Below are positions 1 to 64,000 of a DNA stretch of 64,000 bases, one piece after another. The stretch lies in contig JAUJYZ010000931.1 of the NCBI GenBank assembly GCA_033675265.1, positions 1 to 64,000 of the forward strand, written 5' to 3'. The position numbers and the translations under genes are program-made. Source of the DNA: Actinostola sp. cb2023 (taxonomy: Eukaryota > Cnidaria > Anthozoa > Actiniaria > Actinostolidae). A model generated the notes under the pieces. The model was not told where the DNA came from and searched no databases. It saw only the letters and a list, made by a program, of their open reading frames with translations. Within the stretch, counting starts at the first letter, position 1; every line of letters begins with the position of its first letter.

Positions 1-4
1 TTGT

Positions 5-690
5 GGAGCTATGGCGAGTGTTATCTTGCGGAATACCGAGGCATTCAAGTGGTTATCAAGCAAATCATCCCAAAGAACGTCAAATAATGGAAAGAAAAGA
101 AAGAGCGAAGTTCTCCACGAAGCTCAAGTAATGACTGAGTTGGGAGATCACTTTGGTTTACCTTTTCTTTTCGGGATTTTGACCGAAAAGAAGCCTTACT
201 GTTTAATGCTTTCAATTTCATGGAGTTGACAGACAAAGCTTAACACTACAGCAAGCTGCAAACTTAAAGCTTTTGTCGGAAAACAACAGTGCATTTATAT
301 TTTTGTAGACATTTGCACTATTTTAGAGCATGTACATTCTAAAGGCTATTTACACAATGACATCAAATCAAATAACATTATACTTGAAAAGAAAGAAGAA
401 GACAGCTATGTGCCATATCTTATATATTTCGGGAAAAGCCACCTAATAAATACTGAGCCACAAAACGCCGGGAGACAGAAAAGGCCATACCTCGCTCCGG
501 AGGTTTGCAACGGGGAACTGCAAAGTACCGCCAGTGACATCTATTCTGTAGGATACATGCTGAGGTCAACGTTTAGACAATTACAAAAAGAAAACTTTAA
601 AAATGTAGCGGAAATTGTTGAAAAAAGCACATGTAAAAATATAGGATTTAACTTAGGGGAATTTAAGAACATGATCAAAAAATATTGATT
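5..690 (+). pseudogene. Broken protein-kinase-like gene
   Basis: Pieces of a eukaryotic protein kinase domain appear in order but in different frames. A VVIKQI lysine block lies near 50-70, and a helix-C-like piece containing VLHEAQVM near 110-135. From about 230 to 688 one frame stays open. It holds the catalytic loop HNDIKSNN (353-376), the metal-binding motif read as LIYFGK (419-436) and an APEV motif (about 494-505), followed by SDIYSVG. The canonical DFG aspartate is replaced by Tyr at 425-427, and the HRD arginine by Asn. At least two frameshifts and an in-frame stop near 227 separate the parts, so no full kinase can be made. Proteins with this LHNDIKSNN style of catalytic loop are, from memory, multi-copy in corals. 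The N-lobe glycine loop probably lies left of the window. Confidence 0.75.
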
Positions 691-1055
691 TTACAGAACT
701 GGTTTTTAGAATCTCCTGTGGATTACATGATCAAATATACACGTTTCAAAACGAAACTCCCGGTGATTTTATAATTCCCGTTGACAGCTATGTGGCCGCA
801 AGAATGCATCTTGCGGTTGGTTTGCGACGCCTCAGAAGCTTCGCAAAACAAATTCTTAGGGGTTGGGGCTCGTTATCCTTTAATTATTATCTACAAGGTA
901 AATATTATATTATATAACAATAATAAAATAATCGTTTTATTTCACTCGTGAAATACTAAGTAGTACTGAGAATCTGGCTGAGTGAACTTCTAATAAATTA
1001 TATAAATGAATGTTAGACTGATATCGTTCAGGGTTTTATTTGTCCTTTAATTTGT
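691..1055. other. No recognisable gene
   Basis: AT-rich sequence just downstream of the kinase relic. The first 200 bases could be further kinase C-terminal sequence, but I see no diagnostic motif. Confidence 0.4.
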
Positions 1056-1059
1056 ACTC

Positions 1060-1135
1060 GTGTTGGGAATAAACCAGAGACGGGATCGAACCGATATACA
1101 ACTTACCAATTCCAGGGATAGTTACATGATAAAGC
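1060..1135 (-). ncRNA. Possible tRNA-derived (SINE-like) fragment
   Basis: On the minus strand a good RNA polymerase III B-box-like block (GGTTCGATCCCG) is followed by plausible acceptor-side sequence. No convincing A box or cloverleaf is visible. It is more likely a SINE or tRNA relic than a functional tRNA gene. Confidence 0.3.
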
Positions 1136-1155
1136 AAGACTGTAGCTGTAATTAA

Positions 1156-2178
1156 AGGGGTACTGTCACCGTGCAACCGGAGGCCTGGGCCGAGTATCTA
1201 ACTTGAAAAAAATTGGCAAAGCACTCTAGAAGATTATACTTGCTTGTTCAGTTATTTAGACTGATTGTTATTTGGTATTTTCAAGTAGTTATTTTTGGTT
1301 TGAAGTCCAAGTTTATACGTTTTATATTTAATTGGCGACAACGATGGCTTCTCTCGTGGCGGCCGCCAGTAAGGTAGTGGTGATAACGAATGTATTCTGA
1401 CAGGCGACAAGCTTATAAATTTTGGTTAACTGGGAAGATAGAATACGGTTATTACACAGCTTCTGAGTTCGCTAGACATCCTCCTAGCTATGGAGTACCA
1501 AAGGAGGGTTCAAAATGAGGTAGGAAAGTAAGCCGAATGCTTGACAGCAAACTTACTTCACTGGAATTATTATGTTCTCAAATAAGAACTTACATGTCTA
1601 TAAATTAAAATATTTGTAAATGCAAACAAGCCCTGGCTACTATATAACTTTTGCTATTGTATTACTTTAGACTTGAGTGCAAAAATCCTTATTCTGATAG
1701 ATCTGTCAATATATAATTATCTGTCCCTTTCCTCGCTGTTGTACTTGTAGCAGTAACTGTCACTTTGAACATCGCGATCGAGCATCGGTCGTAATCGGGC
1801 TTTATTTGCTTATTTGGCTAGTCGATGCTGCACAAATTAAATAAATAAATCACTCCAGAGTATGTGATTTGGCAATTACGCGGGTCACTTGTCTCAGTAT
1901 AAATAAAAGCAAGCTGAAGTCACTGTCTAGTACAAAAACCGTGATGTAGTTTTCATCAGAAACCGTCATTGATACTTCAACAACAAAGAGTCTGGATATC
2001 CTTCTATAACTATCGATACTTCGAATTAAACCTTATATTTCGCAAACGACGACCATTTTTTAGCGATTTACAAAAAAATATACTCGCAATATATCACTCT
2101 CAACAAACGAATGTAAGCATATGCTAATTAGGAAAAAAAGGCTGTTATTGCGCAGACTCACCGGCTGGCAGTGCCCCT
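1156..2178. mobile_element. TTAA-flanked non-autonomous DNA transposon, about 1.0 kb
   Basis: Imperfect terminal inverted repeats read AGGGGTACTGTCA at the left and AGGGGCACTGCCA inward from the right. Each end abuts TTAA (1152-1155 and 2179-2182), the target duplication expected of piggyBac- or Kolobok-like transposition. The interior has no long open frame. A GC-rich patch with ATGGCTTCTC near 1344 is short and closes quickly. This looks like a non-autonomous element moved in trans, and no matching transposase is visible in the window. Confidence 0.75.
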
Positions 2179-2182
2179 TTAA

Positions 2183-2716
2183 TCTTTAGCTTTTTGAGTG
2201 TTCTACAGCTTCAGTAGTGCACTGATTTATCAGACAACAGAACATAATGATCTAATGTCATATAGATATTTTCACGCGCAAAGGGCGAACAACGAGAGTA
2301 AAACTATTCTTCAGAGAAGCGCGCGTTCTGATGGATCGTGGTAAAACTGACATTAAATATTACTGGAATATTTGCAATTTTCTTTAAATTTTATGGAATA
2401 GACCCCACTACATGTGCTCCGATCACAGGGCAAAATTAATCGTGGGCGAAGTTAACTATGAAAAATATGGGTGTTTTAGTTCCCAGTATAAAAAAAATGT
2501 CATCCAGATAATAAATAAGATTATTATTTTTCCAGCAATCTACCATTATTTTCTAATCAATATATCTACCAGCATTTTCACAATAAATATTTTCGGTCAT
2601 GCACCTAAAACATCACCCTGCGTAGCACATTAAAAAAAACCTATGCATGAACGTTGCTGCAATTCATCGTGTATGTGATCAATATTTTGTTAATTTTTTT
2701 CTTTGTTTATCAGTGG
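2183..2716. other. No recognisable gene
   Basis: AT-rich sequence with short open frames only. Nothing is recognised on either strand. Confidence 0.4.
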
Positions 2717-3236
2717 ATGAATATCGCACTAATCATGCATGAAAGAGAATTCGACGAAGAAGAAGAACACGAAATTGATAAGTTTGATGTTCAGGTATAT
2801 AATCACACAAACTCTCCTAGAAATTAAATTCAAAGGATCATGTCAAATGCACATTTTTGTTATGGGAGACTTTAATGACATTTGTGATAATTCGAAAATT
2901 TGTGTTAACTCTGTTTGTTGTATTTAAACTTTCAGAGTGGGGGTTTGTGCTTCAGGAGGTGTTTGGTAACTCTCTCGGCACTGGAGATTATGGTCATATG
3001 TCCATCGAACATGCACCAATGTTGATGAGAAGATTCAGATCCATGAGGGAATATTCCAATCAAGGATTTGAATCATGCCACAAACTTCAATAATCGATTT
3101 TCTCGAAAGCTACAAACCACGATGCAACAGGAGAGGCTTCATCAGAGGTGATTTATGCTTTTGAAATTAAAATTCCACGTGCCCAAAACGAATATAGAAT
3201 GAGACATGTGACATTTATTGTAGTGTTAATCTCATT
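2717..3236 (+). pseudogene. C-terminal exon of a multi-copy cnidarian protein
   Basis: The open stretch from about 2937 encodes GDYGHMSIEHAPMLMRR and then MREYSNQGFESCHKLQ. After an in-frame TAA it continues in the same frame with KATNHDATGEASSEV (about 3106-3150). I recall this pattern (GDYGH, NQGFE.SHK, RATNHD) from the C-terminal part of large uncharacterised protein families in corals. An upstream acidic stretch at 2719-2794 followed by GTATAT could be a preceding exon, but its splice phase does not match, so that link is weak. The internal stop makes this a pseudogene. No catalytic function can be assigned. Confidence 0.55.
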
Positions 3237-3271
3237 TTAGCTGGCCAATGTTAATGACATTTACTGTATAA

Positions 3272-3308
3272 GATAATAATAATCATAATAATCATAATAA
3301 TCATAATG

Positions 3309-3366
<58 letters not shown>
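3272..3366. repeat. (AAT)n microsatellite
   Basis: About 95 bases of nearly pure ATA/AAT triplets with a few ATC interruptions at the left. Confidence 0.95.
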
Positions 3367-3368
<2 letters not shown>

Positions 3369-3439
3369 TTCGCCTTTATTGTCAAAATTTAGTTTTACAA
3401 CAGCTTCATTAACTAATTAATATTAATTAACAATAACAA

Positions 3440-3865
3440 TTAATGATTGGCGAATTTTATGTCGGAAATGTTTCTTATTTCTTTTATTTTTTGTTTTCTA
3501 CATACTAGGTGACAAATTTTACTTCCGCGGTTGTGGTTGGCGGGCAAACAAGAGATTTGATTGATCATCAGATGATGAAGTATGGATATTTATTATCGAC
3601 AACTTAGTTACCAAAATGTTTGGAGGACACCATTTAAAGTACGTCTATAACAAGAAGTTAGTTGGAGAGGTATCGAAATGCGATATTCCTTAGCGTAGAT
3701 ATGTACATGACGGTTGGGAAAACGAACTTCCTGATATACGAAACAACTTCCCGTCACCTAACATGTATGGTGTAAATGGAATAAAAATCTGCAAAAAAAA
3801 TCTGAAAATCTAACAATGTGAAAAAAAGACGAAAGTACAAAATAAGAAACAAACATATTCTGCCA
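3440..3865. other. No recognisable gene; weak coding flavour
   Basis: A frame near 3510-3700 is partly open and could be a further exon of the relic at 2.7-3.2 kb. No motif is recognised and stops interrupt it. Confidence 0.3.
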
Positions 3866-3873
3866 CGTCTTCA

Positions 3874-5080
3874 ACACCCAGTACTCCTTCAATCAGCAGC
3901 TCGTCTACAACACCAATGACTCCGACAAACAACAGATCGTCCACAACACCAATGACTCTTTGAAGCTACAGATCGTCCACAACACACAATACTCCATCAA
4001 GCCACAGCTCGTACAGTCCGCCTTCAACACCTAGTACTCCTTCAAGCAGCAGCTCGTCTACAACACCAATGACTCCTTCAAGCCACAACTCGTCGACAAC
4101 ACCCATGACTTCTACAAGCCACAGCTCATACAGTCCGCCTTCAACACCTAGTACTCGGTTCATGCAGCAGCTCGTCCACAACACCAATGACTCCTTCAAG
4201 CCACAACTCGTCGACAACACCCATGACTTCTTCAAGCCACAGCTCATACAGTCCGCCTTCAACACCTAGTACTCGTTCATGCAGCAGCTCGTCCACAACA
4301 CCAATGACTACTTCCAGCCACAGCTCGTCCACAACACCCATGACTTATTCAAGCCACAGCTCATACAATCCGCCTTCAACACCTAGTACTCGTTCATGCA
4401 GCAGCTCGTCCACAACACCAATGACTCCTTCAAGCCACAGCTCATACAGTCCGCCTTCAACACCTAGTACTCGTTCATGCAGCAGCTCGTCCACAACACC
4501 AATGACTCCTTCCAGCCACAGCTCGTCCACAACACCCATGACTTCTTCAAGCCACAGCTCATACAGTCCGCCTTCAACACCTAGTACTCGGTTCATGCAG
4601 CAGCTCGTCCACAACACAAATGACTCCTTCAAGCCACAGCTCGTCCACAACACCCATGACTTCTTCAAGCCACAGCTCATACAATCCGCCTTCAACACCT
4701 AGTACTCGTTCATGCAGCAGCTCGTCCACAACACCAACGACTTCTTCAAGCCACAGCTCGTACAGTCTGCCTACAACACCTAGTACTCGGTTCATGCAGC
4801 AGCTCGTCCACAACACCAATGACTCCTTCCAGCCACAGCTCGTCCACAACACCCATGACTTCTTCAAGCCACAGCTCATACAGTCCGCCTTCAACACCTA
4901 GTACTACTTCAAGCCACAGCTTATCCACAACACCAATGACTTCTTCAAGCCACAGCTCGTACAGGCCGCCTTCAACACCTAGTACTCCTTCATACAGCAG
5001 CTCGTCCACAACACCATTATATGACTCTTTCAAGCCATACCACGTCCACAACTCACAGTACTCCTCTTATTCAAGCTTAA
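3874..5080 (+). repeat. Minisatellite encoding Ser/Thr/Pro-rich repeats
   Basis: About 1.2 kb of degenerate tandem repeats built from two alternating modules. One is a 36-base module encoding SSTTPMTPSSHS. The other is a module of about 45 bases encoding SYSPPSTPSTR. The + frame at 4187-4702 stays open for 171 codons, and several minus-strand frames are also open because the modules are multiples of three. Single-base differences (CTCGTTCATG versus CTCGGTTCATG) shift the frame repeatedly. It could be the repeat domain of a mucin-like secreted protein, but I see no signal peptide or flanking domain and treat it as a minisatellite. Confidence 0.8.
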
Positions 5081-5084
5081 CATA

Positions 5085-6195
5085 GATCCGCTACTCGCGA
5101 AGACATGGCAGCGTGCGTAGTGATGCGTGTTAAGACATGCTTATCGGTTGTGCATCATCCTTTCAGAGCTAGTGGACTTGCAAAAAACTTGTCTAGTGGA
5201 CTTGCAAAAAACATTGTGAGGAAAGCACTTCAGTTATTGCAAAGTAATAAAGGTGTTCTTATCAATGTGGCTCAATGCAACAGCAGCCACAGGGGTGTGA
5301 CCATAGGTGCTTGGCGTCTTTGACGAAAAAAGTATTTGTGTGCTTGAGAGATTAACAGCGAATGCCCACTAATACCGAGCGAAATCGAAATATCACGGCA
5401 CAAGCTCAAAAATAATTTCCGCTCATATTTTGCTTAGTGGTACCCTTTGGTAAGTTAATAAACGTGGTGGGTTCAATTTGCCCAGGATAGTTTTAAATAT
5501 CGAGAAAATCGTGGAAAAGTTGTGACGTGCCTGAAGCTGGTTTTTGCCCAAATGACTTGTCGACTCAAAAAAAACGTCCCCTACCTCTCGAAACGGCAAT
5601 TTAAAATATCTGACTTCAGAAATGTCTAGAGGACGTGATAATCTACTGCTTGGTGCCTATGATTCATTTCTAACCTTTGTATGAAATCTAGAGAAAACGC
5701 TAAAATGAACAATTATTTATCGGCTAAATTCAGGACAGATTTTCGAAAAATTAAATTCCTATGTGGTATATATAGAAATCTCCCCAAACTTTAGCAATGA
5801 AAAGAGAAAACATCGATTTAGAGCAGGGGCAAATTTGTTTTTTTTGGGGAAATGTTATGCCAATTAGCCAATACCAAAACGAGCAGGGGACTGGGACCAA
5901 GTCGGTACTTTAGGAATGACACTATGTACAGAACTTGGAAAAAATATTTTTAAAATGTGCTATATATGGCTGAAGGGGGGGCTACTCCCCCTTTGCATCC
6001 CCTGGACCCGCACCTGTTTATGTCATTGTAAAGTAAAAGTAAAGCAACCTTATTTAACGTCGGTAACTCGTAACAGTAATTCAACTGACAAACCTGAGGC
6101 CGACATTGCGCATTTTACTCCCCTCTTTTTATCAGTGCTCCGTTTTAAGGGTATTTAAAGCACGGATTGGAAAGAAGTCGAAACAAGTGTGTGAG
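5085..6195. other. No recognisable gene; short direct duplication
   Basis: A 23-base block containing CTAGTGGACTTGCAAAAAAC occurs twice in tandem at about 5168-5214. A small frame at 5105-5323 begins right after the minisatellite but resembles nothing I know. The stretch near 5970-6110 resembles interspersed repeats of the type common in corals, which I could not classify. Confidence 0.4.
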
Positions 6196-6266
6196 GTCTG
6201 GCGGTGGATCGATCTACGGAACTCTCGCTTATAAGACAGCACACTTATCCGCTAGGCCACACTTGC
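6196..6266 (-). ncRNA. Degenerate tRNA-Ile(UAU)-like sequence or SINE head
   Basis: Read on the minus strand, an A-box-like TGGCCTAGCGGATAA is followed by a 7-base loop CTTATAA and then a B-box-like AGATCGATCC. The loop would place a UAU anticodon. The anticodon stem does not pair well, so it is probably a pseudo-tRNA or the tRNA-derived head of a SINE. Confidence 0.5.
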
Positions 6267-6617
6267 CGAATGGTCTTTGCAGAAGGAATACATGGATTTA
6301 TAAGGGTATATAGAATGTCAATCGTGATTAACTTTGAAATTGCATGATGATATAATGGTATCAACCGAACACCGAAACATCGTTTGAACAGGAGCCAAGG
6401 TTTGAATCATAACTTTCGCGATAAAATGTCTCGAAATTTAAAAAACCCCACTTAGAACGTAAAATTTGAAACGTTCATGGAGAGCAAGTACCCGGACCAT
6501 TTTAGAAATCGCTCTCTTGGTACACGCATCATTTTCGTCTGAGGTGAACCCCCCAAACCAAAATCCTAGATCCGCCCAAGGGATCGCAAAGGGTCGACAG
6601 TTGCAATTCCATTGCAG
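6267..6617. other. Upstream intron or intergenic sequence
   Basis: No gene is seen. It ends in TTGCAATTCCATTGCAG, a plausible splice acceptor for the exon beginning at 6618. Confidence 0.4.
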
Positions 6618-6767
6618 TCATGCATACGGGATATATCTGGACATAAAGGAACCGTTGATGTTGCATCTGAAATTGAGCTCCTGTTAACACGATCTGGAAT
6701 GTTCGATGCACCTGGAAACAACTCAAGCCTCACCATTTGCCCATCTCATCGATATTCGTTGGGTATT
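6618..6767 (+). pseudogene. Cnidarian multi-exon family gene: left half of a transposon-split exon
   Basis: After an acceptor (CATTGCAG) one frame runs open for 50 codons and contains LLTRSGMFDAPGNNSSLTI and CPSHRYSLGI. It stops at the 5' edge of the IS3EU-like element. The sequence resumes in frame just after the element at 10887 with GWRRGSHGCRVP. Joined at the single GGTATT, the exon is 304 nt (6618-6767 plus 10887-11040) and ends at GTAAGT. The pattern CP.HR..LGIGW..G...CRVP is one I recall from a recurring domain of predicted coral and Hydra proteins. Its conserved Cys and His suggest metal binding, but that is inference. Confidence 0.7.
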
Positions 6768-7184
6768 TACGGTGGCCCATAGGGGACACGCTGCAAATAA
6801 GACAGGTTGCTGCAAATAAGACGAGTTGCTGCAAATAAAAAACGAGTTGCTGCAAATAAGAGGAGTTGCTGCAAATAAAAAACGAGTTGCTGCAAATAAA
6901 ACGAGTTGCTGCAAATAAGACGAGTTGCTGCAAATAAGACGAGTTGCTGCAAATAAGACGAGTTGCTGCAAATAAAACGAGTCGCTGCAAATAAAACGAG
7001 TTGCTGCAAATAAGGACATAAAACACTGCGCGCGCAGGGTGCGAGCGAAGACTGGGTTCGACGAATGCTTGGCAGCCTAGCCATCCACTTTTCCTCTATG
7101 TTTTGTACTGGATGTGGAGGAAATATTACTCTCTTAGATGCAAACTTTTGTCCTTCCTGTGGGACACAAGTCAACAAAGATGAC
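6768..7184. repeat. Left terminal inverted repeat with 19-bp minisatellite
   Basis: The unit GAGTTGCTGCAAATAAAAC and close variants repeat about a dozen times at 6790-7013. A unique part follows, matching 10458-10640 in inverse orientation up to CAAGTCAACAAAGAT near 7182. The match includes the ATG at 7098 and the zinc-ribbon coding start. Confidence 0.9.
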
Positions 7185-9155
7185 AAAGATATTACTGTGT
7201 TTATTAAGATGTACTTTCACCGCGGATATCGCTACAAAGATATTGTTAGTTTACTGAACAAACATCATGGTGTAACTGGATCGCAACGCTCTCTCCCGTC
7301 AGTTAGAACATCATATATGCATATTCCTCGTAGCGTGGTTCAAACGCTATTAAATGAAAGAAATCGATCCAAATGGAGTAGAAGAGAAGGCAAAGAGATG
7401 GCTTAGACGAAGGAACTGTGTTTCAAGTGGACTTAATTTTTGCTGGCATATTGATGGTGAGTTGCAGTAGCCAGTAGTTGCGCAGACAGTATCTTTCATG
7501 TCTTTCATGATTGATTACAGTAAAAATAATAAAAAATATAAGCTTAATACATTAATGTAAAGTTATACACCTTGTGGATAATCAATAAATTGCCATGTAG
7601 TAATGCACCAGTCAAGTGAAACCCCCTGAGTTTGGGTTGAGTTGACGCCACTGTTACCTTTAAAGATTCATAAAAATATATACATGTAGTATTATTAGTA
7701 CTTCCCTCTGGAATATTGAGAAAATATGTTAACTAGTGAATAAGACCCTTCAAGATTATTTCAGTGAAGTTTCAGCTCAATCAAATTTTGAACAATTTAC
7801 ATCCTACATATATAGTCCCCCTTCAAGTTTGTCAGACCTGACAGAAGGGGGGGTACTTGACCCATGTTTGGGTATAGGGGTCTAGGACAACATATTTTAG
7901 GACCCTGTTTAGGACAAAGTACAAATACACACTATATTTTACATAATTTTAACACGTTGGCAAACGTCTTGGATCTCGGATGGCTAAATACTGGATAAAA
8001 CCATACTCATGACGACAATCGTGCATCATACCCTGTTTAGGACAGACTCACATAAAATTATATACCCTGTTCAGGACAGAGAGGCCATATGGAAACATAC
8101 TGTTATGTATACACCTATTTCAACTAACGTTGTCGCATTCAAAGCAACAAGCGTCAAGCCAAGACCGAAGTGAATGCTGGTTTTGTGCTGGCAAATTATT
8201 GAAATCAGACGTATTTTCTATGGAACGAAGTGTGATATGCAAACAAACATGTGAAAATGTTCACATTTTGTAATTAGTCCTCATAGAAACAATTGTGATT
8301 TAAATAATTGTCAGCGGCATAACCAGCATTCACTTTGGTCTTGGCTTGACGCTTGTTGCTTTGAACGCGACAACGTTATTTGAAATAGGTGTATACGTAT
8401 TAAGATTGGAATTGTAACCATGATTTTTATGTATCAAATTTGACAATATTTTATATATTATAATTTTTAGTATTTTTTATAGTAAAACTTATTTAGTTTT
8501 TTTAAGAACTCATTTATGATGATGATATAAACTGTGTTTTCTTCTTTAGGTTACAATAAGCTAAAACCTTATGGCTTCCCTATTCACGGATGCATTTGTG
8601 GATATAGCAGAAGAATACTTTGGTTGGAGCTTGTAAAATCCAACAACAATCCCAAGATAACAGCTACACTGTATTTGGATAATGTTCAAAATTGTGGCGG
8701 ATGCCGACAGAAAATGTTGTGCAACTTTCAGAAGAAGTTGATCTAACTGGTGGATTGACTTTTTTAAGGATATGGTTCTGTCAGGTGTGCTAGAGCTTGG
8801 AAATGAATTTCACATTTCACTTTTCAAAGATTATTCAAAATGAACTCGACAAGGTCAGAGATCACTGGAACAGTCACTACATATGGCAGTCAAGGCATGA
8901 TACAGTGAGTGCAGTGGAGTTCCAAATATTTTATATTTTTTACCAGAACAATTAGGTTCTATGGATTGTACTATCCCAGTATCAAGATAAAATAAAGGAA
9001 GTTGAAGGAGATTGTCAGATTGATGTAGAGGATGATATGCATCATGAATATTTTGAACACATATTAGAAAGTACATGTAGTAGGTGGAACATGGCAGTTG
9101 ATGAAGGAGATGCATTTGACCTTTTTCAAAGATTTAACCTATTACAAATTTGAAC
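7098..9155 (+). pseudogene. Integrase-core (DDE) transposase, IS3EU-like
   Basis: Exon 1 (7098-7456) begins with a zinc ribbon, MFCTGCGGNITLLDANFCPS then CGTQV, with two CxxC pairs. It continues with a helix-turn-helix-like YFHRGYRYKDIVSLLNKHHG, and then VPRSVVQTLL is reached after an apparent internal deletion. A 4-base GAAA duplication near 7362 shifts the frame, after which the reading ends in NFCWHIDG at the donor GTGAGT. The intron is 7457-8549. Exon 2 (8550 on) resumes in phase with GYNKLKPYGFPIHGCI, then SRRILWLEL. The aspartate expected in the DG(F/Y)SR motif is Cys. Frameshifts follow, and a C-terminal piece (LPEQLGSMDC) is seen near 8938-8970. It would cut and join element ends in the nucleus, but this copy is dead. 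Confidence 0.8.
8105..8396. mobile_element. Palindromic MITE in the integrase intron
   Basis: Inverted arms of about 80 bp (8105-8185 and 8318-8396) carry GTCAAGCCAAGACCGAAGTG and its complement. Most of the 290-bp unit can fold back on itself. Confidence 0.75.
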
Positions 9156-9243
9156 ATTTTAATATTGAATTTTGATACAAATTTACATCATATGTAAGAC
9201 AAGCAAAATGAAATACTTGTCTTTGCCCAGAGCAATTTGTGTA

Positions 9244-9476
9244 ATTATTTCCACTAATTAGTACTAAATATATAGCAGCAATTAAACAATAGAAAACAAT
9301 AGAGTGCAGACAAAAAAAAACTGACAGATTTGACTAACTAAATAGCACTATAAATGGTGTAAAGTTATTATTTGTCTTCTATTGTTTAGTGCCATTTAGC
9401 ACTGATTGTTTACTACTTTTTCATGCCTTTGTTGTCTGCACTCTAGAAATGTCACTATTTAGTAATAGTGCTAATA
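9244..9476. repeat. Inverted-repeat (MITE-like) block
   Basis: ACTAAATA and AGAGTGCAGACA words near 9260-9310 recur inverted at 9436-9475. The same ACTAAATAGTGCTAT word occurs near 43315 and 44565, so it is an interspersed family. No target duplication was assigned. Confidence 0.5.
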
Positions 9477-9878
9477 ATTTGGTATGCCTCAAAATTTCCA
9501 ATTCATAAATAATAATATTGGATTTCTATTGTAAATTATGTAAATTGGTAATCAATAAAAACCTATTCATACTTCATGAATATTCATTATCCCGTGCGAT
9601 GACGTAATAAGCAGTATATAAGGTAGAATTAATTATGCAAATGTGTCAGTTCACCAAGATTGAGATGGCGAGTGGAAGTCGACCCACCCTCTTGTTGACA
9701 AAATTAGCACTTATGTGCTCTTTGTCGTATTGCTCGACAGGGAGTCTCATCCCATACCTTAATGCTAATGAGTCAGCGGGAGGGATAATGTACTATTGTG
9801 TTGATTTTGCCATGCAAACAGGAACAAAGAATGTGTTCTTTATAAAACATTTTTACAATAACTGGAACTGGACAATAA
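9477..9878. other. Unassigned part of the IS3EU-like element
   Basis: A plus-strand frame opens at 9635 and includes MASGSRPTLLL, but I do not recognise it and it runs into the MITE at 9879. The minus-strand gene from the right inverted repeat should pass through here but is not readable. Confidence 0.35.
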
Positions 9879-10057
9879 AGCTGGTTCACAATAGAAATAA
9901 TTATATAAACTTATGTAGATGTTTTATGTTGTTATGCTTTAAAATATATTATGTCACTAATCCTGTTATGCCATTACGCTGTGATGTCCACAATGATAAC
10001 ATAAAACCTAATGCAAAGGTGTATTTTGCATTTATGTCACCTAGTATGAACCAGGCT
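9879..10057. mobile_element. Harbinger-type MITE, 179 bp, TSD TAA
   Basis: Ends AGCTGGTTCACAATAG and, inverted, AGCCTGGTTCATACTAG are flanked by TAA (9876-9878 and 10058-10060). A TWA duplication is typical of PIF/Harbinger elements. Confidence 0.7.
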
Positions 10058-10139
10058 TAACTTATAATATTAAATAACTCTAGATCTTTAACAAAGTTAT
10101 ATGTACATGCACAATGTACAACAAAATGTAACTACATCC

Positions 10140-10540
10140 TTCACTATATTTACAAAGTACCAAATCCCTGAAAATTATATTGTTAAGTTTGTCTCAGATT
10201 TCAAGAAATGTATTGTCTCATAGCTGACACATGGCGACACTTTAATAGGAAGACTGCTACCTCGTTGAATCTTTAAATCGCCATCTCTCGAGGCCATCAT
10301 TCCAACTTGTATGGTAACGTCTTGCACGATGATATCAACTAATCAAGTATTGATTTCTTGTTCTTGAACTTTGACGTTCTGTCAATTTCTTTTCGTTTCT
10401 TAAATTCAACGTAACTTGGGTGTTTCTGTGCTCCCAAAAGACTTTTATTCGAATCTTTGTTGACTTGTGTCCCACAGGAAGGACAAAAGTTTGCATCTAT
10501 TAAAGAGAGTAATATTTCCTCCACATCCAGTACAAAACAT
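10140..10540 (-). pseudogene. Second IS3EU-element gene: zinc ribbon plus unknown domain
   Basis: The ATG at 10540 lies in the right inverted repeat. It gives the same start as the integrase gene (MFCTGCGGNIT, then DANFCPSCGTQV after a 2-nt shift near 10500). Outside the repeat the protein differs, with SYVEFKKRKEIDRTSKF and then, after a further frameshift and stop near 10350, VTIQVGMMASRDGDLKIQRG. I recall this second domain as a common hypothetical protein of corals in which a zinc ribbon precedes a short ubiquitin-like-sized domain (V.I..G.M...G.LK..RG). Function is unknown. Its position suggests an accessory protein of the transposon or a gene captured by it. Confidence 0.6.
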
Positions 10541-10880
10541 AATTCGAAGAGAGGAAAAGTGGATGGCTAGGCTACCAAGCACGAGTCGTCGAACCCAGCC
10601 TTCGCTCGCACCCTGCGCGCGCAGTGTTTTATGTCCTTATTTGCAGCAACTCGTTTTATTTGCAGCGATTCGTTTTATTTGCAGCAACTCGTTTTATTTG
10701 CAGCAACTCGTCTTATTTGCAGCAACTCGTTTTATTTGCAGCAACTCGTTTTATTTGCAGCAACTCGTTTTATTTGCAGCAACTTGTTTTATTTGCAGCA
10801 ACTCGTTTTTTATTTGCAGCAACTCGTCTTATTTGCAGCAACTTGTCTTATTTGCAGCATGTCCCCTATGGGCCACCGTA
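10458..10880. repeat. Right terminal inverted repeat with 19-bp minisatellite
   Basis: Inverse of 6768-7184, with the GCAAATAA...GTTGCT minisatellite at about 10638-10860. It ends at the TACGGTGG terminus beside the second GGTATT. Confidence 0.9.
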
Positions 10881-10886
10881 GGTATT

Positions 10887-13164
10887 GGATGGCGTCGAGG
10901 ATCCCATGGATGTCGGGTCCCTAAAGACATTTCAATGCATCCCAACAGTACAGCCATGCGACAAGGAAAGCGTGGTATTAGCAAAAAAACATCCAAATTA
11001 ATTATGCAGCTGACTGGCAAATTTATTCCTGTTGGATCGGGTAAGTATTTCAAATACCTTAGTTGCAATATTCATGTTATTATTTCATCTCAAAAACTTG
11101 TACAGGCCGGAGAGAGATATAGTTGTTTTTATCCGTCAGAGCTGTACTTTACAACGAAATCGACAATACACAATCGCTGTATGACATCAATAATTTAATT
11201 GTGTTATCTAGCTCGAACAGCTTTTTAGTTATTCTAGATACCATACCCTTTATTAATTATATAATCACTTTTATTATAACTCATGGTAAAAATAATCTGT
11301 TTTGTTGTTGTCGTTATTGTATGATGCAACAGTAATAATGTGGATAGGCGGTAATCTTCAAAGGTTTCTGCATCAAAAATATACTATTCACCGGCAATAA
11401 GTAATTATGCATTCTTGATTAGCGAAAATGTAACCAGTACACATAAGCTCATGCCATCAAATCTAGGTTCATCATTCTTATTATGGCACTTTTCGCAACC
11501 CTACTTTTCCTTCAGGCCAGTAGGGTGCTAGTGGGGTGCGTTAATGGTGGGTTGGGACATATTTCAAAAGCGATTTCAGTTTATACATCACAGGGTGGTT
11601 AATTTTATTGCCTTTTCGGACATAATTTTAGTTTAAAAACTCAAATTTTAGATTAAAAACGCAAATTATTTCATTATTACTAACATCTTATTTTTCGGCA
11701 AATTCAACATACAATTTATTGTCTTCAGCAATATGCCGCTGTTGTAGAGTAAAACTGGACGACATATCGAAGGAAAGTGAAACACGAACAAAGGTAAGAT
11801 AACGACAATGCACTTCTGCCTATACCATGTACTTTAATACACCTTTACCGATATCCTATAACACCAGGGGGTAGCCTCTTTTCACCATACGATGACTCCT
11901 TGTCGACCCTCAGCCCTTGAAAACCCTGGAAGACCTGAACAAGTTCCTGCAGTCCAGAGACACAAGTCCAGTTCGATCAGTGTCATACTCCATTGGATGT
12001 TGCAAAAGATAGGACCAAACGATATTATATACGCAAGGCTAGAGAGTGTGACCACGGCTGGCACCTTGTGAGCCTGAAACATCATGGGACTCTGCGTCGA
12101 ATGCAGTATTTGCGCAGTATTCAAAAGGAAAGGGACAGTCTGGAGATCTTGATATAATACTCATGGACGCACTTGCTGAATGCTATAACGAAGCCAATGG
12201 TTGGAGTGTACGACGTCAGATCCTTTCAATAATGCCTGACAAAGTGAGCCTGGAGACGCTCAAGAAGTGGATCCCTGATCTCATGAGGTACCGTTATACC
12301 GAAGCCAAGCGCCATTGTTTACTTCATGGTAGAGGAGTTCCTCTACATTCCATGGCGCCTCGAACAAGAATCGCTATTTCCACTGACAAGATCGAAAATT
12401 TTATTGGGTTTATCACCAGTCCTCATATTATCCAGGACATACAGTTCGGAGAAAAGACCATAAAACTTTCGACTGAAGATCTGGTCAGGGTTCCGAATGT
12501 TGTGTGCATGATCATACCAGAACGCATCGTCCAGCAATACCAAGCGTATTGTCAAGAATCGGGCTTTGAAAGCCTTAGTCGCAGTACACTACTACGCATG
12601 CTTAATGTTTGCTCAACGTCCGTCAGGAAATCCCTCCAAGGATTGGATTACATACGTTCCTCTGGTTTTCAGGCATTTGATGACCTACACAATGTAGCAG
12701 AAAAACTCGGATATAGCGGTAAGGGACTAGCTTGGGCGAAGTGTCAGCAAGATCGAAAGAAATCAGCCAAACGCTATTTGAAAAGTGATTATAAGGTACT
12801 GTATATTTAACGAACCGCAACCTTTATTTGCAGTTTCAAGGTGTATGTACATGTGCAGTAATTTTCGGATTAAAAGTTGATTGTCGGATGCTGCCATCGC
12901 ATGAAGCCGCTACACGCAGTTCTTTGTGATTAGCACTATATACATCTTCTATTTTTGTATAATTTATAGGTGGATGTATCTCAAGACTCCACAGTTGCCG
13001 ATCACTGTAGATCATATGCACTCAGTGATCTGAAAGACAGAGACTTCCAGTCTTCCTGTAGCCACGACCACCGAGACATATGCGAACGATGCGACTTGCC
13101 GACGTCTACGTTGAAGAAGATTGACGACGGCTTAAGAGATCAGTCAGATCAATCAGAGTCTTAG
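10887..13164 (+). pseudogene. Cnidarian multi-exon family gene, remainder
   Basis: Splice phases agree through four exons. The split exon ends at 11040 in phase 1. Exon 11729-11793 completes the codon and encodes ICRCCRVKLDDIS. Exon 11914-12795 contains LNKFLQSRDTSPVR, a frameshift near 11980, then SVRRQILSIMPDKVS, FITSPHIIQDIQFGEKTIKL and SRSTLLRMLNVC...SVRKSLQGLDY. Exon 12970-13164 encodes VDVSQDSTVADHCRSYALSD and ends at a TAG. I recall these blocks from a very large coral and Hydra protein family of unknown function, whose full members continue several hundred residues beyond this point. Here the 3' end is replaced by unrelated minus-strand sequence. With the 4.1-kb insertion, a frameshift and the truncation, this is a pseudogene. 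It may itself derive from a mobile element. Confidence 0.7.
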
Positions 13165-13792
13165 ATCCTTCGTAGAGATTATTTCTGAATGTGTCATCGC
13201 TTGATTCATCATCCGATGAAGCTGGAGAACTGTCAGAACTTTCAATACTTTCAGGTCCACTTGAATCACTATTGCTTTGATAATCCAACTCTTTGTGCGA
13301 GCAAGACAAGTCTGTAAGTGTAGGATCGGAGAAGTGTTGGTTTTCAACTTCGTTGGAAATTTCCCCATAATGGACATCGGCTATTGTTGTATTTAAATCG
13401 GATATTGAAGCATTTTCATTGAATATCAATGTATTGACTTCGGCCATCGATATATTTTATTCGGCCATTCCTGCCCTTGGTGAGCTTAAGTGTATATGTT
13501 CTTCTGCCCTCGACGATAATGCATCTTCATCAGAATAAATAAGCCTTCTATTCTCACCAGAGGATGTCGATGACTCAAAGTTACAATGATCAGATTTTAT
13601 CATCCTTCTCCAGGGGCCTGTTTTCGATCTAAACTTACAACGAGAACTTGAGAAGGATTCATCTTCGCTGCTACTGATGTTACTGTTAGTGTTAAACTTA
13701 CGATCGAAACTTCTTGGCTGGCTTCTTGGCGGCCGTGCATACGAGCGTTTTATACTAGTACCACATGATGACGAATCGCTGCTGCTACCCAT
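13106..13792 (-). pseudogene. Acidic Ser-rich N-terminal fragment, EnSpm-like
   Basis: From an ATG at 13792 (MGSSSDSSSCG) the frame is open to 13106 except for one TAA at 13457-13459. The product is rich in Ser, Asp and Glu and ends with NNLYEGSKTLIDLTDLLS. The LYEGS block after an acidic linker is reminiscent of the N-terminal region of EnSpm/CACTA (TNP2-type) transposases. It breaks off where it overlaps the last exon of the cnidarian family gene on the other strand, so this is a truncated fragment. A small host nuclear protein cannot be excluded. Confidence 0.4.
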
Positions 13793-14539
13793 TTACAACT
13801 GGAACTTATTTTCTTGCATCGGGCAAGTCATAATATAGAATACACAAAACCAGCTCGATCGAGATAATACTAGTAAACTGACTTCTCATACTCATTAATT
13901 ATTCATGAGGTAACCAGCCAATCCGGTGCATCAAATCCGGTCACATGATGGACCTGGAAACCCCGGAAAGAATTCCAATTCGCCGTAGAACACAGACCCG
14001 GTCGCCTTCACAACAATGCGGACCCTTTATCCAGGTTAATGACCCCCGAGGAAAACGCTTCCTGCAATGCGAGCTTAGTTACAACTACTACAGATAACGC
14101 CATACAGACTGCATTATCCTCGCCACATACAAACCCGGTAAGTATTAGAAAGATAATGGTCAATTTGTCACACGTGCGACAAGCTATCATTGCCCTCAAG
14201 AACGCGATACAGAGAGCTGTCAACAAAGATAACAAATGCAACTTACAACTAGACAAGGTGGATACCAGTAACATGCCAGCTATCGTCACTACAAACCTTA
14301 TTCGGACAGAAGCGAAACATGTGCCACATTATTGAATCTCAGCGAAGCGATCCACAGTTATCTAAAATTATCGATTTAAAAGGCTGTGGCGGTATGTATC
14401 GGAATTTCGAAACGTAGCAAAAACCTTACTTCGGCATTACTCGTTCACGATGGTCTGCTGGTACAGTCTGTAGGAAGTGGACAACCACATCCAATTTCGT
14501 TATCGTGATCCCAAAAAAACTAAGTTTCCCAGAGCGGTA

Positions 14540-15150
14540 CAACCCATTTGCCGGCCATCTGGGTATAACTCGCACGGAAGAGAGGGTTCGGAAAATATTT
14601 TACTAGCCAGGAATCAGAACTGCAGTTGAACAGTTCGTAAGGACATGTCCCAATGCTCACATAATACACGGCAGGACAACATAATCGCGCACCAAAGGGG
14701 AACATAACCGTCGGGGAACCGTTCACATTCTGGGCAATGGATTATATGGGTCCTCTGCCAGAAACTAGTAGGGGGAACAAGCATCTTTTAGTAGTAGTTG
14801 ACCATTATACTAAATGGTGTGAAGCATTCCCTACTAGGGACCAAAAAGGAAGTACGGTCGTGCCGCTTTTGGTAAATCGAGTATTTTCCAGGTTTGGTCC
14901 CACAGTCGTGTTGCACTCTGACCAAGGCCACAATTTTGAAAGCAAGCTTATGCACGAGATATGCGATGCAATGGGAATAAACACAACATGAACAACAGCC
15001 TGTAATCTGGAAGGCGACGGCCACACAGAACGCCAAAATAGAACGCTTCAGAAAATACTCTCATCATTTGTGCCTAAACGCAGAAATGATTGGGAATTGT
15101 GGATTGACAGTGCGGTCTCTGCTTATAATACCAGTAGACAGGAGAAGCTA
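14540..15150 (+). pseudogene. Gypsy integrase fragment
   Basis: The H2C2 finger region reads FAGHLGITRTEERVRKIF and ends in FVRTCPN, in more than one frame. The core follows from 14737 with MDYMGPLPE (first catalytic Asp), HSDQGHNFES (second Asp) and, after an in-frame stop near 14990, GHTERQNRTLQKIL (catalytic Glu). In life this enzyme inserts the retrotransposon cDNA into the host chromosome. Here the reading frame is interrupted and the coding sequence stops at a MITE insertion. Confidence 0.85.
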
Positions 15151-15151
15151 A

Positions 15152-15830
15152 AGGCCCGTTCACTTTAGACTCGAATTATAATCGAATTGTGATTGAAGTA
15201 TAATTGGAATGCGCTCACACTTCCGAATGATAGTCACCAATTACAATCGAATCATTGAAGTAATTACACTCCGTAATTCAAGATGGCGGAGAGTCAGTGG
15301 TGAAACGTCGAGACAAAATGTCTCATATCTTTCTGGAGCAATGAAACCGTTCCAAGTAATTTGAATACTATGCTTAATAAGAATGGTATTTGGGATAACA
15401 TTTGGAATGGCGATTGCAGGATACACCAGAAGCGGCCAACTGTGCCAAGTGAAAATAAACAACCTCAAGCAGAAATACCGCAAGGTTGCACTATATTCCA
15501 CCAGCCCATATACCTCTTTCTCGTCCAGACTGGTAATTCTGAAGGACGCTTGGACGATGCCAATCAATATAACTGAAGAGAAATAAATAGCTGACAAACT
15601 GCCTCAAATAAAAATGCATCTCACGAAGGCGCCAGCTCTCAAGTCGAACTTTTCTTCTCCTAACATATCTTTATGCCTTTTCTTCGCTTCTAGGTCTTGA
15701 AAAAGTATAAAAAATGTACAACGTCTTCGAGGTGCCATTTTGAATGCGTGTCTTGAACTCCAGTCTTTGGAAGCAACTGGCTACGACCCTTTGAAATCAT
15801 AAACCGCATGGGAATTAATTATAGGATAAG
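15152..15830. mobile_element. Harbinger-type MITE (copy 1 of a 0.64-kb family)
   Basis: It starts AGGCCCGTTCACTTTAGA after TAA (15149-15151) inside the gypsy integrase gene. It matches the element at 51469-52104 in inverse orientation along most of its length, for example GAGCAATGAAACCGTTC and AGCAGAAATACCGCAAGGTT. The right terminus is not recognisable and seems eroded near 15830, so the end is approximate. Confidence 0.7.
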
Positions 15831-16099
15831 ATCACAGGAGGAAGAAAGGGTAGTTTATCACGACCATTTAAATTTTAGTTATATACCTTACAGACAGGAA
15901 GTCTGCCTACGATAGAAACAGATGATTTCCAGTCTGTTGACTGCACGCCTAATACTGCACAACATGCAGCAAATGGAAATAGGGCTAAACCCCCTAGATT
16001 AAGACAATACATTCGCGATCCATGCCGCTATGGCTACGATCCGTAACACCCCACATATATTTTGTTCTCGGAAGGAGAACATCAAGCAGGGGGGAATTG

Positions 16100-16247
16100 T
16101 GTAACGATAGCTTATTGTAGTATTATCCGATAGCACCGGAAGAACACACCTAGATTATGTAAACAACCAAAGAGACTGAATAAAGTTAGTTCTGCCCTGT
16201 GACTCGTTGTGTGAGGTTGTTTGATTTGTCTGTCCCAGCACGCTACA
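16100..16247 (+). repeat. Gypsy 3' LTR, about 148 bp
   Basis: It begins TGTAACGATAGC directly after the purine tract and ends GCACGCTACA (TG...CA). It contains AATAAAG at about 16180. Confidence 0.75.
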
Positions 16248-16955
16248 TGTGAACTACTGGAAATTTACAAATACAAATATATTTTATCATATCCTGTTGT
16301 TGCTGAATTCCATGGTGAGAGTGCTGAGGGTGACGGAGTCCTTAGATATTATTATTAGATATGTGTATTCAGCTTTCTGGGACTCATTCACTTCCCGCTT
16401 TTGTGTAAGCTCTTCACACTTCAGCCTTAAGGTCTTACCATGACTAACAGTGGCAGACTACTCGGCAATTAGTCGTATCATCAAACACCAATATGTATTA
16501 ACTGGTACATCCCCAGTGAACATTTGTGAACTGCAAAAGCTTTAAATTACCTTTGGAATCCAGGTAGAAGTAGATGACGACTGCATTGTGCATTCATTCA
16601 AAGCTCATCTGACTGAGAAAGAGGCAATAATTATCGACCAAGCATTACAGAATGTCTCCCCCTTTCCACGCGATAGTTAGGTAAGAATATTCTGAATATT
16701 CAGTTTTGCGGCGTTGGCCTTGCAAGGTTGTAGAGGGAAGCATCATCATGAATGGCGTGAGCGACGACATTTTATCCTTATTGACTCAAAATACGTTCTC
16801 TCCCAACTTTGATGTACTTTAATGTACTTTAAGTGACATTTTGGGCACTGAAGAACAAGAACTGGGCGCCAAGGAAGGGAATACAACGAAAATCTTGCTG
16901 GAGATGGCACAACATGCCAAGGCAGCCATAGAAAATATTGTCTCGTTACTGTCGA
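16248..16955. other. No recognisable gene
   Basis: Partly coding-like sequence with many stops between the LTR and the tyrosine-recombinase relic. Some may be the eroded N-terminal part of that relic. Confidence 0.35.
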
Positions 16956-16959
16956 AGAA

Positions 16960-17830
16960 ATGGAGAAACAAAAAGATGACAGAATCCCGGTAAACACCAA
17001 ACTCAATACATCATGGGCTGTTAGAACCTGGAGGGAATGGGCGGAAGAAAGAAACTGTAAAGTAAACGCTCAAACAAACGCTCAAGATCTACAAAATCTT
17101 AGCCCACAACAAACCATCAAGTCCATTCACATCCGAGTATGATCGACTGATGAAGGTTCTAGTACCTGAACCGAAACGTCTTTTTAAATCACAAATAGCT
17201 CAAGAGATTGTGAACATTTTAGCCTACACAAACCAACAACTAAATTACTGGATGTCCAAATTTGTAATGGAAATCAGAAACAATTGAATCCAGGGAAGTT
17301 CTACCCACCAAACACCTATATCAAATAGTTTGTGGTTTGCAGAGGCACATTAGAACAACGGCCGTCCTGTCCTCAATGTATTTGAAGATGCACAGTTCAA
17401 ACATTTCCAAGACGTTCTCGACTCACAACTGAAGCGGATGACAGGATTGGGGCTAGGGGCATCTGTAAAAGAAGCAGAAGCATTCACAGAAGAGCAAGAT
17501 AAATTTTGGTCACTCAATCTGTTGGGAGACGGTTCACCGCCTGTACTGCTTATAACACCATGGTCTTTCTTCTTGGTAAAAACTGTGGCCTGCGAAGTGG
17601 TCAGGAACATAGAAACTTAAAGTTCAGCCAATTGATTCTCGAAGACGCCGCTGAAAAAGTTCCGGCAAAACTGGTTTACGTTTCATTGAAGCTCGTCCCG
17701 AATGCTGCCTTGTCCATATATTTAAAAATAGGTACCCTATGGGTGCATGTGTCTACTGCTAAAATATTTTTCTTCTTCTTTGTGACAGGGAATATAAATT
17801 ATTCTTCCATATGTTTTTGGGGAATTCATT
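16960..17830 (+). pseudogene. Tyrosine-recombinase (Crypton/DUF3504-like) relic, N-terminal half
   Basis: Scattered frames give NTSWAVRTWREWAEERN, LNYWMSKFVMEIR, a FEDAQFKHFQDVLDSQLKRM block and, after a shift near 17560, GLRSGQEHRNLKFSQL. These match the order of the DUF3504 domain found in KIAA1958/ZMYM-type proteins, which are regarded as derived from Crypton tyrosine recombinases. The LRSGQEHR block corresponds to the region of the first catalytic arginine. The rest of the catalytic domain is missing here but is found at 24.4-25.9 kb, beyond a 5.65-kb transposon. Frameshifts and stops are frequent. Confidence 0.7.
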
Positions 17831-18059
17831 CGAGCGAAGCGATGGCGTGACCTTTGGTTAATGTTTAACTTTTGTACATGTCGAGCTTGAAATATTCTAG
17901 TGTCGCTGTTGTGTCGCAGTAAATCCCAGTAGATATAAGTAATATAGTAAATAGCACACGGAACTTAACCTTGTGTAAAACTGAAACTATAATGCTTAAA
18001 TTGAGAAAAAGCAGGAAGGATGATTACACGCTGGGCTCGCGGGCGCACGAAATCCCATC

Positions 18060-19740
18060 TTGCCATATGGGAAATTAATGAAGTATATCAATGAATTAGA
18101 TATAGGTACCCTTCATGATGTTTCTATGTTTTGTAATGAAGAAGATGATAGAGTTGAGGGCAAATTTAGAGATATCGAACAACTGCTCTTAAAAATGGCC
18201 AAATTGTATCTCTATGTTGATTCAACATTTTACTCTACTGACAACCCTCTACTAAAATGGTTTAATAATGATAAAGGTTTATTCAAAGTAGCAATAGGGG
18301 CTGATGGAGCACCATTTGGGAAACATTCTGAAGCCACAGCCTGGTTAGTCAGCTTTTTAAATGTAGGTGGAAGAGTTGCCTCCCCTAATGATAACTTTTT
18401 GGTGTGCGGTGCTAATTGTAAAGAGGATCATGAAGTAATGGTACGGTATGCCAAGGACCTTGTCGTCAAAATCAATGCAATTGAATCAAAGACATATGCC
18501 ATTGATATAAATGTACCTTCTGCTTTAGAACTACTGCCATCAGACATGAAATGGCTAGCATTTTATTCAGGAGAACTCAACAATGCAGCCTACTATTTCT
18601 CATCTTTTGGAAATGTGAATGAAAGTGATAAGGGAACAGTAGGGGGTTCACTAGGAACAGACCCAGGAGATACCTGGAGGCCTTGATAATATGAAGCAAG
18701 ATTAGAAATAGCTGAAGAAGTAGATAATTTTAGAAACAACAACGCGAACAAAAGTACTTAATCTGATTAGGTCTCAAAACTCCTGTCAAGAAAATGTTCC
18801 CATTGTTGGTAGATTGATTGATAAGGCCTTAGCAGAACCCTTACATAATACAAATAATGCCTGGCAATATTTCAACAAAGACTTGTTTTTTCTAGTTAAT
18901 GATATTTCTCAAATACCAGACAACATTAGGTCTGTTTCAGATCTCAAAGATGACTCGCCCTTTCTTCTTTACCTCAATGCTATAAAGAAAGATGTCAAAT
19001 GTAATTTATTATATTCCAAAATTAAGACTTGGTTTGCAAATAGAAAAGCTAAGCAATTTGAATATAGATTTATTGGTAAAGAGAGCAAGTTATTTTGCCA
19101 TAATTTTATGTTCTTGATAGCTACAGTGGCATCAGTCCCAAATCTAAGTCCTTCCTGCCAACTGAAACTTAATGCACTGGCTCACCTTGGTCTCAACTTG
19201 AGAGATGCTGTTTCTCTTTTCAGTAGGCAATCTGCATCATCTGTTGATGTAGATCAGCTTAAACAAAACTGCACTGAGTTTTTCAACACAGCTAAAATGT
19301 TTTTGGGTGTTGTGACACCAACTGTTTGGACTATTGGATATGCCATACCATGTCATTCAAAAATAACCCTGAGTAAGTTTGGTTCAGGCCTTGGCATTAA
19401 TACCATGCAGGGACGTGAAGCTAAGCATGTCAAAATTGCTAAGTATGCTGAACATTCACTCCCGTCTAATAGATGGGAATTAGTTTTTAGACATGAATAT
19501 ATAACTACATTCTTTCTCAGGGAAAATGATCCCCATGCTTACATGTATAAGCACACTGATGCAAGCTACATTCCTGATAGGGTAAACACTGATGAGCACT
19601 GCTATTGTGGTTATCCCAAAAATAGAATTCAGTTAGAATGCAACTTTTGTGCTGATCCCCTAAGGAAAGCCATTCAAAGAAGTGTGCTATCTGGTGAATT
19701 AGATTTACGCATTAGACAATTGCTCAGCACCACAGAGTGA
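18060..19740 (+). pseudogene. Gene A, copy 1: candidate transposase, 5'-deleted and interrupted
   Basis: Two open blocks (18060-18686 and 18814-19740) align in order with gene A of copy 2. Shared motifs are GADGAPFGK, SD.KW.A...GELNNAA, SSFGNV, PLHNTNNAW, YRF.GKESKLF, MQGREAKH and RHEY. A C-terminal knuckle CYCGYPK...CNFC lies near 19598-19650. Stops at 18684-18689 and about 18757 break the middle, and the N-terminal coiled-coil region of copy 2 is missing. No intron interrupts the two positions where copy 2 has introns. The conserved Asp and Glu residues would suit an RNase H-like transposase, but I cannot tie it to a named superfamily. Confidence 0.75.
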
Positions 19741-19802
19741 AAATATTTTCAAATACTTTTCTTGTTAAATCTATGGCAGTGTATAACATGTAGATTATTT
19801 AG

Positions 19803-20335
19803 TATTAGTTTAGACAATATAAATAGGTAGATACCATGAACTGGGGTAACCAACCCCTGGGGAGTGGTGCTAGGTTTAGTGTTAGTTTAGATAGTATAAA
19901 TAGGTAGATACCATGAGCTGGGGTAACCAACCCCTGGGGAGTGGTGCTAGGTTTAGCTAGTGTTAGTTTAGATAGTATAAATAGGTAGATACCATGAACT
20001 GGGGTAACCAACCCCTGGGGAGTGGTGCTAGGTTTAGTGTTAGTTTAGATAGTATAAATAGGTAGATACCATGAGCTGGGGTAACCAACCCCTGGGGAGT
20101 GGTGCTAGGTTTAGCTAGTGTTAGTTTAGATAGTATAAATAGGTAGATACCATGAGCTGGGGTAACCAACCCCTGGTGAGTGGTGCTAGTTTTAGTGTTA
20201 GTTTAGATAGTATAAATAGGTAGATACCATGAACTGGGGTAACCAACCCCTGGGGAGTGGTGCTAGTTTTAGTGTTAGTTTAGATAGGTATAGGTATAAA
20301 TAGGTAGAACCAAGTTATAAGTATACAGTGGTGCT
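19803..20335. repeat. Minisatellite array, units of about 75-80 bp
   Basis: Six to seven tandem units carry TAGTATAAATAGGTAGATAC and the near-palindrome GGGGTAACCAACCCCTGGGG. It starts 60 bp after the gene A stop. Confidence 0.9.
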
Positions 20336-20337
20336 AG

Positions 20338-20724
20338 ATGTGAGACATGTACAATGTAGATAGCACGAGCTAGGGTAACCAACCCCTGGGGAGTGGTGCA
20401 AGATATAGTGAAAATTGAGACGAGTAAATACCACGAGCTAGGGTAACCAACCACTGGGGAGTGGCGGAAGATATAGTGATAGTTGAGACAAGTACATACC
20501 ACGAGCTAGGGTAGCCAACCCCTGGGGAGTGGCACAAGATATAGTGATAGTTGAGACGAGTAAATACCACGAGCTATGGTAACCAACCCCTGGGAAGTGG
20601 CGCAATATATAGTGATAGTTGAGACGAGTAAATACCACGAGCTAGGGTAACCAACCCCTGAGGAGTGGCACAAGATATAGTGATAGTTGAGACGAGTAAA
20701 TACCACGAGCTAGGGTAACCAACC
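20338..20724. repeat. Minisatellite array, 68-bp units, related to the first
   Basis: Units contain AGTGATAGTTGAGACGAGTA and the same GGTAACCAACCCCTGGGGAG core. The array is interrupted at 20725 by an LTR and resumes at about 21569. Confidence 0.9.
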
Positions 20725-21509
20725 TGTCACGGAATGTCATTAGTTAACTGAGTATTCACGCATAGCTACTTTATTATTTAGTACATTGTAATTAATCTAG
20801 TCTATTTAGGATACGTAATGGCATTTCTTGAGAATGTTTAGTCAATTAACCGTATTGTAATCTGTTTATGTAATTTATGTATAAATACGCCCTGTTTGAG
20901 GTTCGTCAACAGAACTGCGGAGAGTCGACAAAGTAGCAGTAGAAACAGCGACAGAAAGAGAAAACCTGAACACCACAACTCTTGTGGCTGGTTATACTAA
21001 GTGACCACGAAAGAGAAAACCTGAAAACCACAACTCCTGTGGCCGGTTGTAAAAGAGTGAAAAGCAAAATTGAGAAGAGAACTGAAGTCACTTGGAAGTC
21101 TTACAAGAAACCAAACGAGTCTACTCGTCTTCACTGAAGTCTTACAAGAAACCAAACGAGTCTACTCGTCTTCACTGAAGTCTTACAAGAAACCAAACGA
21201 GTCTACTCGTCTTCGCTGAAGTCTTAAAAGGAATCAAACAAGTCTACTTCAAAGTAAACCTCAAGCTCAGCAGTAAAACAAGTATTGTAACTGAACAAAA
21301 CAAAACATCTTAATTTATATTATATTACATTGTCATCGAGGAACACTAGTTTAGTTTATGTGTTTAGCTTTTAGAGTTTTGCATCATTTATGTACGATAG
21401 TTTGTTTGTTAGTAAAGTTATTATATTCTTATGTGTGTGGTCACTCAATTTCGCACAGGGAAGGCCTAGGGCTTGGGTTGCTGGGGTGAAGCGGTTCGAA
21501 TCCGTCACA
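20725..21509 (+). mobile_element. LTR of a gypsy-like retrotransposon, 785 bp
   Basis: It begins TGTCACGGAATG and ends ATCCGTCACA. The next bases, TTTTGTTGTCAGAAGTGGGA, resemble the primer-binding and leader region that follows gypsy LTRs in many invertebrates. Inside are two 50-bp repeats (20955-21060) and about four 42-bp repeats containing ACGAGTCTACTCGT (21085-21240). Only about 60 bp of internal sequence follow before the host array resumes, so the rest of the element is gone. Confidence 0.7.
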
Positions 21510-21568
21510 GATTTTGTTGTCAGAAGTGGGATTCACCTCAGAAGCCTTCGGGTCTGACTGTGGAGTGG

Positions 21569-21812
21569 TGCTTGGGGAGTGGTGCAAGAAATAGTGATAG
21601 TTGAGACGAGTAAATACCATGAGCTAGGGTAACCAACCCCTGGGGAGTGGCGCAAGATAGATATAGTGATAGTTGAGACAAGTAAATACCATGAGCTAGG
21701 GTAACCGACCCCTGGGGAGTGGTGCAAGATATATTGATAGTTGAGACGAGTAAATACCACGAGCTAGGGTAACCAACCCCTGGGGAGTGGCACAAGATGT
21801 AGTGACAACAAA
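21569..21812. repeat. Minisatellite array, continuation
   Basis: Three to four further 68-bp units of the array at 20338-20724, on the far side of the LTR. Confidence 0.85.
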
Positions 21813-22375
21813 GACATACAAGGTTAAGGCAAGTTCTACAGTACAAAGAAAACTTGAATAAAGCTGATACACAGTTATAAACTAATTTTGATATAGTTAT
21901 TTTACTATGTGTATAATGTTAATATACTTCTGTAGACCAATGTACAGTATACTATGAAAATATAAGTTTCTTACTTCATAATGTATAAAATATTCCTTGA
22001 AAATTTTTCAATAAATAAGGAAAGAATGTGGTCACTGTTTCTGTCTCCATTATTTTGATAATCTATTATTCAAATACATGCAGTACATACTACTGCTGCT
22101 GGAGGAATTTGAAAGAGAATAATTTATGTGACCAGGAGAGAGCTTAGCCTTCTCTTAGCAGCCGCCCATAGTTTCGTCACTGTGAAAATGGGATGCTGCT
22201 AAGGAGGCTAGAGAGAGCTAAGATTTGATTAGGGCTGTTATTGGGAAATTCAAATAAATGCAAATAAATGCAAATAAAGGGAAATAAGGCAATGAAACAG
22301 CACAATTTTAGGACAATAATTATTGATAGCTCCATGGTTACAGAAATGCTTGTCATATTTCATTTTCAAGGAACT
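21813..22375. other. Spacer of the two-gene transposon
   Basis: No gene is seen. A short CAAATAAATG triplication lies near 22252-22276. Confidence 0.35.
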
Positions 22376-22379
22376 GACT

Positions 22380-22483
22380 ATATAAAGGTATTTGATGTTT
22401 TGAAAGTAAAATCAACAGACAGCTTTAAATTGCTTTCATCTTCACTTCTGCAGAGAATATTAGCAGATTTGAAATCCATATGA
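22380..22483 (+). pseudogene. Short inverted partial copy of gene B
   Basis: The plus strand encodes VFDVLKVK, as does minus-strand gene B (near 23250-23280). The shared stretch includes TATTTGATGTTTTGAAAGT. The similarity is short, so a chance or captured fragment cannot be separated by eye. Copy 2 has a longer inverted gene B fragment in the same relative place. Confidence 0.4.
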
Positions 22484-22597
22484 AAAATTGCCAGCCCATT
22501 AAGCTATTCAAGAACAAGAACTATATGTGATTTAAAATACTCTAATGTATCAAAATGTGAAATACATATGGCATCGATCAGCTATGGTTTCAATATA

Positions 22598-22878
22598 TAC
22601 AGCTATTTCAAAAAACGTTGATACTGAATAATATTGTATTCCAAGACCGAAATGCATTTTGGGACTCGTGTATTATTGTCTAAAGTAATATAAATAATAA
22701 TAATTTACTATATTTTTAGTGCATTCCATCAGAAACAATATACCAGCTCCATATTGCGAACAAATCGCTGTATATTTACTTTTTATTTCAAAATAACTAG
22801 GCCCACAATGCCCTTTGGTCTCGGAATGCACTATTCAGTATGCAGTATTCAGTTTTCAACGTTTTTTGAAATAGCTGT
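22598..22878. mobile_element. MITE with CAGCTATTTCAAAAAA termini
   Basis: TIRs CAGCTATTTCAAAAAACGTT and its inverse are flanked by TA. The terminus is shared with the element at 59953-60190. Confidence 0.8.
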
Positions 22879-22967
22879 ATATAAAACATTGCTGATTTGT
22901 TAATTCAAAAACAAGGTAATTGCCTTTTTTAAGAAAGATTTCAAATTATTGCCAATTACACCGCAAT

Positions 22968-23591
22968 TCACACATGCTGAGGGATACCGTATGCATTCCA
23001 CACACCGTAGAAAAATGTGATGGTGATATTTTCCTTGGTGAACGAGTATTTCAGTTCAAAGGGACGATCTTGCCTGCAATTTAGTCCAGCACAGTCCTTG
23101 TTCTTGAATAGCTTGGTAAATGGCTGCAGTGATTCTTCAGTGGATTCCAAATCTGCATGTTCCATCAAGTGTAGAACGTCCTCTGCAGAAGTGAAGATAA
23201 CTTTGCAAGTCCTTTTCGTCTCTGTCACCATGTTGCTCAGACCTTTCAACTTAACTTTCAAAACATCAAATACCTCAAAGGGTAAGTTCCTTGTAAATGA
23301 AATCTTGAACGGATTTCTGCCATTTGGCTGCTGTCTCATTCTCGTCATTGCCGTGCTGTTCCACTGCCTCATTTCCCTCTTCGACATTCTGAACGGTTGT
23401 GCCAAAAAATACTTGGTTCTTTTGTCATTGTCCAGTGTATGTTTTTTTATAACAGCCATAGTCAGTTCTAGAAGCTCTCCTCTGATCTCGGAAGCCTTTT
23501 TCTTTTCCCAAAAAGGGCTATCTCTTTCAAAATCCTCCAGTGATTCATAGACTTTTTCATACGCACGAGTCGCCATTTTGGATTTTGACAA
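22968..23591 (-). CDS. Gene B, copy 1: small protein of the two-gene transposon, 207 aa
   Basis: An uninterrupted frame starts at MSKSKMATRAYEK (an internal ATG gives MATRAYEK) about 85 bp inside the right terminus and runs towards gene A. The protein is basic and Lys-rich in its first half. The most conserved part against copy 2 is the last 30 residues: LKYSFTKENITITFFYG then WNAYGIPQH. This compares with FKYSFKMEVLTISFHYG then WNSFGVPQH. No known domain is recognised. Its preservation next to a broken gene A, and its presence in both copies, suggest an accessory transposition protein or an inherited passenger. The frame could be used by other copies in trans. Confidence 0.75.
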   Translation of the reverse strand: MSKSKMATRAYEKVYESLEDFERDSPFWEKKKASEIRGELLELTMAVIKKHTLDNDKRTKYFLAQPFRMSKREMRQWNSTAMTRMRQQPNGRNPFKISFTRNLPFEVFDVLKVKLKGLSNMVTETKRTCKVIFTSAEDVLHLMEHADLESTEESLQPFTKLFKNKDCAGLNCRQDRPFELKYSFTKENITITFFYGVWNAYGIPQHV

Positions 23592-23679
23592 GCAAATCTA
23601 TGTGAATAACCGCTGAGTTATTACGGGCTCATACTTCTTAAAACCGCCGATTTTGATACGCTCCCAGCCCAGCGTGTTA

Positions 23680-24390
23680 GCCTTCCGAATTATTATTGTC
23701 GAATGAAGAAATGGCGAGATATCTCTTCGGTCTGTCGTGAGTACAGTTTGCGTTCGGGACAACAGCCATTCTTATTGACATCGTCCTATAACTTGAAATA
23801 GAACTTGAAAATCTTTCATTCAACCAACGTTGGACAGGTTAGACACAGATTGAAAGCCATGGCAAGTCCTATTTGCAAGTTTGGTAAAACTGATGATTTG
23901 GCGAAATGTTCTGAAAACCCTGGGTTAAAACCATCCATGAGTAGGTCATGGCCATCGCCGATGAGTCATATGCTATCGCTTCTTTCTCGAATTGGTTCCA
24001 AAGGAAAATGCATTCGTTTCTTTCTCTGATTGGTTCAGAAGGCGAAGACATTCCATTGTTCTGATTTACTAAGCTGTGATTCGTTCAAAATGTTACTCAC
24101 ATCTTTTCCGGAAAACCTGCACGATGGTTATAGTGTCTACTAGCGCATGCGCAGTAGACACAAAAAGTACAAGGATAAATGCCCAAAACTGCCATAGTGA
24201 AAGATATATTCTAATTAAGTACACATCGAAAGTTTGACTTTGCCGACAAAGGTGAGTAAGGCCTGTCAGTTCGTTTAGTTGTCAAATGGTTTAGTTGTCG
24301 TGTTAGTTTACGGAGCAGGATAAAATATAAAATTTGCAAATTAAACCGAATCATGCAAGTGTATTTAGTAGTAATCTCTCCTATTTTGTT
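23680..24390. other. No recognisable gene; probable intron of the recombinase relic
   Basis: Direct repeats of about 45 bp with TTCTTTCTC.AATTGGTTC lie at 23975-24045. The stretch ends in TTTTGTTTTAG, a plausible acceptor for the exon at 24396. Confidence 0.4.
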
Positions 24391-24582
24391 TTAGAGTGAT
24401 TCACCTCGAATCCCGTTGGACGAAACACCTTGGCAGCAAACTGTAAAGAAACTGTGTAAGGAAGCTGGGATAGAGGGCCATTAATCACAGCTTAAGAGCA
24501 ACCACCGTCACACGAGGACTAATGAAGGCAATCCCTGATAAATTTGTCATGGAAAGGACGGGGCACAGAGACATTAGGAAGG

Positions 24583-24782
24583 AATGAGGGTTTATCATGT
24601 AATTTCAAATTTCATAGGACAAAAATATTTTGATCATAGCTGGAAAGAGCTCGTTGAAATTAGTAAAAATGTGAAGTTTGAAAAAAATCCCTTCACAAAT
24701 TGCGAAGATATGAATTTTATGATAATCATTTTTTTGTCCTATGTCTCCTATAAGTTTTGAAATTACGTGATAAACCCTCATT
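24583..24782. mobile_element. MITE, 200 bp
   Basis: TIRs AATGAGGGTTTATCA...GTAATTTCAAA and the inverse, with CATAGGACA inside each arm. It abuts the next foldback element. Confidence 0.75.
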
Positions 24783-25418
24783 ACCACCGATTGCATTACT
24801 ACGCGCCCGACATAGAAAAGTTCCTGGTGCGAGTTTGGCGATTCTCTTCCGTCAATCAAACACATTTGGTAAGACTACCGATTACAACCAAGGAGCTTCA
24901 CTCAATAAACATTCGGTTGTTTGAGAGATTAAACTGGTAGGACTATAAATGTTTCGTTCCTATTTACTTTTGTCGATCTGATAACTAGAGGTTAGAGGGC
25001 CACAAGTTTATCAGTCTGAGACTGTTTAGTGTCACCCTCATAAAATAAAGTCTTTTGATTTGATTTGATTTGATTTGAGGATATATTAGTTAGAATAAAA
25101 TGCTTGCTCATTTGGTGTCGAACGCAGCTTTGAAGTTCTGGGAGACTAATTAGGACTAACGGTTGTCAATTTCAATCAAATTTATCAGTGCAAATGTTCC
25201 TCAAAATGAAATGGAAATACTTACAAAATTATTTCTCTTTGTCTTTTGGAGTTATAATAATTGCAAAGGCACTCTCTCAATCGTACGAATGTTATTGAGC
25301 CAAACTCCTTGGTTGTAATTGGTAGTCTCGCCAAATGTGTTTGATTGACGGAAGAGAATCGCCAAACTCGCACCAGGAACTTTTCTCTGTCGGGCGCGTA
25401 GTAATGAAATCGGTGGTA
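24783..25418. mobile_element. Foldback element with about 140-bp arms
   Basis: Left arm 24783-24915 and right arm 25275-25418 are inverted copies with about 90 percent identity (ACTACGCGCCCGACA, GTTCCTGGTGCGAGTTTGG). The minus-strand frame at 25221-25424 is only the arm read through. Confidence 0.8.
24990..25078 (+). repeat. (TTTGA)n tail of a non-LTR retroposon
   Basis: AAATAAAGTCTTTTGA followed by four TTTGA units, typical of the 3' end of a LINE or SINE insertion inside the foldback element. Confidence 0.6.
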
Positions 25419-25419
25419 A

Positions 25420-25680
25420 TGCATTAATTATTAATTATTATTGTAAATATAGTTTTATATATATTTTTTTTCTTCTTGTAACTATCAGGATTTTTATACC
25501 AATTTATATTTCATTTTTATACAATTTATTAATAGGTTTTATATATGTTATAGTGTTTTTATCCTTATGTTATAGTATTTATTTATTTAATTTTTTATTT
25601 AATTTTAAACACAGCTTCAGTGTAAATAAGTGCCCAACTTCATGAATTCTGTGTTAAATAAAGTTATTATTATAACTATT
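25420..25680. other. AT-rich repeat sequence
   Basis: Very AT-rich and ends AAATAAAGTTATTATTATAAC. It is probably another retroposon 3' end. Confidence 0.35.
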
Positions 25681-25920
25681 AAGGTCACTCCAGAAATATC
25701 AGCGACCTGATGTTGCAACTAAACTTGAAATCTCTAGGGCCTGTGATTGTGGCAATTTAAGCTTTGCTACTGAAGAAGCAGAGCAAGAGACCAAAAAGGC
25801 AAGCATCAAAAGAGCTCTAACTACAGAGGACAAGGATGGCAGGGATGGAGTTCTGAAGAAATTGTGTTATGCTGCAAGTAGAAATCCAGAAGAAAAAAAG
25901 TCAGCAGTATATTTTCATAA

Positions 25921-26423
25921 TTGCACATTTGTTATTTCCAAAGACTTTTTAAAGTTATTTCAATCAAAATATTGGTTGAAAAAATGTCAATATGTAGTAG
26001 AGACGGAGATTTGATATTCAGCAGGGAACGAATTAAACGAATTGCTCAGTATAGATTCAAGTGCAATATACATTATGATTTAATTACCAGTGCAATATTT
26101 AGATATTGCACAGGGCAATATTTGTATAATGCAATTGAATCTCTAATGAGTCATTAATTTCATTCATTAGCCCCACTCTTCCCTGACGAATAAAATCCCT
26201 CCCCGGTCTTTAAGACAGTTGAGTATTAATTAAGAGAAATAAAGGTCCTTGAATAACATAGAAAACCGACTCCATTGTGTAATAAGCAGATATATTGACT
26301 GACTACACAACAACTATGCCATCACCAACTAACATCAACAGCATGATCATTAATTCAGCTGAGATAGTGAAAAAGCCATACTTGGCCATATCTTTAGTGA
26401 AGGCAGGCATGGAGGACTTCTGG
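25921..26423. other. No recognisable gene
   Basis: The frame of the recombinase relic closes. An ORF at 26295-26546 is not recognised and overlaps a repeat shared with 46.8-47.0 kb. Confidence 0.35.
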
Positions 26424-26700
26424 ACAGCTAATTTTACGTCACGCGTTACCAGTAAATCGGAACATTCAAATGAAGTTTTGAAGTCTAGACTCGAGTCTCG
26501 AACATTCAGACAGAAAAATCAAATCTCCACGAATATATACAGTTGAACCCCGTATCTCGACCTTGGTTATCTCGAACACAAACCCATTTCCCTTGGGTCG
26601 TTTTCTCAGTCAATTGCTATAGGTTATCTCTAACCCCCGCTATCTCGAACAATTTACCGATTCCCATCACGTCGGGCTAGAAAGCACTAAAATTCTAAGG
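26424..26700. mobile_element. Repeat shared with 46762-47033; includes pogo-like end
   Basis: CAGTTGAACCCCG after TA (26540 on), then TATCTCGAAC words and CACGTCGGGCTAGAAAGCAC (about 26669-26690). The same components occur inverted at 46.76-47.03 kb, as does the outside sequence ACGTCACGCG. TA plus CAGTTGAACC is typical of pogo/Tigger-type MITEs. The second end is missing here. Confidence 0.6.
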
Positions 26701-26900
26701 GGATGTGTCATGGAGTGTCCGGAAATTTTATTTTTCCGGATACTTAAGGAATACGGGATGGATTTTTTAAGTGTCAGGATTCTTCGAGTGTCATGGAGTA
26801 TCAAGTACCGAATACCTAGCGTCTTGAAGTATCATGGAGTGTCAAAGGCCTGACACCATAAACATCACGTGTCAGGGCGTATACTGGGGCCACGCATAGT
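26701..26900. repeat. Repeat rich in GTGTCATGGAGTGTC words
   Basis: The word or near copies occur at about 26706, 26791 and 26830, and inverted at about 39556, next to fragments of the same MITE family. Class unknown. Confidence 0.4.
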
Positions 26901-28420
26901 ATCAGGGTTTCATAAACTAACTGCGAAAAAATATATATTCGATATAAAATGTTCTTTCTGGTGCCGTACACTTCTCTAACAACTTAATTGCTAATTTTCC
27001 TGGTTATGATAAATATATGAGTTATCGCTCCCCCAAAAAAATATTTATGGGATTTGAATTACTATTAATATTTTCGATTATAAAAACAAACATGCATACT
27101 TCTCGACTTTCTCATTCTTCGTTTTTACGAGCCGCAGCCCGTTGACAACCATAGCCGTTTCCAATCAGTGTGGAATATATAGTAAACAGTACCTGCATTG
27201 CGTGGTTTAGCAATACACATCTAACAAACATTGCCGTAAGTAAATAATGAAACTTTACTTTTTTACTGCATACTCGTAGTAAAATGTAGCACAGGCTGAC
27301 CTTCAAATTGAACTAATAATACCGAGCATGGCAATATTGGCATCGGAGATGATATAGGTGCAAAAAAACTTTCATTTTCTGAAGGAAAAATATTTATTTA
27401 AAATATTTTGATTTGAAAAAATAAATCCCCTAGAGCACAGCACACCAACCACACATCCCACTCACCAACAGTGAGAGCTGCGACCTCCCTGCTGCAAAGC
27501 GAGCGTGTGTGCCAATGGCCTTCCTTGGTTCGGGGCGCCCAAATGAATGAGTCTTTGTTGTTCCAAGGAACTTACGGCACCTTTACTCGATTGCATGGGA
27601 GGACAACTACCGAGACCCAAAGCTTCAATCACGCCGCCACGTATTGATAGTTACCTTTTACTTTCGTCGAGTATGATACTATAACATTATTCCAGTATTT
27701 ATGAATGATGTCTGTCGCTCATCTATGCATGTGGGACCCATACTGATATCGTGATGCGCATGCTCAATGTTGAATTATAAATGACTGTATGTACCGTATG
27801 TGTATAATTAACACAGGTAGTTTTATAAACATCAATCTTTCAATTACAATGTAAATAACCACCGCAACAAATTGACAATGAATTATCAACGAATTTACAT
27901 GTAAGTGTTTTCTGGTATTTGTGTGAAGATATCACAATATTTCATTGAAATATACATAAATCCAAAGCTTATTTTTAGTGAAATAATATTAAAAAGTACT
28001 CTCATCCAGCTTTCCTTTTACAAGGAAGTACATTTACAATGTATATATTTATAAGCATGATCCAAAAAAATGTCCCCGTACCATTACTGTGTAAACAATC
28101 CCTATATTAACAGAGCAGCACTCCCTCCCCAACTTTGGCAACCTAGCTTTGACAATTATTTTCTAATGTCCAGGATCTGTCCAGGATAGAATAGGGTGCA
28201 ATTCCATACTTATTTTATTATATACTCAACTCAACTCTATAATGTTGCACTTGTTTTTACAGATTATAATATTCTCCTTTAATTTCGTACAACTATAGGA
28301 ACTAATATGTACATGTAATTGAAATTAATAATCCTTAAATGAGCCTGGAAATAGGCTTACGATTGGCTTACATGTAGTAATAAAATAAACCAATACTAAA
28401 TCACTTCAAACTTCCATACT
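26901..28420. other. No recognisable gene
   Basis: About 1.5 kb of AT-rich sequence. I see no protein motif and no clear inverted repeats, and could not find a CACTA-type terminus for the adjacent EnSpm gene. Confidence 0.4.
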
Positions 28421-29265
28421 CTACTAGACACTGATTGCATTGGGAAGGGGAATAATTACGTTAAGGTTATCCCTTACATTATTACTTCTTTTAAATGAAG
28501 CTTCAACTGCAACACATTTTTGCTGAATTCTACATACTGGCATATAACAAAAACTAGAGTAATCCTCAAATTTGCTGCTCCACATTTCTAGTGGGCTTGA
28601 ATAAATATTAGTTCCATGATATTTGGCATACCATTCCACATCAGCTAAAACATTTTCTGTGACTTCCCATTTTGCTTTTCAACAACAACATCGTGTATCA
28701 TAAATCCTCTTATGATTGCTGGTCGCTTTGACTCATCTAGCCATTTAGCATTGACAATAGATGCATTGCTATCATTTTTACTGTCAGCATGGTAATAATA
28801 CCCAGCATAAAACAAGCGTTTGAAAGATTGATAAAAATATGACACATGCCTTACATTATCAGTATCATACATGATCTGATACATTTCTTTCAGGTTCTCA
28901 ACTTCAATCCTATCAAGTGCTTTTCTTTTGAAGGGTGCTAAAGGGACTTGAGCTGATGTTTGAGAATAACTTATTTCTGTTGGATTAGGTAATTCTAAAG
29001 AAATAATTAGATCTGAGAACAGTTCACTTCTTGTGGACATTTCCAATAAGGTTCCCTCTGTCTGAATGGAGTTATTAAGCACATCACTAAGGTGAGACAT
29101 CTCTTCTGGAAATACAGCTGATAACACAAACTTGTCCCTCAGAAACTTTCTCATGATCTGCAATCCTAAATATAAGTAACTATATTAAAATGAAATGAAA
29201 TACGAAAGCACACACAATAGAATATCAGCAGTGTTTCCCAGGCAAAGCTGAATAACTACAGTACA

Positions 29266-29557
29266 TGTACCATATTTACTGTTAAAGTACCTCCCCCGAT
29301 TACCTAAACGCCTCCCCAGATCAATCGTCTCCCTCGATTAAATACCTCCCCCCGATTAAGCGACCACCTCTCCTAAGCGACCAGTTTTCCAAAAGACAAA
29401 ACGTTTCCAAGTAACTGAAATCACTATAGTTGGAACCTCCCGTAAGCGACCAGAAGACTTGACCCCCGGCGAATAAGTCTTCCCAAATAAGCACACATCC
29501 CAAACCCCCAAAATAATTTAATAGGCGCCGCAGAGCTTAAACAAGTAAATATGGTAT
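29266..29557. mobile_element. MITE with TACCATATTTAC ends
   Basis: TACCATATTTACTG at the left and AAGTAAATATGGTA at the right, TA-flanked, with tandem CCCCCGATTA words inside. It lies in the last intron of the EnSpm gene. Confidence 0.75.
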
Positions 29558-30639
29558 TAGTCATGTGTACAATGTGTATCCCACTGGCATGTACATGTAC
29601 TCACCAATATTGGTGTTATTTGTATGGTAGTCTCCAAGTAGGCCATTATACTGCTCAAACGAAAAGCACCAGAAAGAGTATATTGGGCCATAATCCAAGA
29701 TACAGTCCATTAGATGACCATGGAGATGCATATTTGGTGTGCATTTCTCTTTTCCATACAACTTTTCAAAGTTCTTACAAAAGGTCAACAGTTTTTTGGT
29801 CAGCAATTTGACAGTTTTGCTTGGTTATAACCTTTGAGCAAAGTATTTGGCATGCATGGACAAAATCAGCCCACACATCATAGTGTTTATTTGGTATGAC
29901 ACCTTTCAATGCATATAAGGAATATATACAAATCCAATTTTTCCATTGGTCGGCAGTAAAACCAGAAAATCCATTGGCAATTTTACTTGGTATGCGCCCT
30001 ATGTCTGAAGGGGGTTTCACTTTATTCACACGAGCTTGTAACTTGAAGAGATCATTAATCTCTAGAATTCCTTCTTTGATCCAAGTATTAAGTACATGTT
30101 TAGCTGTTCCAAGTAATAGATTGTGCATAGGATCAATCAGTGTGAAGCGCACCGCATCATAATATGGTAGTTGATAGAGGACTGAGTATCTTACACCAGT
30201 TCTACTTGCATTTGTCTTGGCCTCAGTCATAGTACGTAGACATGATTGTCGATATGTTTCTGCGTATGTTCTGCATTGTTCATTGGTTCTTTCTTCCCAT
30301 TCACTTCTATCAAAGCCAGAATAATCTGGTTTGTCACCAAATTTTTCACGTGGAAACTTTTTGTGGCACTTATTGCATCCTTTAACAAGAAATAATAATA
30401 GTATTTAATATTTTATACATAGAATATGAAACTGGAACGTATAAATGGTTCGCATATTATTTTTGATACAGCCTCATTTGCATGTAATATTGCCATTAGC
30501 AACAATCCAAGATGGTACGGTGTGTGGTGCGCTTTAGCAAAACTCAAAACCACTGTGTGGAAATAAAATGTATCTATCTATCTATCTGTTTGTTGTTGTC
30601 GGGCTCCCTGTGTAAAGCTACGCATGCACACTTATGATT

Positions 30640-31110
30640 CACGTCTTATTTAGGACGTGAAAGCATTTATACAAGAGGTTTTGTGTCTTATTTAAGACGC
30701 GGACAAAATCAGAACAGCTGAAAACCATGTTCTAAGATAAGTCACGTCTTATTTAGTTTGCGTCTTAAATAAGACACAAACACTGATTTTGTACCATTTA
30801 TACGATCAGTTTCCGTCTTATTTAAGTCGCGTCTAATACCCCATTCACACCAAACCTTGTTTAGTGAAACTCGGTTTATTCTCGCTTTTCTAATTCGAGC
30901 GCATTTAATTTCACAATATTCAAACTACCTGGAAATCATACTGTTAACTAAAGGACAGTTTACCCAGCAGTTTTGTGCCAAAAGTTGCATGGTATTTGTA
31001 GATCAATTACTAAACCTGTTTAGTTAAACCACTTTAAACCATGTTTAAGCCTTGGTATGAATGGGGTATATAAGATAAGACGCGTCTTATTTTTCTCGTA
31101 TAAATGGCAC
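30640..31110. repeat. Palindromic repeat rich in GTCTTATTTAAGAC, with a nested MITE
   Basis: Self-complementary GTCTTATTTAAGAC words recur through 30640-30835 and again at 31080-31095. CCATTTATACGA and its complement lie near 30795 and 31096. A separate MITE sits inside at about 30837-31068, with ends ATACCCCATTCACACCAA and, inverted, ATACCCCATTCATACCAA. Confidence 0.7.
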
Positions 31111-32311
31111 TATTTTGTCATTTGGTCTATGATTTTACAATAATACTGTTAGCAGTAATACAAAACTGTATAACATACCTCTATTTGCACCATGTCCTAC
31201 AAATCCCCCACATTTTCTTGTTGCTGGAATATCACTGCATAATGCCAGAAGTGCAGCTCTATACTTTTCGTATATTCCATTTCCACTATCAAGAAGCACT
31301 CCATCCCAAAGGTCGATCAAGTCATTTATTAGTGGCTGCAGAAAAGTGTTGATATGTAACTCGGGCTCTTTAGGTCCAGGGATTATACCAACAATAATCG
31401 CATTCTCCGGTTTTTAAACCGCTGTTCCCTTGGAATATTCATTACTACCAAGTATATCACACCAAGACTATGTATCCCATGCTTTGTAGGTTGGAACCAA
31501 TCAACATTAAGCATCAACCCAAAGTTGTTAGGAGAAGAAAGGAAAGGCTCACCATCTACGTTTTGTAACTCCTTCCAAATACGTCCCTCATATACATCCC
31601 CCAAGATGTCAGTATTCAAATTACTCCTATTTCGCCACAGTTCACAATCACTTTGGAAATTAGGTCTTTTAATCAAATCTTGGAGAGATTCTGTGATTTT
31701 TTTGTAGCAATACATCTTCTTTGGATAGAAGTAGTTATTTCCACTACGAGACCTTTTTTGATTCATTAGTATTGCACCACAGGGCTTTCTCCTACTTTTG
31801 TGAGGATGCAGAGGATAAACAACATTTGAGCACTTTGCAGATACTCTTTGGCCATTCGGCTTTGTAATCACACAGTTCTCCAGATTATATAAATACTGGC
31901 ACATAGGACACACAGCATACTTGTCAAATTCATCCTTCTCCATGCAAAGAGACTTTCTAATCATATATAAATTGTTTCTGGTATTGTGCTTGCAAAATCT
32001 TGAAGTGTATGAAGTTCACATACTTCTGCCAAATAACATAATAATCCTTTAAAGAACTTTAAAAGTATCAAAATAGCTTTGTCTGATACTTTATACAATG
32101 TTTGCCAAAGTAAAAGAAACAGTAAGAGTGTTCTTGACTCAGTCGATGTGCTGTGTGTATCTGGAGCACCTGTTTCTTGACTTGGATCATTGCCATTCTC
32201 AAGAGATTCTACACAAACTCCACCATCCCTCTCCTCTATATCCTGAAAAGTAAATAACATACAAATTTACATGTAAACACCATTATTTCAATATTATGCT
32301 ACAATTTTACA

Positions 32312-32347
32312 AGGGGGAGGGGAGGGGAGGGGAGGGGAGGGGAGGGA
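32312..32347 (+). repeat. (GGGGA)n tract
   Basis: About six GGGGA units on the plus strand, with G-quadruplex potential, in the intron between exons 2 and 3 of the EnSpm gene. Confidence 0.9.
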
Positions 32348-34509
32348 GCTGTTTGACAGTAGATTTCATGCAGACACTACATATTTAGTATATTATATGT
32401 TGTAGGCTAAAATGATTTTTGGTTTAACTTAAATTGAACTGGTTTAATTTAAATTGAACCAAGGGATCATTTTAAACTACAACATGTACATAAGATGTTT
32501 TGATGGTACGGGTGGGCAGGTCGGTTTGTATCATTGTAAGATGAATGTCCTGGGTGCTGGTAAAAAAAAGCTGACAAATCAGTATGGTATATAATAAAGC
32601 AGTAGCTGTATTAAATAATAATTGTAGAATACAGTAGCTGAGTGTTTGTAATATCATTCCATACTCTTATATTAATGGAGAGTTTGTTTGCAACAAGCCA
32701 ATTATTAGAAAATTTGTCAAGTTCAGAGTTCATTATGTTTTATAAGTCCCATGGCTCGACATTGTATTTTGTTCTGGACCGTTCTGGTTTCGGTGAGTTT
32801 AATTTTTGCAAATAATGTGATTACCAGCAAGCTGACCAATCAACTTCTTTGACCAGAATCGGGTCAAAAATGACATCACAGTACAGGAATTCTGTACTGA
32901 CAACGCAGACGCTACTTTGCGGGAGACCCTGTGGCGCGACCGCCAAAAAGCGGCTGTATTCGCAGGCTAGCCCCACTAGACTGCACATGATATTACAGGC
33001 CATTGGGTAGGTAATAATTACTGTCAAAACTATTCACATGCAAATCAGATTGTTTGTTTATCATGTGCACTCTAGATGAAAATGAATTGAACAAGACCAG
33101 CGTTGTTTGCCTATTCTCAATTCTCTGAGAACCCCGCAACACTAGCAAACACTATTCAAAACAAAGAAAGGTAGACTCGCCTAATTGCATACATTTGTAC
33201 TTGTCACTGCACTATCCTCACTACATGTTGTGCTTACATAAAACAAAATATTTCATAACAACTACGGTAATCCCTCACCAAACCTTATACACAACTACTA
33301 GCAATGCATTCACCATCAGCATTCACTGCTGTTAGGTAGCCTAGTTTATTATTATTATTAGGATAACCCTAGTACTATGGTAACCCCTAGGGCCTTATTT
33401 ATTACTGTAGTATTAATCTGATTCTATTGTGATTATACATAATTAACTAAGACACGTGATTGATGTAATGTGCATATCAAAGTTTGAGCTAGCTGCAAGA
33501 TAACTAAAAGGACCCACAGGTCACCACAGTTACATGTAACTCTGTATTTTAAGATTTGAGCAATATAAGCTTATACCTTGTCTAGTTCCACACAATTGTC
33601 TTCGCTGTTCACGTCACTGTTACTGCTAGATCCATCCAGCTCACTTGAAGTATTGTCTTCGCTGCTACATTCATCCATATCACTTGCAATGCTACTTTCA
33701 TATTGAGAAAAGTTTTCTATTTCATCTTCCAAGCACTCAGCATTACATGGATCCTCGCTGTCAGATTCTGTTTCGTTGGGATTGTCATTTATAGCAGCAT
33801 CGACACTGATCGTGTTGTCTCTTTCGTCTCTTGACGAGCTTCCATAAAGAGCTCGATGTTCATAAAATGTCGATTTACTTACAAGTCCCTTGCAGTGCTG
33901 ACAATAGTATCTACCATTAAAGGGTTTGGAGTCTGTTTTTAAAAACAAAGAAAAGTTCACTCAGTTACGAATGACGGCAAGGTTGCGCTAACAGATTGCA
34001 ACTGAAATTTTAGATACTTACTGTCATTTAAACTTTGTTGAATCAAAGCATTGCAGGGCAGATGATCGTAGTACTGAGTTTTTGCCAGCCAAGTATCGCA
34101 TCTTTGGCAAAACCTTTTGTTTGACATGTTAAAATACTTTCTTGATGTGAATGCCGAATGTAAACATACAATGGGTAGCTCTGGCGGTGTCCAAAGGTCA
34201 ACTTCAGAACGAGGCTAACATTGTCCATCATCCTTTGCCATTTCACGTGTCTTTCACGTGGCAATAAAATACTGTGTTTTCATTGGAGAATAGATGCTTA
34301 CCTGAAAAGCGCGGGCTCTTCGCTAGACCACTTTTGCTTGTTAGCCTCTGTTAGCGACAACAAAAGCACAGCAGAAGCACTATTCTAGTTCAATTAAAAC
34401 GACACGGTTTTATACAGTTACTTACGGTATATTACAGTTACTTACGCTTTTGTTAAAGATTTTATTCCAAAGTCTTTATCGATCCTCGAAGAGTTATACA
34501 GCAATCATC

Positions 34510-37500
34510 ATGCCTTTTACTGCTGGATCCTTTTTTAACACATCAGCGTCTTCTTCATCAAGCGATAGTGCTGCTGAACCAACAAGACATCGTGGAACTT
34601 CCAACACTCGGGACGCTAATGCTTCACAGCCGAGCAGTTCAGCTGGTCATCGACAACGTGAGAGACAAATGGTTGTCTCGTCAGCTGAGCTCGGACGGCT
34701 GTTTGACGGCATCAAAGAAGTAAGCAATGCCGTCAAACAGCAAGGAGAGTCCATCAACAAAATGGCGGAGGAATTGTCAAAATGCCGCCAAGACACGGCC
34801 GAACTAAAGGAGGAGATCGCTTCATTGAAAGAGGATGAAGAACAGTTCATGGAGGCAGGACATTCTGGTCCTTTACCAAAAGGAGTGAAGGTAACTAATC
34901 CAGTAATCAGTCCCCAACAGAAATATTGTTTTATACTGGTACCTTTAAGACTTATACTATGCTTAGAATTGTCTGAAAAAATAATTCACAAAGTAAAGTG
35001 GCATTGATTTTTGTTTAAAAGTGTTAAGGGCGTTCCGAACAACAGTTCCAGACTTGGAATATGGGTCGATGGCTTAAAACAAGAAAGATTGAGGCAGATT
35101 GTAGTGAAATCGTGAACATGATCCGTAATCATAGGGCATGGCTTTTGTTTCAGGAAGATGTACGTAACCTGCATAACCAACAAGATGACGACCACCAGTA
35201 TCGCGGCAGAGAGAAGTAAGATTAATATGAACAATGCCACAAAGTAATGTTGTTTTATTTGTTTCGTGTAGTAAAGAAAAGAGTGCTTCGTGTAGTAAAA
35301 AGAGTACTTGTGCTCTCACAACGACGGAAGCAAACTAACTCGCCACGTGCCTCAAAGAGACGCGCGGTACGATCTCCTCGACCTAAGGGGGGAGGGGAGA
35401 GTATTGGGTGTTTTTTTTTCCCAGACACCGCACTGGAACTTACCTTTTTTGCTCAAATATTTTTTGCTCAAATCTCTTAATTACTGTTTGTTTTTACTAA
35501 TTTATTTTTTTCCTATGTTTTCTTTTATAGAATTGATACCCCACACAACTGTGCTGTCCGTCATTTTCTTGCTCAAACATTGTTAAAGGAACCTAACTAT
35601 GGGTATGACAAGGCTACTATTAAACGTAAGTCATTCATGTGCTTCATATATTTAAGAAATATAACATGTGTGTGTCTGTCTCTGTACATAAACATCTAGA
35701 GTGTATATAAAAGTGCATCTAATCCGTAGTATGATATTTTGAAAATCATTTATAAATGAATTGCAAAGTGACATGATTCTGAGGATGTGGACTTTGCATT
35801 TTATGAGGGTTTGAAATATAAAAATGCAAATGAGATTATGTCAAACCAGGCAAAAAGAAAATTAATGCTAATGTTTAATTTGTATATCATTATTATATAT
35901 CATTTAGTTGATATTTTGGTCATATCACTCATCAAAAGAAAAGACAAATCCTGGTTAGATGTCGCCACATTTGCATTTTAAAATGTCAAGTCTGAATTGA
36001 GAAGTCCATATCAAGAACAATTATACCATGTTTAGAAGTGATTTTTAAAATACATGTATATATCAAATACTGGGTTAGGTGTAGTTTAATAATATCACAG
36101 GGCAGCAATACTTTCAACTACATTTGCTTTAATGAAATAGTGTGCCTGTGCTTTGATTTAAAGGTGCGGTAATACGGGCAACAAAATCGTGCAACTTGTC
36201 GCGCAACATTTTCAGATTGTTGCGTTGCAAGTTGCAGAGCAATGTTTCTCGTATTACCATCGTTCGCGCAACTTGTCGCGCAACAAATTAAATTGTCGGT
36301 CATTTGTTGCAGGTTGCAAAACTTTGTTGCATGAAGTAGAAAGAGCTTCTACTTTGCGCAACAAAGTTTTGCAACCTGCAACACGAAAATGTGTTGCGCG
36401 ACAAGTTGCGCGAACGGTGGTAATACGAGAAACATTGCTCTGCAACTTGCAACGCAACAATGTTGCGCGACAAGTTGCACGAATTTGTTGCCCGTATTAC
36501 CGCACCTTAAGGTGCAGTAATTCGGGCAACAAAATCGTGCAACTTGTCGCGCAACATTTTCAGATTGTTGCGTTGCAAGTTGCAAAGCAATGTTTCTCGT
36601 ATTACCATCGTTCGTGCAACTTGTCGCGCAACAAATTAAATTTTCGGTCATTTGTTGCAGGTTGCAAAACTTTGTTGCATGAAGTAGAAAGAGCTTCTAC
36701 TTTGCGCAACAAATTTTTGCAACCTGCAACACGAAAATGTGTTGCGCGACAAGTTGCGCGAACGGTGGTAATACGAGAAACATTGCTCTGCAACTTGCAA
36801 CGCAACAATGTTGTGCTTCAAGTTGCACGATTTTGTTGCCCGTATTACCGCACCTTAAGGTGCAGTAATTCGGGCAACAAAATCGTGCAACTTGTCGCGC
36901 AACATTTTCAGATTGTTGCGTTGCAAGTTGCAAAGCAATATTTCTCGTATTACCATCGTTCGTGCAACTTGTCGCGCAACAAATTAAATTTTCGGTCATT
37001 TGTTGCAGGTTGCAAAACTTTGTTGCATGAAGTAGAAAGAGCTTCTACTTTGCGCAACAAATTTTTGCAACCTGCAACACGAAAATGTGTTGCGCGACAA
37101 GTTGCGCGAACGGTGGTAATACGAGAAACATTGCTCTGCAACTTGCAACGCAACAATGTTGTGCTTCAAGTTGCACGATTTTGTTGCCCGTATTAAAAAT
37201 TACCGCACCTTTAAGAGAGAATATCATATTAATACATATAATATATTTTCAGGTGCTGCAACAAGATACTTCGAAACTAAAAGGCAGCACTATTTGGACA
37301 GTTTGCCTGAGAGGAAAGAGATGTCGGAAAAGAAGCAGAAAGACAAAGCTCTGACATCAAGAAGGAGAAGGGTAAGTAAACAAACAACAACTCCAACACT
37401 AATACATATGCAAAATCATCAATAGATTAACTCAATCAAGATGGGCATTTACATATTACACTGCAACACTTTTAAAGGCTCAGACACTCAATGCGACTTT

Positions 37501-38603
37501 TCTTGCAACGTTGCTCGTAACAGTTGCAGAAGTAGGATATAGTTCTACTTTTGCAACCGTTGCGCACAACGATCGTGTAACGCCCCATAAAAACCTTGTT
37601 GCGCGCAACGCTGCAAGAAAAGTTGCATCGTTTGTCTGGGCCTTTAAAGGTGTACCACCTTTCATGTATTTGTATATACCAATATCATAAGTCCGTACCT
37701 TTAAAATAGACAAACTAAAACCTTTACAGTACGAATTGCTTAGGTCATCAGAAAGAACGCTGGGTTGTTATAGACAATGTATTCAAGAAATAATTACGGA
37801 TCAATAATTGTACATGTTTATCAACTGAGTGGTAATGAGCCTCGTTTTCATGTTTTTCACATTATAAAGCACTGATAACTTCGCAGGAATTTAATTTTTA
37901 TTCTTAAAACTCACAGACATAGTTTCTTTGAACATTAATTTGTCAATCTGTTATGCTACTTTACCCGATCACATTTTGACTTTGTGCTTGAAGTAACGGT
38001 ATTCAAATACATTATAAGAGTGTCATGCTGATATTCACTTGCCACCCTATTTATTTTCTTTATGCTAGCCTATTTTGTTTTTCTATTTATTTATATATAT
38101 ATATATATATATTTTATTAACAGCTCTATGTTCAAAGAATGAAGGTTGCTTCTGAAGAGGACAAAGAGAGCCTGAATGGAATCACTCATAATTTTATGAG
38201 TGATGAAGAGGATGGGGAGGAGAGAGGTGTGTGGGTGGTGAGAAGTCCATCTTGGAGAAGTCAAAACCTCAACACAATCCTGGAAAGACTCCAAGAAAAG
38301 GTGGCTTCTCAGGATGTGTCTTCACGCCACCCAAAATATCGAAGAGTGAGGGACCGTCCCTCATCAAGGTCTGCTCCATCAAATGCCCCATCTTGGGCAT
38401 TGAATGAACAAGGTGTCGATGAAACAGAAGGTGGTACAAGCGATGTATCTGACCATGACCAGCCTGATGCTATAGCATGCAGTACACCATGCAGCACACC
38501 ATTGAACAATGCTGCTTCGCCTGTTGAGAGGGAAGAAGATGATGAAAATGTCCAAATACCAAGACCGCGAAAAAAAGCCAAAAAGAAGAAAAGAAGACTT
38601 TAA
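34510..38603 (+). CDS. Five-exon gene, C14orf93-like uncharacterised family, 378 aa
   Basis: Exons 34510-34890, 35154-35215, 35531-35625, 37253-37371 and 38124-38603 join with matching phases (0, 2, 1, 0) and total 1137 nt with no internal stop. Every junction is GT-AG. The N-terminus is Ser-rich (MPFTAGSFFNTSASSSSSD). A coiled coil follows (LGRLFDGIKEVSNAVKQQGE and on to residue about 115). The middle holds NCAVRHFLAQTLLKEPNYGY and AATRYFETKRQHYLDSLPER. The C-terminal part has FMSDEEDG, SPSWRSQNLNTILERLQ and HPKYRRV, and ends in a Lys/Arg tail (PRKKAKKKKRRL) that could be a nuclear signal. The later blocks resemble a widespread invertebrate family loosely like vertebrate C14orf93, of unknown function. 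The ATG at 34510 was chosen over the in-frame one at 34450. AATAAA lies at 39036. The exon 1-2 junction is the least certain. Confidence 0.65.
36162..37210. repeat. Three tandem palindromic MITEs separated by single TTAA sites
   Basis: Units are 36162-36506, 36511-36854 and 36859-37210. TTAA sits at 36158, 36507, 36855 and 37211, so neighbours share one site. Each unit is an almost complete palindrome starting (A)GGTGCGGTAATACGGGCAAC or the variant GGTGCAGTAATTCGGGC. Units 2 and 3 are nearly identical; unit 1 differs at several places. The 335-codon plus frame across it is a by-product of repeats of GTTGC and CAACA words. It lies in intron 3 of the gene above. Confidence 0.95.
37476..37643. 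mobile_element. Palindromic TTAA-flanked MITE, 168 bp
   Basis: AGGCTCAGACA and inverted AGGCCCAGACA ends lie between TTAA sites, with GCAACGTTGC and GTTGCGCGCAAC words inside. It resembles, but is distinct from, the triple unit upstream. Confidence 0.8.
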
Positions 38604-38633
38604 TTAAGTAGAACTGCCAAGTAGATCTAGATC

Positions 38634-38757
38634 AGGTTTGGTTCTGTTCTCTGATAAAACACTAGGCTGAAAATTAGTTTGAAATGTTATATAAGGTACA
38701 TGTAGATGTTCTACAGCTTTAGCAGTGTTTTATCAGCGTACACAACACAGCCAAACC
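38634..38757. repeat. Inverted repeat in the 3' untranslated region
   Basis: CAGGTTTGGTTCTGTT with CTGATAAAACACT at the left, and their inverse at 38725-38757. It is a short MITE or a transcript hairpin. Confidence 0.6.
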
Positions 38758-39259
38758 TGGTCCATTTGCTTTATATAATACATTTTCGAAGAATATTTCT
38801 GTTTTGAGCTGAGCGCAAGCGCGCGTCGTACGTCTTTTCTATATTCTGAAAAAATATAGGTAAAGTAATCAGAGCGCAATGTCGTGAACATCTATAAATT
38901 ATTATTTAAACTACCATGCATTCCAAAGTTTCAAAGAACAGTATTTATTTGAATTGTATGCATTGAACACTTATTTTCCAACGTTTGAAATGTTCTAGTT
39001 AGTTAATGCCATGTGCAATTGCATTATGATAGAGAAATAAATGATTTAAAAGTATATGTTGTAGGTTTAATTTATCACATGACTACCCAGAAAAGAAGGA
39101 TGAAGTGTGAATAATGTCAAAGAAAAAGGTGGAAATTATGGTTACAATATATAGAGTATCCTGAAAAATCCGCTTTTATTGACTACCGAAAATTTGAAAT
39201 ATCCGAGGAAATCGCGAGAAAGCATTAGCGGATATTTAACGCATGAAAGAATATACGGA
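38758..39259. other. 3' flank; no gene
   Basis: AT-rich, with a probable polyadenylation signal at 39036. Sequence rich in ATATCCG and GCGGATAT words begins at about 39160 and leads into the tandem repeat. Confidence 0.4.
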
Positions 39260-39474
39260 TAGTGCATTTGACAAATCAAGGAAAATCCTTAGAAATACAA
39301 ATCGTGTATTTGACAAATCAAGGAAAATCCTTAGAAATACGAATCGTGTATTTGACAAATCAAGGAAAATCCTTAGAAATACGAATCGTGTATTTGACAA
39401 ATCAAGGAAAATCCTTAGAAATACGAATCGTGTATTTGACAAATCAAGGAAAATCCTTAGAAATACGAATCGTG
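39260..39474. repeat. 42-bp tandem repeat, five copies
   Basis: The unit GTGTATTTGACAAATCAAGG...CCTTAGAAATACGAATC is nearly identical across copies, and the first copies carry small changes. Because 42 is a multiple of 3, both strands stay open for 108 codons. I do not regard either as a gene. Confidence 0.9.
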
Positions 39475-39685
39475 CACTAGAAGTATACGGGAAAATTACG
39501 GATCCCGGAAATTCCCTGACAGGGAAAGTAGTCCGAATACGGAGAAATACGGGCCTTGACACTCCATGACACTTTAAGTGGCTGGTTCCTGGGTACTACC
39601 GGAATATTACGTATTCCTAAAAAATACGGGTGCGAATCCGTGAAAACCGAGGCCCGTATACTTGACTTTTCACGCAGTGATTGTT
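39475..39685. other. Unclassified repeat sequence
   Basis: Contains ATACGGG and CCCGTAT words and an inverted GTGTCATGGAGTGTC at about 39556, as in 26.7 kb. Confidence 0.35.
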
Positions 39686-40136
39686 TCATTATATTCAGCA
39701 CTAATATACACGTCGGGCTGGCAGGGCTTAAAATTGTTTCATTATATTCAGCTAATTGGGAAACTGGGTCGAGCGCGGACGGAGGTGACGTTGTTCACCT
39801 AAACAAAAGCCAGCAAAACACAATGAGTTTAACCGTCTCTACCCCCCTGGGGAGACATTTGTCAATTAAAATGGCGGCGGAACTGGAATCAACGTGAAGC
39901 AAGCTTTCTTTCGATATATAACACGAAATACAAAATGAATTCTTTGCCACAGGACACAATGGTTGTTAGGTAAGTCATAAACCAAAGCAGTAGTACAAGT
40001 AAAGCTTTCTTTGTCGCTTTCTCTGGACAAATACGAGAGGATTTAACGAAAACGAAAACGACAGTTTTGTGGGCCAACTTCTAAGCTTTCCATTGATATG
40101 TAAATGTGGTTATTTACGTGCGAAAACTTTCATTTT

Positions 40137-43100
40137 ATGCCTAGCGAACCGGAGCAGTCGGAGCAATACACTCCGACCCCACCAATTCGTACAGGCCGTT
40201 TTAACGTCGCCCTATATGCTAAAAAGAAAAAGTTGGCATTTGATAAACTAATGGAGGAGAAGCTATCGGCGGACTACCAGATTATATCTCTCAAGAACAA
40301 GCTGGAATATCGAAAACGAAAGGTAAGATTCCTTTTTAAAGTTTTCCATGTATTATGAAATAGGTTGTTTTTACTTTGAATTCATAAATATAGGCTATTG
40401 TCTCTTATTTGGTTTTGTTTTGACTATCACTTTATAAAGTACTAATATTGCTAGCTACAAAGAGCAAGCGCACAGTCACACTCACAGTCTATATAACATG
40501 TAGAATATACCTGAGTATTAATATATAAGCTTATAGTTTTCACATTTAATCCCCATTCAAGTGAACTTTTTAGTTTTAAATTAGAAACATAAACAAATTA
40601 CATGTAAGCTTATAAGTTATATAAAAATAATTGAATGAAATAAGCTTACTAAAACAAACTACAAACTAAATACTTGATAAAAACCTATAAAATATACCTA
40701 ATTAGTATATTATATTATGCTACTAATAATTAACAAATCGCAAGCAGGTTTCCATTGTCTGTACTCTTATTGACAATGGATTTGACAAAACTCAAGTGGA
40801 AAGTTTTGAACATTTTGTGACGTCAAATCCATTGTCAATAATAGTACAGACAATGGAAAACCGCTTGCGATTTCTTTTTTACAATAACAAAGTCAAAAAA
40901 CATCCAAAAGCAAGGAAAAAGTTTGAAGGAAAAACCGTTTGAAGCGCACGCTGGATCCGTGCACAAGCGATTCGTCATTCTATGTGTCTGTCCTCTTATT
41001 GACAATGACTGAAAGCCAATCAGATTGCGAGATTTCGCTCTGTTATTGTAAAAACTGTATTGTATTGTATTGTATGAATATATTTGCCATTCAGATTGGA
41101 GGTATATCAGATTCATTATATGTACAGTATGATAATTTTGTTCATCTTTTATAGGCAGATGATCTTAAAGCAGAGCTCTCATCAATTAGCAATGCCCCAA
41201 AACAGTCTAGGTTGCCAAATGTAGAGAGTTCTAGCTCAAAAGAAAACACTGACAACCTGAACATGTCAAAAGTCCAAAATTACCGTAGACGAAAAGCAAC
41301 AATGGAAGCACTCAAGCCTATTCACTGCTCTCCCACATCAAGAAATAATGAACCAGTACTAAATGGAATGTTTTCCACTATTGTCAATGAATGTTCTTTA
41401 AAGAATATACAGTCTTTGATTGCCAAATCAGCCACATGTTGTAAAAAGATCATTCCAAAGATGGTTAAGAACAAGGTTAAAGAATACGAAAGCAGCAAAG
41501 AAAATATGATTCGAAGTGTCACTTTGTTTTACAAGGGTGGCATTTTGACAAAGAGAAAGTACAAAGAGATGAGAAAGAGGAACGAATCATTCATGTCAGA
41601 AGTCTCAATACCCAAACCAGTGTCGTATGACCGACTGATAGCTTTTATCAATAGCATTGACATGGGAGAAGTGGTTGATTTACAGGTCATGTAGGAATTA
41701 CAATTATTGTTATTGTGTTGTGGATTAATGCTCTAATGACATATTTAGAGAACTCAGAGCAATGTTATCCTGGTAATATATTTAATGATACAACTGAAGG
41801 GTATCGCAGCTGTTTCTCAGTTATATGCCTCATTAAAGTTAATATTCACAACTTTTGATAATCTCAAACATTAATCACCCCTCCAAATGTGCATTTAATC
41901 TGTATATTCATTTTATTAATTTGTTTTATTAATGTGTAGGAATTTGCTGCTAGTGTAAACAAGCCTTTTGTGTTTGGGGTGTATCGGCCATTGGAAAATT
42001 TTCTTCTTAGATTGGCGAAGATGTATCTACAACTGAATAAATACAACAAGGTTCTACACTGGTTTCAAGAGCAAGAGGGACATTTCTTAGTGGCACTTGG
42101 TGCTGACGGCGCCCCTTTCGGAAAGGATGAAACGGCAACGTCATTTGTGGTGAGCTTCCTAAATGTCCTCGATGGAATCCAGAGTTGCGATAATAATTTC
42201 TTATTGATGGGAGCAAACTGCGACGAGACACATGAACTCATGTTTGCATATTCTGAACATGTTTTCGATGAAATGGAAAAGATTGAAGATAAAACCTATG
42301 AAGTAGAAGGTACCCAAGTTACATTCAAATGCAAATTAATACCAAGTGACCAAAAATGGATTGCTGCAATGGCAGGTGAATTGAACAATGCAGCTACCTA
42401 CCCTTCTAGCTTTGGCAATGTTTGTATGGGAAATATGTCAGTTATTGGTGGGTCTCTTGGAAATGAAAAAAATTCAACTTGGAAACCTTGGAACTTTGAA
42501 CAAAGACTTAAAGATACAAAAGCTGTCAACTTGTTCAAACAAAAGAACAAAATTCCAGCTGACACAAAAGACAAGGGAGTCAGGAAAAAGATAACAACAT
42601 TTATTGCATCAATAAAGTCTAGACAAGAAAGAGAGCCCTACATTGGGAAGTTTGTAGACCTTGGCAAACCGGAGCCATTGCACAACACGAATAATGCTTG
42701 GCAAGCATGGAATGTACATGTATTAAACACAGCTGTGAAACTAATAAACCTAAGTGACATCAACAGAGCCAATGGGAACATTGATAATCTTTCACAGGAC
42801 ACACCCCTTTATAAATATGTTCTGTGCTTGGAAAACACATTTAAGGCTGGCAGATTAGTGAAAAATCTGAGAAAGTGGTTGAGAGAGAGAAAAAACAACG
42901 AAATGTTTTCGTATAGATTCACTGGAAAAGAGTCGAAATTGTTCTCCTGGTATTTTATGCACCTATGCAGAGCTTTGCAGAATTCTTCAGGAATAGACAT
43001 GAACAATTTATTGCATGTTAGTGCTATAGCCTATTCTGGTCTTTGTTTACGCAATAGTGTTGCACTTTACTCAAGGGTGCACATCAATGCAAGTGACTTA

Positions 43101-44312
43101 ATCTCTCTCAAGGAACAACACAGTGAACAATATTTCAACTGTCAGAGTTTGCTGCTGTCATCGTGTAAACCAACAACCTGGACAATTGGAAAGGCTGTTC
43201 CTTACCATACATCCCAACTGTATAGTGATTTGGGGTTTGGGCTCGGTCTTAACAGCATGCAAGGTATCTGCCATATTTTATTATTAAACAATATAACCGT
43301 AAAATAGTACTTATTACTAAATAGTGCTATTTCTATTGTTTTCTATTGTTTTGTAATATTATTTATTTATTAAGTTAATGTTTTATATTTACAATACAGC
43401 CAATTGCAAAAAATATGTAAATCAAGTATATCAGTATAATTATATCCTTGTTATATACCAACTGTCAAAGTTCATTTTTCTCATGCTCTGATTGGGCGAG
43501 CGGGTATCACGTGAACAAGTTTTCATGTTTCCCCGGCAACAGCTCTCAGCGGGTAACAATATGTTGTGGACCGGCAATAACAAAACCAGAAGTTGACTGA
43601 GCTTTGTAACCTTGATTGGCGTTGGTAAACGCGCTTGAAAAGCGGGAAACCCATATTTTTGTTGTTCTTTGACAGTTGGTATATAACAAAACACTTATTG
43701 ACTGGGACCTCGGGGAAAGCATTTCCCTCGGTCCCAGTCAATAAGTCTTAAATATGAGATCTTTGGGTCTGTGTTGGCTTTGGTAGATAACACAGACCTC
43801 AGTCTTTATAATTTACAATACCATGCTCAACATCATCCAATAATTACTTATTGATGTTGTTATTATTAGGTAGGGAGGCCAAGCATGCTAGACTTTCCTG
43901 TTATGCCAAGAACACTACCAGTGGAAAGCGATTAAGGTGGTGGCAGATTTTCAGGCACGAATTTATGGAGATCATATGGCTGAGAGAGACAAATCCTGAT
44001 CAGATGAGCTACAGAAGGGGAGCTGTTGCTGGGACACAAAACCCACCTGTCATTGAGAAAGAGCAGTATATCCCCTCATATTGCAATAGTGACCATTTTT
44101 GTAACTGTGGGCTGCCAAAAGTTAATACATGTGATGTTTGCAGTTCAGAAATGTTCACTCTAGTTAAGTCAAGTTGTATGAAAGGCAAACTAGAGGAGGA
44201 GCTCACAGTTTTGGTACCAAGTATCAAAACCAAAAAATCAGTGCAGACAGTTTTCAAAAAACATGATGGATCTACGCCTGAAAACCGAAAAAAAATGCCA
44301 TTAAATCGTTGA
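40137..44312 (+). CDS. Gene A, copy 2: candidate transposase, 827 aa, four exons
   Basis: Exons 40137-40322, 41155-41685, 41940-43263 and 43870-44312 join in phase (0, 0, 1) for 2484 nt without a stop. Residues 1-110 are Lys/Glu-rich and coiled-coil-like (FDKLMEEKLSADYQIISLKN). A basic middle follows. The best conserved region begins near residue 290: GADGAPFGK (Asp about 295), GANCDETHE (Cys about 333, His about 337), SDQKW and GELNNAA (Asp about 376, Glu about 386), then PLHNTNNAW, YRFTGKESKLF and MQGREAKH. A Cys knuckle (CNCGLPK...CDVC) lies near the end. The acidic residues and Cys/His motif would suit an RNase H-like transposase of the CACTA-Mirage-Chapaev type; this is inference. The last 25 residues match gene B (see the fragment at 44240). 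It faces gene B. Confidence 0.75.
40738..40868. repeat. Inverted repeat in intron 1 of gene A
   Basis: CGCAAGCAGGTTTCCATTGT with GTACTCTTATTGACAATGGA and their inverse give arms of about 50 bp. The word TGTCCTCTTATTGACAATG recurs near 40990. Confidence 0.8.
43447..43692. mobile_element. MITE in intron 3 of gene A
   Basis: GTTATATACCAACTGTCAAAG and its exact inverse lie at the two ends (about 43450-43470 and 43668-43688). Confidence 0.8.
43693..43746. repeat. 54-nt near-perfect hairpin
   Basis: ACTTATTGACTGGGACC...GGTCCCAGTCAATAAGT has a 27-bp stem with one or two mismatches and almost no loop. It sits directly next to the MITE. Confidence 0.8.
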
Positions 44313-44400
44313 CATTTTTCCTATGACATTACGAATACTAGTCAAGACGGCCATGAAGCCATACATTGAAGACTTGTACTCCTACGACATCTTCACCTTG
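44240..44400 (+). pseudogene. Fragment of gene B fused to the 3' end of gene A
   Basis: This plus-strand stretch is an inverted copy of 45768-45915 in gene B. Gene A reads VFKKHDGSTPENRKK where gene B reads VFKKHDGSTPKNRKK, in the same sense and frame. An extra A in the following A run shifts gene A to a stop at 44310, while similarity continues at DNA level to about 44400. The original C-terminus of gene A was probably near LVPSIKTKKS. Confidence 0.8.
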
Positions 44401-44795
44401 AATAAGGATAGTAAGGATGACAAGAATGGCTGTCCCCTGACATTAATGTGTTGCACACCTGAAGTTGTGTAAAGCTTGATGCGAGTGCAATCAATAGCTT
44501 TTTCACACCTGAGAGGTGCATTAATATTGTTGTCTTATACATAGAAATCAATTATCTTTTGTATTTAGCACTAAATAGTGATATTTATAGCTTTAACAGT
44601 GAACTTATCTCTTATTGGATCATTTCTTATTGGTTGAAAAAAACCTTTATGCGTAGCTTTCTGTCACCAATGTTTGTAACTGACTTTCGTCTACATGTAA
44701 TTTTACAAAGCAACTGGTGTTTTTGATTTTCCCTGGCACACCTATAATAGGGTGTTTCCATAATTTGTATTATTCTATTGCTTATTATTATTATA
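44401..44795. other. Spacer between gene A and the pogo-like MITE
   Basis: No gene is seen. AGCACTAAATAGTGATA near 44565 matches words at 9.4 and 43.3 kb. Confidence 0.4.
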
Positions 44796-45276
44796 CAGTT
44801 GAACCTCTATTAGGTGGCCACAATCTATTAAGCGGCCAATTATCAAAGTCTTGAAATAATTATCAGCATGGCTTATGCTAATTTCTGTCAAACCTCTATT
44901 AAGTGGCCACTTGTCAATTCCCCAAGGGGAATGAATCAGTCAATTCCCCCCGGGCATTAGTATTTTTTTAATATCACTAATTCTTCACGGTCAGGTAACT
45001 AGCTACAAATGTAGGTGTTAAAATGTAAGAAAGGTTGGTTTATAAACATTTCCATCTACACAAATTATAATACCACAAGGCACAAAGCAAATGTCATATC
45101 CCCCAGGGTAGAATAATGCCCCACTCCCAGGATCCAATAGCATAAAAATGCCCCACGTTGTCTCGGGGGATGGGCACTGCTGGAATTGACTGATGCATAA
45201 CCGCTTAACCGCATAACCGAGGTTAATACAGATGAATATGAATCTAATAGATTATATATTAATAGAGGTTCAACTG
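44796..45276. mobile_element. pogo/Tigger-type MITE, 481 bp
   Basis: CAGTTGAACCTCTATTA and its exact inverse are flanked by TA (44794-44795, 45277-45278). A further CTATTAAGTGGCCA word repeats inside the left end. Confidence 0.85.
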
Positions 45277-45411
45277 TAATTGTGCTTCAAGGGAATAAAT
45301 ATTACCTCCCCTACATGTCAGAACAATGCAGCTGAGATGAACATGGTGATGAAGAGTATGTTTCACAGGTAAGAAAATAGGTACATGTACATCTTGCAGG
45401 ATAATATAAGG

Positions 45412-46062
45412 TTAGTGTTGGGGAACACCAAACGAGTTCCAGTATCCATAGTGAAAAGATATTGTAAGAACTTCCATTTTGAAGCTGTACTTGAATGTGA
45501 AAGGCTTATCTTCAGAAAATAGCACTTCTGCAACGCTTTCGTCCTCAAATTCTTTTACAAATAACATGCTTTTATCAAGGACAATGCCATTATCGTTTAC
45601 TGTGTTCATAAGGTAGACGGCTTTTCTCTTGTCTGTAAACAAAACTGTGACACAGGAATTGGTAGAAGTAGAGGAATGTCCAAATCCATTTTGTTCAATC
45701 TGTTTCCATATACAATCAAATACTTCGTTTTGAACCTCCTGCTTGAAACTACAGAAATAAGGTGAAGAAGTAGTAGGAGTACGTCTAAGTCTTCGATTTA
45801 TCGCTTCGTGGATCTTGACTAGTATACGTGATGCCATAGGAAAAATGTCAACGATTTGATGACATTTTTTTCGGTTTTTAGGCGTAGATCCATCATGTTT
45901 TTTGAAAACTGTTTCCATAAGCGTTTCTAGCTCTTTGTAAACGTTATCAATGAATAATTCATCACATTCACTTTGAGTTTTTATGGAAAGCTTCCAGCCT
46001 AACATGCTTGATCGCACTCTCCGCTTCAGTTCTTTCGACGCCATCTTTGAAAGTGCCCGCAA
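45412..46062 (-). CDS. Gene B, copy 2: small protein of the two-gene transposon, 216 aa
   Basis: An open frame starts at MRALSKMASKELKRR, with an alternative MASKELK start, about 90 bp inside the right terminus. It ends with FKYSFKMEVLTISFHYG, WNSFGVPQH. It shares with copy 1 the size, orientation, start position and C-terminal block, but is quite diverged elsewhere, which implies the two copies belong to different subfamilies. The N-terminal half is basic. The block VFKKHDGSTPKNRKK is also found as a duplicated fragment at the end of gene A. No known domain is recognised. Confidence 0.75.
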   Translation of the reverse strand: MRALSKMASKELKRRVRSSMLGWKLSIKTQSECDELFIDNVYKELETLMETVFKKHDGSTPKNRKKCHQIVDIFPMASRILVKIHEAINRRLRRTPTTSSPYFCSFKQEVQNEVFDCIWKQIEQNGFGHSSTSTNSCVTVLFTDKRKAVYLMNTVNDNGIVLDKSMLFVKEFEDESVAEVLFSEDKPFTFKYSFKMEVLTISFHYGYWNSFGVPQH

Positions 46063-46154
46063 TTTTATTCAGCGGTATAATTGAACAAAATATATACCCA
46101 GCATGCCACATGCGCCGATAATGAAACATTTTTAAGCCCTGCCAGCCCAACGTG

Positions 46155-46808
46155 ATAACTTCTACACTTTTAATCCAATCAAAATGAAATTTGGCATCGT
46201 GACAGTTTATGTCAATTCCAGAAATCGTGTCCCAAAGGATTTTTGATTTTATCGATTTTTGGCGGGAAAATAACGTCATGAACATGCCAAAAAAAAATGT
46301 CATTCAGAACAACACTAATTTGATCATGCCATTCGAAAGAACATGTAAAAATAAAGTTATTACAGAAAAAATATCTCAGATATCGTCATTCAATCCAGAG
46401 ATATGAAATTTTGAAATTTAAAAAATGTTTCTAAAAATAGCACAAAATGGCGGAATTGGCATATTTCAAAAATTCATATCTCTGGATTGAATGACGATAT
46501 CTGAGATATGTTTTCTGTAATAACTTTATTTTTACATGTTCTTTCGAATGCCATGATCAAATTAGTGTTGTTCTGAATGACATTTTTTTTGTTGGCGTGT
46601 TCATGACGTTATTTTCCCGCCAAAAATCGATAAAATTAAAAAACCTTTTGAACACGATTTCTTGAATTGACATAAACTGTCACGATGCCAAGTTTCATTT
46701 TGATTGGATTAAAAGTGTAGAAGTTATATTAGTGCTGAATATAATGAAACATTTTTAGTGCTTTCTAGCCCGACGTGCATGGGAGTTCGAGATAACGGGG
46801 TTCTACTG
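46155..46808. mobile_element. Large foldback MITE, arms of about 250 bp
   Basis: The left arm (46155-46405) and right arm (46470-46735) are close inverted copies around a centre near 46440. The right side continues to CACGTCGGGCTAGAAAG (inverted) and ends in a pogo-like CGGGGTTCTACTG next to TA at 46809. The outer part of the left arm lies at 39686-39708 because copy 2 inserted into it. Confidence 0.85.
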
Positions 46809-47071
46809 TATATAAGAAAAAGTATCAGATTTATGTTTACTCAGGCTGTTGTGATTGCAGAGTATGTAGGCTTAGCTGGCACAAATTTTCATCCAATTTA
46901 ATTTTAATTTGATGAACGTTTTTAAGAAAATATTTAGTGATATGTAGGAGATTTCGTTGGACTTTGAAATGTTATTTGAAATGTTGATTTCAAATGCTCG
47001 AATTACTGGTCACGCGTGACGTAAATTAGCTGTAAAAGAGGAAGTACAAGCAATGAGTCTAACGGAAATTT

Positions 47072-47225
47072 ACTGGCGCCAATAATAATGAACAAGATTC
47101 CTTCAGAACTCGGGTTAGTTATCAATCGTAAATTCTGCAAGGACAAGTTGTGGCAAATAGATGAACTTCTGAACACTATTAAAACCGAACTAGAAGCCAG
47201 AGAAAGATGTACAACTACTTCATCG
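47072..47225 (+). pseudogene. BEL/Pao gag fragment, inverted segment
   Basis: The plus strand encodes NLLAPIIMNKIPSELGL and KDKLWQIDELLNTIKTELEA, the continuation of the DUF1759 gag domain seen on the opposite strand just to the right. The two pieces meet head-on at 47225. Confidence 0.75.
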
Positions 47226-47830
47226 TAAATTTTCGTATGTCTCAGACTTGATTCCCGGTGAGCGTAGACTTTGAATGTTTACTTCGATCTGCTCAATTTC
47301 ATTCACTGATGGCAATTTCAACAATGAATCCATGTGACTGGATATCAGCAGTTGCGGGTTTGCAAATCTGTCTTTCAAAATATCAATGGCGACCATGAAA
47401 TTCTGACTCATTAATGAATTCCATCTATCATCGAAGCGGCACTTCCATGTAAACAACTTTTGAGGCAAATATTTAGCAAAAATGATCACACAACTTCTAG
47501 TTATCCTTTTCATAACTTTTGAGGTAGTTGAACTAATTCTTTTAGTGTAAGTTTAGGAAGCTTTGGATTTAGCATTCAATCTTTTGTTATGCTTGATGTG
47601 CCGCTTGTAGACGGTTCACACAGACATTTTTGCTTGACATCTATAAACAGTCCCATAAAACTCACCCGATTCAGGGATTTCCTTTTCGATATCTTCTTCT
47701 TTACTTCCAGAATTTGTCCATCGAGTTTATTGATAGTCTCTACCTTTCTTATGAGGGATGATTTCAATCATAACAAGTGATGCTTTTGAGTAGACGTGCC
47801 TTCGTAATCCTGACAAAGTTGATTTACCTC
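47225..47830 (-). pseudogene. BEL/Pao gag (DUF1759) fragment
   Basis: Minus-strand frames give KVETINKLDGQILE (about 47740-47700), LPKLTLKEL and the conserved AIDILKDRFANPQLLISSHM plus DSLLKLPSVNEIEQ, ending ...SPGIKSETYENL at the breakpoint. In Pao retrotransposons this region is the capsid-like N-terminal part of Gag-Pol. Frameshifts and the inversion make it inactive. No LTRs or pol are nearby. Confidence 0.75.
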
Positions 47831-48055
47831 ACTGATGACTTTATTTTAATACATATTTATTTTAAAACATATGTCTTGTGTCCTCCACGTAATTTTTTGG
47901 CCTTTCCGAATTTCATTGTTTTATTATTCGCTTTTTTGATGTTCGTCACTGTGTTCTCGTCGACTTTACCATTGCTGGCCGACTGGCTATCTGGTCTTGG
48001 CTATCCCCTCTATCCGCTAACTCTATCTGGCTTGAAGGGCCATGTTGTGATTTGA
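47831..48055. other. No recognisable gene
   Basis: Possibly eroded N-terminal sequence of the gag relic. Confidence 0.3.
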
Positions 48056-48059
48056 CTTC

Positions 48060-48368
48060 ATTTCCCTTTCTTTAGTCGGCTTTCTGCAAAGAAACGTCGA
48101 GGCTATCCAATTGTGTCGGAAGATGATGAGGAGATATTGAATCGATTGCAGCTGAGACCGAGACCCAATGCTCCACATTGTGCATCCATGTAATGGAGGA
48201 GTTATCCTTTACGCATCCGATTTCAACATTTGTGAAATGCTTCAGCAGGACAAACTCGCAAAGCTACGTGTTGAGCAGTTGAGGAACAATTGCATTGAAC
48301 TTGGGGAAGATGTTGGCGAGGTTTCGCAAAAGAAGATATATGTTATACTGATAAGTAAAAGCATGTGA
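48060..48368 (+). pseudogene. Short SAP-like fragment
   Basis: In the plus frame, DKLAKLRVEQLRNNCIELGE then DVGEVSQKK has the helix pattern of a SAP DNA-binding motif. It is preceded by RGYPIVSEDDEEILNRL in another frame. It stops soon after. Such motifs often begin multi-copy coral genes, but the family is not identified. Confidence 0.3.
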
Positions 48369-50270
48369 ATACTAATATGATGGTATTGGCACACGAACAG
48401 GCTTCTTCTGAGCTTTGCTAAAACGTGCTTATAAGAACTGACACAAATTATCATTGTGTAATCGTAAGATTGATCTTTGATTCGTTAAATATTATATTTC
48501 TCAATCTCAGTCAGCATCGTACAGTCGTCTTAAAATGTAAAAAGGAAAGTAAAAGCCAAAACTACTTTTTGTTTAACGATTAAAGCATTATAGCCTTAAT
48601 TTCCTAACTGTGATAAGGAGTGAGAGCTTCTGCGGAAAAAAAAAGAAAGCAAAAACATTTATTTTGTAAATGAATAGGAAATATGTCACAGCAGCCGACA
48701 TTCACAAACCGAACAGCAGCTGCATGGACTTCTCACCAAAATATTATTATTAATGTAGTACAAATGCCTTTATATGTGTTCAAATATACTTTGCCAATGG
48801 TTATCAGCACTACTCGATCGTTATTTCTAGTATAAAAAGAGTCTACTTTGATTATATATTTCACACATGTGGTTGTTGTTGTCAATTTCAGTTTTAATAA
48901 AATGTGTGAATGGCGTTCATAATGATAATATTGAAAAGAGCCCCAAAACGATTGCTGGTAATTTCAAGAAGTACCTTTGAAGAATACGTGGTAAAAATAT
49001 GGACGGTTTTAAGACATTACCACATCACTTTTTCCTTAGATGATCAATGTATGGTTTTGAACTAGATACGTTTTTTCTCTAAATATAGTCAAAATAGTTA
49101 AACTGCTATAATTTGATTAAGTTAAGTCCAATCTATGCACCCACGTTGAGAAAATATCGTTGTTTTAGATTGTTGTTTAGTTTGTGTGCAACGTTTCCCA
49201 AAAGTGCACAATTTAGACATTGGGCGTGACGAATTCAGTGTATTCCGGGTCGAAACAGTTTTTGCCAATTATTACTCGATGGGCATAGCCCGATCGAGTT
49301 ATAAAATGGGCTCTTTTCTTCGTCGACGTCATCGTCCTAGTCGTTGTAAGGAAAGGTTACAAAGCTGTCGTTTGTGCGCAACACCACTGGATGGCTCAAT
49401 GACTCCGACGACACGACGAACAGGCTGAATGTAGTGGGAATGAGAGCGAATATAGTGCGAATGAGAGCGAATGTAAAAATGCTTACCTATACGCATGTCC
49501 TTGCACGCTCGATTGGTCTTCGGTCGAGCACATGCTTTGAGTCTTGTCGAGGAAATATTGTGTAAGCTTGCCATTGTAAAGCCATGAATGCTGCCAAGTC
49601 TTATACGCTCACTCCACATACAAACGCACACGACGTTCGCAGTAGATCCATGTAACAGAATATACAGATCTCATTCGTATACCAAGTTTATTTATTATAC
49701 AGCTCTGTAACTCGGTAGTCTTGTTATATGTAAGTACTAGATTGTAAACGGGGTCGTGACCCCAGTAGATTACCAGTACGAACGCTGAAACGTCTATCAG
49801 AAAGCTGAAAGCCTTCTTCCTGATGATCGTATTCCGGTAAAAACACACTAGTCATAACAACGAATATGGAAGTCATGGTGAGAATTATAAGCTAGGTCTT
49901 ACGTAAATCGAAGAAAGAACGGGTTTGTAAACAAAGAAAGAATTGCTATATTTGTCATTGTATACTTGTAATTTACCACTGTCTGTTTACAAGACTACAT
50001 ATAAGACTCAGAACCATAATGTAACTCACGGTTCTTCTATGTCAGTTTACCATTTTACATTAACTTGTTTCAGCCCATCGAGTGTGCGCTATGTGGAGCG
50101 TCTAGTTTTAAATAATAATGGATATTTCAAAAAATCAACCCCATTTCCTTTTCCTGCCTACATAGTCTTATCAATAGGCAAAATATAAGCCAATTCGGTT
50201 TTTCGACTGTGTCCGCGAATTTTGAAATTTTATTTGGTTCTTACTGACATTCACTCTTTTAAAACACACA
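48369..50270. other. No recognisable gene
   Basis: About 1.9 kb with only short frames. The small frame at 49186-49428 is not recognised. No inverted repeats or long tandem repeats stand out, except a duplicated GGGAATGAGAGCGAATATAG-like word near 49436-49470. Confidence 0.4.
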
Positions 50271-50273
50271 GCT

Positions 50274-51340
50274 GTTTGCTGTTTTGGAGGAGAGCGATCT
50301 GGGCCATCTTATTGACGGCGCTCAAGCGAAGTCCACGAAATACTCTACGACCACGCTGTGAGAGTTTACAAAAGTACATTTAATAAGAGAAAAGGTTCTA
50401 ATTTTATTATAGTTCTATACAAATAAAGTAATTTTCTTCCGAATAATTATTTTAATTATTATTATTATTATTATTTTAATTACTTTAAAATTGAATGTAT
50501 AAAACTGCAATTCCAAGGACAGAAGTTAAATTGTAATAATGTAAACAAGAGTGACATGCATGAACTTAGTTACGGTAATAATAATCAAACCCGACATAAA
50601 AGGATGGATAAATACAAACAAAATACTAACTATCAATTCAGAGTGGGCCGACGAAAAGGGGTATAATCAAGAACTTCACGAGCTTACTGTAGAAGAAGTA
50701 GACGAAAATTTTAGACTGTTTTATGCTGAGGATACAAACAAGCAAGGCGAGGAGTACTCAAAGAACACACTTCTGGGGCTTAGAAGTGGCTTTGAAAGAT
50801 ACCTCAATGTGCCTCCACACAACAACAAATCCTTTATTCAAAAAATCTAACCTGACGCTAGATACAAAGTTGAAGAACCTCAAGCAGCAAGGGAAACATA
50901 AGCCAGATTGCAGTCAAAGACCTCCAAAAGTTAAAAATAAGCACCACCATCAGTCCATCTACTCCTTTGGGTTTGTTGATTAATGTTTGGTTGCACATCA
51001 CCATCACCGTATTGGTGTCGAAGAGGTCGCGAAGACCAGAGGAATCTTACTAAGTCCAGTTTCCAGTTCAGCACTGACGAAAACGGCAAAGCGTTCGCAA
51101 CGATGAGACATGATGAGGCGACCAAGAATCACCCAGGAGGATTTTCAGACACCGAAAGCTATGAAAAGTTTGGTCACATGTACCGAACCGATGACCCAAA
51201 TGATGGCTACGATGACCTATGTTTGTACCTCACCAAACTAAACCCCAAATGCGAGGCATTCTTTCAATTTCCAAAGCGAAATTGCTCAGATCCCTCCGCT
51301 GAAGTCTGGGTAAGAACTGCTGCCTTGTTGTCATATTAAA
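50274..51340 (+). pseudogene. Second tyrosine-recombinase (DUF3504/Crypton-like) relic
   Basis: Pieces in family order are EESDLGHLIDGAQAKSTKYS (50290-50350); then WADEKGYNQELHELTVEEVD, AEDTNKQGEEYSKNTLLGLR and RYLNVPPHNN (50640-50830); then, in other frames, RRGRE at 51014-51030, SSFQFSTDENGKAFATM and YLTKLNPKCEAFFQFPKR (to 51310). This covers the N-terminal and first-arginine part of the domain. The H-x-x-R and Tyr boxes are not seen downstream, where a MITE intervenes. The gene is inactive. Its blocks differ from the relic at 17 and 24 kb, so it is a separate copy. Confidence 0.7.
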
Positions 51341-51468
51341 TAAAAAATAAAAAATATATATTATTCTATTGGCCAAAATATATGTTCAGAAAAAGTTATA
51401 TTTAAAATGTATCTAGTTTGTTTAAAAATCACACATCAAGCATAATTACACTGTAATGTTATGATTAA

Positions 51469-52104
51469 TGGCGCGTTCACACCTGAAGTGAATTGTAATC
51501 GTTCCGAGTATGATTACTCTGATTATAATTAATTCAATACAATGTTGTTCTACTCGTGTTCACACTTGTAATGAAAGACTGGAGATAGCAAAGTAACCAC
51601 GCATTCAAAATGAAACCTCAAAAGCTTTGTGCATTTTTTACACTTTTTTTTTTTTTTTTTACACCAACAACCAGTCGTTCAGAAGGTTTACTTCCCAAGA
51701 CGTTATCAAGAAGGTCAAAGAACTGCCACTCAACCCGTTGGTTCCAAGATACTTGGTTGCTATCTCAAACCTTGCGGTATTTCTGCTCGAGGTTTTTTAT
51801 TTTCACTCGGCAATAACAGCAATAATAATAATAATTAGTAGTAGTATTATTAAAGTCAGTTCAAATTACTTTGAACGGTTTCATTGCTCCATAAAGCTAT
51901 GATACATTTTGTCTCGTCGTTCCACCACTGACTCTACGCCATCTTGAATTACGAAGTGTAATTTCTTCAAACAACTACCGTGGGGTTGTTTGAAGTAATT
52001 ATGATTTGATTGTAATTGGTGACTATCATTCGGAGGTGTGAACGCATTCCAATTATACTTCAATCACAATTCGATTATAATTAAAGTCCAATGTGAACGC
52101 ACCT
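51469..52104. mobile_element. Harbinger-type MITE, 636 bp, TSD TAA (copy 2)
   Basis: Ends TGGCGCGTTCACA and, inverted, AGGTGCGTTCACA are flanked by TAA (51466-51468, 52105-52107). It is the inverse match of 15152-15830. Contains a T17 run at 51643-51660. Confidence 0.85.
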
Positions 52105-52107
52105 TAA

Positions 52108-53525
52108 ATGGTGTATAATGATGAATTACAATTGAGAAATATAACCTGCAAGGAAGAAAGTACATTTTAAAATATTTAGAATTGATCAATATCAGCAACT
52201 TATGGATTCTAGAACAATAATTGGCTAGTACGTCAGATTACTATTACTAATGCATGAATTTTTCTGCTTTTTAATATTATTGCTGTTTAGTCGCAAAGAA
52301 AAACAGCCAAGGAAGAGAGAGAACTTCCACGGACAGTACCGCTAAAAACGATGAACCCTCAATTCAAAAAGAAAAAGATGAACAAGGAGAAGGTTTCAAG
52401 GTGTGATTAGATCCGAAATTCAATTTACATAATGTTTCAGGTGACTATTTGAAGTCATTGTGATCTATTCCAAGTAACATATTTAGTGTGTGAAGTATGA
52501 AGTACAGAAACCCCAATGAAATGTAGGTTGGTATATTTCCATTAATATTATTGCCAGTAGATGTCTGAAACACAAAGAAGCATACAATTCTGAAATTGTT
52601 CTGAAAAACCTATTATCATTATTATTATATATCTAAGTCAGTTTGAAGGGAGTACGGACCTCGTATGGGTCTGATTTCTCAAAAATATGTATATCAGTTT
52701 ATTTAGGGACTAAAAATAACATCCAAAATTGAACAGGATTAGCAATCATCTCATTGTAGATTTTCCAAATCGAACACAAACACTGTTTTCAAAATATATA
52801 AGTTTGCTTTCTGATGCCTGAAATAAAATAAGATCTGGTTAATTTCAGAACATTTCGCTTATAGCATGTGACCAAAATTTTCCCAGCTGAAATTGACATT
52901 GAGTTGTTATGAAGAAGATTTTGGCGTAATTTATACATTGAAACTTGCTGTGCTCACACAAAATGTGTTTTTCTTCAATGTAGTTGAATATCGAAACAAG
53001 TACTGTATCAGCATGACACCATGTTTTGGTGAATGACGATTCGTACCCATTAGGAATCTGGTAGGCTTTCTTAATCCAGATGCAGTGCAACATATTTTAT
53101 ATGGTAACCCACTCGCCATAGAGAGCGGAGCGTGACTGCCGAAGAGGTCGGACGTGTTTCTGCTCTCTCTTCAAATTTATCCATTTTCTCTTAACTTTTG
53201 TTGCTTTGTGGTACACCACAGACACAAAATGTAATATGACTTCGGGCAATGGCAGAAAACAAAGAAAAAGTCAAAGACAGAAAAAGAAGAAGGTGAAGCA
53301 AGGCCTTGCAAACTCAAACTGATGAAGATGACGTCCCGCCGCCATGATGCTGCAGTGAAACACTAAATTTGATCAATGAGGAGAAGCTCGATGTGGCTGT
53401 AGTGAACTACAAACTAAGAACAACCACTTTGAAGAAAGCTTAAAGTTTTCATATGCCGAGATCCAAGATCCAAGAAGAGCAACGTAGCAGATTTAAGGGA
53501 GACTACTTCTATACAACAGCAAGAT
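52108..53525. other. No recognisable gene
   Basis: AT-rich to 53100. 53240-53520 looks partly coding (Lys-rich) and may be the eroded 5' part of the LINE ORF1 fragment. Confidence 0.35.
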
Positions 53526-53529
53526 GGCT

Positions 53530-53891
53530 TTGCTCTAATTGATGATTTGGGGTAGAGAAAGCAAGAGGGGTAAAACTAGAAAGCCACTCCAGAAGAAACA
53601 GGCTCAGTTTCTTCAATATCGCAGAAAAAAAAAAAAAAAAAAAAGCTACCAGGACGCTGAACAAGCCCTAAGAAAATTATTAGAGAACGATATGCGTGGA
53701 GGACATGACTTTGAAACAAATATATATATAGAAAGAGTCCATAGAACAACGGCTGCCAATCCAACCACTACCATGAAACTAAGATCACTAATAGCAAAAT
53801 TATCTTATTTCTAAGAAAAAGAGTGGTTCAGAATGATGGCCAAAAACCTTAAAGGCATAGGCATTGCAGAGGACTTCGCACCAGAAGTACT
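53530..53891 (+). pseudogene. L1/Tx1-like LINE ORF1 fragment
   Basis: A frame with one stop encodes IYIERVHRTTAANPTTTMKL and RSLIAKLSYF, then EWFRMMAKNLKGIGIAEDFA. The ERxHR...P..IAK...F and LKG.GI...ED pattern is that of the RNA-binding transposase_22 domain of L1-type ORF1. It contains an A18 run at 53626-53643 and is cut by the Harbinger element at 53892. No ORF2 is nearby. Confidence 0.6.
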
Positions 53892-55620
53892 GGGCCCGGT
53901 TGTTCGAAAGCCGATTAGCGCTAATCCAGGATTACATCCTGGGTTAACTTTAACCCAAGATTAGATTCTGTTGCTCGAACAGCGATTAGAGTTAACCTAG
54001 GATTAAAAATAGCTAATCTAGGGTTAAAAATTAACCTAGCTAACGAGCAAGATTAAATATTTAAACCACGATTAAAAGCGATCAAAATCAAAATGGCGGA
54101 CCTGTTGTTTACTTTTCCTCGTCAAAGGCGACCGCGATCATTTAGATTTATTCCCCGTTCTTTGGAAGAATTCGCTGACGAGGAATTGCGAAGTAGATAC
54201 AGGTTTAGGAGAGAGTCTTTGAGATTTAGTGTGGACCTTGTAAGCGATGAATTGCAATGAGAAACCAGACGAAATCATGCTCTTACCACTTTTGACCAAG
54301 TACTGATAGCACTACGCTTTTATGCAAGTGGCAGTTTCCTCCAAGTAATCGGCGACACTTTCGGTCTTGACAAATCAACTGTGTCTAGAGCAGTGTATGC
54401 TGTGTCAAAAGCTCTTGTGGCGAAAAAATTCCGGTTCATCAAATGGTCAACCAACAATGACGAGCTCAAAGTCATCAAAAGACGAGGAGGTTTCCCTGGT
54501 GTGATCGGCTGCGTTGATGGCACACATGTCCGTATTCAAGCACCGCATGTCGATGAAAACGGATATGTAAATAGAAAAGGGTACAATTCTATAAATGTGC
54601 AAGGCATTTGCAATCACGAAGGTACGTATCTTGAGACAACAATTACAGGTTAGTACTTCATGTAATATCCTAGACTGACACACATACACTTACACAATGT
54701 ATGTACTTGTTGAACATTTCAAATATGCAAATTGTAATTGATACTCCCAAAATTCAAATTGGTCCCCAGGCTTCATAATAATCACAACATATTTGAGCTC
54801 AAACATTCAAAATATTTGATCCAGCATATTTTCCAAGTAAAGTTTAATATTAATAATGTAAATTAACTTTATAATATTTATTTATCATTTACTCATAATA
54901 AAATTAATGCTTGAATCCTTAAGAAAGGTTTAAACACGATGTTTCTTTCAAGTCTTTCCTACTTTTTAACTCTTTGAAACAAGTATTATTTTCTTGAAAA
55001 GTTTTGGCTAATGTTAACGGGGGGCTTAAAAAGTTTACTTGAGCTCATGAGGGGAGAGTCTCCCCCCTACATATAAATAATGACCACTCCCTAAAAAGTG
55101 TAACTTTATTCTACATTAATTTTTAGGAGTGTTCACAAATATAGTTGCCCGGTGGCCTGGAAGCACGCACGATAGTAATGTCTTCAGGACATCAAGTGTA
55201 TGCAATGATCTTGAGCATCACCACCATTCTTTAGAGGATGGTGTGCTGTTGGGCGATAGTGGGTATGGGTGTAGACCATATGTAATGAACCCATACAGTA
55301 ATCCAATCAGTGATGCCCAAGAGGCCTACAAGTCATACAACAATGCCCATACAAGAACCAGGGTGCTAATTGAGCAGACCTTTGGGCGATGGAAAAGGAG
55401 GTTCCATGAACTCCATTCTGAGATTCGAATGGATCCAGAAAAAGTGTGCATAATTGTTGGAGCATGTGCTGTTCTCCACAACATTGCTGTACTTTTCAAA
55501 AAGCCCAAGGAAGATGGGGACATCAACTGTGATGATCCCCAAGTTGAAGTATATCATGGCCCACAACAAGGTCTTTCAGTTAGAGATCACATTTGTCAAA
55601 CCTTTTATTCATAGCTATCA
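53892..55620 (+). mobile_element. PIF/Harbinger transposon, right end missing
   Basis: The left terminus GGGCCCGGTTGTTCGAAAGC is followed by subterminal GATTA and TTAACC words and then the HARBI1-type gene. A matching right terminus was not found before or after the microsatellite at 55.6-55.8 kb. The companion Myb-like gene that autonomous members usually carry is also absent here. Confidence 0.75.
54093..55614 (+). pseudogene. HARBI1-like: HARBI1-type transposase with one nonsense codon
   Basis: Exons 54093-54621 and 55127-55614 join in phase (GT-AG) to give about 338 codons, close to the 349 aa of human HARBI1. The only defect is TGA at 54258-54260 (codon 56), where relatives usually have Arg or another sense codon. 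The N-terminal helix-turn-helix region reads [16 protein letters not shown] and [13 protein letters not shown]. The DDE catalytic set is visible: VDGTHVRI (Asp), WPGSTHDSNVF (Asp) and IEQTFGRWKRRF (Glu). In this family the transposase cuts at TWA sites with the help of a Myb-like partner. A single point mutation makes it a very recent loss, or a re-coded or sequencing difference. Confidence 0.9.
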
Positions 55621-55623
55621 TTT

Positions 55624-55654
<31 letters not shown>

Positions 55655-55677
55655 TGGTGATAATGATAATGATAATG

Positions 55678-55761
<84 letters not shown>

Positions 55762-55762
55762 T
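55621..55762. repeat. ATA/GATAAT microsatellite
   Basis: (AAT)n, then eight GATAAT units, then (AAT)n again. It begins 5 bases after the HARBI1 stop. Confidence 0.95.
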
Positions 55763-56945
55763 ACGATTTGTAGTTTGGTTCAGTCACTGATTAAAAACGA
55801 TATCAGCACAATCACTTTTTCGCCATATATGGTCGTACCTATTAGGGGTTGAAATCAACATGGCTTCAGCAGCTCTTTTAATTTATGCATACCTTTTAGG
55901 GGTCATTTTCAAAACCGACCGCCGATCACCCCTACCACTTGGACAAAGGAAGTACCCCCCAGGGGAAAATGTCCTATTAAAGTTTGTACCACACATGTGT
56001 AGTGCATACATTGAAACCTACCGGTAGTTGGGCTCTGATTCAAATCAAATGGTTTATCAATAAAACATTAATGTAGAGTACAAACAATAAAAGCACGAAA
56101 CTGTACTATTTCATGCCTTTAGTGTTTACTCTACCTGTTTTGGCTGCAAGGAACAGTAAATTATTTCTCATTAATTCCTTGAAATGTATTGTTGGTATTT
56201 CCTATTTATGGCACATCTATCATGGTTGTAAACAAAACAATATTAAACAACAAATACTGAGCAAGAAAATTACTCTCCAATATTTAATTACTGACCAAAA
56301 AGGTTCTTTGTAATAAACTTAAGGCACAATATGTTATGCCTCGATATAAAAATTCTCAATATTCATGTAAAACATTGTCATAAATATATTATCTGAAAAC
56401 ATTTACAATTCAATACAAACTGTATGGGGATATATTGAATACAGTATTTGTATATCACTTTACTTTGAATGTGATAATTTCTTTGAAACACAAATGTAAA
56501 GAAAGTGGAATAATTTCTATGAATGGTGAAAGAAAGAAAACTAGAAAATATCAATTAATTTGAAAGTTTTTCGCAAAGAAATTATTGACCACTTTCCAAC
56601 ATTAAATGCAATAAATAGTTTATGTATAATATGCTTCTGACAAGAAAGTTATGTTTTCATCATGTTGAGCTATAAAATACTGGTATGTGCTTTATTTGTG
56701 TAGATACAACTGCTTACAGTATCTACCAATGGAAGTAAAAACTAGTACCGTATTTACCGGCATACAAACCACACTCGCAGATAAGCTGCTGCCTGAGTTT
56801 GGCATCCCAAATTTTTATGGTTAATATATACAGTAGTTTTAACTATAAATAAATTATCCTGCTGACGCACCATCTATGCGGTTAAGTTCAGCTTATTTTG
56901 CCATCCGGCCTTCTCACTAAGACTTCAGAATTTGCATATCTCAAA
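55763..56945. other. No recognisable gene; interspersed repeat fragments
   Basis: TTAGGGGT-containing fragments lie near 55840-55970. A one-sided MITE end (TACCGTATTTACCGGCAT) lies near 56750. Confidence 0.4.
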
Positions 56946-57026
56946 CAGTCATTTGCAAAAATTCTGGCCACCACGAAATATCAATATATATCAATATATC
57001 GGGTGCATTATGGGTAATTAAATAAC

Positions 57027-57028
<2 letters not shown>

Positions 57029-57060
<32 letters not shown>

Positions 57061-57076
57061 GGTGCATTTCGATTGC

Positions 57077-57109
<33 letters not shown>

Positions 57110-57213
57110 CGTTTTGGGACGAAATTCAAAATGGCGTCTCGTTTCGCTACAGTTTCCGAATTTATTTGTTTAAAAAAGTGCCATTTTTTATCCAACTGAT
57201 TTGGTAAATACTA
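57029..57213. mobile_element. MITE with TTAGTATTTACCAAATCAGT ends
   Basis: Exact inverse ACTGATTTGGTAAATACTAA at the right. Contains CAAAATGGCG. Confidence 0.85.
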
Positions 57214-57217
57214 AAAC

Positions 57218-57330
57218 AATTATCCCCCTCAGTGTCGGTGAGTAATGGTGAATATTTACCTTGCCGCTCGGGGACTCACGGCTCGGTAAATATCCACCAA
57301 TACTCACCTCCACTTCGGGGAATAATAATT
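57218..57330. repeat. Palindromic hairpin of about 110 bp
   Basis: ATTATCCCCCTCAGTGTCGG...GGTGAATATTTACC is followed by the imperfect inverse GGTAAATATCCACC...CGGGGAATAAT, with a short loop. Confidence 0.85.
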
Positions 57331-57453
57331 TATTGTTCACTATTTTGAGTTTCCTAACTTATTAACTTAGCAAAATTTTACAAAAAAACAAACGTAAAAC
57401 TAAAATAAACATTATACTAAATATTTCTACCAACTGGCGTTAACCTGCTTTAA

Positions 57454-58166
57454 GGTGATGCGATCGTGCATTCGTGAGCATCTTTCCTACGCATGATATT
57501 CAACGGCGATTATCTAAAAATCTAAGTCGGTGACCTATCCTGATTTTTCCACGGTAAGTCTAGGTCAACTAAAGCTAGAAAATATCAAAAAAGGTCTTCA
57601 AGCTATTTTTTTAGTAAATCTACGAAGTGTTCATTTTCAAACTACTTTTCATTGGTTGGCGAATATCTAAAAATCTAACGCGGTGACCTACCCTGATATT
57701 TTTGCCTGCGTAGGTATTTACGAAAGCTAAAACATATAAAAAATGCAGGTAGGTCTTCGAGCTAAATTTTAAGGAAATCGCCAAAATGACCAAAAATAGG
57801 ATCGTAAAGGACGGTAAAATTGTATTGTTTTTGAAATTTTGGCTTTGAAAACTTATTGTTCAACACAATAACATGACAAATTTCGGGTTTTTCATTATAT
57901 TATGTTAACATATGTATCATTTGAAATCATTTATTTTATTATTACCGACCTATATGGACAGCAAGAGCTTGTAAGACCTTGTAATTCCATTATCCATTTT
58001 TGCCAGAAAAGATGGCCGCAATCTCCATCTTTGAAAAATTATATCTTCTCAATGGATTCGGTGACCCACATTTTTTATTTCATTTTTCTACTCTAGCACT
58101 CAAAATCAATATTTGTGCCAAGTTTTAAAAAAATTGTTCAACAAAAAATTGCACGATCGCATTACC
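57454..58166. mobile_element. TTAA-flanked element, 713 bp
   Basis: Ends GGTGATGCGATCGTGCA and inverted GGTAATGCGATCGTGCA lie between TTAA at 57450-57453 and 58167-58170. A direct repeat of about 120 bp inside (57498-57615 and 57655-57775) carries AAAAATCTAA..CGGTGACCTA. Confidence 0.85.
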
Positions 58167-58170
58167 TTAA

Positions 58171-59190
58171 GGTATCATCCTACCCCAAAAACCTCTCAAA
58201 CCACCGGTTTTGAGATTATTTGACAATCAAATAAAATTGAATATTATCTATCATCTCCAAAAAACAGAATTTAAAAATATATTTTTCCTAGAAAGTTAGA
58301 ATCAAAAAACGAATTTTGGATTTCATATGAAGAGAAACGTTGTTGACAAGCAAGCTGTCAACAGCACTCACGTCTATGATAATTGAACGGACATACCAAC
58401 CTCAACTACGTACTGACCAGCGTCAAAACGAACACATGTACCAATGAACAAAGAACAAATGTGTACTGGCAATGTATGTAATTTTCCGCAAACGTGAAAT
58501 GATTAGGCAACAAGCACAAGCACGCTGTGTGACTGGAAAACTGATACTCTGGTCACTATCTGGTCACAATCTGTCAGTGAGTAATTAGATCCCATTGTCA
58601 TGGCATGGACTAATCTACTTATGTAAACAGAGGCACATTAACCTTCTTTCGGCTTTTTCTCAAAAGACGAAATGCCAACAAAGATGCTCACATTTGGAGT
58701 TCCTGGACAAAGGAATTCTATCGGATTTATTTGAAACTTCGCAAAATCCATGTCTGATAATTGATCTTCAAAACTGTGTCTCCGATTTTTGGTATTTTAT
58801 TTATTTCAAAAGTTGTGCTTTGATATAAACAGAAGTTACTAGTTATGACAGTACTCAAACTTTGAAACCGGATAATTAAAGAATGGAGCAATATATCAAA
58901 ATTCGGAGACACAGTTTTGACAAGTGATATCTACTAAGTTCATTGAGGTGTTTATCTTCGACGGCCGACGAACTTTGGCTGTCAAATAACTTATTTTCTC
59001 TGCGTAGGTGAAATTTCGGTTTTGAAGGAATATTTCACTCACAGTTTTCTCTATCTTAAAAATCCATCTTTCATAAGATTCTATGTTTATTAAGCTATAA
59101 GAAAATGTATACTTTGTTGGGGTTAAAATTCTTAGTTTTGAAGCTAGAGCGTGTTGAACGGAAGTCGGTCGTTTGGGGTAGGATGATACC
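58171..59190. mobile_element. TTAA-flanked element, 1020 bp (copy 1)
   Basis: Ends GGTATCATCCTACCCCAAA, exact at both ends, between TTAA at 58167 and 59191. It shares the left TTAA with the preceding element. An internal inverted repeat AAAACTGTGTCTCCGA lies at about 58770 and 58905. A 77-codon frame at 58595-58828 is also present in copy 2. Confidence 0.9.
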
Positions 59191-59300
59191 TTAAGGGGAA
59201 TTTTCGATTATTTAATTACCGGTACCCATAATGCACCCAATATATTGATATATTGATATTTCGTAGCGGCCATAATTTTTGAAAATGACTGTATCTTGGG

Positions 59301-59950
59301 GATATATCAGAAGGTGATGGAAAGGTAGGTAGAACAACAGAGTATTTTTCTTTCAATCATTGCACGTGGAATGTAGATAGTGTTCCATTCATCTTTGGAG
59401 TTCTACATTTGATTAGTTTGTAGGTGATATCAATATATTTAGCAACCACACTATGATGTAAATAGGTGCAACACAATATATTACTGCAATCATTGTTTCA
59501 TGTTATTTCTAACTGCATGCTTCATGAAATAAAGCATCCTTGAAAGTTTTAAAATGCTGTTTCCATCAGTTATTTTATCATTAGTAGCTGTAATTAACCA
59601 GCGTACCAAGAAATCCCAGTTTCAAATGATGGTATACATTGCATGCCAGACCCTTTATTTTGTTGAGCATATGCAGTTATAAATAATGGTCCCTGATGTG
59701 AAATTGAACAAAATGATTATTAAATGTTGTAATGCTAAAAACAAATATTATCAAAGGTTAGACTACAAAACTGTGCAGTCTTACTCAGGGGACCTTAACA
59801 TGCCAGTGAGGTCTTTGTATTGCTGATTTGATATCAACAAAACAGCATTAATTAAGCAATATGTTCACATATAGTCTTGCCTGTGATGATTATATATAAA
59901 ACATTTCCAATATGACCATGTATACCATAATAAATAGTTGATAATTAATA
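59301..59950. other. No recognisable gene
   Basis: AT-rich, no repeats or motifs recognised. Confidence 0.4.
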
Positions 59951-59952
59951 TA

Positions 59953-60190
59953 CAGCTATTTAAAAAAAAGGGTGGTGAAGGTTTTGTTGCACCTTGGGTG
60001 ATGTGAATGGAGTCAGCAAAAGGTCACAACAATATGGACTCTGTCTTCACAATATATGGAGCCGGCATATTTTCTTCTGTATGTGCATGCTGACATTATT
60101 TACATATGATCCACAATACATTTCGCGCTTGGTATGCAACATGCAAGATGCAACAAAACTTTCACCAACCTTTTTTGAAATAGCTGTTTA
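59953..60190. mobile_element. MITE with CAGCTATTT...AAAAAA termini
   Basis: Inverted ends continue through GGTGAA.GTTTTGTTGCA; TA-flanked. The first 16 bases match the MITE at 22598. Confidence 0.8.
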
Positions 60191-60588
60191 TGTTATGGTT
60201 TGAAATTTTCCACTGGTTTAATTTTTTTAATCCATTGTTTTGGTTTCTTAATTCACTTCTTTTAGTTTAATCCTTTACAACTAACCTAAAGTAAAACACA
60301 TAACTTGCCCACCATAAAACCCTAAACCTAACCTTAGAACAACCCTCAGAAAAAGTTAAACCAGAGGGAAAAATTAATAATATTTATTATTATTATTAAA
60401 CCACAACATATACATGTACAGTTGACTTCTGATATCAAGACATCTAAAAGGCATCAGCATCAAAATAGCAGCGAGCAGTCATTAATGCAGTATACATTTG
60501 TATACTGAGTGGGAGTAGTGATTATCATCTTTTGTGTAATCAACCATACTGAAAAGGACAGGGATGATCGTCATCTCTTTTAGGAGTG
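60191..60588. other. No recognisable gene
   Basis: AT-rich, with (ATT)n short tracts near 60380. Confidence 0.4.
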
Positions 60589-60589
60589 T

Positions 60590-60840
60590 AAATACTCCAG
60601 TTTTCAGTTGTTTAGACACCGCTGTACTCCTTGACAAAAGACGCATTTGCTCAGGCTTAGCCTCAATTCAGTGTAAATTTTGCACAAATACCGACAAGAA
60701 CGCGAAAAAGTGTTGACATTCAACAATAGAAACCATTTTTAATTGCACGGGTTATTCTCTGGATTGAGGCTAAGCCTGCGCTAACGCGTCAAGGAATACA
60801 GCGGTGCATAAACAACTCGAAACTGGAGTATTACGGTTTT
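60590..60840. mobile_element. Palindromic MITE, arms of about 85 bp
   Basis: AATACTCCAGTTTTCAGTTG, CACCGCTGTA and CAGGCTTAGCCTCAAT in the left arm recur inverted in the right arm. Confidence 0.85.
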
Positions 60841-62053
60841 TAGTATCCCTTTAATGGTGTTCAAGACGAACCTCCAATATTATTAGCCATCAAGGTATCA
60901 TTTTGGGTTTCTCGAGCCGAAGATATAAAACCGACCTATATTGTGTTGGTGGTCTAGATCGAACAGGCAGGAAATCGGCAATATTTATGGTTTAGAATGG
61001 TACTCTTTTAGGGGTGACATAAAGCAAAATGCACTCCTGGATTGGTCTCGTTTAGGGGTCTAATTCAAATTTTCCGATGATCATCCCCATCCTCTTCACA
61101 TGGGATTCCCACCCCCCCCCCCCCCCCCATTTTGCACAGACAAAATGCAAAATGCCCATGTGCTCACATGGAGTGTACACAAAAATTGGCTGATCAGATG
61201 AAATACTATATTTTTTCCATAATTAAACATTGATGACCAAGCATCGATCAAGATAAGACCCCATGATGGTCGGTTGCTATGGAGTTTTCACCCTCTACTA
61301 TGTTTGGTCACGTCACCACATGAGCTCGCGTCCTCAGCTAATGGCGTCTCCTGGATATTGCCTCACTTTGAAAACTTGTATGTAGACTATCTTGTGTTAT
61401 GTTTCATACATTTTTGTGCTAAGTGAATCAATACAGTAGTAGACCCAATTCTTAATTGCATGTGTATTATTAAAATAGACACCCGGGGGCAAACTCTATA
61501 ATCAGTGCCCTGACATTGTACTATTACACTTTTCATTCAACCGTTGATAATAAATAGAGGTCACGGCAATCTAAGTTTATACACAAGTTAACAGCTACAT
61601 TTGGCTCATTTTAAATGTTAAAGTTTTTTGAAATCAAGCCATAAAGATACACGATTACTTGACTTGACTTTTACTGTCTACTAGAGAGTTTGGTTTAAAT
61701 CATTGATGATCAATTTTCGACCCAAACAGTATAACTGAATTATTCACGTTAATTCTCCGCGGTCATTTTCAAGATATTGAATTTTCTGCTTTTAGTATTC
61801 AATTCGAAATCATTCTACACTTTTAATTCACTGAAAACAATATATTTCATCTCACAAAGAAGTAGGATTTTTATGTATCCTTTTTTGTTTCACTTTGAAG
61901 AGTTACTATTTTTAAGTTACTATTTAAGCAAATCATTGCACAATGAGTTAAAAGCTCATCTTACATGATTGTAATCGATGAAGATGTTTTTTAAAAACGG
62001 CACACTTGATTTTGAAAATAGTAAGCTTAAAAAACACAATAATTAACTTAATC
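60841..62053. other. No recognisable gene; poly-C run
   Basis: TTAGGGGT repeat fragments near 60850-61060, a C20 homopolymer at about 61111-61130, then AT-rich sequence without motifs. Confidence 0.4.
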
Positions 62054-62057
62054 TTAA

Positions 62058-63076
62058 GGTATCAGGGTACCCCAAAAACCCTCTCAAACCACCGGTTTTG
62101 AGATTTTTTGACAATCAAATAAAATTGAATATTATCTATCATCTCCAAAAAACAGAATCTAAAAATATTAGTTTCCTAAAAAGTTAGAATCAAAAAACGA
62201 ATTTTGGATTTCATTTGAAGTGAAAAGCTGTTGACAAGCGAGCACTCACACACCTACGTCACAGTGTGGTAATTAGTCACGCAACAGACTTCCCGCAAAG
62301 ATTTCACAATTATTTACATGAAATTACGTATGTTTTAATACCGTACCAATGTGTACTAACAATGTATGTAATTTCCAGCAAGCACGAAATGATTAGGCAA
62401 CAAGTACTGCACGTTGTGTGATTGCAACTGATGCTCTGGTCATTATCTGGTCACAATCTGTCAGTGAGTAATTAGATTCCATTGTCATGGTATGGACCGT
62501 ATCTACTTATGTAAACAGAGGCACATTGACCTTCTTTCGGCTTTTTCTCAAAAGACGAAATGCCAACAAATAGGCTCACATTTTGAGTTCCTTGCCAAAG
62601 GGATTTTATCGGATTTATTTGAAACTTCACAAAGCCCATGTCTGATAATTGATCTTCAAAAGGGTGTCTCCGATTTTTGATATTTTATTTTTTTGTTGAG
62701 TTATTAACTGATTAGTAAAAAACAATGTTTATTTAGCGTACCGAAAGTTTAGCGGCAAATAAAAAAGCAATGGGGCAACTTATCGAAAATCGGAGACACC
62801 CTTTTAATAATTGATATCTCCTGAGTGTATAAGATAATTATCTTGAATTTCCGATAAAATGCGACTGCCAAGGAACTCACCGTATAATGCTACATGAAAA
62901 TTCATTGAACTCGACTTATTTCTAAAACGCTTGTTTCTTTTTTGTTAATAGACCATTAGTTGGAATCTCCATTTATTTAGCTTTCAGAAAATGTATACTT
63001 TATTGGGGTTTAAATGGACGGATTCTGTGTTAAGGCGACTTGAATGCATACCGGTCGGTTAGAGTACCCTGATACC
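62058..63076. mobile_element. TTAA-flanked element, 1019 bp (copy 2)
   Basis: Ends GGTATCAGGGTACCCCAAA and, inverted, GGTATCAGGGTACTCTAAC lie between TTAA at 62054 and 63077. Clear homology to 58171-59190 along the length. The internal inverted repeat reads AAAAGGGTGTCTCCGA at about 62657 and 62790. Confidence 0.9.
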
Positions 63077-63080
63077 TTAA

Positions 63081-63550
63081 GCTTCATAAACCGGCCGTGA
63101 AAGAAGGGTTTACCTCGGTGTAAAAACCTCACAACTGACGTAATTGTATCAATAACTTCGTACTAAGTTCTAAATATCTCTAAACCCTTTGCAGTACTAG
63201 ACTGATGAATCCATATCTCTATGAATTATTGTGGTTATTTTGAAAATTAGCGATACAGTGTTGTTTGCATGCCTGAAATACATTAGCAGACAATGTTCAT
63301 GTGTAGGAACGGAGTTAAATTTCACACTATACATCCAATTTTAAAAAACTATCATCACTTATCTTTTCCTTAGCTTTCTTCTGACATTATTCCAAAGTAT
63401 TAAGAAAACTCAGTGAGTTTCCAACATGAAATTAAATATGGCGGACTTCGTCGTTTTGTTTGGCCAGTACAACGCATGTGCAATCAAATGATGAAAAGCT
63501 ATTTATAGATAGCCAATTACCATAAATGAAGAAAGTTTTAGATGTGTCTA
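63081..63550. other. No recognisable gene
   Basis: Probable intron or 3' sequence of the Myb-like gene. Nothing else is seen. Confidence 0.4.
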
Positions 63551-63558
63551 ATTTTTAC

Positions 63559-63989
63559 CTGAATCAAATCCTTGAAGACCTGAAAAGCTAGGCGTGTCTT
63601 CGAACATAGATATAATTTTATGTGTAAATTTATGTGGCCTCCGAAGGACGTTTTGGACGGGGACCGCCACTAGTCTTTGTCGTTTCTCTACGGAACTCTG
63701 AAAATTCTCTTTGCTTTGCAGATTCTTCCACTTATCTTTGACGTCTTGCACGGTTCTCTGCGATACACCAATTGCATTCACTGTTTCCGTTATCTCCTCC
63801 CTTGTTTTTCTTCTTGTTAGCTATGTTGTTGGTAAACTTTGATTGCAAAGTTGCAATATTTTTCTCCACTTGGTCAGTAAGGATTTCTATCTCCGTTGAA
63901 GAAAAAATTGCTTTCCTCTTTCTAGAGTGATTAGCGCTAGCAGCTTCTGTAGTTTCCATTTCTTTAACTATCTTTTTAAAAGCCAACAC
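63559..63989 (-). pseudogene. Myb/SANT-like protein, Harbinger partner (NAIF1-like)
   Basis: From the right edge, MLAFKKIVKEMETTEAAS (the inner MET start at 63957 is likelier) is followed by KRKAIFSSTEIEILTDQVEK. After one extra A in an A run near 63805, the reading continues as EEITETVNAIGVSQ and VQDVKDKWKNLQSK, then RRPHKFTHKIISMF, to a donor GTAAAA at about 63558. The trihelical Myb/MADF-like pattern (F...E...L...V, W..I...VNA.G...RT...V..KW..L) is that of the second Harbinger protein, which binds DNA and brings the transposase to the nucleus. Further exons would lie to the left but were not recognised. The frameshift is at a homopolymer and may be a sequence error. Confidence 0.75.
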
Positions 63990-64000
63990 AAAGCTTAAAA

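Follow-up and report, generated by a model that had tools for sequence, protein, structure and literature searches.

The window analysed here is a 64,000-nt stretch of Actinostola sp. cb2023 (GCA_033675265.1, contig JAUJYZ010000931.1, positions 1-64,000, forward strand) and contains two copies of a DNA transposon (Table 1). As the first-pass annotation had described, both copies have CACG...CGTG termini, 3-bp target duplications (TTA and ATA, exactly as given there) and a tail-to-tail gene pair, with gene B convergent to gene A. The copies were also said to be diverged, and the identity between them is indeed 47% and 36% in two parts of gene A (E 2e-48 and 2e-36) and 31% in gene B (E 5e-22). 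Gene A of copy 1 is broken and N-terminally deleted: an in-frame stop lies at 18684-18686, the reading frame shifts near 18742, and nothing corresponds to the N-terminal part. Gene B of this copy is open, and a relative with an open gene A (L017) is 98-99% identical to copy 1. In copy 2, the gene A frame is open across four exons with GT/AG edges. An Rfam search of the window returned zero matches.

Table 1. Features of the two element copies and their surroundings in the window.
Feature	Position	Strand	Basis
Copy 1, whole element, 5650 bp	18027..23676	+	ends and TTA duplication
Copy 1, left target duplication TTA	18024..18026	.	flank read
Copy 1, left terminal inverted repeat CACGCTGGGCT	18027..18037	+	end motif search
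Copy 1, gene A part 1, GADGAPFGK (D1) and PSDMKW/GELNNAA (D2) blocks	18060..18686	+	tblastn, family alignment
Copy 1, gene A part 2, other frame, EPLH, GREAKH (E) and C-terminal CxC...CxxC	18742..19740	+	
Copy 1, inverted copies of two gene B pieces (139 and 65 alignment columns, 72% and 78%)	22278..22522	+	
Copy 1, gene B, ~201 aa	22971..23576	-	
Copy 1, right terminal inverted repeat CACGCTGGGCT	23666..23676	-	end motif search
Copy 1, right target duplication TTA	23677..23679	.	flank read
Solitary end CACGTCGGGCTAGAAAGCACTAAAA, 25 bp common to palindrome end	26668..26692	+	
Copy 2, whole element, 6446 bp	39709..46154	+	
Copy 2, left target duplication ATA	39706..39708	.	flank read
Copy 2, left terminal inverted repeat, 37 bp, 94.6% to right one	39709..39745	+	
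Copy 2, gene A, probable coding exon 1 (putative start codon)	40104..40322	+	GT donor, joined frame open
Copy 2, gene A exon 2, N-terminal helical part	41155..41685	+	
Copy 2, gene A exon 3, D1 and D2 blocks and PLH motif	41940..43263	+	
Copy 2, gene A exon 4, GREAKH (E), C-terminal CxC...CxxC and gene-B-derived tail	43870..44312	+	
Copy 2, inverted copy of one gene B piece (157 alignment columns, 87%)	44247..44399	+	
Copy 2, gene B, ~210 aa	45415..46044	-	
Copy 2, right terminal inverted repeat, 37 bp	46118..46154	-	
Copy 2, right target duplication ATA	46155..46157	.	flank read
Palindromic element hosting copy 2, ends in CACGTCGGGCT	46155..46777	.	

Copy 1 reads CACGCTGGGCT...AGCCCAGCGTG between its TTA flanks, and copy 2 begins with CACGTCGGGCTGGCAGGG between its ATA flanks. 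With one mismatch allowed, the expected count of the 11-base end motif is 0.95 per window; six occurrences were found, four of these being the ends of the two copies. The family's ends read CAC[G/A]YYGGG, with an A/T-rich and TCAT block further in. End pairs across the family are CAC...GTG, with a 3-bp duplication in 14/16; at L012 and L023 no matching duplication flanks the pair. Target sites differ among family copies, and one duplication is of the TWA type while the remaining 13/14 are not. Copy 2 sits in a palindromic element whose right arm still contains the target site of this copy without an insertion, and this paralogous empty site (46717-46737) demonstrates its 3-bp duplication.

Both copies are members of a large two-gene DNA transposon family, confirmed in its own genome, in which many gene A loci have long open frames and other copies contain stops. 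The first-pass annotation had asked whether A and B always occur together. Gene B is present and convergent in all 17 copies with both ends, and gene A has a convergent second gene at 20/22 loci. At L013 and L021 there is no B in the stretch examined, the nearest convergent B lying 7.7 and 14 kb away. Among the matches listed, 60/92 gene A loci have a convergent B within 6 kb and 22/92 have none listed within 20 kb, while for 96/156 B loci no A is listed within 6 kb. Four such B loci were read over 3.8 kb: one contains a stretch of gene A at 94%, another a piece of 23 residues, and the other two neither. The 20 long loci were hand-picked for score and open frame from 97 listed and are not a random sample.

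Protein A has open frames of ~690-810 aa in intact-looking copies. The GADGAPFGK and GELNNAA core and the C-terminal Cys motif noted previously are all present, the last as CxC...CxxC. We aligned 36 gene A sequences (alignment A3), leaving out L012, L013, L019, L037, L045, L046, L048 and window copy 1, as well as L001-L008, whose sequence is already represented by the window or by longer loci. D-D-E is conserved in this alignment, the predicted catalytic residues being D275, D356 and E657, and H466 of the PLH motif is conserved in 36/36. E546 (GKES) was dropped as the catalytic E because 10/36 proteins have D there. The C(2)C motif is found in 0/36 proteins, five of which end before E. H(4)H is present at E-26/-21 in 15/36 (the RAG1 position is E-25/-20), and its second His occurs in 29 of the 33 proteins with a residue at that position.

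RAG1 is the best fold match of the predicted protein A model, which has the RAG1 core fold over ~475 aligned residues at ~10% identity to the RAG1 structure. Protein A is thereby predicted to be a DDE transposase of the RAG1/Transib fold, a predicted fold being distinct from activity. The first-pass annotation recognised no named transposase in gene A, and Pfam likewise gave no transposase match, and no RING match, in 17 gene A proteins at E 0.1. Comparison with a single RAG1 sequence (594-1006) by hhalign gave a probability of 0.05%, that is, no sequence-level match, and a PDB profile search with protein A returned nothing relevant. When the copy 2 core was folded from its sequence alone, the model reached pLDDT 32 and was discarded as uninformative. 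PDB sequence matches (receptor kinase, phosphatase, histidine kinase, survivin, haemagglutinin and others) and weak Pfam matches (GH127, homeodomain, WSC, PriX and others, each in one member only) were taken as chance. No relative was confirmed in viral contigs or among prokaryotes, and no viral structure matched at E <= 0.001.

Protein B is ~190-280 aa long and mostly basic. The first-pass annotation did not recognise gene B, and we found no known domain and no sign of RAG2, with no Pfam match to kelch or PHD at E 0.1 in 17 members. Profile comparison gave a 0.4% probability that B is a piece of A, and this origin was rejected. Gene B shows signs of purifying selection and of co-divergence with A; the W1-L017 pair has a dN/dS of 2.1 on very few changes, and the other dS values are high and imprecise.

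PIF/Harbinger elements have 3-bp duplications, two genes and a Pfam Harbinger-type DDE domain, whereas the present family has a predicted RAG1-type fold, mostly non-TWA duplications and no Pfam transposase match in the 17 A proteins compared. Transib is not known to carry a second gene. It also differs in its 5-bp duplications (PMC7204232) and in possessing the C(2)C and H(3-4)H residues (PMC12730594). The CMCT clade (CACTA/EnSpm, Plavaka, ESTA, Lanisha) is reported to share C(2)C and H(3-4)H between the second D and E (PMC12730594). The CA..TG ends and 2-5 bp duplications described for that clade (PMC12730594) agree with those seen here, but its C(2)C is absent. For Chapaev3 the target duplication is TWA, and Chapaev carries both C(2)C and H(4)H (PMC4079192). 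The first-pass annotation placed Chapaev3 closest, and its interpretation of the family is partly supported. The CAC...GTG ends, the LH motif and a duplication length within the 3-4 bp of the CMC group agree, while the TWA duplication, C(2)C and the presence of a second gene do not, and H(4)H is shared by a minority of proteins. It is quite possible, if short of probable, that the family belongs to Chapaev or the CMC group in the Repbase sense, its C(2)C zinc site having been lost and gene B being a family-specific extra. The CAC ends, the 3-bp duplications, the RAG1/Transib-like predicted fold, the invariant H466 and an H(4)H near the RAG1 position favour such a placement, against which stand the missing C(2)C, the mostly non-TWA sequence of the duplications and the lack of a Pfam RING match.

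A convergent two-gene layout and CAC ends are also described for RAGL elements, together with a C-terminal CCGHC in invertebrate RAG1L (PMC7204232) that the Cys motif of protein A resembles. Like RAGL/ProtoRAG and vertebrate RAG1-RAG2, the family combines these features with a RAG1 core fold, here predicted. A diverged RAGL transposon in which B is a worn-down RAG2L is nevertheless very unlikely: duplications in RAGL/ProtoRAG are 5 bp, RAG2L has a six-bladed kelch and a PHD for which the short B gave no Pfam match, and the ~10% identity of A on the RAG1 structure compares with an average of ~37% among RAG1L cores (PMC9435367). The ZnC2 cysteines and any detectable sequence match are also missing. 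B could instead be a passenger or the leftover of some other element, dispensable for movement, as its lack of a known domain and the unpaired A and B loci might suggest; this is unlikely, since B is convergent in every copy with both ends, appears to be under purifying selection and seems to have diverged in step with A. Finally, the many long open frames could point to a host-domesticated RAG1-like gene duplicated with its flanks by another process. Copies with stops speak against this, and it is largely refuted, and extremely improbable, because of the empty site of copy 2 and the varied target sites, with ends bearing 3-bp duplications at different sites.

We consider it highly probable that this is a cut-and-paste transposon family moved by A, a DDE transposase of RAG1/Transib fold, with a convergent gene B that the element would need. 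What the data show directly are the element ends with their duplications, an empty site, A and B occurring together, signs of selection, the fold prediction for A and its conserved D-D-E. Protein A, probably as a dimer, would bind both element ends and cut at their CAC edge, perhaps with hairpin chemistry as in RAG1/Transib, and joining to the target with a 3-bp stagger would produce the 3-bp duplications. Protein B most likely acts with A at the ends or target, in what may be a RAG2-like role.

For the origin of V(D)J recombination, it has long been asked how a transposase of the RAG1 type became reliant on a second protein. In keyword searches of open-licence full texts, no listed title or abstract opening described a RAG1-type transposon whose partner gene is not RAG2. 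The present large family, with its many long open frames and its pairing of a predicted RAG1-fold enzyme with an apparently unrelated convergent gene, offers an independent case for comparison, which could address the partner-binding surface, the partner's job and why the convergent layout recurs. The predicted model also suggests that a RAG1 fold can exist without the zinc-site cysteines used to define the group. We tentatively propose, as a possibility rather than an expectation, a RAG1-fold lineage outside the described CMC, Transib and RAGL groups that gained its own convergent partner independently of RAG2 and whose copies have a built-in self-limiting switch acting on B. If separate, this lineage would be the second natural example of a RAG1-type recombinase paired with its own dedicated protein. 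For the switch, copies would repeatedly acquire inverted pieces of their gene B, and read-through transcripts containing these would form double-stranded RNA that lowers B. Inverted B pieces are present in both window copies (Table 1); the self-comparison of family copies included L010 alone from the near-identical L010, L011, L012, L013 and L014.

The first-pass annotation had described two elements in the window that share genes A and B, and both elements were confirmed at the positions given there. The ends and target duplications of each copy were located (table), and homology between the copies extends over the large gene A (E 2e-48 and 2e-36 for its two parts) and the small, convergent gene B (E 5e-22). 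The terminal match is 11 bp and perfect in copy 1 and 37 bp at 94.6% in copy 2. With one mismatch allowed, CACGYYGGGCT occurs six times in the window compared to 0.95 expected, and four of these occurrences are the ends of the two copies. Gene A of copy 2 has four exons with GT/AG edges and an open frame of 838 codons to the stop. In copy 1, a stop and a frame change disrupt the frame, and the N-terminal part of gene A has no counterpart.

The insertion site of copy 2 lies within a palindrome, of which it interrupts a single arm. The opposite arm runs uninterrupted across the target (...CAGCACTAATATAACTTCTAC...), while the filled site reads ...CACTAATATA-element-ATAACTTC..., showing that insertion duplicated exactly ATA. 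The palindrome terminates in CACGTCGGGCT and has an inner block, TGTTTCATTATATTCAGC, in common with the left end of copy 2; judged by these sequences, it appears to be a small non-autonomous relative of the two-gene family. The palindrome itself sits inside a repeat resembling a Tigger-like end.

A search of the genome (424 Mb, 1594 contigs) with the protein A core gave at least 97 match rows (95 of 413 candidates scored), which were joined into at least 92 gene A loci. Twenty loci of 9-10 kb were read together with the two window copies, and 17 of these 22 have CAC[G/A]NNGGG at both ends. L019 was set aside from the count of end pairs because its flanks are the same as those of L020; the two lie on one contig in opposite orientation, either as an inverted regional duplication or as an assembly artefact. 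Identical 3-bp flanks were found for 14 of 16 end pairs (AAA, ACA, TAT, TTT, ATG, ATG, TTT, ATT, AAA, GTT, AAA, CTA, TTA, ATA). The flanks of L012 and L023 were mismatched, and five of the loci read (L013, L018, L021, L024 and L025) had no usable end pair. Among the 24 ends left once near-duplicates were dropped, positions 1-3 (CAC) and 7-9 (GGG) are invariant, and positions 22-35 are more weakly conserved, A-rich and then with a TCAT block.

We compared the family with known transposon groups. The C(2)C motif was absent from all 36 aligned gene A proteins, and H(4)H was present near the RAG1 position in 15. Chapaev3 had been proposed as the nearest group. The Chapaev3 elements examined in PMC4079192 have TWA duplications, compared to one of 14 here. 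RAG-like transposons, as described in PMC7204232, carry RAG1L and RAG2L convergently, a layout in common with our family, but differ in partner (RAG2L rather than gene B) and in duplication length (5 bp rather than 3 bp). The predicted fold does not separate RAG1 from Chapaev or CACTA, since structures of the latter transposases were missing among the fold matches listed. From the motif, duplication and partner comparisons, we conclude that the two-gene family works like a RAG1/Transib/CACTA-Mirage-Chapaev transposon, yet by the tests run is not a standard member of those families.

A convergent gene B was found at 20 of the 22 loci read and at all 17 with both ends; at L013 and L021, the nearest among the matches listed lies at 7.7 and 14 kb. 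Genome searches with two B proteins returned at least 97 and at least 125 rows, joined into at least 156 loci. Among the 92 listed A loci, a downstream, convergent B lies within 6 kb at 60, within 10 kb at 67 and within 20 kb at 70, and B occurs solely in a non-convergent arrangement at none within 10 kb and at three within 20 kb. Among the matches listed, A is missing within 6 kb of 96 of the 156 B loci. Reading four of these B loci over 3.8 kb uncovered a gene A stretch (94% identity) at one and a 23-residue A piece at another; at the other two, L051 (C270:109000-112800) and L052 (C1103:68900-72700), gene A was not found over the 3.8 kb adjoining B. These two B stretches may be remnants, interrupted copies or free-standing B. 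B pieces therefore do occur without A, and there are likewise A loci with no B among the matches listed.

Rates are taken from the 14 closest pairs per gene and are quoted where synonymous change was unsaturated. dN/dS was 0.09-0.13 for gene A (3 pairs) and 0.09-0.26 for gene B (5 pairs), rough figures because dS was mostly above 1; gene B of the closely related pair W1 (copy 1) and L017 gave 2.1, with very few changes. Pairwise distances of A and B are correlated across 15 elements (r = 0.85), a value reached in 0 of 10000 permutations. Most of the 16 gene B proteins assessed are basic, with a pI range of 7.7-9.8, and the consensus has a C-terminal block YGxWNxFGxPQH.

Comparing each of 16 elements with itself (three with approximate edges) revealed, in 11, further copies of parts of the element's own gene B or gene A, all inverted (table). 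This self-comparison found no direct copies of own gene pieces, and no inverted ones in L009, L015, L018, L026 or L027. The location of the pieces varies between elements, and gene A's coding end has taken in such a piece in both L010 and copy 2. Their high identity to the element's own B suggests several separate events, although the pieces may instead be old and shared, their likeness kept by conversion. Some source regions in B coincide: about nt 420-505 for L010, for L016 and for the second of the two pieces in W1 and L017, and an overlap in about nt 111-286 for W2 (copy 2), L020 and L022. Counted by lineage, seven of nine strong matches derive from B, though B makes up about 22% of coding length (P about 6e-4, with rough lengths and independence assumed). 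A small control of 21 other open frames of at least 200 aa, some overlapping, contained no inverted repeats and five direct repeats, in two frames. Template-switching repair could create inverted copies without function; a bolder reading is that the inverted pieces would give rise to a hairpin RNA limiting B.

Elements, inverted own-gene pieces and other repeats, with positions in the window
Feature	Position	Length	Identity	Remarks
Copy 1, whole element	18027-23676			flanked by TTA duplications
Copy 2, whole element	39709-46154			flanked by ATA duplications
Palindrome hosting copy 2	46155-46777		about 91% (arms)	
Inverted piece, L025		187 bp	97.9%	
Inverted piece, L020		83 bp	97.6%	
Inverted piece, L016		48 bp	97.9%	directly 3' of gene A stop
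Inverted piece, L010		42 bp	97.6%	within gene A
Inverted piece, L022		122 bp	91.8%	
Inverted piece, W2	44247-44399 vs 45759-45912	157	87.3%	
Inverted pieces, W1 and L017	22278-22522 vs 23093-23378 (W1)	139-146 and 65	68-78%	
Inverted pieces, L023, L024				derived from gene A
Inverted piece, L028				weak, E 0.007
Lone CACGTCGGGCTAGAAAGCACTAAAA end	26668-26692			preceded by sequence like that past 46777, then unrelated sequence
Satellite array in the A-B intergenic region of copy 1	19798-20724 and 21573-21805			units roughly 68-80 bp; split by other sequence at about 20725-21572
Long palindromic tandem array	36158-37214		98%	copies 348 bp apart
Further tandem array	3866-5065			unit size near 80-120 bp
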